Positions 1-52,437 of a DNA stretch of 52,437 nt are shown one piece after another. The position numbers and the translations under genes are program-made. The stretch is from Roseivirga sp. Its GTDB lineage: Bacteria > Bacteroidota > Bacteroidia > Cytophagales > Cyclobacteriaceae. The stretch spans positions 1 to 52,437 of the forward strand of contig JAJCYM010000088.1 in assembly GCA_029262895.1 (NCBI GenBank). The letters are read 5' to 3'. Under the pieces are notes generated by a model, which was given only the letters and a program-made list of their open reading frames with translations, did not search any database and was not told the origin of the DNA. Within the stretch, counting starts at the first letter, position 1. Each line of letters begins with the position of its first letter.

Positions 1-656
1 GTGAGGCACTCAAAGGGCATTCAGCCCTTTATTTTCTGGATGCTTGTCAAACCGCTGGCCAATATCCACTGGATGTAAGAAAAATAGGATGTCATATGCT
101 TTCCGCTACAGGCAGGAAATATCTACGTGCACCACGGGGGACCGGATTCCTATATGTAAATAAGGAGGTGATGGATGAACTTACGCCATATTGGGTAGAT
201 CTTCATTCTGCTAATTGGACCGGGGTTGATAAGTATGAGATAAGAAAGGATGCCCGAAAATTTGAAAACTGGGAAGGAAATAGGGCAGGTACCCTCGGAC
301 TCAAAACAGCTATTGATTACATTTTGGAGATTGACATCAAGAAAATCTGGCAAAGAGTACAAAGCCTCGGTGATTACACCAGACAAGCATTAAGTCGAGT
401 TCAGGGAGTTTGCATTCATGATATAGGAAAAGTAAAAGGCGGCATTGTCTCCTTTACGGTGGATGGAAGAACAGTAGAGGAGGTTAAGGAATGTCTTTTC
501 TCAAAAGGAATTAACGTTTCCTGGAACGGAAGGGCCAACACTTTTTTAGACATGTCTGCGCGTGGGCTTGAAGCAATTGTCAGAGCCAGCGTTCACTATT
601 ATAATACCGAGAAAGAGATCGATGCTTTCTGTGATGAACTTCGTGAAATGAATTAA
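1..656 (+). CDS. Class-V aminotransferase-fold PLP enzyme, C-terminal part
   Basis: The reading frame is open from the left edge of the window (first full codon at base 3), so the gene is cut at its 5' end and the ATG at 96 is internal. About 218 residues remain. The stretch LDACQTAGQYPLDV carries the Asp that normally contacts the PLP ring nitrogen, and SATGRKYLRAPRGTGF carries the Lys that would form the Schiff base. Both are typical of the selenocysteine lyase / cysteine desulfurase-like branch of fold-type I enzymes. The C-terminal half ends in the usual small domain. The substrate cannot be told: EgtE-like, epimerase-like and desulfurase-like members look alike here. It is followed by 80 bp without a clear terminator. 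Confidence 0.85.
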   Translation, partial: EALKGHSALYFLDACQTAGQYPLDVRKIGCHMLSATGRKYLRAPRGTGFLYVNKEVMDELTPYWVDLHSANWTGVDKYEIRKDARKFENWEGNRAGTLGLKTAIDYILEIDIKKIWQRVQSLGDYTRQALSRVQGVCIHDIGKVKGGIVSFTVDGRTVEEVKECLFSKGINVSWNGRANTFLDMSARGLEAIVRASVHYYNTEKEIDAFCDELREMN

Positions 657-736
657 ACCCGGTTAAACAGCCACTCTAAAAAGATCAGTGAATCCAAAGG
701 TGAAAATGTTTTAACTTCCATTATCAACCACAAACA

Positions 737-2005
737 ATGATTATGAAATTCCGATTTTCATTTGTTCTGCTCACATCACTACTTATTACAAACCTGAACG
801 CACAACAATTCAGGCAGACACAGACTGACAGTTATACCCGCTATGAGCTCTTAGAACCATCAAGTCAGAGTTTTAGAATTATTTATGATGTCAGTGCCAC
901 CACTGCCGGAGCAACTAAATACTTCAATGGTTTGAGAGTAGGAAGTGACCATCTTGTAGATGCAGTTTGGGACCTGATGAGTGGAAAAGAATTGAATTGG
1001 AAAATAGTGGATGGTGCAGAGGCTAAACAAAATGGACTTTCCAATGCGAGTGAAAACGGAGAATATTTGATGGTTGATTTGGCGCGCCCAGTACCTCAGG
1101 GAGGCCAAGCCAGAATCAGAATTGACAAAACCTATAAAGATGTCAAAAGCTATTATGAGCAAGATGGATTGATAGTGTTTGATCGGTCACTCGGCATCAA
1201 AAGAAACTCAGTAGTATTGCCCAAAGGATATGAACTGACAGCCGTCAATTATCCATCACAAGTCATTCAGGAAGCTGATGGTCGAATTAAAGTAAGCTTT
1301 ATGAATGATGGTCCGGCAGGAGTCCCATACAAAGTGACAGCCAGACCAGCAGCTAATATGAAGTTTGCGAAACGACCTACAGAAAATCCATGGCCAGGTT
1401 ATAAGCCTAGTCCTCAAGGTCGAGATCAGTCCAGAGCCAGGGTGAGTTATAACCTGACGGAAAGAGGTTTTCAAGACCGTGACATCGTTTATTTCTTACA
1501 ACAGCCGGAAACCAATTCGTTTTTCCTCTATCATGATTATACAGAGTCCCGAGAAGGTATGGACAAGTATGTGAACATTGTTCGGGCCGGGAGCAAGGCT
1601 TCCAAGCCATCAGCAATCATTCTGGATACGGGTGAGCAGTTGAAAGTAGAAACCCTTACGGGAAAGGCAATAAGCGATAAAGGTATTCAAGTAAACAACC
1701 TGACAGATGACACTGAGGCTGTGGTAATTTGGTATGATCCGATCAAGAAAGGCGAAACAAGGAGGTTGAGAATATCAGAAACTTATACCGATGCAAATCG
1801 CTACCTGCTTCTGGAGGATCAACTGATTTGGGACAGGAGTTTTGGGCGAAACCGCAATACCGTGGTACTCCCTGAAGGCTGGATGCTGACGGCCAATTCG
1901 ATTCCAGGGCGAATCGACATGACCGATGATGGAAAAGTCAGAATTAGTTACGTTAATGGCCGGCCGGATAATATTGATGTCTTTATCAAAGCGATTCGGA
2001 GGTAA
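737..2005 (+). CDS. Secreted protein with an internal ~110-residue duplication, function unknown
   Basis: A 422-residue protein with a clear Sec signal peptide (hydrophobic residues 8-20, likely cleavage after LNA). I do not recognise the family. The mature part holds two related segments, roughly residues 90-210 and 305-421. Matching pieces include DRSLGIKRNSVVLPKGYELT and DRSFGRNRNTVVLPEGWMLT, each preceded by a KTYKD/ETYTD motif and followed by a DG-rich strand. This suggests two beta-rich domains that arose by duplication, joined by a less conserved linker. There are two possible starts, ATG 737 and ATG 743; the longer one is kept only for lack of a strong ribosome site. It would act in the periplasm or outside the cell. 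Confidence 0.75.
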   Translation: MIMKFRFSFVLLTSLLITNLNAQQFRQTQTDSYTRYELLEPSSQSFRIIYDVSATTAGATKYFNGLRVGSDHLVDAVWDLMSGKELNWKIVDGAEAKQNGLSNASENGEYLMVDLARPVPQGGQARIRIDKTYKDVKSYYEQDGLIVFDRSLGIKRNSVVLPKGYELTAVNYPSQVIQEADGRIKVSFMNDGPAGVPYKVTARPAANMKFAKRPTENPWPGYKPSPQGRDQSRARVSYNLTERGFQDRDIVYFLQQPETNSFFLYHDYTESREGMDKYVNIVRAGSKASKPSAIILDTGEQLKVETLTGKAISDKGIQVNNLTDDTEAVVIWYDPIKKGETRRLRISETYTDANRYLLLEDQLIWDRSFGRNRNTVVLPEGWMLTANSIPGRIDMTDDGKVRISYVNGRPDNIDVFIKAIRR

Positions 2006-2046
2006 TAATATTTGTACTTGTGTGAAATCGTTGAAAGCCTACCTAA

Positions 2047-3432
2047 ATGAGTAAACCAACCAACCCAAGAAGGGAATTTATAAAGAAATCCTCCATTGTT
2101 AGTCTCGGATTTCTGGCACTGTCCAGATGTACCATGAGTTCTGAAAATAATGAAAAAGCCAAAGGGCTTGTAGAGCTTATAAAAGACCCGAATGGCTATC
2201 TCGACCTTCCAAATGGATTTAGCTACAAAGTGATTTCCAAGTCAGGTGATAAAATGTCCGATGGTTTTTTTGTGCCAGGACGTCCTGATGGAATGGGTGC
2301 CTTTGCAGGTGCCAATGGACGTGTTATTTTGGTACGGAACCATGAAAATAGCCCGGGTAATTCCAGTGACAGCCCTTTTGGTCTTCAAAACGAATTGATC
2401 GATCAAATCGATGCTGACCTGGTCTATGACCTTGGAAATAAACAAAAACCAGCATTGGGTGGCACCAGTACATTGATTTATAATGAGGAGTCTCAAGAAG
2501 TAGAAAAAGAATACCTGAGTCTTGCAGGTACGAATCGTAATTGTGCAGGAGGTGTCACACCATGGAATAGCTGGTTGACTTGCGAGGAGAACGTAAGCCT
2601 GGCAAACGATGAACTTGAAAAAGACCATGGTTACGTCTTCGAGGTGCCAGCTTTAGCAGATGGCCCCGTTCAGCCTCAGCCCATCAAGGCAATGGGTCGT
2701 TTTTATCATGAAGCCGTGGCCGTTGACCCAAGAACCGGTATAGTATATGAAACCGAGGATCGGCCTGATGGACTCATTTATCGATACATTCCTAATGTAA
2801 AAGGCGAACTGCTTAAAGGGGGCAAACTACAGGCACTTGCGATTAAGGCTCAACCAAAATTGGACACCCGAAACTGGGATGATAAAACCGTCCAAGTCCG
2901 TCAAAATCTTGAAGTGGAATGGATTGACATGAATGATGTAGAATCTCTTAAAGACGACCTGAGATATAGGGGGTTTGAATCTGGTGCTGCACGTTTTGCT
3001 CGAGGTGAGGGCATTTGGTTTGGAGATGGTGAATTATTCTTTGCCTGTACCAATGGTGGGCCTGAAAAATACGGACAAGTTTTCCGTTATCAACCTTCAG
3101 TGGTGGAAGGTACCGAAGCCGAAAAAGATCAACCGGGTACTCTTGAACTCTACGCTGAATCAGAAGATAAAACGGTGCTTCATATGTGTGATAATCTGAC
3201 AATTGCTCCTTGGGGGGATGTGATTCTATGTGAAGACAACAGTCAATCAAATCATATTCGTGGAATCAACAAAGAGGGTGAGTTATATAATTTCGCTCGT
3301 AATGTGAGCTCCAGGTCGGAATTTGCCGGGCTCACTTTTTCGCCATCTGGTAAAACGCTTTTCGTAAACATTCAGGTAAATGGTGATACCCTCGCAATAA
3401 CCGGCCCCTGGGAGACCCTATATGGAGGATAA
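2047..3432 (+). CDS. PhoX-family (DUF839) phosphatase, Tat-exported
   Basis: A 461-residue protein of the PhoX alkaline phosphatase family, enzymes that use calcium and iron to release phosphate from organic esters outside the cytoplasm. The N-terminus PRREFIKKSS followed by a hydrophobic stretch is a twin-arginine signal, as expected for PhoX, which folds with its cofactors before export. Family hallmarks are visible: NHENSP, CAGGVTPWNSWLTCEEN, FYHEAVAVDPRTG, and GEGIWFGDGELFFACTNGG. A Cys follows the hydrophobic segment (LALSRC), but Arg before the Cys makes a lipoprotein box unlikely. It lies 41 bp after the secreted duplicated protein and ends 3 bp from the convergent agmatinase stop. Some DUF839 proteins have unknown substrates, so the exact activity is inferred. 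Confidence 0.85.
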   Translation: MSKPTNPRREFIKKSSIVSLGFLALSRCTMSSENNEKAKGLVELIKDPNGYLDLPNGFSYKVISKSGDKMSDGFFVPGRPDGMGAFAGANGRVILVRNHENSPGNSSDSPFGLQNELIDQIDADLVYDLGNKQKPALGGTSTLIYNEESQEVEKEYLSLAGTNRNCAGGVTPWNSWLTCEENVSLANDELEKDHGYVFEVPALADGPVQPQPIKAMGRFYHEAVAVDPRTGIVYETEDRPDGLIYRYIPNVKGELLKGGKLQALAIKAQPKLDTRNWDDKTVQVRQNLEVEWIDMNDVESLKDDLRYRGFESGAARFARGEGIWFGDGELFFACTNGGPEKYGQVFRYQPSVVEGTEAEKDQPGTLELYAESEDKTVLHMCDNLTIAPWGDVILCEDNSQSNHIRGINKEGELYNFARNVSSRSEFAGLTFSPSGKTLFVNIQVNGDTLAITGPWETLYGG

Positions 3433-3435
3433 TGT

Positions 3436-4251
3436 TTAAAGCAGTTTTGAAAGAAACTCTTTAACAATTTTGGCTGCAACCATTGCTGTAACTCCATTGA
3501 TATCGCGCTCTGGATTATACTCCACTACATCCAAACCAACAATATTTAAATCCAGGCTCTGAATCATGGAAATAATCTCACGGGTTGAGAAACCCCCTGG
3601 TTCATGATGAGAAACCCCGGGAGCAAATGCCGGGTCGAGGACATCAATATCAAAGGAGATATATACCGGCCCATCAATTTCAAATTTCATATCAGGCCTC
3701 CAGTCCTTCATCTGGGTAATCTTGGCTCCAAACCTTTCTGCTTGCTGCTTTTGATGCGTATTTAGGGTTCTAATCCCGACCTGCGTAAGATTTTCGGCCA
3801 ACCCATTTTCCATAATCCTTGCGAAGGGACAGGCATGCGAATGTTTGTTGTCGTCAAGTTCATCATACAGATCACAATGTGCATCGAAGTGGAGGATACT
3901 CAGGTTGGAATACTTTTCGGCCATAGCCATCATCACCGGATAGGTAATAGAATGATCACCACCCAATGTAAAGGGAATAGCTCCCTTCCCAAGAATTTGT
4001 TTAATAGGTTGGCCAAATTTCAGGTAGTCTTTTTCCAAATGATTTCCGCACCAAAAAACGCTCGAATGTCTATCAAGATTTTTTAAGTCTTCTGTAAAGT
4101 AGTTCGCTGAGTCTGATTTAATGGCATCAATTATTAGCTCAGGAGCTTTGGCCGGACCCGTTAAAAAAGAAGAATTGTTGTCAAAAGGAATGCCGATTAA
4201 GGCGATATCTCCTTGTTCAAGCTGTTCGATAGACTTGCGTGAAATTCCCAT
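3436..4251 (-). CDS. speB: Agmatinase / ureohydrolase family enzyme
   Basis: A 271-residue member of the arginase/agmatinase family, which hydrolyses guanidino groups to release urea using two manganese ions. The metal-binding motifs are intact: GGDHS, DAHCDLY and SFDIDVLDPAFAPGVSHHEPGG. The last form, with PG after HHE, is typical of agmatinase-type members rather than arginase, so putrescine formation from agmatine is the best guess; formimidoylglutamase is less likely. The frame can be extended to a TTG at 4257, but the ATG at 4251 gives the natural start, MGISRKS. A strong terminator-like hairpin sits only a few bases upstream of this ATG, so how the gene is transcribed is unclear. Confidence 0.85.
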   Translation of the reverse strand: MGISRKSIEQLEQGDIALIGIPFDNNSSFLTGPAKAPELIIDAIKSDSANYFTEDLKNLDRHSSVFWCGNHLEKDYLKFGQPIKQILGKGAIPFTLGGDHSITYPVMMAMAEKYSNLSILHFDAHCDLYDELDDNKHSHACPFARIMENGLAENLTQVGIRTLNTHQKQQAERFGAKITQMKDWRPDMKFEIDGPVYISFDIDVLDPAFAPGVSHHEPGGFSTREIISMIQSLDLNIVGLDVVEYNPERDINGVTAMVAAKIVKEFLSKLL

Positions 4252-4255
4252 GCAC

Positions 4256-4289
4256 AAAAAAAGGCATGATTTTCGTAAATCATGCCTTT
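4256..4289 (-). terminator. Intrinsic terminator at the end of the subtilase operon
   Basis: Bases 4260-4272 and 4277-4289 form a perfect 13-bp stem with a four-base loop. On the minus strand it is followed by seven U (4262-4256). It lies 20 bases after the stop of the last operon gene (4309) and four bases before the agmatinase ATG. Confidence 0.8.
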
Positions 4290-4308
4290 CGGGAGTAAGT
4301 ATTATATA

Positions 4309-4929
4309 CTAAGGCAATCGGATAGTCCAAATGCCAAGAAATTCCGTGAGATGGCTGGCTCCGAAAGACTGAATAGATTGGGACAATATCCCCAGTCTGC
4401 TGTACACCCATTGCTGCGAACTCAATTTGGACGGAGGCGGAGTTGGGAAGTGAACGTTCAAAAGGTTCAGTTTCCTGGCCTCGGGTAAACCCAACGGAAC
4501 ACTTTGTTTGAGCGGCTTGGTTTTTCCTGGGAGATAGATTTTTAAGTGCGCAGTGCCCATTGGAATACTCATTTTATGCCCTCTACTCATGGCAAAGGCG
4601 ACAAAGAACTGGCCATGCTGATTAGTGATGAATTCATTCCTTCCACGGAAAGTGGTGTGTGAAACCTGTGCACCGGAATTGTCGGTGAAATGATCAAAAA
4701 CTACCTTAATTCCCTTCTTTCCTTTTCCTTTAGGCCCCTTTCCCTTGATTGGGGTACCTATTGGTCCCTGATTTTTTAGTAGGATTCTACCAACTACAGG
4801 TATGTAGTAGTAATTGGTATTCATAGCAGTACCAATAAGTCTTCTCTGGTTGAGAATACTCGAGGCACTGCTCACTGTCTGCTCAGTAGATTGAAGGTCC
4901 TCCTCCAGAGATAAAAAACGATTTCTCAT
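4309..4929 (-). CDS. Operon protein with shared N-terminal motif and beta-rich middle, unknown
   Basis: A 206-residue protein, last gene of the minus-strand operon. I do not recognise the family. The N-terminus MRNRFLSLEEDLQ matches the starts of two other operon proteins (MRNRILSIQQELR and MKNRLTALQKEMT). Residues ~45-150 look like an Ig-like or carboxypeptidase-regulatory-like beta domain with a Lys/Gly-rich insert (PIKGKGPKGKGKKGIKV), and the end resembles the end of the next gene upstream (short hydrophobic strand, then KLP/RLP). There is no signal peptide or membrane segment. It is 61 bp downstream of its apparent relative at 4991-5545. Probably a cargo or structural partner within the same system (inference). 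Confidence 0.7.
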   Translation of the reverse strand: MRNRFLSLEEDLQSTEQTVSSASSILNQRRLIGTAMNTNYYYIPVVGRILLKNQGPIGTPIKGKGPKGKGKKGIKVVFDHFTDNSGAQVSHTTFRGRNEFITNQHGQFFVAFAMSRGHKMSIPMGTAHLKIYLPGKTKPLKQSVPLGLPEARKLNLLNVHFPTPPPSKLSSQQWVYSRLGILSQSIQSFGASHLTEFLGIWTIRLP

Positions 4930-4990
4930 GATTGTATAGTTTAAACAGGTTTGCGTAATAGTGATCCCGCTACAGCACGGCCAGCAGTAT

Positions 4991-5545
4991 TTATGGCAAC
5001 TTCACTTGTTGACCTGTGGCCAATCCAATAAAGTTCACCGATATCAGAACAGCAGGATTCCTCACTTTCAAGAATTTCAGAATGGCTGCCTTGAGACTGC
5101 CTGGGAAAATAATGGACAGCATATGCGTCACATCCGCCATTGGTTTTGGTTTCAGATAGTATTCGTTGCCATCAACCTTTATTTTGACCAGGCCAGTGGC
5201 TGCGATGTCAATGGTGCCGGAGGAATCATGCTTCAATGCCATCTTGAAATACCCCTTTTTATCGGTGGTATCTGAGGATATATAATGAGAGAAGGACTTT
5301 GGATGTCCTGTTTCGTTGAACAGACCGACTAATTCGACCGGTTTACCGGCTACAGGTGATCCGCTCTGAATCAACTGACCGGTAACAATAAGGTATTTAT
5401 CGTGTTCCTTCTTGCTTTGTGCACCGGCAATGCTTTCCCCAAATAGGCGAGATGCATTTCTCTTTTTGCTTCGAATGACAGAAGCTCCCATAGCACGGGT
5501 AGGCTCGCGAAGCTCTTGTTGGATTGATAGAATTCTGTTTCTCAT
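4991..5545 (-). CDS. Operon protein with shared N-terminal motif and Ig-like domain, unknown
   Basis: A 184-residue protein. After the shared leader MRNRILSIQQELR and a basic linker, residues ~50-130 read as a transthyretin/carboxypeptidase-regulatory-like beta sandwich: YLIVTGQLIQSGSPVAGKPV, then DTTDKKGYFKMAL, a pattern of 'new value, default, grow/step' strands common to such domains. No signal peptide is present, which is odd because these domains are usually extracytoplasmic. This suggests either cytoplasmic use or a non-Sec export route directed by the leader (inference). It appears distantly related to the following gene (4309-4929). It is separated by 19 bp from the gene upstream. Confidence 0.7.
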   Translation of the reverse strand: MRNRILSIQQELREPTRAMGASVIRSKKRNASRLFGESIAGAQSKKEHDKYLIVTGQLIQSGSPVAGKPVELVGLFNETGHPKSFSHYISSDTTDKKGYFKMALKHDSSGTIDIAATGLVKIKVDGNEYYLKPKPMADVTHMLSIIFPGSLKAAILKFLKVRNPAVLISVNFIGLATGQQVKLP

Positions 5546-5564
5546 GATTTATACTTTTTAATTT

Positions 5565-6203
5565 CTATGGTTTTTCGTTTTCTTCTTGATCATTCATCAG
5601 GTCGAAGTCTTGGTTGAGCTCTTCTTCACTGATAATGGGTTTCTGATTGTCATCAAAAGTTCTTCCTAGTGAAAAATCACCAAGGCTTATGGCCTTATTT
5701 CTTGCCATATTATTGCTGATCTCCTCAAACATCCTGTGAGGATCGTTTGGGTCTATGGGATTTAACTCTTCGACACTTTTAGACCTTGTTTGGGGCCTAG
5801 GAGAGGGAGATTCAATGTGCTCTTCATTGATTGAACCCCTCATTTTATCTCTTTGCTCATTGAATTTCTGTTTTCCTGAATCAAAGAACTCATCCATCTG
5901 ATCATCAATACTATCGTCAATGACATCGCTGAAATCATCACCAAGGTCCATGGATTCAAATACTTCAACATCAAATTGCGAAGGTGGCTCGTGGTTTTCT
6001 TCCAGAGGTTCGTTGAACATGGAAAAAGATTCTGAGGCCGGTGCATCGGGGTAGTCCAGTTGAATTATGCTGAGATCATCAAAGAAGCCAGACCTCACCT
6101 CATAGGCCAAATCATCCGATTGGCCCACCTTTTCATGAGGTAAATGTCCGGCTTTTTGCCTTTGAACATCTTGTTGTAATATGAAGAGACTCCCTTTTTT
6201 CAC
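5565..6203 (-). CDS. Acidic, low-complexity operon protein echoing the 1072-residue protein
   Basis: A 212-residue, strongly acidic and probably largely disordered protein. It starts with a variant of the shared leader (MKKGSLFILQQDVQ). Two segments match the linker region of its upstream neighbour: SGFFDDLSIIQLDY (residues 38-51) against SGFYDDLSVIDLSY, and NDPHRMFEEISNNMA (153-167) against EDPHSVFDQISDNRA, in the same order and with an acidic stretch between them. So it looks like a stand-alone copy of that protein's linker without the enzyme-like domains. It begins 2 bp after the stop of that gene, so translation is probably coupled. No known domain is visible. Confidence 0.75.
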   Translation of the reverse strand: MKKGSLFILQQDVQRQKAGHLPHEKVGQSDDLAYEVRSGFFDDLSIIQLDYPDAPASESFSMFNEPLEENHEPPSQFDVEVFESMDLGDDFSDVIDDSIDDQMDEFFDSGKQKFNEQRDKMRGSINEEHIESPSPRPQTRSKSVEELNPIDPNDPHRMFEEISNNMARNKAISLGDFSLGRTFDDNQKPIISEEELNQDFDLMNDQEENEKP

Positions 6204-6205
6204 CT

Positions 6206-9200
6206 TTAAGAATTTGCAGGGCTCTGATTAATACCGTCATCTTCCAGACCCAGGGCTTCCATCAACATGCTTTTTAGATCGTGACTAATACTATAGGCAT
6301 TAGACCAGTCGTCACCCACAGCGATAAGATCGAAGTTGTTGAAGACCTGGTAAACTTTTACGCCCTGAGCTGATTGCAGATGTACTTCAGCATCAATTAT
6401 GGATGCCAATTTGGAAGCATCTTCTTTCTGCCCGAACTCAATACCTTCAACAAAAGACTTGATAAAGGAGGCATCTTCTTCCTGCAATAGGAATTGATTC
6501 GAATCTCCAGGCATCTCATCTACCCCTGATGGATGGATGGATATTTTCTTAATGCTGTCTACATTCATAGGGGATAGGGCTTTTGCCTTTGAGAGTTTGC
6601 TTTTCTTCACTTCCGATGGCGTAGCAATTGGGGTAGGAGCTGGCTTCCCAGGGTGCGCCACCTGATGCTTTGAACCACTTTCTTCAGACAATGGATACAC
6701 CTTGCCGGTTGGTGCGGATACTTTCACTCCAATGATATCGGCTATCTTCTTGAGCTTAGCGCTGCCTTTGGCCCCGGCCCCGGTATTACAACCTCTAAGG
6801 AATACTTCCCCATTAGCACTGAACTTACCTTTCAGTCTGGACAGTTCCGGTTTCCATTCGGCCTCGTTGCTATTAATGTATTGTTTGCTCTTCAGTTTTT
6901 TGGCACTACCCATGACAATGATGCCTTTATTGCCATGCCCAACAATGGTCAGTTTTCGAATTTTCTGACCAGTACCCAGTTTGGCTAGAATCTTATCCAC
7001 CATGTCTTTAATACTGGACGCACGCAACTCACCGAGTGTGAAGAGGGCGGTTCCTCCCAAATAACCATCATTATTATGGTCAATGACGGTGATGTCGATT
7101 TCGGTTTTCGTACCTAAATCTTCGACAATCTCATCTGAACTGTTGAGGGCAAGATCAGGGTTGAAAACCGGGATAAGTGCATCCCTGAGTCCATAACCTA
7201 TACTATAGACAGTAGACCAATCACTGGAAACCAAAAAGTTGAAATCGGCAAAAACCTTGTATTGATCAACTGCCGTGCTTGTTTTGAGGAACAAGACACC
7301 ATTGACTTTACCGGAAAGCCCCTTAACAATGTCTGCAGATTCAACAGACAAATCGGTTTGAAAAAGATTGAGCCAGAAGGGGTCGCTTTTAGTCACGGTT
7401 GCCTGATCGGGATTGATGTCATTGCCTACATAATCCCCCGTATAGAAATGCACACTTTCAAGATGGCTGAATAAGGAATCACCCGCTGCTTTTGCCATTG
7501 ATCTTTTCTTTTCTGCCATAATTTCGGTCGGTGTTTTGATTGGAACAGGAGCCGGTTGTCCTGGCATAGCCACCTGATGTACCGAACCTTGCTCTTCTCT
7601 ATTCGAGTAGACATAACCCGTTGGTGCTTTTACTTTGACACCCACTACATCAGCTACCTCTTTGAGCTTATGACTTCCGGCAGTGCCGGCACCCACATGA
7701 CACCCTCTCAGGAATAACTCCCCATGGCTTGAGAATTTGGGTTTCAACTTTTCTAAATGTGGTTTCCATAATCTGCGATTGCCATTGATGATTAATCCTG
7801 GCTGGCTGCTGGTACCAGCCCCAATTGAGATATCTCCCTTAGCCCCATGACCACTGATGGTCAGGGTTCCGATTTTTTGGCCAGGTTTCAAATGACCCAA
7901 CACTTTCTGAAGCATTTCACTTACGCTGCTGGCCCTTAGTTCACCACTGACGTGACTTGCTCTTTGCGGAATGAATCCATTGTCGTCTGAGTCAAAAACA
8001 GGCTTTTCCAGCACCTCAATATTCACCACTTGGGTTTTACTGAGCGATTCGGTAAGGGGAGGTTCCCCATCCAGCAATTCGAAGTTGATGTATTCCTCTT
8101 CAGTTCCAGTTTTGAAAGCTGAAGCTTGTTGGGCCCTGTTGTCACTGATTTGGTCAAAAACACTATGTGGGTCCTCGTTAGTTTCTTCTTTGTCTTTTGC
8201 AGGAGCAGGCGCTGCGGCAGGAGCCTTATCCTCTCCATCCAGCGTAACTTGTTCCGGTTGACGCTCTACCATATCCTTGGATTCAGCATCATAAACCTTT
8301 TCACCGGAAAGAATTGCCTGCAAATCCTTGGCGAAATCATCCTCATCTTTGGATTGCGCACTGACAGGTGCAGTTGACTCATCCTCGAGACTATCAAAGT
8401 CCAAAGCTTCTTGTGCCAATACTGCTTTGTTACCATTATCGGCAGTTTCCTCCCTTTCCAAAACCCGATCTACTCGGTCACTTGCCAAGTCGGCATCGTC
8501 CTTTAGTTTGGCAAATTGTTCCTTACCCGAACCACCTCTTCCGGTGTCGATATAATCCTTCGGTCCGCTCGATCTTGAACTGCGTAGTGAGGGCTTGTCT
8601 CCGTCATCGTAGACGTATTCATTGTTTTTGAGCACAAAACTGCCCATTTCCTCAGACTGCTCCCGATCATCCATGCTCAGAAATTCGGATAATTCACTGA
8701 GAGCATCTGTGGCCATTTCATTGCCTTGATCAGCCTCGAAAGATTCCGAATCATAGCTAAGGTCAATGACTGATAAATCGTCATAGAACCCACTTCCATT
8801 TAATCTGTCGCTGAGTTCGCGAATGGATTGGGCCACTACTGGGTTCTGCGGGATCTCCACATGATAGGAAGTGTCAGCAGGGTAGAGGTGAAACTTAGAA
8901 ATTCTTGTTTCCGCTTTAAGGGCTTTGCCGAAGGCATCATGATCGGTTATGGAGGATGGAGCGATATCAATTACGTTGACCTCAGAAAAATCTTTCATAT
9001 GGGAAGAGACCTTGCTCTTGCCTTTTTCTATGATGGTCTTCTCCATGGCCGCGATAATTTGTGCGCGTGTCTTCTCCTCAGCCTTTAACTTGGAATAAAC
9101 ATTAATCACCGAATCACCAGTAGGGCCATAGAGTTTGAGCTGATGTTCAGCACCCTTATTTTCCAGATTGCGGTACATAATGGCTGCTTGTTCAGCTGGA

Positions 9201-9424
9201 GTCCTTTCCGTATCTGAAATAGTAGCCTTGGAAAGCTTGGCGGCCTTAAGTACATCCTTGAGCACGCCTAAAGAGTAATCGGTAACGGCATTTTGATTCA
9301 CGCCATCCTTGAAGCTGATAACAACTTCGTTCTTTGAAAACATATAAGGAGTTTGATTGCTGCCTTTGTTTGAAGGGGCAGTTCTGGTCATTTCCTTCTG
9401 AAGTGCGGTCAGTCTATTCTTCAT
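6206..9424 (-). CDS. Multidomain protein: M15-like domain plus two caspase-like (DUF4347-like) modules
   Basis: A 1072-residue protein without signal peptide, starting with the shared leader MKNRLTALQKEMT. Residues ~30-195 resemble a D-Ala-D-Ala peptidase (M15) fold: ERTPAEQAAIMYRN, then SSHMKDFSEVNVIDIAPSS and SYHVEIPQ. These give candidate zinc ligands His142, Asp153 and His188. Residues ~210-480 are acidic and disordered. Two related ~300-residue modules follow. Each has GELRASS, a His motif (TISGHGAKG, His526; TIVGHGNKG, His830), a Cys motif (FLRGCHVGAG, Cys575; FLRGCNTGAG, Cys879) and APTG.VY. The His-Cys spacing is 49 in both, like DUF4347 / clan CD cysteine peptidases. Each module ends in a similar Q-VF-F...DWS.YSI segment. 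Peptidase activity is inferred, not shown. Confidence 0.8.
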   Translation of the reverse strand: MKNRLTALQKEMTRTAPSNKGSNQTPYMFSKNEVVISFKDGVNQNAVTDYSLGVLKDVLKAAKLSKATISDTERTPAEQAAIMYRNLENKGAEHQLKLYGPTGDSVINVYSKLKAEEKTRAQIIAAMEKTIIEKGKSKVSSHMKDFSEVNVIDIAPSSITDHDAFGKALKAETRISKFHLYPADTSYHVEIPQNPVVAQSIRELSDRLNGSGFYDDLSVIDLSYDSESFEADQGNEMATDALSELSEFLSMDDREQSEEMGSFVLKNNEYVYDDGDKPSLRSSRSSGPKDYIDTGRGGSGKEQFAKLKDDADLASDRVDRVLEREETADNGNKAVLAQEALDFDSLEDESTAPVSAQSKDEDDFAKDLQAILSGEKVYDAESKDMVERQPEQVTLDGEDKAPAAAPAPAKDKEETNEDPHSVFDQISDNRAQQASAFKTGTEEEYINFELLDGEPPLTESLSKTQVVNIEVLEKPVFDSDDNGFIPQRASHVSGELRASSVSEMLQKVLGHLKPGQKIGTLTISGHGAKGDISIGAGTSSQPGLIINGNRRLWKPHLEKLKPKFSSHGELFLRGCHVGAGTAGSHKLKEVADVVGVKVKAPTGYVYSNREEQGSVHQVAMPGQPAPVPIKTPTEIMAEKKRSMAKAAGDSLFSHLESVHFYTGDYVGNDINPDQATVTKSDPFWLNLFQTDLSVESADIVKGLSGKVNGVLFLKTSTAVDQYKVFADFNFLVSSDWSTVYSIGYGLRDALIPVFNPDLALNSSDEIVEDLGTKTEIDITVIDHNNDGYLGGTALFTLGELRASSIKDMVDKILAKLGTGQKIRKLTIVGHGNKGIIVMGSAKKLKSKQYINSNEAEWKPELSRLKGKFSANGEVFLRGCNTGAGAKGSAKLKKIADIIGVKVSAPTGKVYPLSEESGSKHQVAHPGKPAPTPIATPSEVKKSKLSKAKALSPMNVDSIKKISIHPSGVDEMPGDSNQFLLQEEDASFIKSFVEGIEFGQKEDASKLASIIDAEVHLQSAQGVKVYQVFNNFDLIAVGDDWSNAYSISHDLKSMLMEALGLEDDGINQSPANS

Positions 9425-9426
9425 GG

Positions 9427-10143
9427 CTAATTCTTTAAGTTCATTGTATAAATTGCATAGGGATCGAAGGCGATCATAACTTCGTTGGAGGAGGACAGTT
9501 CGTGTCCACCCACATCTATCGAAACATGTCGCTCTGAAGCTTCAATAACCTTTACATTGTTATTGTTAATTTTTGCCACAGGCTTGAATTCCTGGTTTAA
9601 CACCAGATGTTCACCAGTGAGATTGAGTATTGTTTGATCTCCGGATTTGGAGAGAGATACATTCCGTATAAGAGGCGAGTTTTTACCTCTGCGCGACTTA
9701 TTGATGATATTGGCCAGCTTTTGATAATTAACATTCTTGACACGGTTTCTTACCACCGGCTCGGTTTTTTTAAAGTCGTTAATGCTTGTAACTCCGATTT
9801 TGCGCAGTTCCTTTTTGGTCTGATCATCGATGTCTTCGACCGATTCGATAGAAACGTCTTCGGAATTGTGTGTTTTGGAGGTTTCCCTTACCTGCCGGTC
9901 CGTGATTGAGCCCAATTGCAGGGAAACTTTGGATGCGCCTTCCTGACCAGGCTTGGCGGTGAGAAAGGTGACGTCATCTCCATCAAACTCGGGAAAAATT
10001 TGTAGGTCCAGTGAAACATCTTTCACCGAATAGGTGAGGGGTTTGTTAATGGCCTTTACCGCCAACGTTTCTCTGACCTTGTCCAACTCTATGGTCAAGG
10101 AATCTATAAAGGTTTCCAGCTTCCAGGATTTATTATTTCTCAT
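9427..10143 (-). CDS. Trypco2-like domain protein with HhH-like and IPT/TIG-like parts
   Basis: A 238-residue protein with three visible parts. Residues ~5-90 (LETFIDSLTIELDKVRETLA, then strands ending in KVSLQLG) resemble the trypsin-co-occurring domain 2, a small alpha-plus-beta domain found beside peptidases in bacterial conflict systems. Residues ~100-155 (DDQTKKELRKIGVTSINDFKK, given here only as a helix-turn pattern ending in NDFKK) look like a helix-hairpin-helix unit. Residues ~160-236 resemble an IPT/TIG Ig-like domain ending in FDPYAIYTMN. The N-terminus MRNNKSWKLE weakly resembles the shared leader. Its start overlaps the previous gene by 11 bp and its stop is 2 bp before the next start, so it is firmly inside the operon. 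The trypco2 match is by eye only. Confidence 0.65.
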   Translation of the reverse strand: MRNNKSWKLETFIDSLTIELDKVRETLAVKAINKPLTYSVKDVSLDLQIFPEFDGDDVTFLTAKPGQEGASKVSLQLGSITDRQVRETSKTHNSEDVSIESVEDIDDQTKKELRKIGVTSINDFKKTEPVVRNRVKNVNYQKLANIINKSRRGKNSPLIRNVSLSKSGDQTILNLTGEHLVLNQEFKPVAKINNNNVKVIEASERHVSIDVGGHELSSSNEVMIAFDPYAIYTMNLKN

Positions 10144-10426
10144 CTTCTTCTATGCTAATGTTAAGCGTGATGTGGTGAAATACCGGCATAAATGAAGTTT
10201 CCACGGTCTGCGTTGGAGGGGCGCTGCCAAGTACTGCGTCTCCTCTATCGTCTATATTCACGTCCATTTCTATCGGGGTAGTGACTTTCATAGACTCCAC
10301 AAACATGCGCTGACCGGTTTCCTGGTCAATCATTTCACCAGTGATGTTCACGATGTCACGAACAAAACCAGAGACTGGAGCCAGGGCTTCATCAATCAGG
10401 TCATATTTTGGATCTTCATTATACAT
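10133..10426 (-). CDS. Small operon protein, unknown (possible second trypco-like fold)
   Basis: A 97-residue acidic protein, no signal peptide or membrane segment. An N-terminal helix (DLIDEALAPVSGFVRDIVNI) is followed by alternating strands ending in PVFHHITLNISIEEDE. This helix-then-strands order resembles the neighbouring trypco2-like domain, but similarity is too weak to name the family. It overlaps the downstream gene by 11 bp and starts one base after the stop of the 48-codon gene, so it is translationally coupled on both sides. The stop falls inside the start region of the next gene, a typical operon arrangement. Confidence 0.65.
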   Translation of the reverse strand: MYNEDPKYDLIDEALAPVSGFVRDIVNITGEMIDQETGQRMFVESMKVTTPIEMDVNIDDRGDAVLGSAPPTQTVETSFMPVFHHITLNISIEEDEK

Positions 10427-10427
10427 G

Positions 10428-10574
10428 TCACTTCTTCCTAATCGAGGCAGTCTTGACCGGCATTAGTGTGACCTTTTCGTCAAAGAGCACCTTCATTCCG
10501 TTAATTTTGATGTCGGACTTGGCCATTCCTGAAGAAAGCTGCTGTCCTGTTGGGAATATGCTTTGCGTTTTCAT
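10428..10574 (-). CDS. Very small operon protein (48 aa), unknown
   Basis: A short gene filling the only sizeable gap in this part of the operon. It reads MKTQSIFPTGQQLSSGMA, then a strand-rich basic end (KINGMKVLFDEKVTLMPVKT, then ASIRKK), with a TGA one base before the next ATG and a start 10 bp after the previous stop. The tight spacing, the ATG start and the neighbours' coupling support a real gene. No membrane segment or known motif is seen. A small structural or adaptor peptide is possible. Confidence 0.55.
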   Translation of the reverse strand: MKTQSIFPTGQQLSSGMAKSDIKINGMKVLFDEKVTLMPVKTASIRKK

Positions 10575-10584
10575 AGTTGTTGAT

Positions 10585-12654
10585 TTAACTGTCTGTGCGA
10601 ACTCCTACAAAATGAATGTCGGACGGTAACGGGAAATGGACTATTTCTTCCTCGAAGCCTTCGGGTTGCCCGTTTTGATCTACGCTCACTGTTTTGTTCA
10701 GACTGATTTGATGAATTTTCACTTCGGGAAACACCCATAGTGCAATGGCGTCACCTGCTCTTCCTCTGAATCTAAGCTGAGTGCGAGCCGTGAAGGCCTT
10801 GCCAGCCATAAAATGATCATCGCTAAGTGCCATGAGCTGCTGAGGGGTCAGGCTTTGGTGGCTGCTTACTTGCGGCATGAGGGTATTCAGCCCTTGCAGA
10901 CTAACCTCGAAACCACTTCTCATTTTACCAACCACCTCACGTTCCTTTCCGAAATCTTCGGGCTTGTCAAACTTCAACCTTGTCTTATTTTGACCATTAT
11001 TCTGTTTGTTGGCCACCAACTGGTACAGATACATGGTATTTAATTTGACTGTGGAGGTTTCCCCTTCAAGGTCATCCTGCCATAGCTTATGCCAGAATGC
11101 ACGGTGTACATTCACATCGTTCAAAGGGATCGCCTCGCCAATGCTTTGCTTCAAATGATTAAACATATAAGCCTCGGTTAGGGTAAAGAGGTCAGTTTTG
11201 TAAGCTCCCAATTTTTGGCCTTTGCTGTTCTTGAAAATGACAGAGGTGCAAATCAGCAGGTCTTTGTTGGCAGGGACGTCTTTGAGTTCATCTGCCAGGA
11301 AGGTTAACTCAGTGAGTTGCTGACCGGGCTGTATATTCTCAAATTGAAATTTCTTTTCAGCGAAGACTGTTAGCTTTTCCGCATCTTTTATGAACATCTG
11401 AACCAGCGTTCTAGGGAGAGGCTTAGGCGTCTGTATGGTAATCGGGAAGGTGATGTCTCTTCCATATATATAAGTGCTAACCTCCTTATCTCCATTTGGT
11501 GAAGTTTTGAGATTATAATCAATACCAACAGAATCAACCCTTTTGAACTTCATGGCTTTTTCGTTGCTGATGAGAGAGAGGCTCATAGAGGCGAGTATTC
11601 TTTCTACAGATGGGTCGTCAACTCCGGGATTGATTGTTTCGAGATGTTTTAATTCCCTATCGGTTAACTTAAATGCACCGTCAACTACAGTGGATAATAG
11701 TTTCTCCGGGCTTTGGATAACGGCTTTCATGACATCAGGCGACAGCACATTCTTTAACATGGGAAGCAAGGCCACTAATGCCGGGGCAATTTTTGCCTCC
11801 GAATAGCCATTGTTTCCGTGGGTCCCCATGCTCTGCGCCTTTGTCTTGACCTGGCCATTGGGTTTTTGGATAAGTTGCTGCCTTAATTTTGCCAGAAATT
11901 CAGGGCTGGTGATTTTAGCAGCGATTTGATCAGAAACTCCTTTTTGAGAAGTGTTGGGAGGGGAAGCCACTATGGCCGCGGGTGGCGTTGCGGTCACCGT
12001 GATTCCGTTGCTCCCCCCAATAACAGCTTTCAGAGAATCTCCGGCTGTTTTTCCAATCACATCACTCACAATTCCTGAGACAGCCCCTGAACTACCAATA
12101 TTGCTGATCACTTTGCTTCCAACCTTAGTCACAATAGATTTTAATAAGGGTGCGGCTGCTTTGATAACACTTGGTATTGCTGATAAAATAAATTGCCAGA
12201 ACATGGCATCGCTATAATTCTGCTCGCGTTTGCTGAGCTCTGTATATTCAATTTTTGGTGTTTCCATTGTTTGCTGATTTGAAAATCCTAGTTCAGGCAT
12301 AAAGGCATCGTCTCGATCTGAATTGAGTTCAAAAGCCTTTCTTACCTTGACTACATCTGAGAAAGTTGGCCCGTTCTTCTGGCGATCAGCGTAGCTGATC
12401 AACTGAAAATAGGCTGCCGCGTCCTTAAGTCGTTCATTGGGTATTTGAAGTCTACCCCTGCCTAAATGCACTTTGAGCACACCTTGAATGGGCGTTTTGT
12501 AATACACCTTATCAATAAAGGCCATTCGCGCTTTGCGTGATTTACGCGTTTCACCACCTATCCCAAGGATATAGTATTGGTTTTGACCAACGTCAAAGGT
12601 GAACTGGTGCTTTCCACCAAAACTGCCTTCATATTTGAGATAGGCTAAGGCCAT
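10585..12654 (-). CDS. Large operon protein with amphipathic/hydrophobic middle segments, unknown
   Basis: A 689-residue protein without signal peptide. I do not recognise it. Residues ~1-110 are beta-rich (MALAYLKYEGSFGGKHQFTF) and include a basic patch (ETRKSRKARMAF). Residues ~150-215 hold long Ala/Ile/Val-rich helices (FWQFILSAIPSVIKAAAPLL, then KSIVTKVGSKVIS), and a second such stretch lies at ~290-325 (APALVALLPMLKNVLSPDVM). Such helices could insert into membranes or pack as a coiled core. The C-terminal ~300 residues are beta-rich, ending in IALWVFPEVKIHQISLNKTV. It follows the 348-residue protein by 3 bp. The role, for example as a structural shell or membrane-active component, is inference. 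Confidence 0.7.
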   Translation of the reverse strand: MALAYLKYEGSFGGKHQFTFDVGQNQYYILGIGGETRKSRKARMAFIDKVYYKTPIQGVLKVHLGRGRLQIPNERLKDAAAYFQLISYADRQKNGPTFSDVVKVRKAFELNSDRDDAFMPELGFSNQQTMETPKIEYTELSKREQNYSDAMFWQFILSAIPSVIKAAAPLLKSIVTKVGSKVISNIGSSGAVSGIVSDVIGKTAGDSLKAVIGGSNGITVTATPPAAIVASPPNTSQKGVSDQIAAKITSPEFLAKLRQQLIQKPNGQVKTKAQSMGTHGNNGYSEAKIAPALVALLPMLKNVLSPDVMKAVIQSPEKLLSTVVDGAFKLTDRELKHLETINPGVDDPSVERILASMSLSLISNEKAMKFKRVDSVGIDYNLKTSPNGDKEVSTYIYGRDITFPITIQTPKPLPRTLVQMFIKDAEKLTVFAEKKFQFENIQPGQQLTELTFLADELKDVPANKDLLICTSVIFKNSKGQKLGAYKTDLFTLTEAYMFNHLKQSIGEAIPLNDVNVHRAFWHKLWQDDLEGETSTVKLNTMYLYQLVANKQNNGQNKTRLKFDKPEDFGKEREVVGKMRSGFEVSLQGLNTLMPQVSSHQSLTPQQLMALSDDHFMAGKAFTARTQLRFRGRAGDAIALWVFPEVKIHQISLNKTVSVDQNGQPEGFEEEIVHFPLPSDIHFVGVRTDS

Positions 12655-12657
12655 GAT

Positions 12658-13704
12658 TTACTTCTTTGGAGGTGCCGCTGGTGCGTTTGCATTATCCACT
12701 GGGCCGTACATTTGCGCGAAATTGTTCAGTTCGAAGTAATCCGTTTTGAAAACGATCTCTACTTCTCCTGAAAGTTTTGCCTTTAACTCATCGTTGGCTA
12801 CGCTCTTTGCAGAGGAGACGCTCATGTTTGTATTCCGAGTGCTGGATGTGGATCCGTACTTAGGGCCGCCAAAAATGGAGCCTATGAGTCCGCCACCAAA
12901 TCCTCCTGAGCTTCCGCTTGACGAAGAGTTCTTATTGAGCGCTTTGTCCTGTTTCTTGACACTTCTGTCGGCCTTAAAATCGAAGAGCACACCGGCTTTG
13001 ACTTTACCTTTTTCTACTACGAGCCTGGTTACACCCATAAGGACCATTTCTCGTAAGGCAGTACGATGTTCCTTTGCCATGGCAATTTTTGCTTCCATGA
13101 TCTTGGCCTTCACTTCATTGTCTCCTAAATCGACTTTTTCACCCGATTTATTGGTCAATACAGGTGTTTGACTGCCACCGCTTTTCTTGCCATCACCGCT
13201 GTCATCATCGTCAATATCTCCGAACGACAGACCAAATTCATCACTGTTGTTCTCAGCCAGGTAGCCGAAAGCAGCTGTGTTGTCAATTTTGTTAATGAAA
13301 GAGGAGACATCTGTGGTAGCCGCCTTCATGAGCTTGATGTACTCATCGGTCTGGGCCTTCATTACATCAATGTTTGCATCAAAGACCGACTTGAGCAAAT
13401 CTTTTACAAAGCCAGCAAAATCTACTGAATGGACTAGATCATCAAAGGCATCAACACCATCGTCAAAGTCCTTTTCATGTCTTTGGTCGTCAATGTTGTC
13501 ACTTGCTTTGGGCGTTTTGTTCTTTCGTTTCAAAGCAGTAGCCAGGCCGCTCTGTTCGGCCATGTTGTCGAACTCTGATTCAACCGTCTCCTTGTATATC
13601 GCCTTTTGATCCTTCATCGGCATGGAACGGAATGAAGGCGACATGGCTAGCACATTCCTTGCCTTGGATCTTGCGATTTCTTTTAATTGTTCTTCTTGCG
13701 TCAT
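12658..13704 (-). CDS. Operon protein with helical N-terminus and Gly/Ser-rich linker, unknown
   Basis: A 348-residue cytoplasmic-type protein. It has a helical N-terminal part with charged segments, an Asp-rich stretch (SFGDIDDDDSGDGKK), a helix ending in REMVLMGVTRLVVEKGKVKA, a flexible Ser/Gly linker (SSSSGSSGGFGGGLIGSIFG) and a final strand region (GEVEIVFKTDYFELNNFAQM). A Pro/Ala tail (APAAPPKK) closes it. No family recognised. The Gly-rich linker between a helical body and a short C-terminal beta segment is reminiscent of assembly proteins, but this is only an impression. It lies 50 bp after the 554-residue gene and 3 bp before the 689-residue gene. Confidence 0.7.
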   Translation of the reverse strand: MTQEEQLKEIARSKARNVLAMSPSFRSMPMKDQKAIYKETVESEFDNMAEQSGLATALKRKNKTPKASDNIDDQRHEKDFDDGVDAFDDLVHSVDFAGFVKDLLKSVFDANIDVMKAQTDEYIKLMKAATTDVSSFINKIDNTAAFGYLAENNSDEFGLSFGDIDDDDSGDGKKSGGSQTPVLTNKSGEKVDLGDNEVKAKIMEAKIAMAKEHRTALREMVLMGVTRLVVEKGKVKAGVLFDFKADRSVKKQDKALNKNSSSSGSSGGFGGGLIGSIFGGPKYGSTSSTRNTNMSVSSAKSVANDELKAKLSGEVEIVFKTDYFELNNFAQMYGPVDNANAPAAPPKK

Positions 13705-13754
13705 GATTTCTTATTTAATGGATTAAAAATTTGAGGATAATCGATGACAGAGAC

Positions 13755-15419
13755 TTAGAAGTCCCATTCGTCATTATCCTCGTCCACTAAAGCATCATCG
13801 ATGTCGCTTTCCTCCATATCATCTTCCATATCGCCAAGCTGACTTTGAGAAATAATGAAATTTTGTGCGGAGTAGATGAAATTTGTGAAGTCCTCGTCAC
13901 GCACAGCACCTTCGTCAAACTCGGCAATCCAGCGTAGTAGTTTGTTACCTTCAATCGAGGCTCTTCTCAAAGCAGATACTTTAGGAATATTATCAAACTC
14001 TGATTGGCTCACTCGTTCGATTACTTTCCACATGCTTTTTCTATGACCATAGCCCAATTGGTCTACCACAGTCTCTTCGCGCAATATTTCGATGGCGCTT
14101 TGTAAATGCGCATACATTTCGCGTGTCATGGCCTTCACCATTCCTGAAGTACGGGTGGTAAGGTTGTACTGGATGTCTTTGATTGCCTGGAAGATCGGAG
14201 TCTTTGAAACATTGTCAGGACTGTCAGCCGACTCGTATTTATCTATAAACCTGACTACCTCTTCCATGAGCACTTCCCATAGCGAACTGAACTCCTCGTT
14301 GGTTACCATGTTATCAAGCATTTCGGCTTCACCCATGTTGAGTACCTGCTTGTAGAACATGCCTCTTTCCTCCATGGTGGTGCGTTCTTCACGCAACTTG
14401 TAGTATCTGTAGAGTTTGGATGAGGCTTCTCCCTGAGGGATATCCAGTCGGCCTTGAGTCCAGGCTAAAATGATTGCGTCTGCAATCTTAAAAATACCCA
14501 TTTGATCCCCCAGCATGTTGATATAGAAGAGGGCAGCCGCAGCGTAAATATTTTCTTTATCAACACCTTGTTCCTCAATCGAGTCGAAAGTATCAACTGA
14601 GTAATCCCATTCGCTGTCGTAATTGTTGGCGTAAAGATTACTGATTGGGTCCTCACCTTTATTGGCAAGCCTTACTGCTTGGGCATAGGCATAGAAAAGG
14701 GCCTCATCCAGCTTTTGGGGTCTGTTTTTTAGCGTGTCTTCAGTAACAATTAAGCCAACACTTTTTAGATAGTTGGCCATAGATCGCTTGACCTGATCTG
14801 TCGCCATATTAGGATCCACTTCGGGATTGGGCCTATTGAAAAAGGCATCAATGAGCTCCGGTATTCTTCCTAAATCATCCAATTCATGGACAAGGTTAAG
14901 AATGGGTTTAGAGGTGAACTTAATCGATGGGTTTTTTCTGACTGCTTCAATAAGCAACTGTTTCAAAGAAATTGAGTCGCGGTCAATGTTGTTTTCTACC
15001 AAAACATCATTGATAAGGTATTTGAAGAACTCTACTCTTAATTCGGTGGTTTTGGCAACCACCCTGGAATAGATGCCTTGTTTGTCAGTGATTCCTTCTT
15101 TGAATATTACTTCGCTTAAAATGCTGACAAAAGTGGCTTCATCTGAAAGCAAATAGCGCAAAGTAGCATTGATGCCACTTTGGTTTAGTTTTTTACTAAC
15201 CTCTGCAATAATGGCTGAATGCCCTGCTTTCACCAATTCCTGACGGATTTGAATGTATTCCTTTGAGCGCTTTTTTGAGATCAGTTCCAGTGCTTTCCTG
15301 CTGTGCTCGTCAGGGCTGATTCGGGGGGCATTGACCTTGAATTCATTGGCCACCAAATCCAGCACCATTAGGTCCATGTCGTTGGCATAAGTGCCGTTGT
15401 TGTCTGGTTTAGTTTTCAT
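13755..15419 (-). CDS. Large helical operon protein with acidic tail, unknown
   Basis: A 554-residue, almost entirely alpha-helical protein with no signal peptide, ending in a very acidic tail (residues ~530-554, for example DMEDDMEESDIDDALVDED). I recognise no family. Its ATG overlaps the stop of the subtilase gene by four bases (ATGA), so the two are translated together and probably act together. It could be a scaffold, substrate or inhibitor of the protease (inference). The region around residues 285-345 (AAALFYINMLGDQMGIFKIA) is the most conserved-looking helical core. The next gene follows after 50 bp, the longest gap in the early part of the operon. Confidence 0.7.
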   Translation of the reverse strand: MKTKPDNNGTYANDMDLMVLDLVANEFKVNAPRISPDEHSRKALELISKKRSKEYIQIRQELVKAGHSAIIAEVSKKLNQSGINATLRYLLSDEATFVSILSEVIFKEGITDKQGIYSRVVAKTTELRVEFFKYLINDVLVENNIDRDSISLKQLLIEAVRKNPSIKFTSKPILNLVHELDDLGRIPELIDAFFNRPNPEVDPNMATDQVKRSMANYLKSVGLIVTEDTLKNRPQKLDEALFYAYAQAVRLANKGEDPISNLYANNYDSEWDYSVDTFDSIEEQGVDKENIYAAAALFYINMLGDQMGIFKIADAIILAWTQGRLDIPQGEASSKLYRYYKLREERTTMEERGMFYKQVLNMGEAEMLDNMVTNEEFSSLWEVLMEEVVRFIDKYESADSPDNVSKTPIFQAIKDIQYNLTTRTSGMVKAMTREMYAHLQSAIEILREETVVDQLGYGHRKSMWKVIERVSQSEFDNIPKVSALRRASIEGNKLLRWIAEFDEGAVRDEDFTNFIYSAQNFIISQSQLGDMEDDMEESDIDDALVDEDNDEWDF

Positions 15420-16735
15420 AATTTAAATCGATTTAGTTTATAATCTAGAAGCTTGAGTGCGTCCAGGACATTCACTGCACCATAGCCGCTTTTAATGTTT
15501 TTTAATCTCCTGTCTTGTCTGTCTGCAGTAAGCATGAGCAGTTTTTTGATGCCTGCATCCGATATGTTTTTTCCACGTTTCTTTGAATAGGATTTCAGTA
15601 GTGCAATAAGTCCGGTCACATAGGGTGCTGCTTGCGATGTGCCGCTGGAATAAGCGTAGCGGTCCTTGAGGAAGGTGCTGTAAACGTTGGTTCCCGGAGC
15701 TACAAAAGAAATATGAGCCCCATATGTTGAGAAGGGTGCAATCTGTCCTTCGGTATCCACAGCGCCAACTGCGATTACATAGGGATTGGCACCTGGGTAG
15801 TACATCTCCTGTCGGCCATCATTACCAGCTGCTGCAACTATCGTTACGCCTTCATCATGCGCGTAGTCCACTACCTCTTTATGAGGGAGTCCCCCGGATT
15901 GATTTTTAATGCCCAGACTCATGTTGATGATATCAACCTTTTGATCCACAGCATACTTCAAGCCAGCGTTAATGTTTTCGACAATGCCAGCGCCCACAAC
16001 GGAATCGCCTCTTTTCAGTGCTCCCAGGACTCGTACAGGAACGATCTGGCATTTTGGTGCCAGACCAATCGACATATTCTTACCTCGTGCCGATATAATT
16101 CCTGTAACATGGGTTCCATGACCGACCTCGTCCTCAGGAGTCGTGTCGAAACCCAAGTAGTCTCCTACAAATTGGCTTTGTCCGTCTATGATGTTTACAA
16201 AGTCCTGCCCCTCAATTAAAGCATGCTGAAGTTCAGGATGGGTTAAGGAAATTCCCGTGTCTAAAACAGCAATCTTGATTGATGAATCACCTTGACTGAA
16301 GCGATGCGCATCTCTCAGGGTTAGTTCGTTTCGTTTTCTGTTGGTGCTTATTGAGCTGAGGGATTTGGCCTCATAATTTGGAAGTTCTGTGGTGGTGACT
16401 TCCATCTTTTTAACATAATCCACTTGCGGCAATAATGATATCTGATCCACAAGGTTCTGCGGAACACCCTTCTTCTCTTTGAGAATGAGGCGGTATATGC
16501 GATTCAGGCCATGTTTGACCTCATTGGCTGACCAATTGTTTTTTGAGGCCTTTTCGTATTCGTGGGTAACCCAGACGGGGATTTCGTTTTTACTAAGGAT
16601 AGAGTCTACATCCTGATCGAGGGAAAATTTTTCAGAGGACTTATCATTTATGAAATGCTGCCAAGAGTAGAAGTCCTCTTGGGCAGGTTGTTTCATTTTT
16701 ATAATGATATGTTCTCTCATAAATGGTTGGGGCAT
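15416..16735 (-). CDS. Signal-less subtilisin-like (S8) serine protease, first gene of the operon
   Basis: A 439-residue subtilase. The catalytic triad is complete: Asp159 (IAVLDTGISLTHPEL), His206 (GHGTHVTGI) and Ser367 (SSGTSQAAPYVTG, with Gln where most have Met). The oxyanion Asn305 lies in AAAGNDG. Residues 1-140 form an extension before the catalytic domain, beginning MPQPFMREHIIIKM; this may be a prodomain-like region, but there is no Sec signal or membrane anchor. So the protease probably acts inside the cell, or leaves by another route, unlike most subtilases. Met6 (16720) is an alternative start. It opens the minus-strand operon, overlapping the 554-residue gene by 4 bp, and faces the ECF sigma gene across a 235-bp control region. 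Confidence 0.88.
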   Translation of the reverse strand: MPQPFMREHIIIKMKQPAQEDFYSWQHFINDKSSEKFSLDQDVDSILSKNEIPVWVTHEYEKASKNNWSANEVKHGLNRIYRLILKEKKGVPQNLVDQISLLPQVDYVKKMEVTTTELPNYEAKSLSSISTNRKRNELTLRDAHRFSQGDSSIKIAVLDTGISLTHPELQHALIEGQDFVNIIDGQSQFVGDYLGFDTTPEDEVGHGTHVTGIISARGKNMSIGLAPKCQIVPVRVLGALKRGDSVVGAGIVENINAGLKYAVDQKVDIINMSLGIKNQSGGLPHKEVVDYAHDEGVTIVAAAGNDGRQEMYYPGANPYVIAVGAVDTEGQIAPFSTYGAHISFVAPGTNVYSTFLKDRYAYSSGTSQAAPYVTGLIALLKSYSKKRGKNISDAGIKKLLMLTADRQDRRLKNIKSGYGAVNVLDALKLLDYKLNRFKL

Positions 16736-16780
16736 GGGCCTTACAAGGCCAAATGCACCCTTTATGGGAGATTCATGAAA

Positions 16781-16961
16781 AGGTAACCCACGATAAATGA
16801 TTTTTTTAAAAAAAAGAGGAGATTATTACAATTTTCGACTTGGAATTCGATCAAAAACCGTAATTAGTTATGCTTGGAACGGTTTGTTTTATGTAAATTT
16901 TGACCTCACGAATTTTTAGAGGAGAAAAACGAATAACTTTTTAAAGAATGTTGGGTTACCT
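16781..16961. promoter_or_regulatory. Divergent control region with a perfect inverted 10-bp motif
   Basis: AGGTAACCCA at 16781-16790 and its exact reverse complement TGGGTTACCT at 16952-16961 lie at the two ends of the region between the subtilase operon and the sigma gene. Read in the direction of transcription, each side has the same TGGGTTACCT, 46 bases before the subtilase ATG and 34 bases before the sigma ATG at 16995. The middle is AT-rich with runs of T and A. The position fits a shared promoter element or operator, possibly read by the ECF sigma factor itself; this is inference. Confidence 0.6.
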
Positions 16962-16994
16962 ATTGGTGTTTTGGCAAATAAAGGTTTGAATTGG

Positions 16995-17525
16995 ATGGAC
17001 AATGGATCTTTAATCGCTGGAATCAAGAATGGCAACGACAAGATCATTGAAGACATTTATTTGAAGTATAGAGATGAATTCATCGTCTGGTTAAATAAAT
17101 ATTACAAGAGCGATTTTGATGAAGCAAGCGATGTCTATCAATTGTTAATGGTGCAGTTTTATGAAAATATAATGTCAGGACGTTTGGTGGAACTCACCAG
17201 TGATATCAAAACCTACCTCTATGGAATTGGAAAGAACAAAATTCGCGAGTTGAGAGAATCTTCGGCACGTGAACTTAGCTTCAACCTGGAGTCTGATATT
17301 TCGACTGAGGAGGTTTTGATACAGGAGGGTAAGATGAACAGGGTTGAACAAGCATTGGATGAATTAGGAGAGGCATGTAAAAGACTCCTTGAGCTTTATT
17401 ATTATCAAAAAAGAAGTGTGGCTGAAATTACGGTCACGCTGGAATATAAGAATGCGGATACGACCAAAAACCTGAAATATAAGTGCCTGGGCAGGTTAAG
17501 GAAGATATATGCCAACATTGTCTAA
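16995..17525 (+). CDS. ECF-type RNA polymerase sigma factor
   Basis: A ~176-residue sigma-70 family protein of the extracytoplasmic-function type. Region 2 is visible in ISGIKNGN-like N-terminal sequence (SLIAGIKNGNDKIIEDIYLK) through the YLYGIGKNKIRELRE helix, and region 4 in ALDELGEACKRLLELYYYQK followed by a helix-turn-helix-like stretch (SVAEITVTLEYKNADTTKNL). The frame can start at TTG 16971, but ATG 16995 (MDNGSLIAG) fits normal sigma length better. Its stop directly abuts the ATG of the next gene, a membrane TPR protein that is probably its anti-sigma factor. The divergent operon behind it is the obvious target (inference). Confidence 0.85.
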   Translation: MDNGSLIAGIKNGNDKIIEDIYLKYRDEFIVWLNKYYKSDFDEASDVYQLLMVQFYENIMSGRLVELTSDIKTYLYGIGKNKIRELRESSARELSFNLESDISTEEVLIQEGKMNRVEQALDELGEACKRLLELYYYQKRSVAEITVTLEYKNADTTKNLKYKCLGRLRKIYANIV

Positions 17526-18281
17526 ATGGAGGAATCGCAAAAGGACCTGGAATTAATAGATCGCTACCTCGAAGGTGTTTTGGCAGAGGAAGAGCAAGCT
17601 GTTGTTGAACAACGCTTACAAGAGGATACTGAGTTCAAGGCCATGTTCGAAGATATCAAGAGCCTTACCAAGGGCATTGAAGAATTGGGTAATGCCAAAT
17701 TGAAAAGGAAATTCAAGGAATTGGATGCCAACCTTGGCAATCCTTTGAAGGATAAAAAGGTGGCCGTGAAGGAGGTTAATTGGACACGTTATATTGGCTG
17801 GGCGGCTGTTCTAGTGGCTGGCTTGTTTTCAATAATCTACTTCAGCTCAAGGTCTCAGATTTCACATGAGGGTATTTATGAAGACTACTTTGCCATATAT
17901 GATAACGTGGTGGTACCTACAAAGCGAGGAGTAGACTCTTTGGAGTTGATTAATCAGGCTTTCGCCCACTATGATACGCGCGAATATGCAGCAGCGGCTC
18001 TTGTGTTTGAGGAGATCTTGAAGAAGGATAAGACTGAGTACATACAATTCTATTATGCGATGACATTGATGGAACAGCAAGATTGGGAGGGGGCCAAATT
18101 GATCTTGGAAGGGCTGCTGTCAGGAGGGGAAAATTTTATCAGGCAGTCGAAATGGTATTTGGCCTTGACCTATATCAGATTGAAGGAGGAAGAGCAAAGC
18201 CGGTCACTGTTAAATAGTCTTATCGAAGATGGGACCAGCTATGCTGAAGCTGCCGGAGAGATAATGGAACGGATCAACTAA
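17526..18281 (+). CDS. Membrane TPR protein, probable anti-sigma factor
   Basis: A 251-residue protein whose ATG follows the sigma stop with no gap. Residues 1-55 (LELIDRYLEGVLAEEEQAVV, then EQRLQEDTEF) match the cytoplasmic N-terminus typical of Bacteroidota anti-sigma-like proteins. One membrane helix follows at ~88-106 (YIGWAAVLVAGLFSIIYFSS). The rest, on the outer side of the membrane, contains TPR-like helices: NQAFAHYDTREYAAAALVFE, then AMTLMEQQDWEGAKLILEGL, then ALTYIRLKEEEQSRSLLNSL. This layout fits an anti-sigma factor with a periplasmic TPR sensor that could contact the exported TPR-CHAT protease encoded downstream (inference). Confidence 0.75.
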   Translation: MEESQKDLELIDRYLEGVLAEEEQAVVEQRLQEDTEFKAMFEDIKSLTKGIEELGNAKLKRKFKELDANLGNPLKDKKVAVKEVNWTRYIGWAAVLVAGLFSIIYFSSRSQISHEGIYEDYFAIYDNVVVPTKRGVDSLELINQAFAHYDTREYAAAALVFEEILKKDKTEYIQFYYAMTLMEQQDWEGAKLILEGLLSGGENFIRQSKWYLALTYIRLKEEEQSRSLLNSLIEDGTSYAEAAGEIMERIN

Positions 18282-18308
18282 TTTTTTCAACCATAAACCA
18301 TTAAACCT

Positions 18309-18461
18309 ATGACCAATAATAGCTCTGACAATCGAGACGTTAAGGATCAAACACCACCACCGTCATTCGTATTTGCCGCCTACGCTGTAGGAAGCGCGGC
18401 CACTGTATTCGCCTTATATCTTCTATGGAAGTGGATAGTTTGTGGCTGTTTAGGAATTTGA
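18309..18461 (+). CDS. Small single-span membrane protein (50 aa)
   Basis: ATG 18309 opens a 50-codon gene 27 bp after the probable anti-sigma gene. It has a polar start (MTNNSSDNRDVKDQTPPP) and one hydrophobic segment (FVFAAYAVGSAATVFALYLL) followed by WKWIVCGCLGI. It ends just before a terminator, so it is the third gene of the sigma operon. I do not recognise a family. The two Cys near the end and the membrane span suggest a small partner of the anti-sigma factor or protease. Confidence 0.6.
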   Translation: MTNNSSDNRDVKDQTPPPSFVFAAYAVGSAATVFALYLLWKWIVCGCLGI

Positions 18462-18463
18462 TT

Positions 18464-21307
18464 TTAGGGATTGGTCTCTCTTCGGAGAGACCAATTTTTC
18501 TTGAATCCCACAATTATTATCAGCAGCGCTGTGAGACTCCAATAAATGAGTTTTGCATTTGAAAAACTGGTAATATCAATTCGGAAATCCGAATCTCCAA
18601 GATATACAAGGCCGGCCCAGTTACTTGGGTGGGCGGTAAGTTCATCTGCTGTTTCCAGAAACCGGAGTTTGGCAGTTTTGAGTGCTTTGCCAGTGGAGGT
18701 GCCGGAATAGATAGCTGTGTAAAATGACTCCATCATTTTGGCCGATTGTTGGTCATTCACCTTCCATAAACTCATAATCAGGTTTGGATTATCATTATAG
18801 ATAAAGCCGCGACTGAGGCTGAGTATGCCTTCTCCTCTTTTCCATTGTCCAACGCCCGTTTCACATGCGGTAAGCACCACCAACTTGGCAGGGATGAGCA
18901 TCCCATACAATTCGTAGAGATGCATAATACCATCTCCGTTGGAATCTGCCTGATTGGATAAAACAAATCCCGAGTTCATCGGATTTAAGGTATCGGCCTT
19001 GGCATGAAGTGCCATGTGCAAGATATCAACATCATTTTGAGTGATTTTAGCAAAGGCGTCTTCGCTCGCTTCTGATTGTTTGAAAATGCGGGTTGAGCCA
19101 AACTGGCTGAGCACATCTAATTCGATTGCAGTGCCGGGCAAATTGTGAAACGCTGAATTGTCCGGATCACCAAAGGCTATGAGTTGTGGGTTGGAGATAG
19201 TTGGAGTTTGCCGTTGTTCCATGCATAAACTTGCCGAGTAGGCATAGCTGATTTCATAAGAACGAATCAAGTAATCCAGGCCTTTATAATCATAGTTGCT
19301 TGCTTCGGTTGCTTTGGTTTTTGTGAAGGCCTCGAATGTTAATTCGCTCAATATTCCATCCGGAAGAATAATCAGGCTGGTATGTTGAGTCTCACTTAAA
19401 ATAGGCTCCAATAGGCTTTGGTATAAATAGTGTGAAGCGTCTTGATAATCGCGGAAGGATTGTGATAAGGATTTTGATTGGAGTCGGCTTCCGCGCACTT
19501 CTTCTACAAAGTGATTATGCTGTTCAATGAATTCCTGATCTAAGACAATCCGTCCAAATCTTTTTTTGTCTTGCTCGACACTGATCCAAAAAATGGTTTT
19601 TTCGCCTTGAAAATAGGAGATCATAAGTGACTCACCCAAATTGGCTTGTATATCAGAAATGGAGGCGGATTCGGAGTTGTAGTGCGTGTTAAAGTAATTG
19701 GGGAAGTCTCGTTTCAAAACATCTTTGAGGGTATTGTGAGCATTCTCGTTTTCGAGCAATTGACCTCGAATTTTACTAATCTCTGATTCTTCGCAATTGG
19801 AAGCCAGCTCGCAAGCGTTCATTTGATTTCTAAGATTCGATATTTCCTGAATGAAATGCTGCTCCGATTGAACGATGCTATCATTAATGCCCAAGTCTGT
19901 AAATTTCTGAGCCCTTTTTACCGATTCGAATAAACTCAACGCTTTGCTCTTCTCAAATATCTCCCACGCTTCATCTATGAGGTTGAAATCATTGGTGCGC
20001 TGAAACATCAGGTAGATGGATTCCAGAGCTTTTTCATTATGAGCATGGGTGTATTCCCGGAAGAATAGTCTTGCTTCTTCGGTATTGAAATAATTTCGGT
20101 AGTACGAGGCCAGTTTGCCCATCAGACGGTAGCTTTCCCTTGCGGATTCTAAGGCCTTGACATCTTGCCGCTTGTGATACTTTGAGAGCATGGCCCCGGC
20201 TTTATACGACAGTATCCTGAAAAGAAAGGGTGTTCGCTGAATCAGCGCTTGACTTGGTTGTTCATAGATGTCATGGCCTTCCAGAAGTAGGGCTCTTTGA
20301 TAATAGATTAGGGAGGAGTCTAATTTGTCAAAGTGCTCATAAAGTTGTGCCATGTGCGATAGCACTCTGGATTGCTCAAGATCTGAATTTTTCAATTTCA
20401 AGGCCTTTCGCATGTATTGTAATCCGGATTGTAAGTGGCCATTCAAGCCAATTACTTTTCCCAGAAGTAAATGGGTGTTTGATATTTCGTTATTGTCTGC
20501 TTGATTGATCAGAGAAATGTTGAGTGATTTTCTGAACAACTCTTCGGCCTTTTTGAATTCGCTGATATCGCTATAGACCACTCCCAAGTTGTTGTAATCA
20601 TTGATAAGCGTAGGATGGCCCTCTCCATTCATTCGAAGGTTGAGATTGATTTTCTTTTCATAGTAGGGGATAGCTTTGACCTCTTCACCCAACACATTAT
20701 AAAGGTTGGCGATAACAGAATAGCTGAACTCCAGGTACTGGTTGTTGTCAGCAGTTGTGGCGATTTCCAAACCTTGAAATGCATGATTTAATGCCATTTC
20801 GAAGTCCTCTATGAGCCTGTAGGTGGTGGCCAGGTTATAGTTGCTGTAAAACTTCTGCCGTTCGGTTGCTCGATCGGGATGATCCGAAATGATCTCATAT
20901 TCTTTTCTATAGTAGTCTATGGCTAACCTTTCTTCCTCCAGAAAATACCTGTTGAGGTATCCAAGCATGGCATAGGTTCTTAAAAGTTTGTAACTGTTGG
21001 AATTCAGATAGGCGAGTTGTTGAGTCAAGGCTTCTTGGAAAATCTTGGCTGACTCCCCGGCATCTCCTTGACTGAAAAGCGTAAGGGCCTTTCCAACAAG
21101 GGCGAGTGAGATTAGGGTGTCTACCTCAGTCTTACTGATTATGGAATTGTAGGCCTCAAGGGCTAAATCAAGCTGTCCTGCACTACGCAGTGAGTCTGCT
21201 TGTTCTAACGATTGGTCCTTGATTGATTGCCTTGCTTCAACTGAGTGCGCGGTAAGGAAGACAACAATCAGCAGCAAAGTAAGCCAGCGCGAAAAGCGGG
21301 AAACCAT
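18464..21307 (-). CDS. Exported, membrane-anchored TPR-CHAT protease
   Basis: A 947-residue protein. Residues 8-22 form a Sec signal (TLLLIVVFLTAHSVEA). Residues ~30-460 are TPR-type helical repeats. A CHAT (caspase HetF associated with TPRs) domain occupies ~560-910, with LIILPDGILSELTFEAF, the catalytic His motif LHMALHA (His768) and Cys motif VVLTACETGVG (Cys815), then RGEGILSLSRGF and PNLIMSLWKVND. One membrane helix near the end (LIYWSLTALLIIIVGF, ~920-935) anchors it. The protease domain should therefore sit in the periplasm. CHAT domains are cysteine peptidases often gated by their TPR part. It is convergent with the sigma operon, and its periplasmic TPRs make the TPR anti-sigma protein a plausible partner or substrate (inference). 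Confidence 0.87.
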   Translation of the reverse strand: MVSRFSRWLTLLLIVVFLTAHSVEARQSIKDQSLEQADSLRSAGQLDLALEAYNSIISKTEVDTLISLALVGKALTLFSQGDAGESAKIFQEALTQQLAYLNSNSYKLLRTYAMLGYLNRYFLEEERLAIDYYRKEYEIISDHPDRATERQKFYSNYNLATTYRLIEDFEMALNHAFQGLEIATTADNNQYLEFSYSVIANLYNVLGEEVKAIPYYEKKINLNLRMNGEGHPTLINDYNNLGVVYSDISEFKKAEELFRKSLNISLINQADNNEISNTHLLLGKVIGLNGHLQSGLQYMRKALKLKNSDLEQSRVLSHMAQLYEHFDKLDSSLIYYQRALLLEGHDIYEQPSQALIQRTPFLFRILSYKAGAMLSKYHKRQDVKALESARESYRLMGKLASYYRNYFNTEEARLFFREYTHAHNEKALESIYLMFQRTNDFNLIDEAWEIFEKSKALSLFESVKRAQKFTDLGINDSIVQSEQHFIQEISNLRNQMNACELASNCEESEISKIRGQLLENENAHNTLKDVLKRDFPNYFNTHYNSESASISDIQANLGESLMISYFQGEKTIFWISVEQDKKRFGRIVLDQEFIEQHNHFVEEVRGSRLQSKSLSQSFRDYQDASHYLYQSLLEPILSETQHTSLIILPDGILSELTFEAFTKTKATEASNYDYKGLDYLIRSYEISYAYSASLCMEQRQTPTISNPQLIAFGDPDNSAFHNLPGTAIELDVLSQFGSTRIFKQSEASEDAFAKITQNDVDILHMALHAKADTLNPMNSGFVLSNQADSNGDGIMHLYELYGMLIPAKLVVLTACETGVGQWKRGEGILSLSRGFIYNDNPNLIMSLWKVNDQQSAKMMESFYTAIYSGTSTGKALKTAKLRFLETADELTAHPSNWAGLVYLGDSDFRIDITSFSNAKLIYWSLTALLIIIVGFKKNWSLRRETNP
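18470..18500 (+). terminator. Intrinsic terminator of the sigma-factor operon
   Basis: An 11-bp perfect stem (18470-18480 with 18485-18495) closed by a UUCG loop and followed by a T run. It overlaps the last codons of the convergent TPR-CHAT gene. Confidence 0.85.
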
Positions 21308-21367
21308 ACTTTTTGAGGTATTGATTGAGTATTAAGGTAGAAATACTCTGCTAAAAAATACGATTAA

Positions 21368-23041
21368 TCAAGTATTTTTCTTAGCCCAGTTATCACGGAG
21401 CGTGACTGTTCTGTTCAGAACCAGTCGATCATCGCCACTGTCTTTGTCCACAATAAAATATCCCTGTCTTTCAAATTGAAATTGATCGCTAGGCTTTGCA
21501 TTTGCCAAAGAGGGTTCCAGCATGGCGTTTTCAATAACGGTCAATGAATCGGGGTTGACATGATTCAGGAAGTCATCTTCGACCTCATTGAGATTCTCGG
21601 TGACAAAGAGTCTATCGTAAAGTCTGAGTTCTCCTTTTACCGCATGATCTGCTGATACCCAACCAAGGGTTCCCTTCACCTTTTTTCCACTAGTATCTTG
21701 ACCACTCCTGGTTTCAGGATCGTATTCACAGTGTAACTCGGTAATGTTTCCGTCAGCGTCCTTTTCGTAACCGGTGCATTTAATGATGTAACCAAACTTT
21801 AATCTAACCTCACGGTCTGGTCCTAAGCGGTACCACTTTTTAGGAGAAGGTGGATTCTCTAAAAAATCACCTTGCTCAATGTATAACTCCCTGGTAAAAG
21901 GCATTTCCCTGGTTCCGGCTGATTCATCCCCCGGATTGTTCACGCCCTCCATCATTTCTACTTTACCTTCAGGCCAATTGGTAATTACTACTTTTAAGGG
22001 GTCTTGAACACCAAAGACACGATTGGCCTTGGCGTTCAGGTCTTCACGGATACTGTGTTCTAACAATGCGACATCCGTCATGCTGTTCCTGGTGGCTACT
22101 CCCACCTTGTGAACGAAATTTTTGAGAGCCTCTGGGGTATAACCTCTTCTTCTAAAACCCGAGAGCGTAGGCATTCGAGGATCATCCCAACCCGTTACAT
22201 GACCTTCTTCTACCAATTGAAGAAGTTTCCGCTTACTTACAATAGTATAGCCCAGGTTTAGTCGGGCAAATTCGGTTTGTTTCGATGGGAAGATTTCCAA
22301 TTCATCAATAAACCAATCATAAAGGGGGCGGTGATCTTTGAATTCCAATGAACACAGCGAGTAGGTGACATTTTCTACGGAGTCAGATTGACCATGTGCA
22401 AAGTCATAGTTCGGATAAATCGGCCATTCATCTCCTGTTCTATGATGCTTAACTTTTTTGATCCGGTACATAATTGGATCTCGCATATGCATATTGGGTG
22501 CAGTCATATCCACTTTGGCACGAAGAACCAATGAACCTTCCTCGAAGTCACCATTACGCATTCCTTTAAACAGGTTCAGGTTTTCCTCGATAGAACGATT
22601 TCTGTTTGGACTTTCCACGCCTGGTTGAGACGGTGTTTTTCTATCCCTACTGATTTCTTCAGCCGATAGATCATCGACATAGGCTTTTCCTTTTTCAATC
22701 AGCTTGATGGCCCATTCGTAGAGCTGTTGGAAATAGTCGGACGCATACAGTTCCTTATCCCATTCATAACCCAACCATTTAATGTCTCTCTTAATGGCAT
22801 CAATGTACTCCTGACTTTCACGTTCCGGATTGGTGTCGTCAAAACGAAGATTGCATTTCCCGCCATACTTTTCTGCCAGACCAAAATTGATCACAATGGC
22901 TTTAGCATGACCAATATGTAAATAGCCATTCGGGTGAGGAGGGAAGCGAGTCTGGACAAAGTTGTTGACGCCAGCTGCCATTTCACTTTCTATCTTCTGT
23001 TCAATAAAATTCAGTGATTCTCTACCCTCGTTTTCACTCAT
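21368..23041 (-). CDS. glnS: Glutaminyl-tRNA synthetase
   Basis: A 557-residue class I aminoacyl-tRNA synthetase that charges tRNA-Gln, close to the ~550 residues usual for GlnRS. It has the HIGH motif in PHPNGYLHIGHAKAIVINFG, the family signature LRFDDTNPERE, SLCSLEFKDHRPLYDW, and the KMSKS equivalent in TIVSKRKLLQLVEEG, followed by GWDDPRMPTLSGFRRRGYTP. The C-terminal beta-barrel anticodon-binding domains are present. The frame is open back to 23092, but the start MSENEGRES at 23041 fits the family and avoids an unlikely extension. GlnRS rather than GluRS is supported by the DDPRMPT and FRRRGYTP motifs. It lies alone between the TPR-CHAT gene and an M23 gene. Confidence 0.93.
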   Translation of the reverse strand: MSENEGRESLNFIEQKIESEMAAGVNNFVQTRFPPHPNGYLHIGHAKAIVINFGLAEKYGGKCNLRFDDTNPERESQEYIDAIKRDIKWLGYEWDKELYASDYFQQLYEWAIKLIEKGKAYVDDLSAEEISRDRKTPSQPGVESPNRNRSIEENLNLFKGMRNGDFEEGSLVLRAKVDMTAPNMHMRDPIMYRIKKVKHHRTGDEWPIYPNYDFAHGQSDSVENVTYSLCSLEFKDHRPLYDWFIDELEIFPSKQTEFARLNLGYTIVSKRKLLQLVEEGHVTGWDDPRMPTLSGFRRRGYTPEALKNFVHKVGVATRNSMTDVALLEHSIREDLNAKANRVFGVQDPLKVVITNWPEGKVEMMEGVNNPGDESAGTREMPFTRELYIEQGDFLENPPSPKKWYRLGPDREVRLKFGYIIKCTGYEKDADGNITELHCEYDPETRSGQDTSGKKVKGTLGWVSADHAVKGELRLYDRLFVTENLNEVEDDFLNHVNPDSLTVIENAMLEPSLANAKPSDQFQFERQGYFIVDKDSGDDRLVLNRTVTLRDNWAKKNT

Positions 23042-23124
23042 TGCTATGCCTTTCAAATTGAAATGCAAGTTTAATGAAAAAGCACAACACAAGATTGATC
23101 TAAATGGATTAATCGAAGTGAGGT

Positions 23125-24222
23125 TTACTTCTTTGTAGTGGTAAATAAAACGCCTGTGTCCAGATATCCTTTTTTAACTGAAATTCGCTTGCTACCAATC
23201 ACTCTAGAAAAATCACCAAAGTAAATAGGAAGCCCTTCCCCCTTAAAGACATTGCTGCTCGTACGAAGTTCATAATGCAAATGAACCAGTCCGACTCCCA
23301 TGCCTGATCGTCCCATTTCTCCTAGATAATCACCCTGCTTTATTCGTTGACCGGCCTTAACTTGAAGACTGCCTTTTATAAAATGTGCCATTAGGCTAAA
23401 CTCACCATTCTCATGATCGATCACGAGGTAGTTGCCCAGGCCAATCTTAGGGTCACTTTTCATTTGTCCCATATTAAATTGGATGGCATTAGGCTGATCA
23501 TTTTCCATTATGACCACTTTACCTCCGGCAGGCGCATGTATTTTTGCCCCATAGCCTATCCAGTTTTCAGCGTTGCGTAAATCTCCCTTATAGGCTTCTC
23601 CGGCAGCATTGACAGGGACTAAGTCGAGGGCAAATCTTTGCGCATTTCCCGTGAGTTTCAAGATTTCTCGATTCATTTGTTCCGTAGGATCAATACGCCT
23701 ATGGTGTGAAGAGAAATCTGAACCATCATAAACCCAAACAGTCCCTTCAGGTACTGGCGAAATTAGCTGAGTCTTTGGTTTGGTGTAGTCAGGTATTACA
23801 TCATGATAAATTCTTTTTGTGCCGGTCTGGCGACTGGCAAAAATGAACTCGTATTTTAATAGGGAAATGGGCAGATTGGTATCAAAAGTCTGGAAAGGAT
23901 TAAAGAGATAAAGGCTTCCATCAGGATCTATCATGTTGGAACCTGCCAATAGAATGCTTGGTCTAGATCCGTTGCCGTCAATCTTTTTCCAAAACATTAA
24001 TTTTCCCTCCTTATCGAATGCTCTCATCCTAATCTCCTGGAGCATTAGTTTTTCCTGACTTTGGTTTTTAATCTCAAAATCAAAATTCAATTCCTGACTT
24101 TGACTTTTGACTACACCAAAGACTTTTTCGGGGTTGGTTCGTATGGTGATTGAGGCATCTTCTTGATGGCCAAACAATGCTGTAGCAATCAGACAGCTAA
24201 ATAGGGTTATCCAGGCTTTCAT
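23125..24222 (-). CDS. Secreted M23-family (LytM) protein, first metal site altered
   Basis: A 365-residue protein with a Sec signal (WITLFSCLIATALFG). The N-terminal ~170 residues are a beta-rich domain of unknown role; the C-terminal ~150 form an M23 peptidase fold: IHAPAGGKVVIMENDQPN, GNYLVIDHENGEFSLMAHF, KQGDYLGEMGRSG and the HLHYEL motif. The usual first zinc-ligand motif HxxxD is replaced (ENWIGYGAKIHAP), as in a subgroup of M23 proteins with Asn-type sequences there. It may be a peptidoglycan hydrolase activator or bind other material rather than cut peptidoglycan. It acts outside the cytoplasm. It stands apart from glnS and from the DUF2911 gene by 80-bp gaps. Confidence 0.8.
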   Translation of the reverse strand: MKAWITLFSCLIATALFGHQEDASITIRTNPEKVFGVVKSQSQELNFDFEIKNQSQEKLMLQEIRMRAFDKEGKLMFWKKIDGNGSRPSILLAGSNMIDPDGSLYLFNPFQTFDTNLPISLLKYEFIFASRQTGTKRIYHDVIPDYTKPKTQLISPVPEGTVWVYDGSDFSSHHRRIDPTEQMNREILKLTGNAQRFALDLVPVNAAGEAYKGDLRNAENWIGYGAKIHAPAGGKVVIMENDQPNAIQFNMGQMKSDPKIGLGNYLVIDHENGEFSLMAHFIKGSLQVKAGQRIKQGDYLGEMGRSGMGVGLVHLHYELRTSSNVFKGEGLPIYFGDFSRVIGSKRISVKKGYLDTGVLFTTTKK

Positions 24223-24300
24223 AATTTAAGGTATGGTTGCCTATATAGAGCAGCCCTAAAGTAGAAGGTTGCCTGAGTCTACAAAATTGTATTAACCCAT

Positions 24301-24849
24301 TTACTGCATGGGCACCTGAATTGCGGTTTTGTCCCACATAAGCCTTAATTGAGGAGTGCCAATATCCTCGGCAATTTCAATCGTAAATTGCTCCATTTCT
24401 ATGTCCAGGTTTACCACCGGAACAACAACTTGTAGGGCATCATGTTCTGCCTCTCTGGATACTCCGCTCCCGTTGATACCCCATGGGTACTGCTTATTAT
24501 TGAAAATCACGGTCCACGAGTCTTTATCAGGAATGGTCCACAAGGTGTACTTCCCAGCTTTAAGAGTTTGTCCATCGATGGAGAGATCCGTGGCCGTCTC
24601 AAAAGTAGTAGCCTCGTTTGCTCCTGTGCGCCACACTCTACCGTAGGATACAAGTCCTCCAAAAATCACTCTTCCTTTCTTTAAAGGTCTGTTATAAAAG
24701 ACCTCTATATCATAACCTCCAAGGTTATATTCAACCGTTTGTTCAGGACTGTGTGTTTTGGTTTTATAAATCAGATATTGGTAGCCCCCATAGCCGATTG
24801 CTCCCAGTATGACCACTGCGATGAGAATGCGTTTTACAATTTTGTTCAT
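24301..24849 (-). CDS. DUF2911 family protein, membrane-anchored
   Basis: A 182-residue protein with an N-terminal membrane helix (RILIAVVILGAIGYGGYQYL) and the DUF2911 signature: VFYNRPLKKGRVIFGGLVSY, VWRTGANEATTFET, LKAGKYTLWTIP, and WTVIFNN. DUF2911 proteins are common secreted or anchored proteins of Bacteroidota; their function is not known to me. The helix has no clear cleavage site or lipobox, so it is probably an uncleaved anchor with the domain in the periplasm. The next gene upstream ends 28 bp away. Confidence 0.85.
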   Translation of the reverse strand: MNKIVKRILIAVVILGAIGYGGYQYLIYKTKTHSPEQTVEYNLGGYDIEVFYNRPLKKGRVIFGGLVSYGRVWRTGANEATTFETATDLSIDGQTLKAGKYTLWTIPDKDSWTVIFNNKQYPWGINGSGVSREAEHDALQVVVPVVNLDIEMEQFTIEIAEDIGTPQLRLMWDKTAIQVPMQ

Positions 24850-24877
24850 TTTTTAAGATAATTGAGTTCAACCTTAT

Positions 24878-25762
24878 TTATGGTATTATCCGGTTTCTCA
24901 GCCCATTTTTCTGTCCGAGTTCTGACATTTTTGTGTAAAAGGCCTTCTTATAGTAAGCAGGCATATCAGTGCGGTTTTTAAAGTACTCGAGGTATTTGGG
25001 CATCAATTCAGGATAATGCTTTTCAATAGCCCTCATGACCAGAGCTTTGCTTGAAGACGGGTCATCACCGTACAATGTTAAATGTCCCGGGAATACGTAG
25101 TGAGCCAGGTGTTTCTTAAAAGCTGAAAACATGGCTTCAAGCTGTTGGGTGGTGTCAGAAATCCAGGGCAATAAGGGCATCATACTCACACCAGTTAAAA
25201 AACCTTGGTTGGCACAGGCTTCCAATGTTTTTAGTCGTATTGAGGGGGCAGTGGCTCCGGGTTCAAATATTGCTGCTACCTTTTCTTCAATGGTGGAGAA
25301 TGAGAAGGTGATTATAGTACCGCGTTCAAGGCCTGGTAAGTCCTTGGGTAAAATGGCTTTCTCATCGATTTCCTTTAACAAGTCGAGGTCCCTGATAACC
25401 AAATCGGATTTTGTGATGATATGAACGGGAAACCGGTATTTCAAAATCACCTCCAGCAATTGTCTTGTTAGCTTCAATTCCTTTTCAATCTGGAGATAGG
25501 GGTCAGTGGCAGAAGCCAGCACAATTATACCATGCTGTTTTTTCTTAGCTCTATTGGCCAATGCCTTTTCTAATAACTCGGGAGCATTAATTTTTACCCC
25601 AAGCTTTCGCTCCATATGCTCACCATATTTGCTTCCACGGATGTAGCAATAAAGGCAGTTAAAGGAGCAGCCACTAAACGGATTGATGGTGTAATCATCC
25701 AAAAACCAAGGGTCTCTTCGTTTGGTTTTATTAAGGATCGATTTAGCCTCTATTTCATTCAT
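24878..25762 (-). CDS. Radical SAM protein of the spore-photolyase-like (SplB-related) family
   Basis: A 294-residue radical SAM enzyme. The iron-sulfur cluster motif CSFNCLYCY follows DDYTINPFSGC near residue 35, and later motifs (IVLASATDPYLQIEKELKLT, VHIITKSDLVIRDLDLL, TITFSFSTI, EPGATAPSIRLKTLEA) are those of the SPL / Rv2578c-type family. These are radical enzymes linked to DNA repair or nucleic-acid modification. The frame continues upstream to 25822, but the ATG at 25762 overlaps the stop of the AlkD-like gene by four bases (ATGA), which fixes the start well. This coupling with a possible DNA-alkylation repair protein supports a DNA repair job (inference). Confidence 0.85.
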   Translation of the reverse strand: MNEIEAKSILNKTKRRDPWFLDDYTINPFSGCSFNCLYCYIRGSKYGEHMERKLGVKINAPELLEKALANRAKKKQHGIIVLASATDPYLQIEKELKLTRQLLEVILKYRFPVHIITKSDLVIRDLDLLKEIDEKAILPKDLPGLERGTIITFSFSTIEEKVAAIFEPGATAPSIRLKTLEACANQGFLTGVSMMPLLPWISDTTQQLEAMFSAFKKHLAHYVFPGHLTLYGDDPSSSKALVMRAIEKHYPELMPKYLEYFKNRTDMPAYYKKAFYTKMSELGQKNGLRNRIIP

Positions 25763-26484
25763 GAAACCAGGGGTTGAGCCTTGGCCATGGAAAGGCCAAT
25801 TCGAATTTTGGTTAAGAACCACTTGGACAGTTTTGTTGCTCTGATTTTGTCAGCATGCTTATGAATCAGGTCGGGATGAAATTTCCCAATGGTTTTTGCT
25901 GGCCAACCTATGCCCTTTTTAATATAAAGTTGGGTTTTGTGACCGTGTTCAAGCATTAAGAAGAAAAGCTTTTCAACAGATGCCTTTGGTAGCTTCTTTT
26001 TGGTAGCATAGTGGGTGGCAATCCCAATCGACCTTTGAATCCAAAGATTTTCATGATCTCCCATTTTTTTGAGTAGCTCATAACTCGTATCGAAATGCTG
26101 CAGTGATCCCTCACCAAAAACCCTTTCTGAAATGATATCACAGGCATACCACTCATTACCTTGAATAATATGAGCGATGGCCAGATCATAGATTGGGCTT
26201 AGGTTTTCATTGATCCTTAATTGGATCAGTTTGCCAATTACCGGATAGCAGGAAATATGCCTGGCATCTCCCAGTTTTGTCAAGAGGTGGTCAATATGAT
26301 TGACGCTTAGTCTGCCTTCTAAGGTTAGCGCTACTTTTTCAAGAATTGGGAATTTCACCTTATGAAGGAGTACCCGTGCTTCCAAAATTTCCCAGCATCC
26401 ATCGATTTCCCCTGTGGTTGCAAGATCAGCGGCAGACATGATATCTGATTCAATAGATTTGAAACTGGTAATTGTGCGCTGCAT
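25759..26484 (-). CDS. AlkD-like HEAT-repeat protein, possible DNA alkylation repair
   Basis: A 241-residue, all-helical protein. The C-terminal half resembles AlkD-type HEAT-repeat DNA glycosylases: NEWYACDIISERVFGEG, LWIQRSIGIATHYATKKK, LFFLMLEHGHKTQLYIKKGI followed by GWPAKTIGKFHPDLI. The last block matches the 'KaIGWalre..k..P' pattern of the family. The first ~90 residues are more divergent. AlkD enzymes remove bulky alkylated bases without base flipping; a catalytic Asp cannot be placed with certainty here. It is translationally coupled to the radical SAM gene and is the first gene leftward from the DnaA-box region. Confidence 0.6.
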   Translation of the reverse strand: MQRTITSFKSIESDIMSAADLATTGEIDGCWEILEARVLLHKVKFPILEKVALTLEGRLSVNHIDHLLTKLGDARHISCYPVIGKLIQLRINENLSPIYDLAIAHIIQGNEWYACDIISERVFGEGSLQHFDTSYELLKKMGDHENLWIQRSIGIATHYATKKKLPKASVEKLFFLMLEHGHKTQLYIKKGIGWPAKTIGKFHPDLIHKHADKIRATKLSKWFLTKIRIGLSMAKAQPLVS

Positions 26485-26607
26485 AGAGTGGAAGCTGTTT
26501 CCTAAGGATTGAAGATATGGATTAATACCAAATCAAATAATAAGATGACGAACTCAACAACAAGATTGGATTTCGAATAACATCTTTCTGAGGGTCAAAA
26601 GCTTATT

Positions 26608-26652
26608 TGTGGATAACTCTGTGTATAACCCTGTGTATAACTATGTGAATAG
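26608..26652. promoter_or_regulatory. Array of four DnaA-box-like 9-mers at 12-bp spacing
   Basis: TGTGGATAA (26608), TGTGTATAA (26620), TGTGTATAA (26632) and TGTGAATAG (26644) lie in one direction with starts exactly 12 bases apart. The first three are perfect reverse complements of the consensus TTATNCACA; the fourth differs at the end. Genes run leftward on the left side and rightward on the right side for about 5 kb or more. The array is a candidate chromosomal origin or other DnaA-binding control site; no dnaA gene is in the window. Confidence 0.6.
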
Positions 26653-26659
26653 CGAGGTG

Positions 26660-27366
26660 GGAAACTTGTTGAAAACTAAGGGGTTATAAAGTTTGCATGT
26701 AAAGGTATAGAAGGTACCTTAGGTATACCAAGTGAGGGATAAAGATCGGAAAGTAAAACTTCCAGTCTCTCTCCGGGAGAAGCTCGGAAAATGGTAGTGA
26801 AAGGTTCAAAGTCGCAAGACGGAGAACTGAAACAGTAAGTCATCAGGTCATTGCTTGGGTATTTGACTTGAGCGTAGCGGACAGCATCGGCAACTCTTCG
26901 GAGAGGCGGGTGAAAGAGAACTACGCGGAGGGAATTTCTTCGGAAATTCGTTCGATGGCGAAGCTGCCGGAGTATGGTGTCACCATCATCTCTGCATAGT
27001 TGAAATTCTGCCGGAAGCCTTCGGGTGAAAGGTAGAAAGACAACTATCGAACAATGCACTCGAAAGAGGGCGGAGTGGTGCGGCTTTGAGGAGGCTTATC
27101 CTTAGGGGTGGGCGGCCGCTGCATGCTTCATTTTAATTGCAACGTACATTGTACCTGCATAGAGCGAAGCCAGAGAAGATAGATTTCTGAAACTTAGTAG
27201 CTTCGGCCGCTGAGCTTGGGATGAAGTTCTGAACAGTAACTTGGCGGATTGCACAATCTACGGATTATGCAAGACGAAGTGGGGGCAAGTCAAATTGTCC
27301 TCCACTTTTGTTATTTGGGGGTATTTTTAAAATACAGAAAAAAGTCACTGGGGAGTGGCTTTTTTT
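26660..27366 (+). ncRNA. Candidate long structured RNA ending in a terminator
   Basis: About 700 bases without a convincing gene. Read on the plus strand it holds many hairpins with stable tetraloops. Examples are GAATTTC-TTCG-GAAATTC (26932-26949), CTC-TTCG-GAG (26895-26904), GTC-GCAA-GAC (26811-26820) and a TACG loop near 27259. Longer stems pair GCGTAG 26872-26877 with CTACGC 26921-26926, ATAGTTG 26996-27002 with CAACTAT 27041-27047, and GCGGC 27080 with GCCGC 27115. UUCG loops favour the plus strand, and the stretch ends in an intrinsic terminator at 27343. The boundaries are approximate and no known RNA family is recognised. Confidence 0.4.
27343..27366 (+). terminator. Intrinsic terminator downstream of the structured region
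   Basis: AGTCACT (27343-27349) pairs with AGTGGCT (27354-27360) across GGGG, followed by seven T; A-rich sequence upstream means it could also act on the minus strand. No protein gene precedes it on the plus strand, which supports a non-coding transcript. Confidence 0.7.
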
Positions 27367-27448
27367 GTGCCCAAACCCTAGGGTCAACTGCCTGAACCAC
27401 CAGTAGCTGAACCTAACCCTTTCCGTGAAATTGTTATTAAGTACAGAT

Positions 27449-27940
27449 ATGTCAGAAGATGAGGACGATAAAATTGATGCCAGATCTTTGCCCATTTTCA
27501 AAAAAGGCGAAGAGATACGAAAACTCGTTCATTCGATAGCAGACCTGGTCTTTGATTATGATAATGAAATCTTAAAGGATACCGGAGAAAGAATGTTGCA
27601 TGATGCCTCTCTTTTGTGTGTTAAGGTAGTGGGAGCTGAAGGGGGTGATTTATATGATCTTAGAATGGAAGCAGCCTCGATAATTCGCAAAGCAGCCAGA
27701 GATTTGATCGTTCATGTGCATACTTTGGAAGAGTTTGGGTTTAAGGAAGCTCATTATTATGAATTGGTCCGTAAGGAAGTTGAGGAATACAGGTTGCTTT
27801 TTATAGAATGGGTCGCCTCTTTTGATCAGTGGAATTATATCATAGATCGGTGGGGACTCTTTAATCCCCCTGGCGTTGGACCTCATGACAAAGACCCTGA
27901 CGATGATATTCCTTTCGATCCCAACGAATTTCTTGGCTGA
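27449..27940 (+). CDS. Helical cytoplasmic protein, unknown (four-helix-bundle-like)
   Basis: A 163-residue protein from ATG 27449 (MSEDEDDKIDARS); a GTG at 27425 in the same frame is a less likely start. The body is helical with acidic ends: KKGEEIRKLVHSIADLVFDY, MLHDASLLCVKVVGAEGGDL, MEAASIIRKAARDLIVHVHT and VEEYRLLFIEWVASFDQWNY. The length and helix pattern resemble small four-helix-bundle proteins such as the 23S rRNA intervening-sequence / Avd-like group, but I cannot assign it. The tail DPDDDIPFDPNEFLG is acidic. It is the first gene rightward from the DnaA-box and structured-RNA region. Confidence 0.65.
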   Translation: MSEDEDDKIDARSLPIFKKGEEIRKLVHSIADLVFDYDNEILKDTGERMLHDASLLCVKVVGAEGGDLYDLRMEAASIIRKAARDLIVHVHTLEEFGFKEAHYYELVRKEVEEYRLLFIEWVASFDQWNYIIDRWGLFNPPGVGPHDKDPDDDIPFDPNEFLG

Positions 27941-28290
27941 GATTCAAGTTTGACGCCCTCAACTATGTCTTCACACACTAACGAGCGAGTTTAAACCAGC
28001 TTAAAAATATTCCCCGTCTGCATCAAAACACCCGCAAGGGCAATCAGGTCGGAAATAATTGGTACATCATCTCGTAGCTTGCGGAGAGATCCTTTCACCA
28101 AACAAATCGTACTTAAGCTTCTGAAAAAGATTCCTTCACTTCGTTACGGAATGACGTTACTGTGGCTGTTTTTGCTAAGACAAACCACCTGTTATTTGTA
28201 TCATTCCTAACCGCGATAATTTTTTTTCTAGCCCAGGGGTAGGGTGGTTGACACCTAAGTCTATCTAAGGTTGATTTTAAACAATCGACC
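27941..28290. other. Intergenic stretch with a small dispersed-type inverted repeat
   Basis: No gene seen. Bases ~28129-28156 contain TTCC...GGAATGACGT, a short inverted repeat that resembles the one at about 34461-34524, which also ends in GAATGACGT. This suggests a dispersed non-coding repeat. The last 60 bases before the thioredoxin gene contain TTGACA and probably hold its promoter. Confidence 0.35.
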
Positions 28291-28725
28291 ATGAAAAACT
28301 TAGTATTAATATCACTTCTATTTTTTACCAGCACCTCAGAATTGCAATGGGGAGCGGATTTTGAAGCGGCCAAAACCGAGGCTGCCGATTCAAACAAAAA
28401 AATCCTAATTGTCTTTTCGGGATCTGACTGGTGCAAACCCTGTATTCAATTACATAACACACTTTTTGAATCAGCGGAGTTTGCAACATTCGCCAAAGAC
28501 AATCTCCTCTTAGTCAAAGCCGATTTTCCATCCAGAAAGAAGAACCAGCTTTCTAAGGAACAAACGAAGCGGAACGAAGCATTGGCTGCAGCCTATAATG
28601 ATGCTGGTGAATTTCCCCTGGCAGTTTTTACCAATGCACAAGGCCTTGTGCTGGGAACGTTTGGGTTTGACAAGACCAAAAAACCAGCTGACTACATTTC
28701 TGAATTCACGAAATATTTGAAATAA
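28291..28725 (+). CDS. Thioredoxin-like secreted protein
   Basis: A 144-residue protein with an N-terminal signal (LVLISLLFFTSTS) and a thioredoxin-7/DUF255-like fold. The redox motif is SDWCKPC, preceded by KKILIVFSG, and the cis-Pro equivalent is EFPLAVFTN. It probably reduces or oxidises disulfides in the periplasm. Its stop overlaps the ATG of the apbE gene by one base (TAATG), making it the first gene of the redox operon. Proteins of this type often accompany DUF4266 and DUF3570 genes. Confidence 0.85.
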   Translation: MKNLVLISLLFFTSTSELQWGADFEAAKTEAADSNKKILIVFSGSDWCKPCIQLHNTLFESAEFATFAKDNLLLVKADFPSRKKNQLSKEQTKRNEALAAAYNDAGEFPLAVFTNAQGLVLGTFGFDKTKKPADYISEFTKYLK

Positions 28726-29714
28726 TGAGAGCCATTCCATTAGCCATTGGTTTGTTGATTTTAGCAAACCCGCTCGTTGCACAAGGTCAGCGACATAATA
28801 AGGTGATCAAGTTGATGGGTTCTCGTTTTGAGATAACCGCCATCCATGAAGATGCACAAACCGCATGGGATGGAATTAATGCGGCCATAGCTGAGATAAC
28901 AAGAATTGAAAAGTTGATTTCTTCCTGGGATCCAAATTCCCAGACCTCAAAGATTAATCAAAATGCCGGTGTAAGTGCCGTCAAAGTTGACAGGGAACTG
29001 TTTGAGCTGATCAGTAGGGCCATTCGAATTTCGAATCTTACCGATGGGGCATTTGATATTTCTTATGCCTCTATGGATCGGATCTGGAAATTCGATGGCT
29101 CAATGGCCACTATGCCAAAGGCGGATGTGGTGAAGAAGGCAGCCAGCAAGATAGACTACAAAAATATTGAACTGGTAGATTCAAATACTACGGTCTACCT
29201 GAAAGAAAAGGGCATGAAAATTGGCTTTGGAGCGATTGGAAAGGGTTACGCAGCCCAAAAAGCCAAAGAAGTGATGATCACTCTGGGTATCGAAAATGGT
29301 GTCGTGAACGCAGCGGGTGATTTGGCAGCCTGGGGTAGACAGGAAAATGGAGAACATTTCAAAGTGGGTATTGCCGACCCCAAAAATAAGGAACATATCA
29401 TGTCTTGGTTGGACGTCAATAATGGTGCGATAGTGACTTCTGGTGACTATGAAAGGTACGTGATGTTGGATGGAAAGCGCTACGCACACATTATTGATCC
29501 AAGAACAGGCTATCCTACCACAGGGATTAAAAGTGTAACAATCATTTGCCCCAATCCTGAACTCGCTGATGCACTGGCTACATCGGTATTCATATTGGGC
29601 AAAAAACAGGGCATTGAACTGATCAATCAGCTGTACGGCATTGAGTGCCTGATTGTGACGGATGAAGACAAGATATTGATATCGAACAACCTCGAATTAA
29701 GTGATAAATCATGA
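28725..29714 (+). CDS. apbE: FAD:protein FMN transferase
   Basis: A 329-residue ApbE family enzyme, which attaches FMN covalently to Ser/Thr of exported redox proteins using FAD and magnesium. The signal peptide ends at LVAQ. Motifs present: MGSRFEITA, DGAFDISYASMDRIWKF, GAIGKGYAAQKA, VNAAGDLAAWG, TSGDYERYVM and HIIDPRTGYPTTG; the length is typical. It overlaps the thioredoxin gene before it by one base and the DUF4266 lipoprotein after it by four (ATGA). No obvious Na+-NQR or RnfG subunits are nearby, so its substrate is probably encoded in this same cluster (inference). Confidence 0.92.
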   Translation: MRAIPLAIGLLILANPLVAQGQRHNKVIKLMGSRFEITAIHEDAQTAWDGINAAIAEITRIEKLISSWDPNSQTSKINQNAGVSAVKVDRELFELISRAIRISNLTDGAFDISYASMDRIWKFDGSMATMPKADVVKKAASKIDYKNIELVDSNTTVYLKEKGMKIGFGAIGKGYAAQKAKEVMITLGIENGVVNAAGDLAAWGRQENGEHFKVGIADPKNKEHIMSWLDVNNGAIVTSGDYERYVMLDGKRYAHIIDPRTGYPTTGIKSVTIICPNPELADALATSVFILGKKQGIELINQLYGIECLIVTDEDKILISNNLELSDKS

Positions 29715-29938
29715 ATAGAATAAGAAAGATACTAACCCTGATTCTTCTGGCTTTTGGAGCTTCCTCTATGAGTAGCTGCGTGTCGGTAAAAGGCTATCAG
29801 AAGATGTACCTCAATGATGCTGAGATGGAATTGAGTGCCAGAGCAGTCGAGTATTTCTGTACTAATTTTCAATCATATCGTGAGGGTGCTTCAGGTGCCA
29901 ACGGTGGTAAAGTCGGTGGGGGATGCGGTTGCAATTGA
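29711..29938 (+). CDS. DUF4266 small lipoprotein with Gly/Cys-rich end
   Basis: A 75-residue lipoprotein. The signal ends in the lipobox SMSSC, and the mature part begins CVSVKGYQKMYLNDAEMELS. The C-terminus SYREGASGANGGKVGG, then GCGCN, is the DUF4266 hallmark. It sits between apbE and a DUF3570 gene with overlaps on both sides, the usual company of this family. The segment EGASGAN resembles the ApbE flavinylation consensus (Dgx(S/T)GA(T/S)), but Asn stands at the acceptor place. The two Cys at the end could bind metal or take part in redox (inference). Confidence 0.85.
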   Translation: MNRIRKILTLILLAFGASSMSSCVSVKGYQKMYLNDAEMELSARAVEYFCTNFQSYREGASGANGGKVGGGCGCN

Positions 29939-31158
29939 TGATTTCAAGAACGGTCTTGATGCTGATGATGCTCATCATTGGTATTCATGCTTCGGCCCAG
30001 AATAACGAGCGTGAAAAGAAAAGCGTGGCTGAAGACAGCTCCAAATTCAAGATTAAGAAATTGGCTGAATCAGACCTGAGCATACTGTTTAGTTATTATG
30101 CACAGGACGGGAACAACGCAGCAGTTACCGGAGGCTTTGGTACTGAAAAGCTGACAGATGTCACCTCAAAGATCATCGTTAATTTAGCTTTAGATGAAAA
30201 GCAGACGATCTCCATAGATGGCGGTTTTGATTATTATACTTCTGCTTCTACTGATAACATTGACAATTTCGTCTCCTCAGCCTCGCGCAAAGACATGCGT
30301 GTACATGGAAACCTAGGTTATTCCAGAAAGGCAGCAAACGATATCACTTATGGATTCAAAGTAGGAGGATCGACCGAGTATGATTATCAGTCCCTGCAGT
30401 TTTCAGGCTACGTCTCAAAAACTTCTAAGGATGGTAATCGCACCTTTGGACTATCCGCGCAGGCTTATATCGACAAATGGGAGATAATTTATCCTCGGGA
30501 ATTGAGAAGTCAAGGCCCCTGGGTCACCAGTGATCAACGCAGGTCTTATAGTGTCTCTGCCAGTTATTCGCAGGTAATTAATAAAAGAATGCAGGCCAGT
30601 TTGTCTGTTGACCTGGTAAGTCAGTCTGGCCTGTTATCGACTCCCTTTCACCGGGTTTATTTTCAAAACCAAGTGGAGGCCAGAGTAGAGAAACTCCCTT
30701 TTACCAGGCTAAAGGTGCCGGTTGGCCTTAGGTTCAACTACTACGTCAATGATCGATTTTTATTAAGAACCCATTACAGATTTTATTGGGACGATTGGGG
30801 AATCATGGGCCATACTGCTTCAATTGAAGTGCCCTATAAGATCAATAGATTCTTTTCAATCTATCCCTATTATAGATTCCATACGCAGTCGGCTTCAACC
30901 TTCTTCAAGCCTTATAAAGAACATACTACAGAGTTCCTGTACTATACTTCAGACAACGACTTGTCAAATATCACCAGTCATGATATAGGGTTCGGGTTAA
31001 GGTACTCGCCAGTAGAGGGAATCGGTTCCTTTCGATTGCCAGGGAAGAAAAACAGGTTGATGACCTTCAAGGAAATTAGCATGCGATTTGGCCACTATAA
31101 ACGTAACCCGAAGCTTACGGCCAACATTATCAGCTTCGGAATGAATTTTAGCTTTTAA
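29938..31158 (+). CDS. DUF3570 family outer-membrane beta-barrel
   Basis: A 406-residue protein with a signal peptide (TVLMLMMLIIGIHASA). The mature part is a series of alternating strands with aromatic girdles, for example ISIDGGFDYYTSASTDN, YGFKVGGSTEYDYQSLQFSG, and it ends in SFGMNFSF with a C-terminal Phe, typical of outer-membrane barrels. The sequence LSILFSYYAQDGNNAAVTGG near the start is the DUF3570 signature. The open frame extends to 29923, but the ATG at 29938 shares one base with the DUF4266 stop (TGATG) and gives the natural signal peptide. It probably provides the outer-membrane part of the redox cluster. Confidence 0.85.
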   Translation: MISRTVLMLMMLIIGIHASAQNNEREKKSVAEDSSKFKIKKLAESDLSILFSYYAQDGNNAAVTGGFGTEKLTDVTSKIIVNLALDEKQTISIDGGFDYYTSASTDNIDNFVSSASRKDMRVHGNLGYSRKAANDITYGFKVGGSTEYDYQSLQFSGYVSKTSKDGNRTFGLSAQAYIDKWEIIYPRELRSQGPWVTSDQRRSYSVSASYSQVINKRMQASLSVDLVSQSGLLSTPFHRVYFQNQVEARVEKLPFTRLKVPVGLRFNYYVNDRFLLRTHYRFYWDDWGIMGHTASIEVPYKINRFFSIYPYYRFHTQSASTFFKPYKEHTTEFLYYTSDNDLSNITSHDIGFGLRYSPVEGIGSFRLPGKKNRLMTFKEISMRFGHYKRNPKLTANIISFGMNFSF

Positions 31159-31174
31159 CAATAAATAATTGATA

Positions 31175-31606
31175 ATGAACAGGAATGACTTTTTAAAGAA
31201 GGTAGGTGCAGGGGCAGCCTTTGCGCTTACCGCAACTTGCCTGGGAGGATGTGCAGTTGAGAATATTGCACCAGATTCACCTATAGCAGCTAGTAACGGG
31301 GCGGTAGATTTCACACTGGACCTGAGTACTTCTGGTAACGCAGCCTTGGCTAACAATGGAGGCTATGTGATTGTGAATAATAATGTAGTGGTTGGCAAAG
31401 CCAATGACGGAACTTATGTGGCTGCCACAAGAACCTGCTCTCACGATCCAAGAAAGCAAGTGAGGTTGAGGAATAACGAGTGGTATTGTACTGCTCATGG
31501 TGCCAAGTTTGGCTTGGATGGGAGAGGGAAGAACAGCCTCGGTGCGAATGGTTTGACAATCTATCAGACCGAATTGACTGGTAATATGTTAAGAGTATTT
31601 GCTTAG
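31175..31606 (+). CDS. Rieske-type 2Fe-2S lipoprotein
   Basis: A 143-residue protein with an N-terminal signal and lipobox (ALTATCLGGCAVENI). Cluster ligands are visible as CSH (ATRTCSHDP) and CTAH (NEWYCTAHGAKFGLDGRG), giving the Cys-His / Cys-His pattern of Rieske proteins. The frame begins at TTG 31169, but ATG 31175 (MNRNDFLKKVG) is the likely start; this N-terminus also resembles a weak Tat-type signal without the twin arginine. It is 16 bp after the DUF3570 gene and likely carries electrons on the outer side of the inner membrane or in the periplasm. Confidence 0.87.
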   Translation: MNRNDFLKKVGAGAAFALTATCLGGCAVENIAPDSPIAASNGAVDFTLDLSTSGNAALANNGGYVIVNNNVVVGKANDGTYVAATRTCSHDPRKQVRLRNNEWYCTAHGAKFGLDGRGKNSLGANGLTIYQTELTGNMLRVFA

Positions 31607-31612
31607 AAAATT

Positions 31613-31816
31613 ATGAAAACGATAAAGGCTCTTTTAGTAATGATGTTGGTGTTGGTTTTGGCTTTCAGTGCCTGCCAGCAAGAGAATGTAGTACCCAATG
31701 CAGCTAATGCAGTTAATGTGGGTACACAAGAGGTTGTAGCAGGAGATACCACTGCAGGGTATGATGAAGATGAGGACGAGGGTGAAGAAGAGGATGATGA
31801 TGACGATGACGATTAA
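31613..31816 (+). CDS. Small acidic lipoprotein
   Basis: A 67-residue protein starting 6 bp after the Rieske gene. The signal ends in FSACQQENVVP, a lipobox. The short mature part ends in an extreme acidic tail of Asp and Glu (residues ~50-67). The CQQENVVP start matches CNQENVVP of the next gene, so the two are paralogues, but this one lacks the PepSY-like domain. The tail could bind calcium or other cations. The stop is clear, so it is not merely a frameshifted copy. Confidence 0.75.
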   Translation: MKTIKALLVMMLVLVLAFSACQQENVVPNAANAVNVGTQEVVAGDTTAGYDEDEDEGEEEDDDDDDD

Positions 31817-31846
31817 TTATAGATCACAATTAAACAATTAATAACA

Positions 31847-32260
31847 ATGATGAGGATTAAAATAATGTTGATGATGATGTTGCTGATGGTATTTGTATTT
31901 ACCTCATGCAACCAGGAGAATGTGGTGCCGGATTCGGCCCAGGTGCAGTTGGATCTCAATACGGCAGATCCAGGAGCTGACGAAATGGATGATGAAAACA
32001 CTGACGAAGGTGCGGATATGGAAGAAGAGGGTGACGAAGAGGAAGGTGACGAAGCAGAAGAAGCTGAAGAGGAAGAAGGCGAGGAGATTGATCCCGATTC
32101 ATTGCCACAGCAAGTCCTTGATTATATAGTTGAAAACTATCCGGATGCGCAAATAGTTGAAGCGGAGCTCTATCCTAATGGAGACTACGAAGTTGAACTG
32201 GACGATGAAGTAGAGCTAGTCTTCGATTCAGCGGGAAACTTTCTTGGCGAAGGAGATTAA
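31847..32260 (+). CDS. Acidic lipoprotein with PepSY-like domain
   Basis: A 137-residue lipoprotein (FVFTSCNQENVVP). Residues ~40-80 are nearly all Glu/Asp, and residues ~82-135 form a PepSY-like (DUF2874-type) domain: DSLPQQVLDYIVENYPDAQI, then VEAELYPNGDYEVELDDEVE, then LVFDSAGNFLG. Such domains occur on the outside of the membrane in regulators, inhibitors and electron-transfer proteins. It shares its N-terminus with the preceding gene and its C-terminal domain with the next gene, so it looks like the full-length form of the trio. Met1 or Met2 may start it. Confidence 0.78.
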   Translation: MMRIKIMLMMMLLMVFVFTSCNQENVVPDSAQVQLDLNTADPGADEMDDENTDEGADMEEEGDEEEGDEAEEAEEEEGEEIDPDSLPQQVLDYIVENYPDAQIVEAELYPNGDYEVELDDEVELVFDSAGNFLGEGD

Positions 32261-32281
32261 TTAGACCTAAAACGAAAGACT

Positions 32282-32557
32282 ATGAAAACGATCAGATATA
32301 TGTTAATGACCGTGATGCTGGCTGGCCTGACTTTCGCATTCTCTTCTTGTAATGGGGAAGGCAATGAACCAGAGGGAGTACCTGTAGAGATTTCAGCGCT
32401 GCCGCAGTCAATACTTGACTTTGTAAGTGACAACCATCCTGGAACTCAAATTGCCGAGGCGGAAGTTTATCCGAATGGAGACTATGAGGTAATGCTGGAT
32501 GACGGTTTAGAATTGGTCTTTGATGCCTCAGGGAATTATGTAGGACCAGGAGACTAA
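32282..32557 (+). CDS. Small PepSY-like lipoprotein
   Basis: A 91-residue lipoprotein with lipobox FSSCNGEG and one PepSY-like domain (SALPQSILDFVSDNHPGTQI, then AEAEVYPNGDYEVMLDDGLE, then LVFDASGNYVG). It is clearly paralogous to the C-terminal domain of the preceding gene, but lacks the long acidic stretch. It is the last gene of the redox operon and is followed by a terminator. Confidence 0.8.
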   Translation: MKTIRYMLMTVMLAGLTFAFSSCNGEGNEPEGVPVEISALPQSILDFVSDNHPGTQIAEAEVYPNGDYEVMLDDGLELVFDASGNYVGPGD

Positions 32558-32590
32558 AGGCGCAAGTCAATTGCATACACACCAATCCAA

Positions 32591-32619
32591 AGCTCACCCT
32601 AGACGGGGGTGGGCTTTTT
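32591..32619. terminator. Terminator between convergent operons
   Basis: AGCTCACCC (32591-32599) pairs with GGGTGGGCT (32607-32615), with one wobble, then TTTTT. It serves the redox operon on the plus strand and overlaps the stop codon of the minus-strand gene. Confidence 0.8.
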
Positions 32620-33282
32620 AATTTTAATAGTTCTTCTCCACACTCGAGTATTGATGACCACAAAAATGACAAAAAGCAGAAGCGGCAGAAGAAATGAAAA
32701 AAGGGTAGTCATCAGAGAGAACTGTAAAGACCTGCTTTCCGGAAGTCGCATAAGCGCAAGCAGGTATAGCCCGTATGGCAGAATGAGAGAAATAAAGGCC
32801 ATAAAATTCGACCTGGCATAACTCTGGGATAGAACCCGTGCCCTGTTGACGATTTTGAAGCTGAGATAGGTTAGTAAAATGGCAAAAGACTGGCCAAAGA
32901 AAGAAATAATCAAGTAGTCTGTAACACTTTGGGAGTTGAGGCTTACAAAAAGAAAATTTGTGAGAGTAGTAAAAGTAAGGGAGTAAGCTCCGAACGTGAG
33001 AAAATGAAACATAGCCTGCACAAACCATGAGCGTTTTTCAAAACTCAGTATCCCTTTATCAGCATAGACCTGGTTGATTAGGCCAGCTGTACTCAATCGG
33101 TGTTGCGCAATCCAAAAGCGCTCTTCGGTGTTTAGTCCAACGAGTTCTTTGTTGTCCATTAGCCTTGTCAGATGAATTTGCATTCCTTCCATGTCCTTGG
33201 TATTGAAATTTCCAGACTTCACCATGCGCTTTTTCCATTGATTGATTTGACTTTTTAAATCGAATTTATCTGTTGTTGACAT
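32599..33282 (-). CDS. Membrane protein of a PadR-linked pair (second copy)
   Basis: A 227-residue protein with a helical N-terminus (DKFDLKSQINQWKKRMVKSG) and about four membrane helices (FVQAMFHFLTFGAYSLTF, YLIISFFGQSFAILLTYLSF, FISLILPYGLYLLALM, LLPLLLFVIFVVI), ending in a basic tail. It is a paralogue of the next gene upstream: both have DKFDLK...WK..M...GN, EERF/EEKF..A.HR, and a C-terminal NTRVWRR / NIREWRK. The start at 33282 (MSTTDKFDLK) aligns with the other copy's MANSDKFDLK; the frame also allows 33294. This layout resembles PadR-associated HAAS-domain membrane proteins, but I cannot name the function. Confidence 0.75.
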   Translation of the reverse strand: MSTTDKFDLKSQINQWKKRMVKSGNFNTKDMEGMQIHLTRLMDNKELVGLNTEERFWIAQHRLSTAGLINQVYADKGILSFEKRSWFVQAMFHFLTFGAYSLTFTTLTNFLFVSLNSQSVTDYLIISFFGQSFAILLTYLSFKIVNRARVLSQSYARSNFMAFISLILPYGLYLLALMRLPESRSLQFSLMTTLFSFLLPLLLFVIFVVINTRVWRRTIKIKKPTPV

Positions 33283-33374
33283 ATCTTTATGCATGGTTCC
33301 TTTAAGTTTCTCCGAAAGTTTTATCTAGTAAAAGGCAGGTTTCTGGTGTAGAGGCAACTGTTCGTAACCCTAAT

Positions 33375-34052
33375 TCATACAGAATTAGAATATCTCAGTT
33401 TTCTCCATTCTCTGATATTGATCACTGCAAAAACCACAAGCAGTGCCATTGGAATCAAGTATAGAAATAGAGAACTGATCAGAGGAAAATAGATAAGACC
33501 TTGTACCCCTCCCATCATATTTATATAGAGAAAATAGATTAAAGCACTGGCCAGCAAGACTGAAAATGCAATGATATTGGGCCTGATTGAGTTTTGCGTT
33601 CTTTGCTGTGAGCGGTTGACTGTTTTGTAAGTAAAGAATACTATGACCAGGGCTCCCATGTGCAATAAGAAAGAGACTGTAATGAAAGTGAATGTGTTTA
33701 GAGGAATGTATTGTAAAATTAGCCTATACCCGACAGTAGCGAACAACATGGATAATATTCTGAAAGTAAGAAAATAGGCGATTGCTTGGCCGATCCATGA
33801 TAATTGTTGAAAGCTAATGCCCTTATGTAGGCTAAAAGCCTTACCGACCGTTTTTGCCGAGCCAATTCTGTGCTTGGCCACAAGAAATTTTTCTTCTTGG
33901 CTGAGGTCCGTTTTGTCAATATGATCTATTTCATCGATGATGTGACTTTCAAGTTCTTTAAGATTCTCCGGGCCAAGATTTCCAGCAGCAGCCATGGAAA
34001 TCTTCCATTGCACAAGGCTTTGTTTTAGATCGAATTTATCTGAGTTAGCCAT
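33375..34052 (-). CDS. Membrane protein of a PadR-linked pair (first copy)
   Basis: A 225-residue paralogue of the gene at 32599-33282. The cytoplasmic N-terminus (MANSDKFDLKQSLVQWKISM) is helical, with the HAAS-like pattern ELESHIIDEIDHI, followed by about four membrane helices (SWIGQAIAYFLTFRILSM, TFITVSFLLHMGALVIVFF, IIAFSVLLASALIYFLYI, LFLYLIPMALLVVFAVI). Its start overlaps the end of the PadR gene by 28 bp, so it is co-transcribed with, and probably controlled by, that repressor. Such pairs often sense envelope stress or drugs (family knowledge, not shown here). Confidence 0.75.
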   Translation of the reverse strand: MANSDKFDLKQSLVQWKISMAAAGNLGPENLKELESHIIDEIDHIDKTDLSQEEKFLVAKHRIGSAKTVGKAFSLHKGISFQQLSWIGQAIAYFLTFRILSMLFATVGYRLILQYIPLNTFTFITVSFLLHMGALVIVFFTYKTVNRSQQRTQNSIRPNIIAFSVLLASALIYFLYINMMGGVQGLIYFPLISSLFLYLIPMALLVVFAVINIREWRKLRYSNSV

Positions 34053-34369
34053 AGTTTTGAAAATATTTGATTTAATGATTGCCAGTTTTGTTGTTCTGCG
34101 GCCAAAACGGATTGACCATTTTCTAAAAGCTTATAGTATTTGCGCTTTCTGCCACTTTCGGATGTTTTCCAGGATGAAGTGATATACCCCTTTTTTTCCA
34201 GTTTATGGAGGATAGGATAGAGGGTGCCTTCCTTCCATTCAAGTTGATTTCCCGAAATCACTTTAATCCTTTGAATGATCAAATAGCCATAGCTTTCGCC
34301 CTCTTGAAGCACAGAAAGGATCAATGGAATGCTCGCGGCACCCATCATTTCTTTGGATAGATTTTTCAT
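34025..34369 (-). CDS. PadR-family transcriptional regulator
   Basis: A 114-residue regulator with the PadR winged helix: MMGAASIPLILSVLQEGESY, GYLIIQRIK, LEWKEGTLYPILHKLEKKGY, then SWKTSESGRKRKYYKLLENG. The extended frame reaches 34390, but that would run into the operator; ATG 34369 (MKNLSKEMMG) is the better start. A perfect palindrome lies 5-38 bases upstream of it, so autoregulation is likely. The first membrane-protein gene overlaps its 3' end. Confidence 0.9.
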   Translation of the reverse strand: MKNLSKEMMGAASIPLILSVLQEGESYGYLIIQRIKVISGNQLEWKEGTLYPILHKLEKKGYITSSWKTSESGRKRKYYKLLENGQSVLAAEQQNWQSLNQIFSKLWLTQINSI

Positions 34370-34373
34370 ACTT

Positions 34374-34407
34374 AGAACTTCTAGGTACAATTATACTTAG
34401 AAGTTCT
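34374..34407 (-). promoter_or_regulatory. Palindromic operator with promoter-like core upstream of padR
   Basis: AGAACTTCTA (34374-34383) and its exact complement TAGAAGTTCT (34398-34407) flank 14 bases that read TATAATTG on the minus strand, like a -10 box. The site ends 4 bases before the PadR ATG. This is the expected place for PadR autorepression. Confidence 0.7.
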
Positions 34408-34460
34408 ATGCAAACAAAAAAATCCTAAAAATTTATGGGAATGGCGAACTCCGATTAACA

Positions 34461-34524
34461 GATTCTTCGGTCGTTCCTTCCTGCGCCTTCGCTGAAGCTT
34501 TAGCGTAAGCGTTCTGAATGACGT
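34461..34524. repeat. Short inverted repeat of dispersed type
   Basis: GATTCTTCGG... to GAATGACGT contains GCTGAAGCTTTAGCGTAAGC and related hairpin-forming pieces, and ends like the repeat at 28129-28156. It lies between the PadR unit and the stop of the TonB receptor, where it may act as a hairpin in the 3' region. Confidence 0.35.
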
Positions 34525-34527
34525 AAA

Positions 34528-37158
34528 TCAAAAATTAATTCGGATACTAAGGTTGGGAGTAAAGCCTAGTAGCGCCCGATTCCTATCTGACCACCCAGGT
34601 TGATTGTTTTCCAAAGTCACGGAGTAGGCCTTATTGAAAAGGTTGGAACGATTAAAAGCATTGATAAGACTCAACCCTATTTCTCCATTGAAGTTACCGG
34701 TACCAAACTTGTACCAGGCAGAAATATCAACCCGATGATAGTTCTTAAGGCGAAAGGTATTGTGATTGCTGTAGTTCAGCTTATAGAACTCCTGAATTTG
34801 GACATCATCCTCCTCATCTTCATCATCCTCTTCTTCTTGTACAATGCTTTGCTCCAAGGTCACACTGCTAATTGATGAGAAGGGAAGCCCTGATTTATAG
34901 GTATAACCTAGCGAAAACTGAAAGGCTCCCAGGTCGAACGTATTAGATATGCTCAATTGATGTTTTACATTCAGTGAGGAAGGAAAAGTTGAAGCAGTCA
35001 AGCTTGAAAACTTTGCTTTTGAATCCTGAAAATTATAGCTAATCCATGCCCTATGGTGTTTCCATCGCTTCCTGATGGTCAGATCAAATCCTTTGAGTAC
35101 CTCAGAACCCTGGGCGAAACCTGCCTCGTTGTTGACATCAAAACCCTGGTTTCTTGCTAAAAGACCTTTAAGATCTTTTTGATAAATGTCCAAGTCAACC
35201 AGCCACCCATTTTGTTCATACAGAAACCCCAGAACGGTTTGAATATTGGTTGTAAGGGGCACGTTTTGTTTGCTATCAGCAAGCAACCAATGCTGCTCTA
35301 TGGCACTTGATATGGTCAGCTCAGTCTCTTCCACGGCTCTTACGTATTGGTCATAAACGCCAAAAGAAGCTTTCAATACTAAAGGGCCGGAAACCCGATA
35401 GTTTGTTCTCAATTGCGGACTTATCTTGAATCGGCTAAGCGTGCTGAAGTGATTGAACCTGGTTCCGGCAATCAGCTCCCAGTTTTTGGTGATATCCCAA
35501 TGATATTCTCCAAAAATACTCTGGCCATATCCTTTGGAATCATTCAACTGTTCTGAATCCTCCTCCAGCAATGAAGTGATATTAAGCCTGTTGGATATAT
35601 CCAGGTAGTTGAACTGGTAGCCAAATCGAAGGATTTGATCACTTTTCAACCTGAGACTATTGCTAAGCCTCAACTCAATATTGTTAAGATTGTTCGTTCT
35701 GTTTTGTTGATCATCATCCGAATCGTCATCATCGTCAGTACGTTGACTCAGAAAATTATAGGCCATGTCGTATTGGGAGTAACTCAAGCTAATCTTAGAA
35801 CTGAGGTTATCGTTGACCCTGTATTCTAGCCCTGCATTTAGCCCAATGCTTTCAATATCATAATTTTGATTTACCGATGATCCGCTTGAAGTGGCCTGCT
35901 GACTGGCATCCAGCGCATTCGCGCTTCGGAACAGGCTGGCACTCCAGGAGGTTCTATTATTCGATTCATAAACCCACTTCAAATTCACATCCGAAAATTG
36001 AAGGTCAATATTGAGTTGATCGGCCGGTGTAGTTCCCCCTTGACTATTGGGAACGGGGTTATTTTTAAACAGCTTGTCACTAAATGCGTCAAAGGTAGGC
36101 GTAGAAATCAGGTCATTATAGGACCTTCTGGCGGAGAACATAATTACCCCCTTGTCTTTTTTGAAAGGTACTTTGCCATAAAAATCGGCATGAGTCATAT
36201 TCAGACTTGCCTCATATTTCGTCAACCCATCTAACCCTGCTCTGGACTCCATTTTTAAGATTCCGGCACTTGCTCCGCTGTATTCGATGGGGATGTAGTT
36301 TTTGAAAATGTCTATCTGGCCGATAGAGGAGGGGATAAAATTGGAGATTGTTCCAAAATAATGTCCGGCCTGATAAACAGGAATATTATTCCAATAGATA
36401 AATGTGTTTTCAGGTGAGCTTCCGCGAATATTCAGACTGGCTGCATTTTCACCATTGGAGTTAACTCCGGCAATGATCTGAGCAGATAACAATGGGTCGC
36501 GCTCCACCAACCCCGGAAGAATCTCCATTTCCTGGGGTAGAATTCTGAAGCTACTGGCCATATCGGTAGATACTATGCCACGATTCAAGTATTCTTTAAC
36601 CTCTACATCACCCAGTGAAGTGGTAATAGGCTCGAGTCCAATGGCAATATCCTGTGTGCTATTTGATGGATTAATGGGCATCGTCACAGGTTCATATCCT
36701 AAGAAGGATAATTCGATTTCTGCGTTAATCGGATTATCCACAACAAAGAAAGCCTCTCCTTTAGTATCGGATACTGTGCCTAAACCAGTTCCTTTTAATC
36801 GAATTGTGGCATAAGGAAGGTTTTCAAGACTTAGCTGGTCGTAAATCCTGACTTTAAGAAATACGGATTGAGCTTTGTGAATAGCAAAGTAGCCATCACC
36901 CATATCATCAAAGACGAGCCCCAAGGGGTTAAGTATTTCGTTCAGAACCGGGCCAATAGTGCGATTCTGAGCATCAATGGAAGCGCGTTTCCCCTTTAGC
37001 CTTTGAATATTATAGGCGAAACGCACAGCATACTCCTTTTCAATTTGTGAAAGGAGTTGCGTGATTAACTTGTCCTCAGCCTGAAGCGTTATTTGCTGTG
37101 CTTCAAGCTTTGCCAAGCCAATGAATATCAGGCCTAGTGCCAGTAGTTTTTTAAACAT
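34528..37158 (-). CDS. TonB-dependent outer-membrane receptor with STN and carboxypeptidase-regulatory-like domains
   Basis: An 876-residue receptor of the FecA type. After a signal peptide (GLIFIGLAKLEAQ) come an STN domain (residues ~22-90; LLSQIEKEYAVRFAYNIQRL), a carboxypeptidase-regulatory-like domain (~98-180; LENLPYATIRLKGTGLGTVS), a plug (~190-330) and a beta-barrel ending in NLSIRINF. The STN domain signals through the FecR gene that precedes it with a one-base overlap. Two outer loops are strikingly acidic: DDDDDSDDDQQ (~475) and EEEDDEDEEDD (~785). With ferritin close by, uptake of an iron chelate is likely, but other metals or organic ligands are possible. Confidence 0.9.
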   Translation of the reverse strand: MFKKLLALGLIFIGLAKLEAQQITLQAEDKLITQLLSQIEKEYAVRFAYNIQRLKGKRASIDAQNRTIGPVLNEILNPLGLVFDDMGDGYFAIHKAQSVFLKVRIYDQLSLENLPYATIRLKGTGLGTVSDTKGEAFFVVDNPINAEIELSFLGYEPVTMPINPSNSTQDIAIGLEPITTSLGDVEVKEYLNRGIVSTDMASSFRILPQEMEILPGLVERDPLLSAQIIAGVNSNGENAASLNIRGSSPENTFIYWNNIPVYQAGHYFGTISNFIPSSIGQIDIFKNYIPIEYSGASAGILKMESRAGLDGLTKYEASLNMTHADFYGKVPFKKDKGVIMFSARRSYNDLISTPTFDAFSDKLFKNNPVPNSQGGTTPADQLNIDLQFSDVNLKWVYESNNRTSWSASLFRSANALDASQQATSSGSSVNQNYDIESIGLNAGLEYRVNDNLSSKISLSYSQYDMAYNFLSQRTDDDDDSDDDQQNRTNNLNNIELRLSNSLRLKSDQILRFGYQFNYLDISNRLNITSLLEEDSEQLNDSKGYGQSIFGEYHWDITKNWELIAGTRFNHFSTLSRFKISPQLRTNYRVSGPLVLKASFGVYDQYVRAVEETELTISSAIEQHWLLADSKQNVPLTTNIQTVLGFLYEQNGWLVDLDIYQKDLKGLLARNQGFDVNNEAGFAQGSEVLKGFDLTIRKRWKHHRAWISYNFQDSKAKFSSLTASTFPSSLNVKHQLSISNTFDLGAFQFSLGYTYKSGLPFSSISSVTLEQSIVQEEEDDEDEEDDVQIQEFYKLNYSNHNTFRLKNYHRVDISAWYKFGTGNFNGEIGLSLINAFNRSNLFNKAYSVTLENNQPGWSDRNRALLGFTPNLSIRINF

Positions 37159-38096
37159 TAATTCATGCCTAGAATAACTAATCGTTTCTGACCAGCATCA
37201 AAGGTATAACGGATATCCATGGCAGTCATCACAGTTTGCACCGCATTTTCCATGTTTGTAATGCTGAAGGCCCCAACAAACCCATCGATTGCCAGGTTCT
37301 GATCATACTCGTAGTTAATATTGAATTGATTTTTCAATTCTTCAAGGACAGTGGTTAGACTCGCATTGTCGAATTCAATGGTTCCGGAAATCCAAAGTGG
37401 CTGTTGGGTTAATGTTTTGGTCCATTCTCTTAGCACCTTTCCATCATGAACTCTGACTAAATTTCCCGGTGTCAAATCAACGCTATAGTTGTTGTCACTG
37501 ACATTCACTTTACCGGTATAACAAACCACATCCAGATCATCATCACGCGTCCGTATATTGAAACTGGTGCCAAGCACTTTAATATTTCCTTCATCAGTAT
37601 GAACCACAAAGTCATTTCCTTTTACCACATCAAAGAAGGCTTCCCCTTCTAATTCTACATTTCTACCTTCTTCCCATTCATCTGCCTCATATTTGATTGA
37701 GCTATTTGCATTGAGGGTAATCACCGATCCTCCTGGAAGTGTGACCGCCTGGCTTTCTCCGAATCCGGTTGTAACCACCGTATAATCGGGCCTTGTTATC
37801 AAATAGGTAATGGTGAAAATGGCGAGAACACTAGCGGCAATCGCCATCCGTACAACAGGTGATAGTCTAAAGACTTTGGTTGGTTTCTGATGCTTCGTAA
37901 AGTGTCTTGGTTTGAATTCTTCAAAAGCCTGATCAACATTTAAAGGGGAGAGTTGAAGGTTGTCTGTAGCCTTAATTAGTTTGAGAAAGGTTTTACCTTC
38001 CTCAGAATTTTCAAATTCAGACCTTTCCTGATCGGTGAGCTCATTATTGGCCCACTTGGCTAAAAAGACGCTATTTTCTTCTTCCCAGTGATTCAT
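37158..38096 (-). CDS. FecR-type anti-sigma factor
   Basis: A 312-residue membrane protein between the sigma gene and the receptor. The cytoplasmic N-terminus (ENSVFLAKWANNELTDQERS) binds sigma, one membrane helix follows (VRMAIAASVLAIFTITYLI), then the FecR domain (GFGESQAVTLPGGSVITLNA, then VELEGEAFFDVVKG, FVVHTDEGNIKVLGTSFNI) and the C-terminal secretin/STN-like end (IEFDNASLTTVLEELKNQFN). It passes the receptor signal to the sigma factor. Confidence 0.93.
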   Translation of the reverse strand: MNHWEEENSVFLAKWANNELTDQERSEFENSEEGKTFLKLIKATDNLQLSPLNVDQAFEEFKPRHFTKHQKPTKVFRLSPVVRMAIAASVLAIFTITYLITRPDYTVVTTGFGESQAVTLPGGSVITLNANSSIKYEADEWEEGRNVELEGEAFFDVVKGNDFVVHTDEGNIKVLGTSFNIRTRDDDLDVVCYTGKVNVSDNNYSVDLTPGNLVRVHDGKVLREWTKTLTQQPLWISGTIEFDNASLTTVLEELKNQFNINYEYDQNLAIDGFVGAFSITNMENAVQTVMTAMDIRYTFDAGQKRLVILGMN

Positions 38097-38151
38097 GCTT
38101 TTAGCAATTCATCTTTATATAGACTTGATACCCAATCTCCCTACCCCTCAT

Positions 38152-38667
38152 CTAAATATTTTTTGCTACCTCTCTTAATTTCAAAAGCGCCTTGTGCATC
38201 CTCTTTTCTACGGCCTTTACACTGACTTCCAATAACTCAGCAATTTCACTATAGGTTTTCTTCTCAATCCGATTGAGTAGGAAAACTTCTCGTTGACCCT
38301 CAGGCAATTGATTGATGGCATCCTGAATGGTGTTTTCAAACTCATTGTATTCCATGATATAACCGGGATCTTCATTGTCCTTGGTTTTAGAAATAAATGG
38401 AATATGGCTCTGGGCGGTTTTTTCTTTTTTTATTCGACTTAGAAACTGATTTTGAGCTACTCTAAATACAAAGGCCTTGGCCTGGTGAGGAAGTACCTCC
38501 TTACACTTTTCCCAAAGCACAGAGAAAGCTTCCATCATCATATCTTCGGAAGTTTCTTCGTCTTTAAATTTGAAGATCAGCCAGTTACGCAAGAGCGGAG
38601 CGATTGATTTGAAATGGAATTCAAATACCTTTTCGTTGCAGACGTCTGGTGCTTCGGAGTTGCTCAA
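38152..38667 (-). CDS. FecI-like ECF sigma factor
   Basis: A 171-residue ECF sigma factor. Region 2: FKDEETSEDMMMEAFSVLWE, AKAFVFRVAQNQFLSRIKKE; region 4: AINQLPEGQREVFLLNRIEK, TYSEIAELLEVSVKAVEKRM. No ATG exists upstream in frame near the natural start; TTG at 38667 (MSNSEAPDV) is used, which is unusual but plausible. It heads the sigma/FecR/receptor operon and faces the ferritin gene across ~130 bp, so the two may share iron control. Confidence 0.9.
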   Translation of the reverse strand: MSNSEAPDVCNEKVFEFHFKSIAPLLRNWLIFKFKDEETSEDMMMEAFSVLWEKCKEVLPHQAKAFVFRVAQNQFLSRIKKEKTAQSHIPFISKTKDNEDPGYIMEYNEFENTIQDAINQLPEGQREVFLLNRIEKKTYSEIAELLEVSVKAVEKRMHKALLKLREVAKNI

Positions 38668-38795
38668 GGTTGATTTTTTCCTGAATATATTATTTTCTGA
38701 CCATTTGACGGTCTGCGTAATGATTATAAATAAGATTGAGCCTTTGGTATAAAACTCACTTCATGCTAATTTTCCACCTCAATCAAAGGATGACT

Positions 38796-39350
38796 ATGGA
38801 AACGCAAAGAGTAACTGCAAAGAGATCACTGACTGAAGCGACCGAAAGATTGTTAAATAAACAAATTATGATGGAGGGAGGCTCCTCAGCCGCCTATCTC
38901 TCTATGGCTTCGTGGTGTGAAATGATGGGTTATGAAAATTCTGCTCAGTTTCTTTATATGCACTCCGAAGAGGAACGCATGCATATGCTCAAGCTCTTCC
39001 ATTATATCAACGATGCCGGAGGGCATGCGCTGCAGCCTGAAATCACTGATATCAAGCACAATTTCGGCTCCCTTAAGGAGGTTTTTGAGGATACTCTTGA
39101 GCATGAGATTGCCGTTACAAATGCCATCAATGAATTGGTCAGTCATTGCTATGAAATTAAAGACTTCACTACCATGAACTTCCTGAATTGGTTTGTTGAA
39201 GAGCAAAGAGAAGAGGAAACACTGGCAAGAAGGGCGGTTGAGCTATTCGATCTTATTGGTGAAGATGGCGTGGGTCTTTGGACTATTGATAAGGAGATTC
39301 TAAATCTCGGAAAGGCCGCTGCAGCCAATGATGCTGATCAAGGCGCTTAA
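38796..39350 (+). CDS. ftnA: Ferritin (FtnA-type)
   Basis: A 184-residue non-haem ferritin that oxidises ferrous iron and stores it in a 24-mer shell. Iron-site motifs: NKQIMMEGGSSAAYLSMASW (Glu), HSEEERMHMLKLF (E..H), and FVEEQREEETLARRAVELF. The frame reaches 38736, but an AAAGGA five bases before ATG 38796 (METQRVTAK) marks the start; ATG 38790 is also possible. It is divergent from the FecI-like unit and ends in a strong terminator. The Ala/Asp tail is flexible. Confidence 0.92.
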   Translation: METQRVTAKRSLTEATERLLNKQIMMEGGSSAAYLSMASWCEMMGYENSAQFLYMHSEEERMHMLKLFHYINDAGGHALQPEITDIKHNFGSLKEVFEDTLEHEIAVTNAINELVSHCYEIKDFTTMNFLNWFVEEQREEETLARRAVELFDLIGEDGVGLWTIDKEILNLGKAAAANDADQGA

Positions 39351-39373
39351 CTTCTTCAGGAAATGAACTTGAT

Positions 39374-39404
39374 AACCATCCGTTGACAAACGGATGGTTT
39401 TTTT
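39374..39404 (+). terminator. Intrinsic terminator of the ferritin gene
   Basis: AACCATCCGTT (39374-39384) and AACGGATGGTT (39389-39399) form a perfect 11-bp stem with a GACA loop, followed by seven T. Confidence 0.92.
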
Positions 39405-39509
39405 ATGCAAATATGACAAAGGTCAGCTTTCTGAGTAACCAAAGTCACAGTTCACTTGCACTGATTTCTCTAATCTTATGCCATTGAATTTTAAACTCAA
39501 CTCGGTTTA

Positions 39510-39654
39510 TGCAATAGAGATCGTAATGAGGGGGTAAATCGCAATGAATCAGGATGTTTGACTTTGAAAGCATAGCACCGCTATGGTGAAAAGGCAAACG
39601 AAGCAAAGCGGCTGATTCGAAGCGAGTTACGTCCGTAATAGAAAATCTATTGCA
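39510..39654. repeat. Nested palindromic element of ~145 bp
   Basis: Five arms pair in nested order: TGCAATAGA 39510-39518 with TCTATTGCA 39646-39654; CGTAA 39522 with TTACG 39627; GAATCAG 39546 with CTGATTC 39612; GTTTG 39556 with CAAAC 39595; CATAGC 39571 with GCTATG 39580. It lies between the ferritin terminator and the SQR-like gene, with the last arm 24 bases before that ATG. It may be a MITE-like repeat, a cruciform or a leader RNA. Confidence 0.6.
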
Positions 39655-39678
39655 TTATCCGGGTTAAATCGATTAGTC

Positions 39679-40875
39679 ATGGAAGCGAAACATCAAATTC
39701 TTATTGTCGGTGGTGGAAATGCGGGTATTTCGGTGGCCGCTAAATTGTTAAAGAAAGACCGTAAACTGGATATAGCCATTATTGAGCCATCAGAAAAACA
39801 CTATTATCAGCCCGCATGGACCTTGGTGGGTGGTGGTGTTTTTGACATAAAAAATACGATTAGGTCTGAAGCTAAATTAATTCCGAATGGAGCAAAATGG
39901 ATTAAGGACGCTGTAAGCGAACTGCTTCCGAGTGAGAATAAGCTGACCACAAAAAACGGAGATGCCTATGAATACGACTATCTGATATTGGCACCGGGTA
40001 TTCAAATCAATTGGAATGGCATTGAGGGCCTTGAGGAAAACGTTGGTAAGAATAAAGTATGTAGTGTTTACGGGTTTGACAAAGCGCCTTATACCTGGGA
40101 GGTGGTCAGAAATTTTGAAGGGGGAAGGGCTTTATTCACCAGTGCCGCAACACCCGTAAAATGTGGTGGTGCGCCCCAGAAGATTATGTACCTCGCTTCA
40201 GATTATTTTAGAAGACAAGGTCTTTTGGGCAATACTGAAGTACATTTTATGAATGCGGGTAAGGTGCTCTTTGGTATTGAGAAATACCGAAAGTCCCTGC
40301 AAAAAGTCTGTGACCGCTATGGCGTGAAACAGCATCATCGCCATAACCTCATTAAAATTGATGGACAAAACAGAACAGCCACTTTTAGAGTGACTGATGG
40401 GGACGGGAATACTTCTGAAATCAATGAAACGTATGACATGTTGCATGTCACCCCTCCTCAAAGTGCGCCTGATTTTGTACAGTCATCAGGAATGACTGAT
40501 GCCCATGGGTGGATTGATGTAGATCAATACTCCCTCCAACAAGTCAAATTCAAGAATGTATTTGCGCTTGGTGATGCTACGAATACCAAGAATGCCAAGA
40601 CAGGTGCAGCCATTAGAAAGCAGGCTCCGGTTTTGGTAGAGAACCTTTTGGCATTAATGAGCCAGGATGAAATACAAGGGGCCTATTCCGGCTATGGTTC
40701 TTGTCCGTTAGTTACTGCCAGGGGCAAGGTGATTTTGGCCGAGTTTGATTATTCCGGAAAGCCTACCGAGACATTTCCCTTTAATCAGGCTAAGGAGCGC
40801 AGGTCTATGTATTTCCTGAAGAAGAAAGTCCTTCCCTGGATGTATTGGAACAAAATACTTAAGGGGACTGCATAG
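39679..40875 (+). CDS. Sulfide:quinone oxidoreductase-like flavoprotein
   Basis: A 398-residue FAD disulfide-type reductase. The N-terminal dinucleotide fold is ILIVGGGNAGISVAAKLL; the signature YYQPAWTLVGGG and two candidate redox Cys (TPVKCGGAPQK and GYGSCPLVTARGK) match type II sulfide:quinone oxidoreductases, as does the C-terminal WMYWNKILKG, which may bind the membrane. FAD contact GDATNTKNAKTGAA is present. It would oxidise sulfide to polysulfide with quinone. No persulfide dioxygenase or rhodanese gene lies next to it, so the exact acceptor is unknown. Confidence 0.87.
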   Translation: MEAKHQILIVGGGNAGISVAAKLLKKDRKLDIAIIEPSEKHYYQPAWTLVGGGVFDIKNTIRSEAKLIPNGAKWIKDAVSELLPSENKLTTKNGDAYEYDYLILAPGIQINWNGIEGLEENVGKNKVCSVYGFDKAPYTWEVVRNFEGGRALFTSAATPVKCGGAPQKIMYLASDYFRRQGLLGNTEVHFMNAGKVLFGIEKYRKSLQKVCDRYGVKQHHRHNLIKIDGQNRTATFRVTDGDGNTSEINETYDMLHVTPPQSAPDFVQSSGMTDAHGWIDVDQYSLQQVKFKNVFALGDATNTKNAKTGAAIRKQAPVLVENLLALMSQDEIQGAYSGYGSCPLVTARGKVILAEFDYSGKPTETFPFNQAKERRSMYFLKKKVLPWMYWNKILKGTA

Positions 40876-40991
40876 GATCGTGTTAGGTTGTGGGAACTGA
40901 TCTGCCAAGGGTGAATAGCGGTCTCAAACAGCGTTTACAGTTTTGTGTGAATTTTGCTGCTGCTGGTTTTTTTTAAAGGTTTTGGGTGGTC

Positions 40992-41519
40992 TTATATTCT
41001 TGTCCAACGCAACATTTTAGGAAAAGGTAGAATTTTATCTTCAACCAATTCGTCTTCAAAAGCTGTCAATCCCATCCATTGCAATAGCGGAAGCCCTATA
41101 TAGTTTTTAGAAGTGTACTGTTCTAATAGCCACTCCGCATCACCCTTATAAGCCTCCTTATGAAATACTTCCGAAAGCGGTATATCTAAATGATGGGCCG
41201 CAGCAACAGACCAGGCTATCACCCCCATTTCACAAGTGTATTCTTCACCTAGCGACTTGCTAATATCATCATTTGCACTTAATCGAAGGTCTAATGGGAT
41301 ACAGGCAATATGACCTGCTTCATGAAGAATATCCCCAATACATATCAGGTTCTTAGGATTTATTTTAAGCCTGCCATTTTCAATTTTAATTCCTTTTAAA
41401 AAAGAGTCAAAATCTTCATCCGTAACATAATAATCTATTCCTATTTCTTTTAAAAAGCAGGAGACCTTTTCAAAGTGGGTGGCTTGAATTTCTATATTGT
41501 CAAGGTGAGAACCTTTCAT
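40992..41519 (-). CDS. HExxH-containing protein, unknown
   Basis: A 175-residue cytoplasmic protein. It carries DILHEAGHIACIP, an HExxH motif of the type found in zinc metallopeptidases, and a possible third ligand in GEEYTCEMGVIAWSVAAAHH. I do not recognise the family. Peptidase activity is only suggested by the motif. It lies alone between the SQR-like gene and the NTF2-like gene. Confidence 0.65.
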   Translation of the reverse strand: MKGSHLDNIEIQATHFEKVSCFLKEIGIDYYVTDEDFDSFLKGIKIENGRLKINPKNLICIGDILHEAGHIACIPLDLRLSANDDISKSLGEEYTCEMGVIAWSVAAAHHLDIPLSEVFHKEAYKGDAEWLLEQYTSKNYIGLPLLQWMGLTAFEDELVEDKILPFPKMLRWTRI

Positions 41520-41617
41520 TTTTAATACTGTATAACGTACGAAAGTATCCGAGGTGAATTGGCCGGCTCATCCACAATCAGGGAAGATAAAAAGACTTTT
41601 CGATTTTTGGATAAATG

Positions 41618-41977
41618 CTATTGCTCGGGAAGGGGAAGGTTATGCATGCGCAAAAAAGAAAGCTTGTCCCAATAGCCACGCTGGAGCCTGATCTTACCAT
41701 CAACCACCTGGAAGAAACCGCAGCCTCTTAAGCCTAAAGGGTCCTTCCATTCCAGAATGGCCCATTCTCCATCTTCAAAAAGGTTTTCAACAATACAGGT
41801 CATTTCTGCATTGGCAAATTCACTCAGGAACATCTTTTGGATGGCTGCCTTACCAATTACCGGTTCATTGGCCACCTGATGATTGATGGCATCATCATGG
41901 TAGAGTTCGGCAAGCGCCATGGCATCGCCATTGTTGAATACTTCAACCCATTTGGACACAAGTTCTTTTGGTGACAT
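41618..41977 (-). CDS. NTF2-like / SnoaL-fold protein
   Basis: A 119-residue protein with the NTF2-like pattern: KELVSKWVEVFNNGDAMALA, ELYHDDAINHQ, VIGKAAIQKMF, and GRG-type end strands (GFFQVVDGKIRLQRGYWDKL). Such proteins bind or isomerise small organic molecules; the substrate is unknown. It lies 100 bp after the EthD gene, beyond a terminator. Confidence 0.85.
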   Translation of the reverse strand: MSPKELVSKWVEVFNNGDAMALAELYHDDAINHQVANEPVIGKAAIQKMFLSEFANAEMTCIVENLFEDGEWAILEWKDPLGLRGCGFFQVVDGKIRLQRGYWDKLSFLRMHNLPLPEQ

Positions 41978-42028
41978 TGTATAACTAAGTTAAAAGATAT
42001 TGTGGACTTTCTGGGAGAGTGCTAAACG

Positions 42029-42058
42029 AAAAAGGCCATCCGCTAGGACAGCCTTTTT
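42029..42058. terminator. Intrinsic terminator, probably bidirectional
   Basis: AAAAAGGC (42029-42036) pairs with GCCTTTTT (42051-42058), with an inner TCC/GGA stem. It follows the EthD gene on the minus strand. Confidence 0.8.
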
Positions 42059-42077
42059 ATTTATGAGTTTCTTGATA

Positions 42078-42380
42078 CTATCCGACTTGGCCAATAGCCA
42101 CATCAACACCGCCAGTAGCAAAATTTGGTATATCATTTACCGCTGCTTGTCCTTCTGCTGAGCCCATACCTTCTTGAAGTTGCTCTATGGAATCAAAATA
42201 CACTTCTGCCATGCGATGGTTTGAGGTTTTGCTACCATCAGGAGTGCCAACGAATTTGGTCAGTTCGACCTTAGTGACATTCGGGATTTTTGCCGCTATA
42301 GGCAAATGCGTTTCAGCATAATAAGTTTCAAAAGCTTCCGGATCTTCCGGGTGCCCATATGTGACTACTAATTTTACCAT
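42078..42380 (-). CDS. EthD family protein
   Basis: A 100-residue dimeric alpha/beta-barrel type protein with the EthD pattern: TYGHPEDPEAFETYYAETHL, PIAAKIPNVTKVELTKF, and a SAEGQAAVNDIPNFATG end. EthD proteins accompany oxidation or degradation pathways, but their role is often unclear. It sits in a minus-strand group with NmrA-like and DUF1772 genes. Confidence 0.88.
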   Translation of the reverse strand: MVKLVVTYGHPEDPEAFETYYAETHLPIAAKIPNVTKVELTKFVGTPDGSKTSNHRMAEVYFDSIEQLQEGMGSAEGQAAVNDIPNFATGGVDVAIGQVG

Positions 42381-42472
42381 TGTTTAATTTTATAAGTGTT
42401 TTTATTGAGGGGAGTAAGTCCCCTTACTTCCCCAATTTGAATAACAATAAGCTATTCACCCAACTGTTCGCA

Positions 42473-43297
42473 TTATTTATTCCAGATTCCAGTGGCTGCA
42501 GTGTCTTTTACATAATCCGAAAAGTGTTTGGCTGGTCTGCCCAGTACTTCTTCGATTGTATTAGTGGTACTGGCGTTTCTGCCATCCAATACATTGGTAA
42601 AGAGATAATTGATCAACCAGATATAAGCGTCCGGAACCTCATGAGCTCTGAGCATCTGTGTGTATTCCTCCAGGCTTATCGAATGAAATCCTATATTCCT
42701 TCCCGTTGCCTTTGCGATTTCTTTAACTACTTCCTCGAATGTCCAGAGGTCAGGGCCTGTAAGCTCGAGCACCTTTCCATTATGTTCATCATTTAACAAC
42801 GCTTCAATGGCCACATCAGCAATGTCATCCGTATCAGTAAATGGAATTTTCGTTTCAGCCCTGGGAACTGCCACCTGTCCAGCTAGAATTGGGTCAAGGA
42901 AAAAGCTTTCGCTAAAATTCTGATTGAACCAATCAGCTCGAACGACTGTCCAATCGATTCCAGAATTGATAACGATTTGCTCGCACATTTCGGCTTCGTG
43001 CTCTCCTCTACCAGAAAGGAGTACGAGCTTTTGGATTCCAGCAATCCTGGCCTCTTCAGTTAAGCCTTTAATGGCTTCTTGCGCTCCCGGTACTGCGAGA
43101 TCGGGCTGGAAGGTGATGTACACCTTGTTCATTCCTTTCAAGGCCTCTGCCCATGTATTTGGGTCTTCCCAGTCAAAGGCTGGACTTGCGTTTCTAGATC
43201 CTATTCTCACGTTGATGCCCAAGCTTCTTAGGCTGTCTGCTACTTTTCGGCCAGTCTTTCCTGTGCCTCCGATTACTAAAATGTTGTTCTGTGTCAT
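42473..43297 (-). CDS. NmrA-like NAD(P)-binding protein
   Basis: A 274-residue atypical short-chain dehydrogenase with the nucleotide-binding start ILVIGGTGKTGRKVADSL and later IQKLVLLSGRGEHEAEMCEQ and WTVVRADWFNQNF. The canonical catalytic YxxxK is not evident, as in NmrA-type redox sensors and quinone/phenol reductases. It lies 35 bp after the DUF1772 gene and is likely in the same transcript. Confidence 0.87.
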   Translation of the reverse strand: MTQNNILVIGGTGKTGRKVADSLRSLGINVRIGSRNASPAFDWEDPNTWAEALKGMNKVYITFQPDLAVPGAQEAIKGLTEEARIAGIQKLVLLSGRGEHEAEMCEQIVINSGIDWTVVRADWFNQNFSESFFLDPILAGQVAVPRAETKIPFTDTDDIADVAIEALLNDEHNGKVLELTGPDLWTFEEVVKEIAKATGRNIGFHSISLEEYTQMLRAHEVPDAYIWLINYLFTNVLDGRNASTTNTIEEVLGRPAKHFSDYVKDTAATGIWNK

Positions 43298-43332
43298 TTT
43301 GAATTGTTTTTATGGTTATGAATGTTTTTGAT

Positions 43333-43839
43333 TTAGAGATTAGTTGATGAAGCCATGAAATATACTTTTGAGGCCCAAAGCAGCATCGCAAATGAGATCA
43401 CTGAGAAGATTGTTCTGATGACATGTAGCTGGTTCCATTTGCTTTCATAAGCCTCCCGGAGTCCTTTTAATTCTTCTAAAGAGAATCCCGTTAGTGTCTT
43501 GGCTTCCAGCGCATTGTTAAGAGGGACATTACCAAAGGAGGTGACCCCGATTGTTCCGATGACATAAATGACTGCCGCAATAAGCACGATTGCAAAAGCC
43601 TGAGTATCGTCAAGCTTGTGCAGCTCAATGGCAGATACAATCATCAATAGGAGTGGGCCAAAAAAGATGATAAAGAACCAAGGGTTCAGTATTTCCCGAT
43701 TAATGGATTGCATCGATTCCAGGTAAGTCAAGTCTGAGACTTTTTTGGTTCCTGGAATGATGGATACTTGCCAGGCATAGAATAGTCCGGCAGATAATCC
43801 AGTCAATATAATGGCGGTTAAGAGAATTGTCGATTTCAT
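43333..43839 (-). CDS. DUF1772 family membrane protein
   Basis: A 168-residue protein with four membrane helices (LLTAIILTGLSAGLFYAW, FFIIFFGPLLLMIVSAI, AFAIVLIAAVIYVIGTIGV, IRTIFSVISFAMLLWASKVY) and the DUF1772 features TSFGNVPLNNALEA and ESKWNQLHVIRT. The family, also called anthrone oxygenase-like, is of uncertain activity. It heads the group with the NmrA-like and EthD genes. Confidence 0.87.
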   Translation of the reverse strand: MKSTILLTAIILTGLSAGLFYAWQVSIIPGTKKVSDLTYLESMQSINREILNPWFFIIFFGPLLLMIVSAIELHKLDDTQAFAIVLIAAVIYVIGTIGVTSFGNVPLNNALEAKTLTGFSLEELKGLREAYESKWNQLHVIRTIFSVISFAMLLWASKVYFMASSTNL

Positions 43840-43945
43840 AAGCTGATCTTTGAATTTTTGATACCCAAAGGTCAGTTCATTGCTATAGTTTGTCTTGTTC
43901 GAAAGGGAGGATGATTTGTTCGAAAGGAATTAGCTCAGAATCTCG

Positions 43946-44249
43946 GTCTGGTTGAAGCGTCTCGCTTCGACCTCTTACCTATGCTGATTAGTCTTAGCGA
44001 GACCCTAAGACTAGGGAGGGCGGTCCCTCAGAGTCTCTTAGCAGATGACTCGGAGGGAGTTTAATCCACTCAGCGTGACTCGAAGTGGACTCTGAAGAAG
44101 ATGGATTTATCCCACTCAGGGTCTCATTCTGGTTGACGCGTCTCACTTCGACCTCGTGGGAATTTCCATATGCTGATTAGTCTCAGCGAGACGTTAAGAC
44201 TGGTGAGGACTGTTCCACTCAGAGTCACTCAAAGAGGACTCTGAAGAAG
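43946..44249. repeat. Two imperfect ~120-170 bp direct copies rich in hairpins
   Basis: The 425-bp gap before the AraC gene holds two related copies, starting TCTGGTTGA at 43946 and 44128 and both ending GACTCTGAAGAAG (44088 and 44237). Both share TGCTGATTAGTCT and AGCGAGAC. Each has strong hairpins, such as GAAGCG-TCT-CGCTTC near 43954 and GTCTC-AGC-GAGAC near 44179. No gene is seen. It may be a duplicated non-coding element. Confidence 0.6.
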
Positions 44250-44264
44250 TAAGGTGGTAACAGC

Positions 44265-45122
44265 CTATTTCTTCACTTCGCTAGGGCGGAAGCCAAACTT
44301 CTTGGTAAAGGCATTAGAGAAAGAACTTACACTTTCGTAACCCACTTGCCAGGCTGCTCCCTGAATGTCGAGATTCGCTTCCTTTAGCAACTCATGGGCC
44401 TTTACAAGTCGTTCATTTTGAAGATGTTTGAAGACGGGAATCCCAAATACTTCCTTGAAGTTCTTTTTGAGCTTGTTGCTGTTTAATCCGATTTGCCTTG
44501 ACAATTCGCTTAAAGATGGAGGTGTGGCAATGTTCTCCGAAATGATGTCTTTAGCCTGATAGATTTTTTGTCTGTCTTCTTCTTTGAGACCGGGCCTGAC
44601 CGGAAGGGCAACCTGAGCGAAGAAATGGGAGAGGAGTTCGGTGACCTGGCTTCTGAGGAACATCAAGCGCATGGTACCGGTGTATGTAGTACTGAAGATT
44701 TTATTGACCGCATTTTGCATGTCGTGATTCATATAGAACCCGGGTCCGTCAACAATATCGCTTTTGGGATTTACCAGAGAGTTTAGATATTCCTGATAGA
44801 AATCCTGCTCCTGTTGAGGGAGCTTTTTGAAGTTGCTTAGGGTAGAGACGATGCAAATGGATTGCATGGGCTGTTTAGGACTGATGGTATGCTCAAAAGT
44901 GGCGCCTTTATTGGCAAAGAAAGACAAGGCGACACCTTTTGTACTTTCATAAGTGCTCTTTTGATCGCCATGTCGAATATTCATTTCCACCTCGCCCGAG
45001 CCGTAAAAAGCGATGCCAATGACCCCATCCTCAAATCCGCACTTTTCTGTCTCAACCGCTTTGGAAGAAGCATGCTCAATGAGCACAATGAATCCGTTGA
45101 TTTCGATGATGTCTCGGGTCAT
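44265..45122 (-). CDS. AraC-family transcriptional regulator
   Basis: A 285-residue regulator. The last ~100 residues hold the two helix-turn-helix motifs (SLSELSRQIGLNSNKLKKNF, then DIQGAAWQVGYESVSSFSNA, then FTKKFGFRPSEVKK). The N-terminal ~180 residues form a sensor domain without a recognised ligand. It lies downstream of the repeat copies and upstream of the DUF1772 group on the same strand, so it may control that group (inference). Confidence 0.92.
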   Translation of the reverse strand: MTRDIIEINGFIVLIEHASSKAVETEKCGFEDGVIGIAFYGSGEVEMNIRHGDQKSTYESTKGVALSFFANKGATFEHTISPKQPMQSICIVSTLSNFKKLPQQEQDFYQEYLNSLVNPKSDIVDGPGFYMNHDMQNAVNKIFSTTYTGTMRLMFLRSQVTELLSHFFAQVALPVRPGLKEEDRQKIYQAKDIISENIATPPSLSELSRQIGLNSNKLKKNFKEVFGIPVFKHLQNERLVKAHELLKEANLDIQGAAWQVGYESVSSFSNAFTKKFGFRPSEVKK

Positions 45123-45218
45123 GAATTTTCAAGGTATATTTTTCCTTGCTTAGGTTCAACAGATAAAGAGATTGACTTGATGCGAATGTTCAAAGGAATG
45201 TGGAGGGTAGTAATTGAC

Positions 45219-47330
45219 TTACTCTACCTTCAGAAAACCGAAACTTTCAAGGAACTCGACAAATCGACCATCTTCTTTCACTTCTTCAATGAATTTTGGG
45301 TCTTGGATCAGGTTAGGATAGGTCCAGGGATCGGAACAAACTTTTTCAAAACTTGAAAAGGAGATTGAATTCTTAGCAACAAGGTCATAGTAATAGTACA
45401 CCCTTTCTGGATCTATTAAATCAGCTGCTTGTAATAGCACAGATCGTTCAGCCGCTCCAGTGAGATAGCTTCTATTTTGAAGCACTTCTGCAACTATTCC
45501 TTCCAACTTTTGCTTGGCTAATTCCTTGTTTCCTGATAGGTAATCTAGTTTAGGGAGATAAACACCCGGATTGAATACACAAACAGAATTGCGGTCAATT
45601 GGCCTTAATACGATTTCACTGACATCATCCAAGATTTGCTGACCTAGTATGCTTTCCCCATTGTTTAACAATAGTATTGCCTGATTGATGTTTTCATTAG
45701 CCACCAATGGGCAAACCCAATTTCCATGATTTTTGGTATGCACCGCATTTTTCCCCTTCCAATTTTCGTGATATCGATCGAATTCATTGCTGAACATGGC
45801 CACTACCATTTCTTTGTTCTGAATGGCTCGTTCGTCAAAAGGGAATTCCGTTTCTGTGTTTTCTATACTCTTCTTAAACTCCTGATAGGACGACAACTTT
45901 CCATCACTCAGGAACTTATAATATTTTGAATCCACCAGATAGTGCTTCTCTTTTGGGTACAATTCATAGAGCTTTTCAAGCACAGGAACCATTTTTTCAA
46001 AATCGCTATTCATCTCATAACTAAATGTCAAACCATAAGCGATTAAGCCGTTGTCCTTTGCTATTTGAAATCCTCTTTCCATCATTTCAATGGTTTTAGT
46101 TATGTCTCCGAGGTAGGTGTAGATCCTACCTAATTGCTCAATGGAAACCAGATCACTTGGGTTTTGTTGAATGGCTTTTTCAAAAGAACTCATGGCTGCG
46201 ATAGCATCACCCTCAATGTAGCGTTGATAAAAACCTGTTTCACTTAACACCTCCCAATTATCAGGTGCTAATTCTTTGGCTTTGGTGAGTGCATTTTTCG
46301 CTGCCTGTAATGCTATCTTGCTTTCTGATTCATTGTCAGGATTGCTATTTAATGCATCATATCGTGCACTTTGTACTTCAACCATCAACGTCCATGCCTT
46401 GGAGAATTTGGGGTCTGCCGTTGTTGCTTTTTCAAGAAGCCGTACCATTTCGGTCCAATCATCGAATGTGGAACCAGGGTTTTCTCCCGTGAATCTTGCC
46501 TTTAAGTAATCTTCATAGGCCAGCATATTGGTAGTGGGTATGCTTGCTATTTTGTCTTTTTCCTGATTAGATAGATTGGCTTCAAGCTTTTCAGCGATTT
46601 GATTTGCAATGGAGGATTGAAGCTCAAAGATGTTTTTTAACTCACCATTGAACTCATCTGACCATATTGTCTGGTTCGAATTTGGATCTACTAATTCTGC
46701 TGTGATTCGAACCTGATCTTCCATTCTTCTCACGGTGCCTACCAGAATATAATTGGCACTCAGTCGCCTACCCAGTGCGGTCATGTCACCTTGATAATCG
46801 GTGTATTCTGCTACAGATGATTTTGAGATAATTCTGAAAGCTTGAATCCCCGCAAGCTTTGTCCTTACATCATCATAGACTCCAGAAGTGAAAAATCCAC
46901 TGGTGGAATCAGCACTTTGATGACTAAAAGGGAGCACGGCTATGACTTTCTCTTTAGATCCCTCATTCATTAAATCTTGGGTAACATTGAAGACGCGATC
47001 GATAACTAGCAGAACGATGATCACGGACAGGCCTGCTATGATATAGTGGTTAAGCCTTTTACTGGTAGCCCTATGAAGAGACTGCTCTTCGGGAATTTTA
47101 TCTGTTTGTTTAAAGCCCTCAGGGGTCCACTCGTAGATATAGGCAAAGACAAGCCAAAACGGAAAAAGAACCACTAATACAATCAGAATTATGCGTGAGT
47201 AGCTTTTTTCGAGATTAAGAATAGGGGATAAGATGGTTGCGATTTCGAGAATCGCATATGAAAACACCACAAAGGAGATAGCGGCTTTAACTACATTTCT
47301 TCTTTTGAGCTCTTGGAAAAATTGAAGCAT
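45219..47330 (-). CDS. Membrane protein with TolB-like domain and TPR repeats
   Basis: A 703-residue protein. An N-terminal cytoplasmic start (ELKRRNVVKAAISFVVFSYA) leads into membrane helices (SFVVFSYAILEIATILSPIL, IILIVLVVLFPFWLVFAYIY, YIIAGLSVIIVLLVIDRVF). A TolB/FlgO-like domain follows (VIAVLPFSHQSADSTSGFFT, then ILVGTVRRMEDQVRITAELV), then TPRs (~250-450; WEVLSETGFYQRYIEGDAIA, ISQLGRIYTY-type helices). The same architecture is found in adenylate-cyclase-associated and regulatory proteins, but no cyclase domain is present here. Likely a sensor or assembly factor. Confidence 0.82.
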   Translation of the reverse strand: MLQFFQELKRRNVVKAAISFVVFSYAILEIATILSPILNLEKSYSRIILIVLVVLFPFWLVFAYIYEWTPEGFKQTDKIPEEQSLHRATSKRLNHYIIAGLSVIIVLLVIDRVFNVTQDLMNEGSKEKVIAVLPFSHQSADSTSGFFTSGVYDDVRTKLAGIQAFRIISKSSVAEYTDYQGDMTALGRRLSANYILVGTVRRMEDQVRITAELVDPNSNQTIWSDEFNGELKNIFELQSSIANQIAEKLEANLSNQEKDKIASIPTTNMLAYEDYLKARFTGENPGSTFDDWTEMVRLLEKATTADPKFSKAWTLMVEVQSARYDALNSNPDNESESKIALQAAKNALTKAKELAPDNWEVLSETGFYQRYIEGDAIAAMSSFEKAIQQNPSDLVSIEQLGRIYTYLGDITKTIEMMERGFQIAKDNGLIAYGLTFSYEMNSDFEKMVPVLEKLYELYPKEKHYLVDSKYYKFLSDGKLSSYQEFKKSIENTETEFPFDERAIQNKEMVVAMFSNEFDRYHENWKGKNAVHTKNHGNWVCPLVANENINQAILLLNNGESILGQQILDDVSEIVLRPIDRNSVCVFNPGVYLPKLDYLSGNKELAKQKLEGIVAEVLQNRSYLTGAAERSVLLQAADLIDPERVYYYYDLVAKNSISFSSFEKVCSDPWTYPNLIQDPKFIEEVKEDGRFVEFLESFGFLKVE

Positions 47331-47487
47331 TTGACTGGTTACGCTGGAAAGTTCTGGTCGATGATCTATAACAAACTTAACAATATTCTTGACTATTCTT
47401 AGGGCAGGTGGATATCATGTAATTTGGGATTTGATTGCAGTTGTCAAATTCATACGTTGACTCTACCTTCATTAAAAATTTGATGTT

Positions 47488-47637
47488 ATGGTTTTAGGTG
47501 TATCGGGATGGCTCGGTGAAAAACTGGGTTGGCCTACAAAGAATATTCGAATAGCCTTTTTGTTGGCGGTTCTATTGGCTGGTTTTGGTGTTGGACTCTA
47601 CTTGATTTTGTGGGTAGTAAAAATGATTTCCAAATAG
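47488..47637 (+). CDS. PspC-like small membrane protein (49 aa)
   Basis: ATG 47488 opens a 49-codon gene: MVLGVSGWLGEKLGWPTKNI, then RIAFLLAVLLAGFGVGLYLI, then LWVVKMISK. This is the PspC pattern (G-V-x-G-x-A...R..F...G...Y...LW). One membrane span. Such mini-PspC proteins are common in Bacteroidota. It is followed by a possible terminator. Confidence 0.75.
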   Translation: MVLGVSGWLGEKLGWPTKNIRIAFLLAVLLAGFGVGLYLILWVVKMISK

Positions 47638-47675
47638 AAACCCCTTATCTACCAGCAATTGAGAGGGTTTTTTTT
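47638..47675 (+). terminator. Possible terminator after the PspC-like gene
   Basis: AAACCC (47638-47643) can pair with GGGTTT (47665-47670), followed by a run of eight T (47668-47675). The loop is long, so this is only moderate evidence. It overlaps the 3' end of the MFS gene. Confidence 0.5.
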
Positions 47676-48901
47676 CTGAAAATGACCGAAGCAACCAGGC
47701 CTACAATCCCGAACAAGACTAATACGCCAAATAGGTATTGATGTCCCAATTCTCCAGGGTTGTTATCTAAAATAACACCCATCAACGGGCCCATAAAGAT
47801 GTCCGGGGTATAGCCGATTACTGAGATAAAGCCGATGGCACTTCCGGTGATGGCAAGCGGTATTTTGGATTCCTGAAATAACGCATAATAGAGGCCTCGA
47901 AGGCCGTAGATACCTAAACTGGTGCTGGCAATGGTAATGGCAATGAGAATAAAAGGACTGGGCTGAAGTACACCTAAACTGATTACCATAGCGCCTAGAA
48001 TAAGAATTACAAAACTGATGGCCGTCATTTTTGAATGCCCAAAACGATCGCCTAATATTCCAGCAGCAACAGCCGCTATTGGTCGCATCCAAAAGGAGAT
48101 TGTGGCGATATGAGCGGAGTTGACATCGTTATAGCCAAATACATCACTGGCATAAAGTCCGAAATCATCGGTGCATTTGTAGCCTACATAAGCACACAGC
48201 AGAATCAGGGCTTGGAGCCAAATGGATCTTCTTTTGATGGCTTCTTTAACTCCCGACAGAGATAGCCTTTGACTTGCGGTTCTCTGGTCAGGGCCATCAT
48301 TTGGAAAAACATACCAAACTAGAATAGTACTGGCTGCAACTACACCAGCGAAAATGAAAATGATTTTTCCGAGCGCGTTTGAGAGTTGATCAACGGTGGC
48401 ATTATCTGCATTTACAGGAAGGAAAACGTCTAATAGTAAAACTGAAGAAGAAGCAATTACTGCCGCCACCAAGCCACGGCCTCCATCTACCAATCCGTAG
48501 GAACGTCCCTGGGTATTTTCTCCACCAAACTGACGAATGGCCTTGATATATCCTGCCCAGAAAAGTAGAATGGTACTTAGTCCCCAAAAGCCATAAAGTA
48601 GGGTTAGGGTAGCCAGTGAAGGAATAAATCCCATGATTATTCCAGCAGCTGCGGTCATCAAAAGGGATATTACCAGCAGTTTCTTAGGAGAGTATCTATC
48701 GGCAATCGGTCCTCCCGCAAAGTAAGAGACCATGGCAATAATCCCATAAAGTGAGAATGCTGTACCTAATTCTAGGTTCGTGATATCGAAAACCTTGAGA
48801 AAAGTAGGTCTGAAGACTCTTGCCACCACAAAAGGAAGTAGGAATACGCATTCGCCAATGAACATAAGGGTAAAAAGAACAAGGGCTCTACGAAGCTTCA
48901 T
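47645..48901 (-). CDS. Major facilitator superfamily transporter
   Basis: A 418-residue transporter with 12 hydrophobic segments. The MFS loop motif is GGPIADRYSPKKLLVISLL after the second helix, repeated in the second half as GILGDRFGHSKMTAISFVIL. The substrate is not clear. It is convergent with the PspC-like gene and divergent from the DUF6090-type gene at 49173. Confidence 0.9.
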   Translation of the reverse strand: MKLRRALVLFTLMFIGECVFLLPFVVARVFRPTFLKVFDITNLELGTAFSLYGIIAMVSYFAGGPIADRYSPKKLLVISLLMTAAAGIIMGFIPSLATLTLLYGFWGLSTILLFWAGYIKAIRQFGGENTQGRSYGLVDGGRGLVAAVIASSSVLLLDVFLPVNADNATVDQLSNALGKIIFIFAGVVAASTILVWYVFPNDGPDQRTASQRLSLSGVKEAIKRRSIWLQALILLCAYVGYKCTDDFGLYASDVFGYNDVNSAHIATISFWMRPIAAVAAGILGDRFGHSKMTAISFVILILGAMVISLGVLQPSPFILIAITIASTSLGIYGLRGLYYALFQESKIPLAITGSAIGFISVIGYTPDIFMGPLMGVILDNNPGELGHQYLFGVLVLFGIVGLVASVIFRKKTLSIAGR

Positions 48902-49172
48902 GGGTTTGGAAGATGGTCAAAAGTTAAGGTATAAACAATTTCTATTCTCAAGTAAGTATGTCGATTAGACCCTGGTTGGTGTTTGGAGTTCTCGGTCAGC
49001 CTCACAACTTCAACAAAGACATGTAATAAAGGCCCCAACAAATTCGTCATAGTGGTGCATATCAAAGGAGTTATCAGTAAATGGTTTTGTGATATTTTGT
49101 TTGACATGATTCCAGCAAATGGCGAGTTTACTGATTAATGTTAAGATGGAGTTTTAGAAGGAGTCAATATTT

Positions 49173-49820
49173 ATGAAAAAGAATTGGAAATACATCGTTA
49201 CAGAAACAGTCATTGTGATTATAGGCATCATGATCGCCTTTTCACTCAATAACTGGTCTACAAACTATAAAAACAACCAGGCATTGAGAGGCAATATCGA
49301 GAGTATTCTGAGTGACCTGGAAGCCGATGCATTGAGCATTGATGATATTATAACACGCCAGAATCAGAAAATATTAGATTTGAAAACCATCAAGGTCGAG
49401 CTTTCTGGAAGAGAAGTAGATTGGGATCTCGTTTCAGGATTGATATCAAAACAACAATCGAGCCCCACTTTTTATCCAATTACAAGCACCTTTCAGTCTA
49501 CCGTTTCCAGCGGAAAAGTTGACTTGATCAAAAGCCTTGATAAGAAAACGGAGTTGTTTCATCTATACGAATTCATTTATAAAAAAGCGGTCTACAATGG
49601 GCAACTATACGACCAATCACACATAGAGTACTATGATAAGCAACTGATCAAATACATTGACTTTGATACCAATGTGGTTATTGATCAAAAAGGCCTCAAA
49701 TCAAGTGAGACACTCAATGCTTTGAGCTATCTCATTAATGAAGCAAGGGACTACATTCAATTGATGGAAAGTGTTAAAAAGGAAAACGAAGCTTTAAGTC
49801 AATCACTAGGTCATAGGTAG
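49173..49820 (+). CDS. DUF6090-type membrane protein
   Basis: A 215-residue protein with a membrane helix near the start (YIVTETVIVIIGIMIAFSLN, then NWS). The ETVIVIIGI.IAF.LNNW motif is the DUF6090-type signature, followed by a helical region. A good ribosome site (AAGGAG) lies nine bases before ATG. The function is unknown. A second family member lies at 49938-50675 on the other strand. Confidence 0.82.
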   Translation: MKKNWKYIVTETVIVIIGIMIAFSLNNWSTNYKNNQALRGNIESILSDLEADALSIDDIITRQNQKILDLKTIKVELSGREVDWDLVSGLISKQQSSPTFYPITSTFQSTVSSGKVDLIKSLDKKTELFHLYEFIYKKAVYNGQLYDQSHIEYYDKQLIKYIDFDTNVVIDQKGLKSSETLNALSYLINEARDYIQLMESVKKENEALSQSLGHR

Positions 49821-49937
49821 AATGTGGTCAGATCGTTCGTTAATACTCTCATTACATCATAACAATACAACCGGATTGCCTTTCCAATTGTCGGGCAAAT
49901 ACCAATTATCATTCTACTCTCCCGCCTTTCAATTTCA

Positions 49938-50675
49938 TTAATTCTGAAGGATTTTGAGTTCCTCTTCGATAGCCTTAACGAGATTCAGAAGTTTCTTTCT
50001 CGTTGGCTCATAAAGTTGAAGCGATAGTGTTCTGGTTAAGCCTATGCTGGCGGCAATTTTGAAGTTCAAAATCTCGTCACGAAGTAGTTTTTGATAGTTT
50101 TCTTTACTGATGTTTGGGCCATTGGCATTTAGACCTACATAAGGGGTGACGAAGGGCTGTAACAGCTTATAAGAATCGAAGGGTTCCAGAATGTTTTCAG
50201 CTTGGGTGAGCAGTGGATAATCAAATTCATAGAGTTGACTTATTGAGGCTCTCAGCGTTTTGTTAGAAATGATGGCCAAGCCCCTGGTTTTTGCCTCTTC
50301 AAAGCGAGCCCTTCTAAAATTAATGACCAAATCCCCGGATGAAATACTAAGTAACTTAAAGACGAAGTCTGTTGTATCTGGTTTTTTATTTATCAGATGA
50401 TCTAGCACCTCTTGCCCAACCTCAATGGTCTTTTTATAAGAAGTCATATTGGAGTTGATATCCAGTGTGTCTTGATAGAGATCATTTTTGATACCCTCAA
50501 GTAGATCTATTTCAACTTTCTTAAGCTTATTGCTCTCACTCCAATTGTTGATCCATAGTGCCACCAAAATACCAACCACAACAAGAGCAATTTCACTGAT
50601 GGCATAAAAGAGGTACCTACCAGTTCCGTTCTTCGGAAGTAATTCCTGACGCTTTTTTCTAAATGGGCTAAACAT
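49938..50675 (-). CDS. DUF6090 family membrane protein
   Basis: A 245-residue protein with a basic N-terminus, then the family signature (YLFYAISEIALVVVGILVAL, then WINNWSE), a cytoplasmic or periplasmic helical region and no known catalytic motif. It is convergent with its relative at 49173 and lies 116 bp downstream of the LytTR regulator. Confidence 0.87.
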   Translation of the reverse strand: MFSPFRKKRQELLPKNGTGRYLFYAISEIALVVVGILVALWINNWSESNKLKKVEIDLLEGIKNDLYQDTLDINSNMTSYKKTIEVGQEVLDHLINKKPDTTDFVFKLLSISSGDLVINFRRARFEEAKTRGLAIISNKTLRASISQLYEFDYPLLTQAENILEPFDSYKLLQPFVTPYVGLNANGPNISKENYQKLLRDEILNFKIAASIGLTRTLSLQLYEPTRKKLLNLVKAIEEELKILQN

Positions 50676-50791
50676 GAGTGCTGGTAGATTTTGAATAGAA
50701 ATTTGGCGAAAACTTTGGGTATTAACAATTCCCGAAGAGTGGCAGATGCATTATTCAAGCTGATTCACGAATGAACGATTCGATTGAATCT

Positions 50792-51487
50792 CTAACTGAG
50801 CGACTCTGAAACCTTGGCTTTATAAGTTCTGCTAATTGGAAGTTGGGCCGTGCCCAACTCTACTTTCTCCTTTGTAAATGCGGTGATTGCCTGCTTGAAT
50901 ACCAGGAAGGATCGGTGTATTCTTAAAAAGTGTTCTTCAGGAAGATTCGCCTCAATACTGGATATGGTTTCTCTGGTCACAATGATTTGGTTCTCCAGAT
51001 GTATTTTAAGATAATCACCAAAACTCTCTATATACTGGATTTCATTCCATTTTAGCCTCATCACCTTACGGTCAGCCCGAACCATGATAAAGTCCTTGTC
51101 CGCATCGTCTTGTCCTTGACTTTGGGCAGAGCTTTCGGTTTTGAATTTATGGATGGCCTGATGGAATCGCTCAGGAGAGATGGGCTTGAGTAAATAGTCT
51201 ACTGCCTGTAAGTCAAAGCCTTCGACCGCATAGTCGCGATAAGCTGTTGTAAAGATGACCTTAACTTCGTCTTTGAGTGCCTTGGCCAATGTGATTCCCG
51301 AAATTCCAGGCATTTTGATGTCGAGGAATATTAGGTCGATCCTTTCTTTTTCAAGAACCTCAAAAGCTTGCTGAGCGTTGGAGCAACTGGCCACAAGGTT
51401 AAGTTCGGTGACGTGACTCACATAGGTAGTGAGTATTTCACGGGCCGTGGCTTCGTCATCAACAATCAAACAGTTGATCTCCTTCAT
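50792..51487 (-). CDS. LytTR-family response regulator
   Basis: A 231-residue response regulator: receiver domain (INCLIVDDEATAREILTTYV, phospho-acceptor Asp in DLIFLDIKMPGISG, Lys in YLLKPI) and LytTR DNA-binding domain (~130-231; FIMVRADRKVMRLKWNEIQY, then FLRIHRSFLV, and PISRTYKA). Its ATG overlaps the end of the histidine kinase gene by 4 bp. It is the cognate regulator of that kinase. Confidence 0.95.
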   Translation of the reverse strand: MKEINCLIVDDEATAREILTTYVSHVTELNLVASCSNAQQAFEVLEKERIDLIFLDIKMPGISGITLAKALKDEVKVIFTTAYRDYAVEGFDLQAVDYLLKPISPERFHQAIHKFKTESSAQSQGQDDADKDFIMVRADRKVMRLKWNEIQYIESFGDYLKIHLENQIIVTRETISSIEANLPEEHFLRIHRSFLVFKQAITAFTKEKVELGTAQLPISRTYKAKVSESLS

Positions 51488-52437
51488 GCAAGAGTAGGCT
51501 TTATGGATAAAATGGACAATTGAGCCGTAAATGTAGATTCATCGTGAGTAATAGTCAACTGATGTTGATCGGGATAGAGTACCTCAAGGCGCTTTTTCAT
51601 ATTGGTCAATCCTATACCTGAACCCGGCATATTGCCTTCACTGGTATTTTCCACTTTGAATTGAAGTCCACCTTCCTTCACCTTAATATCTAAATCAATT
51701 TTTAAAATACCGTTTTGTTGGACACCGTGCTTAAAGGCATTTTCCACCAAGGGTAAAAGTAACAGCGGTGGTACTTGAATGTTATCATCATCGAGATCTT
51801 CCCGGAATGATATTGAGACGGATTCTTTAAATCGGATACGCTCTAATTCGAGATACTGTCGAACTTGATCTAACTCATCTGTCAGCCTTACCTCTTCTTT
51901 ATTGGTTTGATAAAGGGTATAATTCAATAGGTCTGACAGCTTCAAAACGAGCTGTGCGGTTTCATCCGACTTTTTAATGGCCTCTCCATAAATGGTGTTG
52001 AGGGTATTGAATAAAAAGTGAGGCTGAAGTTGCCCTTTGAGATATTGCAATTCCTGATGCCTAAACTCAATTTCTCTTTCTAACATCTCTGCTTTTAATT
52101 CACTTGACTCCAACTGAGTCTTCCTGTTTTTCTGCCATTGGGCCAGAAAACTGAGGCTAAGAATGATCAAATACATCAAAGCCATTAAAAGCCCATAGTC
52201 TCTACTGTTTTGAGGAAGACCAGAAGCATCAAGTGCTGGGATATAGCCTACAGAAAGAATGAGCAACGACAGGGTGAGTATGCCTGTAAAAAGGAATAGA
52301 CTCATAGTATAAACGATGAAGATTGGGATATGACCTCGGTCCAGGTACTTTGGCACAATGACTTTTCGAAATATGCCTGCCGCCCCCAACGTAATAGATG
52401 TGAGTATGATGGAATAGAGCGAAACGAGCCCATAGGC
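51484..52437 (-). CDS. LytS/YehU-type sensor histidine kinase, N-terminus cut by the window
   Basis: The frame is open to the right edge, so the TTG at 52389 is not the start; upstream codons read AYGLVSLYSIILTSITLG, part of a further membrane helix. At least 317 residues: membrane helices (FIVYTMSLFLFTGILTLSLL, DYGLLMALMYLIILSLSFLA), the LytS-type His motif (LKGQLQPHFLFNTLNTIYGE) and the ATP-binding part (LLPLVENAFKHGVQQNG, GSGIGLTNMKKRL). It overlaps the LytTR gene by 4 bp (ATGA). Confidence 0.93.
   Translation of the reverse strand, partial: AYGLVSLYSIILTSITLGAAGIFRKVIVPKYLDRGHIPIFIVYTMSLFLFTGILTLSLLILSVGYIPALDASGLPQNSRDYGLLMALMYLIILSLSFLAQWQKNRKTQLESSELKAEMLEREIEFRHQELQYLKGQLQPHFLFNTLNTIYGEAIKKSDETAQLVLKLSDLLNYTLYQTNKEEVRLTDELDQVRQYLELERIRFKESVSISFREDLDDDNIQVPPLLLLPLVENAFKHGVQQNGILKIDLDIKVKEGGLQFKVENTSEGNMPGSGIGLTNMKKRLEVLYPDQHQLTITHDESTFTAQLSILSIKPTLA

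Follow-up and report, generated by a model that had tools for sequence, protein, structure and literature searches.

A subtilase-led gene core in four phyla, with N-terminally tagged downstream genes: a possible delivery machine

What does a block of mostly unnamed genes between glnS and arginase in a Roseivirga genome encode, and do its parts belong together? The window, that is, the whole stretch of DNA analysed (52,437 nucleotides), carries this 17-kb block at positions 4309 to 21307 as exactly one insertion, and the site is empty in 10 of the 12 congeners searched. Because the island ends (350 bp on each side) have no words of at least 10 bp in common, direct or inverted, we claim no mobile-element mechanism. 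The first-pass annotation had described a packed eleven-gene operon here. All eleven minus-strand ORFs were verified, running from 16735 to 4309 with intergenic spacing of 1 to 61 bp and overlaps of 4 and 11 bp, as claimed. The genes, in the order in which they are read, and the hairpin beyond them are as follows.

15416 to 16735, minus strand: S8 subtilase, core gene 1 (PF00082, 179.5 bits); heads the core in all 28 complete loci
13755 to 15419, minus strand: p554, core gene 2 (alignment; in 33 of 36 loci, some partial)
12658 to 13704, minus strand: p348, core gene 3 (alignment and model)
10585 to 12654, minus strand: p689, core gene 4 (alignments; 35 loci, four phyla)
10428 to 10574, minus strand: p48, core gene 5 (profile; 25 of 28 complete loci)
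10133 to 10426, minus strand: p97, core gene 6 (alignment; 32 of 36 loci)
9427 to 10143, minus strand: p238, core gene 7 (alignment)
6206 to 9424, minus strand: p1072, tagged putative cargo (seed of the tag model; DUF4347, 80.1 bits, two stretches; M15-like region by eye)
5565 to 6203, minus strand: p212, putative cargo or accessory protein with a second type of start, KKGSLFILQQDVQ, seen by eye against loci L010, L011, L016, L022 and L044
4991 to 5545, minus strand: p184, tagged, Ig/transthyretin-like (seed of the tag model; DUF6795 and Big_1 below cut-off)
4309 to 4929, minus strand: p206, tagged, final operon gene (seed of the tag model; no Pfam match at E ≤ 0.1)
4258 to 4290, no strand assigned: terminator-like hairpin at the operon end and island edge, by eye

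The core comprises the first seven genes, encoding the subtilase and proteins of 554, 348, 689, 48, 97 and 238 amino acids. Of 35 loci, 28 were complete; six others were cut by a contig end and one, L040, was a lone fragment, whose apparent p348 hit was a p689 frame and was discarded. In all 28 complete loci, spread over four phyla, the six core genes other than p48 had one order and lay on one strand. Among the loci examined, a set that leaves aside the surroundings of the 710 p348 relatives described below, the unknown core genes lacked a neighbouring subtilase only at contig ends, in the L040 fragment and in the distant relatives L058, L059 and L061. With the unknown genes travelling with the subtilase in this way, the operon is almost certainly one system. 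Calls in the high-GC loci L021, L026, L038, L041 and L043 are less reliable, as they come from a greedy gene caller. In the Lacinutrix locus L031, the S8, p554 and p689 genes are each broken into several frames.

The presence of the core is patchy (4 to 5 of 99 relatives). Genes p348 and p238 occurred in the identical 4 of these 99 relatives, with one extra weak p238 match that contains stop codons. Across wider sets, p348 was found in 4 of 395 Bacteroidota and in 4 of 386 Cyanobacteria. Two copies in each set were full-length and two were distant; one of the two full-length copies came from the window's own genome in Bacteroidota and from the chosen centre in Cyanobacteria. Among the papers listed by searches of the open-licence PMC literature, which does not cover bioRxiv, none describes this cluster, and it appears to have been undescribed before.

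What do the core proteins look like? The subtilase is the sole core protease, and the earlier label of a "multi-protease" block is thus misleading: the other proteases belong to the candidate cargo or to the control genes. Its catalytic residues D159, H206 and S367, plus N305, are intact in the window copy; D, N and S are kept in 31 of 32 aligned copies (the window's included) and H in 32 of 32, the lone exception being a frame-broken fragment. The true start is probably 16720 rather than 16735. The description of this enzyme as signal-less was borne out by hydropathy, which reveals no hydrophobic N-terminus, and the core and cargo proteins of the window likewise have no strongly hydrophobic segment (highest value, 1.44).

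None of the six remaining core proteins reaches a Pfam or NCBIfam cut-off, and PHROGs and PADLOC models gave zero matches to them at E ≤ 0.1. The p554 protein has an acidic C-terminal tail ending in WDF and is split into two ORFs in many Bacteroidota. A low-confidence model of p348 (pLDDT 65.1, pTM 0.35) shows helices and then a very long beta-hairpin built around a G/S-rich stretch; its profile retrieved 710 homologues, with no Pfam domain among the 120 listed. By eye, p689 is rich in beta structure, with a hydrophobic helical region in its middle. Judged by domain positions, most cyanobacterial p48 copies sit as a module at the C-terminus of long, variable proteins; one protein with p48 matches RGS and MLD, which hints at eukaryotic targets. 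The layout of p238 is a trypco2-like N-terminus, an HhH-like motif (by eye) and a TIG-like domain (13.7 bits against a cut-off of 20.9). The trypco2 assignment made at first pass held as a weak similarity: the Trypco2 model scored 22.4 bits (cut-off, 24.2) against a divergent p238-like relative and had zero match to the window p238 at E ≤ 1, and an hhalign comparison of p238 with trypco2 was not significant.

The variable genes downstream of the core have a common N-terminal tag, NRLLALEQELL, roughly 15 to 20 residues long. At a threshold of 8 bits, the tag was found in 46 of 108 downstream genes, a count that is partly circular since the model was trained on this set, which also takes in unrelated genes beyond the cluster; the corresponding numbers were 0 of 187 for other called genes, 0 of 23 for the genes lying between S8 and p554, and 3 of 5389 for the remaining ORFs. 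In an independent test, a model trained on Bacteroidota recognized 14 of 40 cyanobacterial downstream genes, compared to 0 of 40 shuffled sequences and 0 of 51 other genes. At least one tag was present in 24 of the 28 loci having downstream genes. The tag likely marks cargo, for which it would serve as a loading signal.

The domains on tagged genes (E values in parentheses) were C70 (3.2e-25), Tae4 (2.5e-15), DUF4347 (5.5e-28 and 9.3e-10), Ntox11 (9.8e-29) and EndoU (5e-6). Genes tagged weakly or by eye added a lysozyme (2.7e-41) with M15_3, Amidase_2 (7.8e-8), M15_4 (5.7e-15) and C70 (4.5e-30). In a further batch of 55 proteins, encoded downstream, in insertions or nearby, the counts were VanY 5, lysozyme 4, Hedgehog-signal 3, M15_3 3, C70 2 and Ntox11 2, from a list giving 25 of 34 families and member names for the re-scanned ones. 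Some cargos bear Ig-like domains, and in some cyanobacteria LamG or peptidoglycan-binding domains are encoded by genes lying between S8 and p554. In the window, p1072 had been read as an M15-like region with two caspase-like modules; the two DUF4347 stretches agree with the modules, while the M15-like region, recognized by eye, has no Pfam match.

On the basis of these features, we propose that S8, p554, p348, p689, p48, p97 and p238 would form a soluble apparatus made in the cytoplasm, which would recognise effectors through the short N-terminal tag and assemble with them. The role of S8 may be maturation, in which it would cut the tags or assembly proteins or free the cargo. The tagged downstream genes would be exchangeable cargo (wall hydrolases, toxins and proteases), and the LamG or peptidoglycan-binding proteins encoded between S8 and p554 in some cyanobacteria could bind the target. 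A soluble machine that packs tagged effectors and passes them to other cells is our best reading, held with evenly divided confidence, and delivery to other cells, taken alone, is just as finely balanced. The formation of the assembly, its extracellular delivery and all signalling steps are what we infer from the genes.

Might the core and the tagged proteins instead be accessory to a contractile injection system (eCIS or T6SS) whose genes lie elsewhere in the genome, as its module for effectors or their loading? In 30 carrier genomes, a subset of those found, the phage-sheath family occurred in 21 (E ≤ 0.001; 20 over the cut-off) and the T4-gp19 tube family in 21, with a union of 23 by our own count, whereas six carriers, one of them a partial MAG, had no sheath, tube or VipB. 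Neither Sinomicrobium weinanense nor Pseudoflavitalea rhizosphaerae matched any of these three. The tube family is present in 36 of 99 relatives, including all 5 core carriers (G000, G016, G020, G029 and G031) versus 31 of 94 others (hand-computed chance, ∼0.005), although genome size and lifestyle could explain this enrichment. In the window's own genome, tube genes are present and the sheath has no match, and the 40-kb tube regions of G000, G016, G029 and G031 contain no core homologue, tag (8 bits; best 6.7) or promoter match. Within the operon, no sheath, tube, baseplate, spike or AAA gene was recognised from sequence by Pfam and PHROGs for ten proteins and by Pfam for p206. One tagged protein, in L012, gave a weak match to the Gp5_trimer_C spike domain (18.9 bits against 30.9), and PMC3482391 counts Ntox11 among the PVC/eCIS toxins. 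Loading of effectors by N-terminal signals, the overlap in this toxin family and a broad phyletic spread are all common to eCIS/PVC and the present loci. However, eCIS signals reportedly lack a conserved sequence (PMC11297309), unlike the tag here, and the present core includes S8. We consider a contractile loading module unlikely.

A protease-gated conflict or self-destruction system acting inside the producer would hold tagged effectors on an inactive complex until S8 freed them on a trigger such as infection. The S8 without an export signal, the trypco2-like p238, the caspase-like cargo, the envelope-linked control and the patchy presence are all consistent with such a system, and in conflict systems trypco2 is found alongside trypsin-like peptidases (PMC7159879). 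VMAP systems with Trypco2 likewise combine a peptidase with a trypco2-like protein; the operon differs in having tagged cargo, no MoxR/vWA match and a trypco2 score below cut-off. PADLOC, run on the block without p212, p184, p206, p251 and p50, found no complete system and yielded generic matches only, to S8 (subtilase and IetS) and CHAT (TPR), which leaves a defence reading unsupported. Moreover, peptidoglycan hydrolases, LamG and peptidoglycan-binding domains and the RGS plus MLD protein would make little sense inside the producer. Self-destruction of this kind is quite unlikely.

That many cargos are wall enzymes, and that some cargos bear Ig-like domains, also raises the question of an enzyme complex at the cell surface or in the matrix, with N-terminal leaders that S8 would trim as in leader-peptide maturation. 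S8 does score against mycosin (TIGR03921, 192.2 bits) and the cyanobactin PatA/PatG protease (TIGR03895, 111.1 bits), but far below the curated cut-offs of 278.75 and 421.05. An export signal or channel is absent, and Ntox11 and EndoU toxin domains are not surface enzymes. We regard a surface complex as very unlikely.

A machine that packs tagged effectors would have partial counterparts elsewhere. The internal head proteins of phage T4 have N-terminal targeting sequences and are served by a prohead protease; in both cases, a short N-terminal tag would pack cargo into an assembly matured by a dedicated protease, but phage genes are absent from the operon and p348 and p689 have no match in the viral collections named below. 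Polymorphic toxin systems also join a conserved N-terminal part to exchangeable C-terminal toxin domains, a feature also seen here; they differ in using a known trafficking domain rather than a short tag, and the present loci have a dedicated seven-gene core. A phage or prophage element is not supported for p348 and p689 at the search sensitivities used: p348 had zero match among 50,697 phage records, and p348 and p689 had zero match in IMG/VR.

We suggest, tentatively and with some doubt, a new class of delivery machine, a soluble assembly of six unknown proteins and a subtilase whose sequences are unrelated to those of phage tails or of known secretion systems. It would be present in at least four phyla, directed at bacterial and, in some cyanobacteria, perhaps eukaryotic cells, and able to move on plasmids; a mobilizable Tolypothrix plasmid carries all seven core genes. 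If this is true, a delivery apparatus in four phyla has been overlooked, mostly as unnamed or "hypothetical" proteins, and its short readable tag would allow effectors to be listed by sequence.

How is the operon switched on? It faces the following elements.

16760 to 16788, minus strand: operon-facing promoter motif, GGTTACC-N16-ATAAAG, kept in G016, G011 and L011
16954 to 16983, plus strand: sigma-facing promoter motif, GGTTACC-N17-ATAAAG; one or two bases are changed in the G016, G011 and L011 copies
16995 to 17525, plus strand: ECF-type sigma factor (55 to 57% identity to the G011 and G016 copies)
17526 to 18281, plus strand: p251, with one hydrophobic segment (90 to 108) and TPR
18309 to 18461, plus strand: p50, small membrane protein with a hydrophobic segment; homologues in L010 and G011
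18464 to 21307, minus strand: TPR-CHAT protease (CHAT PF12770, 168.2 bits, cut-off 24; 36% identity in G011)

The TPR-CHAT call of the first-pass annotation is clear. The ECF assignment is softer, with Pfam r2 and r4 at 15.5 and 15.6 bits against a gathering threshold of ∼24, and is in keeping with the promoter motif that faces the gene itself. The sigma start is probably ATG 16995, not TTG 16971, as 16971 falls within the promoter motif and the homologues start at 16995. We consider p251 a likely membrane anti-sigma factor, and the TPR-CHAT protein, with hydrophobic N- and C-termini, is probably exported.

The window contains exactly two copies of the motif GGTTACC-N14-17-ATWAAG, versus 0.02 expected, one facing the operon and the other sigma. 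Nine gapped 5+5 words marking one site were common to three intergenic regions, with none in 200 mononucleotide shuffles, and relatives have near-identical promoter pairs, one of which precedes a different operon. The motif common to operon and sigma strongly supports the earlier term "sigma-controlled", and sigma very likely controls the operon. In this genus, switch-on would come from a separate envelope module in which TPR-CHAT acts on p251, p251 on sigma, and sigma on the paired promoters of sigma and the operon. If so, the promoter pair offers a direct handle on the timing of switch-on, and the module would be a natural linkage of a CHAT protease to a sigma factor with an exchangeable target operon.

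CASP (Csx29/Csx30/CASP-sigma) has the same elements (PMC10028731): a TPR-CHAT protease, a sigma inhibitor (putative here) and an ECF sigma whose own locus contains target promoters. Compared to CASP, CHAT here is seemingly exported and membrane anchored, CRISPR genes are absent, p251 has a membrane segment, and cleavage is putative.

The first-pass annotation had taken sigma and CHAT as integral parts of one system, a view that was supported for the operon and not for these genes: clear sigma and p251 homologues lie near the core in 2 of 35 loci (L010 and L011) and CHAT in L010 only. The L008 genome, G031, has a weak sigma match (E = 0.0027). Sigma and CHAT are a separable, swappable control module: in the congener G011, the CHAT, p50, p251 and sigma genes stand at the same site beside a different operon, one that has no S8 gene.

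Do the genes of the block (4309..21307) form one system, as the first-pass annotation had proposed? The eleven minus-strand ORFs, the divergent sigma, p251 and p50 genes and the CHAT gene were confirmed at their annotated positions. Pfam matches over curated cut-offs were confined in the block to S8, DUF4347, CHAT and some TPR models, with weaker matches for the sigma; S8 gave NCBIfam matches under cut-off and subtilase matches in PHROGs/PADLOC. The predicted structure of p348 suggests a long beta-hairpin, at low confidence, and was given no weight as evidence.

A p689 profile recovered 35 loci in named genomes, belonging by record title to Bacteroidota (16), Cyanobacteria (14), Proteobacteria (3) and Actinomycetota (2). 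Iterated profiles built on the other proteins revealed S8, p554, p348, p689, p97 and p238 together in 28 of the 35, in every case (28/28) in the same order on a single strand; six of the remaining seven are interrupted by a contig end, and L040 is a p689 fragment alone. The remaining core gene, p48, is present in 25 of the 28 complete loci. In cyanobacteria it mostly forms the C-terminal end of long variable proteins; one Nostoc protein (L014, 7984-9060) instead starts with p48 and has RGS (eukaryote-type, 1.4e-15) and MLD (1.8e-4, under cut-off) matches. On one Tolypothrix plasmid, the full set of seven core genes is accompanied by a gene for a peptidoglycan-binding protein. Among 99 relatives, p348 was found in four; p238 in those four and as one weak match with stop codons; and p689 in the same four and on one 3.2-kb contig. 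The system is real, widespread and apparently undescribed, and no description of the cluster was found in the open-licence PMC articles searched. In Lacinutrix (L031, 5432-12283), S8, p554 and p689 are split over several frames, reflecting a decaying copy or sequence errors.

The genes bordering the block, glnS and arginase, lie next to each other (0-300 bp apart) in 10 of the 12 congeners searched; in G012 the distance is 1.2 kb, and in G011 it is 9.3 kb. Thus, the block represents one insertion in this genus; it is also present in R. thermotolerans.

The motif GGTTACC-N14-17-ATWAAG occurs twice in the window (0.02 expected), once toward S8 and once toward sigma. R. thermotolerans, congener G011 and locus L011 all have the operon-facing copy, and L011 also bears sigma and p251 homologues; the sigma-facing copy is found in the same three with one or two bases altered (G011 and L011 have GGTTACT). 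With a less strict pattern, 10 matches were obtained across the other loci, L011 among them, which total 1.69 million strand-bases. At the G011 site (L069, G011:C2:444500-457000, 6878-11379), CHAT, p50, p251 and sigma lie ahead of a two-gene operon encoding a 1010-aa protein without known family and a PLD-like protein, and no S8 core was found there. Because this module precedes a different, S8-less operon, control module and operon are separable. The one-system proposal is supported for the operon, but not for the sigma/CHAT module as an integral part. In Flavivirga, an AraC-type regulator (L034, 3767-4534) lies immediately upstream of S8, and other lineages may therefore use other switches.

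Genes 3' of p238 (putative cargo) vary in content by genome and start alike, with the consensus NRLLALEQELL. A first model of this tag matched 46/108 downstream genes versus 0/187 and 0/23 other genes and 3/5389 other ORFs, counts that are partly circular because the model was trained on the downstream genes themselves. In a fair test, a model trained on Bacteroidota alone and applied to cyanobacterial genes at a threshold of 8 bits matched 14/40 downstream genes, 0/40 shuffled and 0/51 other cyanobacterial genes. With this model, four downstream genes of L021 and L038 stayed below 8 bits, 4.7 being the best score. Another kind of start, KGxLFxLxxE, was recognised by eye only. Tagged proteins carry C70, Tae4, Ntox11, EndoU and DUF4347 domains. 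Weakly or by-eye tagged proteins add the following:

L042: lysozyme with M15
L038: Amidase_2
L044: M15_4
L021: C70

A further 55 downstream, inserted or nearby proteins gave VanY, lysozyme, Hedgehog-signal, Ntox11, lectin and PG-binding matches. In some cyanobacteria, genes that intervene between S8 and p554 encode LamG or PG-binding domains. Numerous cargo proteins have no family. An untagged protein adjoining cargo (L029, 5336-6502) has an Exo_endo_phos2 (phosphatase) domain, and a Solirubrobacter DUF4056 protein upstream of S8 (L038, 3224-4108) has a tag-like start by eye.

Hydropathy revealed strongly hydrophobic segments in p251, p50 and CHAT and none in the core and cargo proteins of the window (top 19-residue mean, 1.44). 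Toxins and wall enzymes that lack export signals would require an exit route. A conserved tag adjoining a core that is itself conserved suggests that the core could provide this route for tagged proteins or package them for release. S8 may act in maturation, and envelope control might pass from CHAT via p251 to sigma. Likening this module to CASP (TPR-CHAT Csx29, Csx30 and CASP-sigma; PMC10028731) is purely an analogy. No channel, ATPase or lysis gene was seen in the core. Contractile injection systems could offer another way out, and their genes are enriched in carriers of the core (tube family in 5/5 carriers versus 31/94 others in the relatives set). However, sheath, tube and VipB matches are all absent in 6/30 carriers, and in four tube regions neither core genes nor the promoter were seen, nor any tag reaching 8 bits. 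Delivery is our best reading, at roughly an even chance, and we infer assembly. In genome G000, two T4-gp19 tube genes precede genes that look VgrG-like and PAAR-like by eye (C2, about 80754-83882; L073/L074); no sheath match was found in this genome.

Divergent relatives of the core were also observed. Two Bacteroidota genomes (G143 and G476) have p348-like genes in tandem without S8; of two such distant S8-less pairs, one (L058) has an ATP-binding protein gene nearby, by eye, and the other (L059) a third gene. In a distant cyanobacterial cluster (G773), S8, p348-like and p238-like genes stay together. A divergent cyanobacterial version (L060, 5727-14266; also L061 and L062) encodes an SLH protein, S8, 79-aa and 740-aa proteins, a p348-like protein, a small protein and a p238-like protein, the 79-aa protein being S8-propeptide-like by eye. 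L062 has S8 and p348-like genes, and L061 has p348-like and p238-like genes without S8, its p238-like protein carrying TIG, CARDB and SBP_bac_5.
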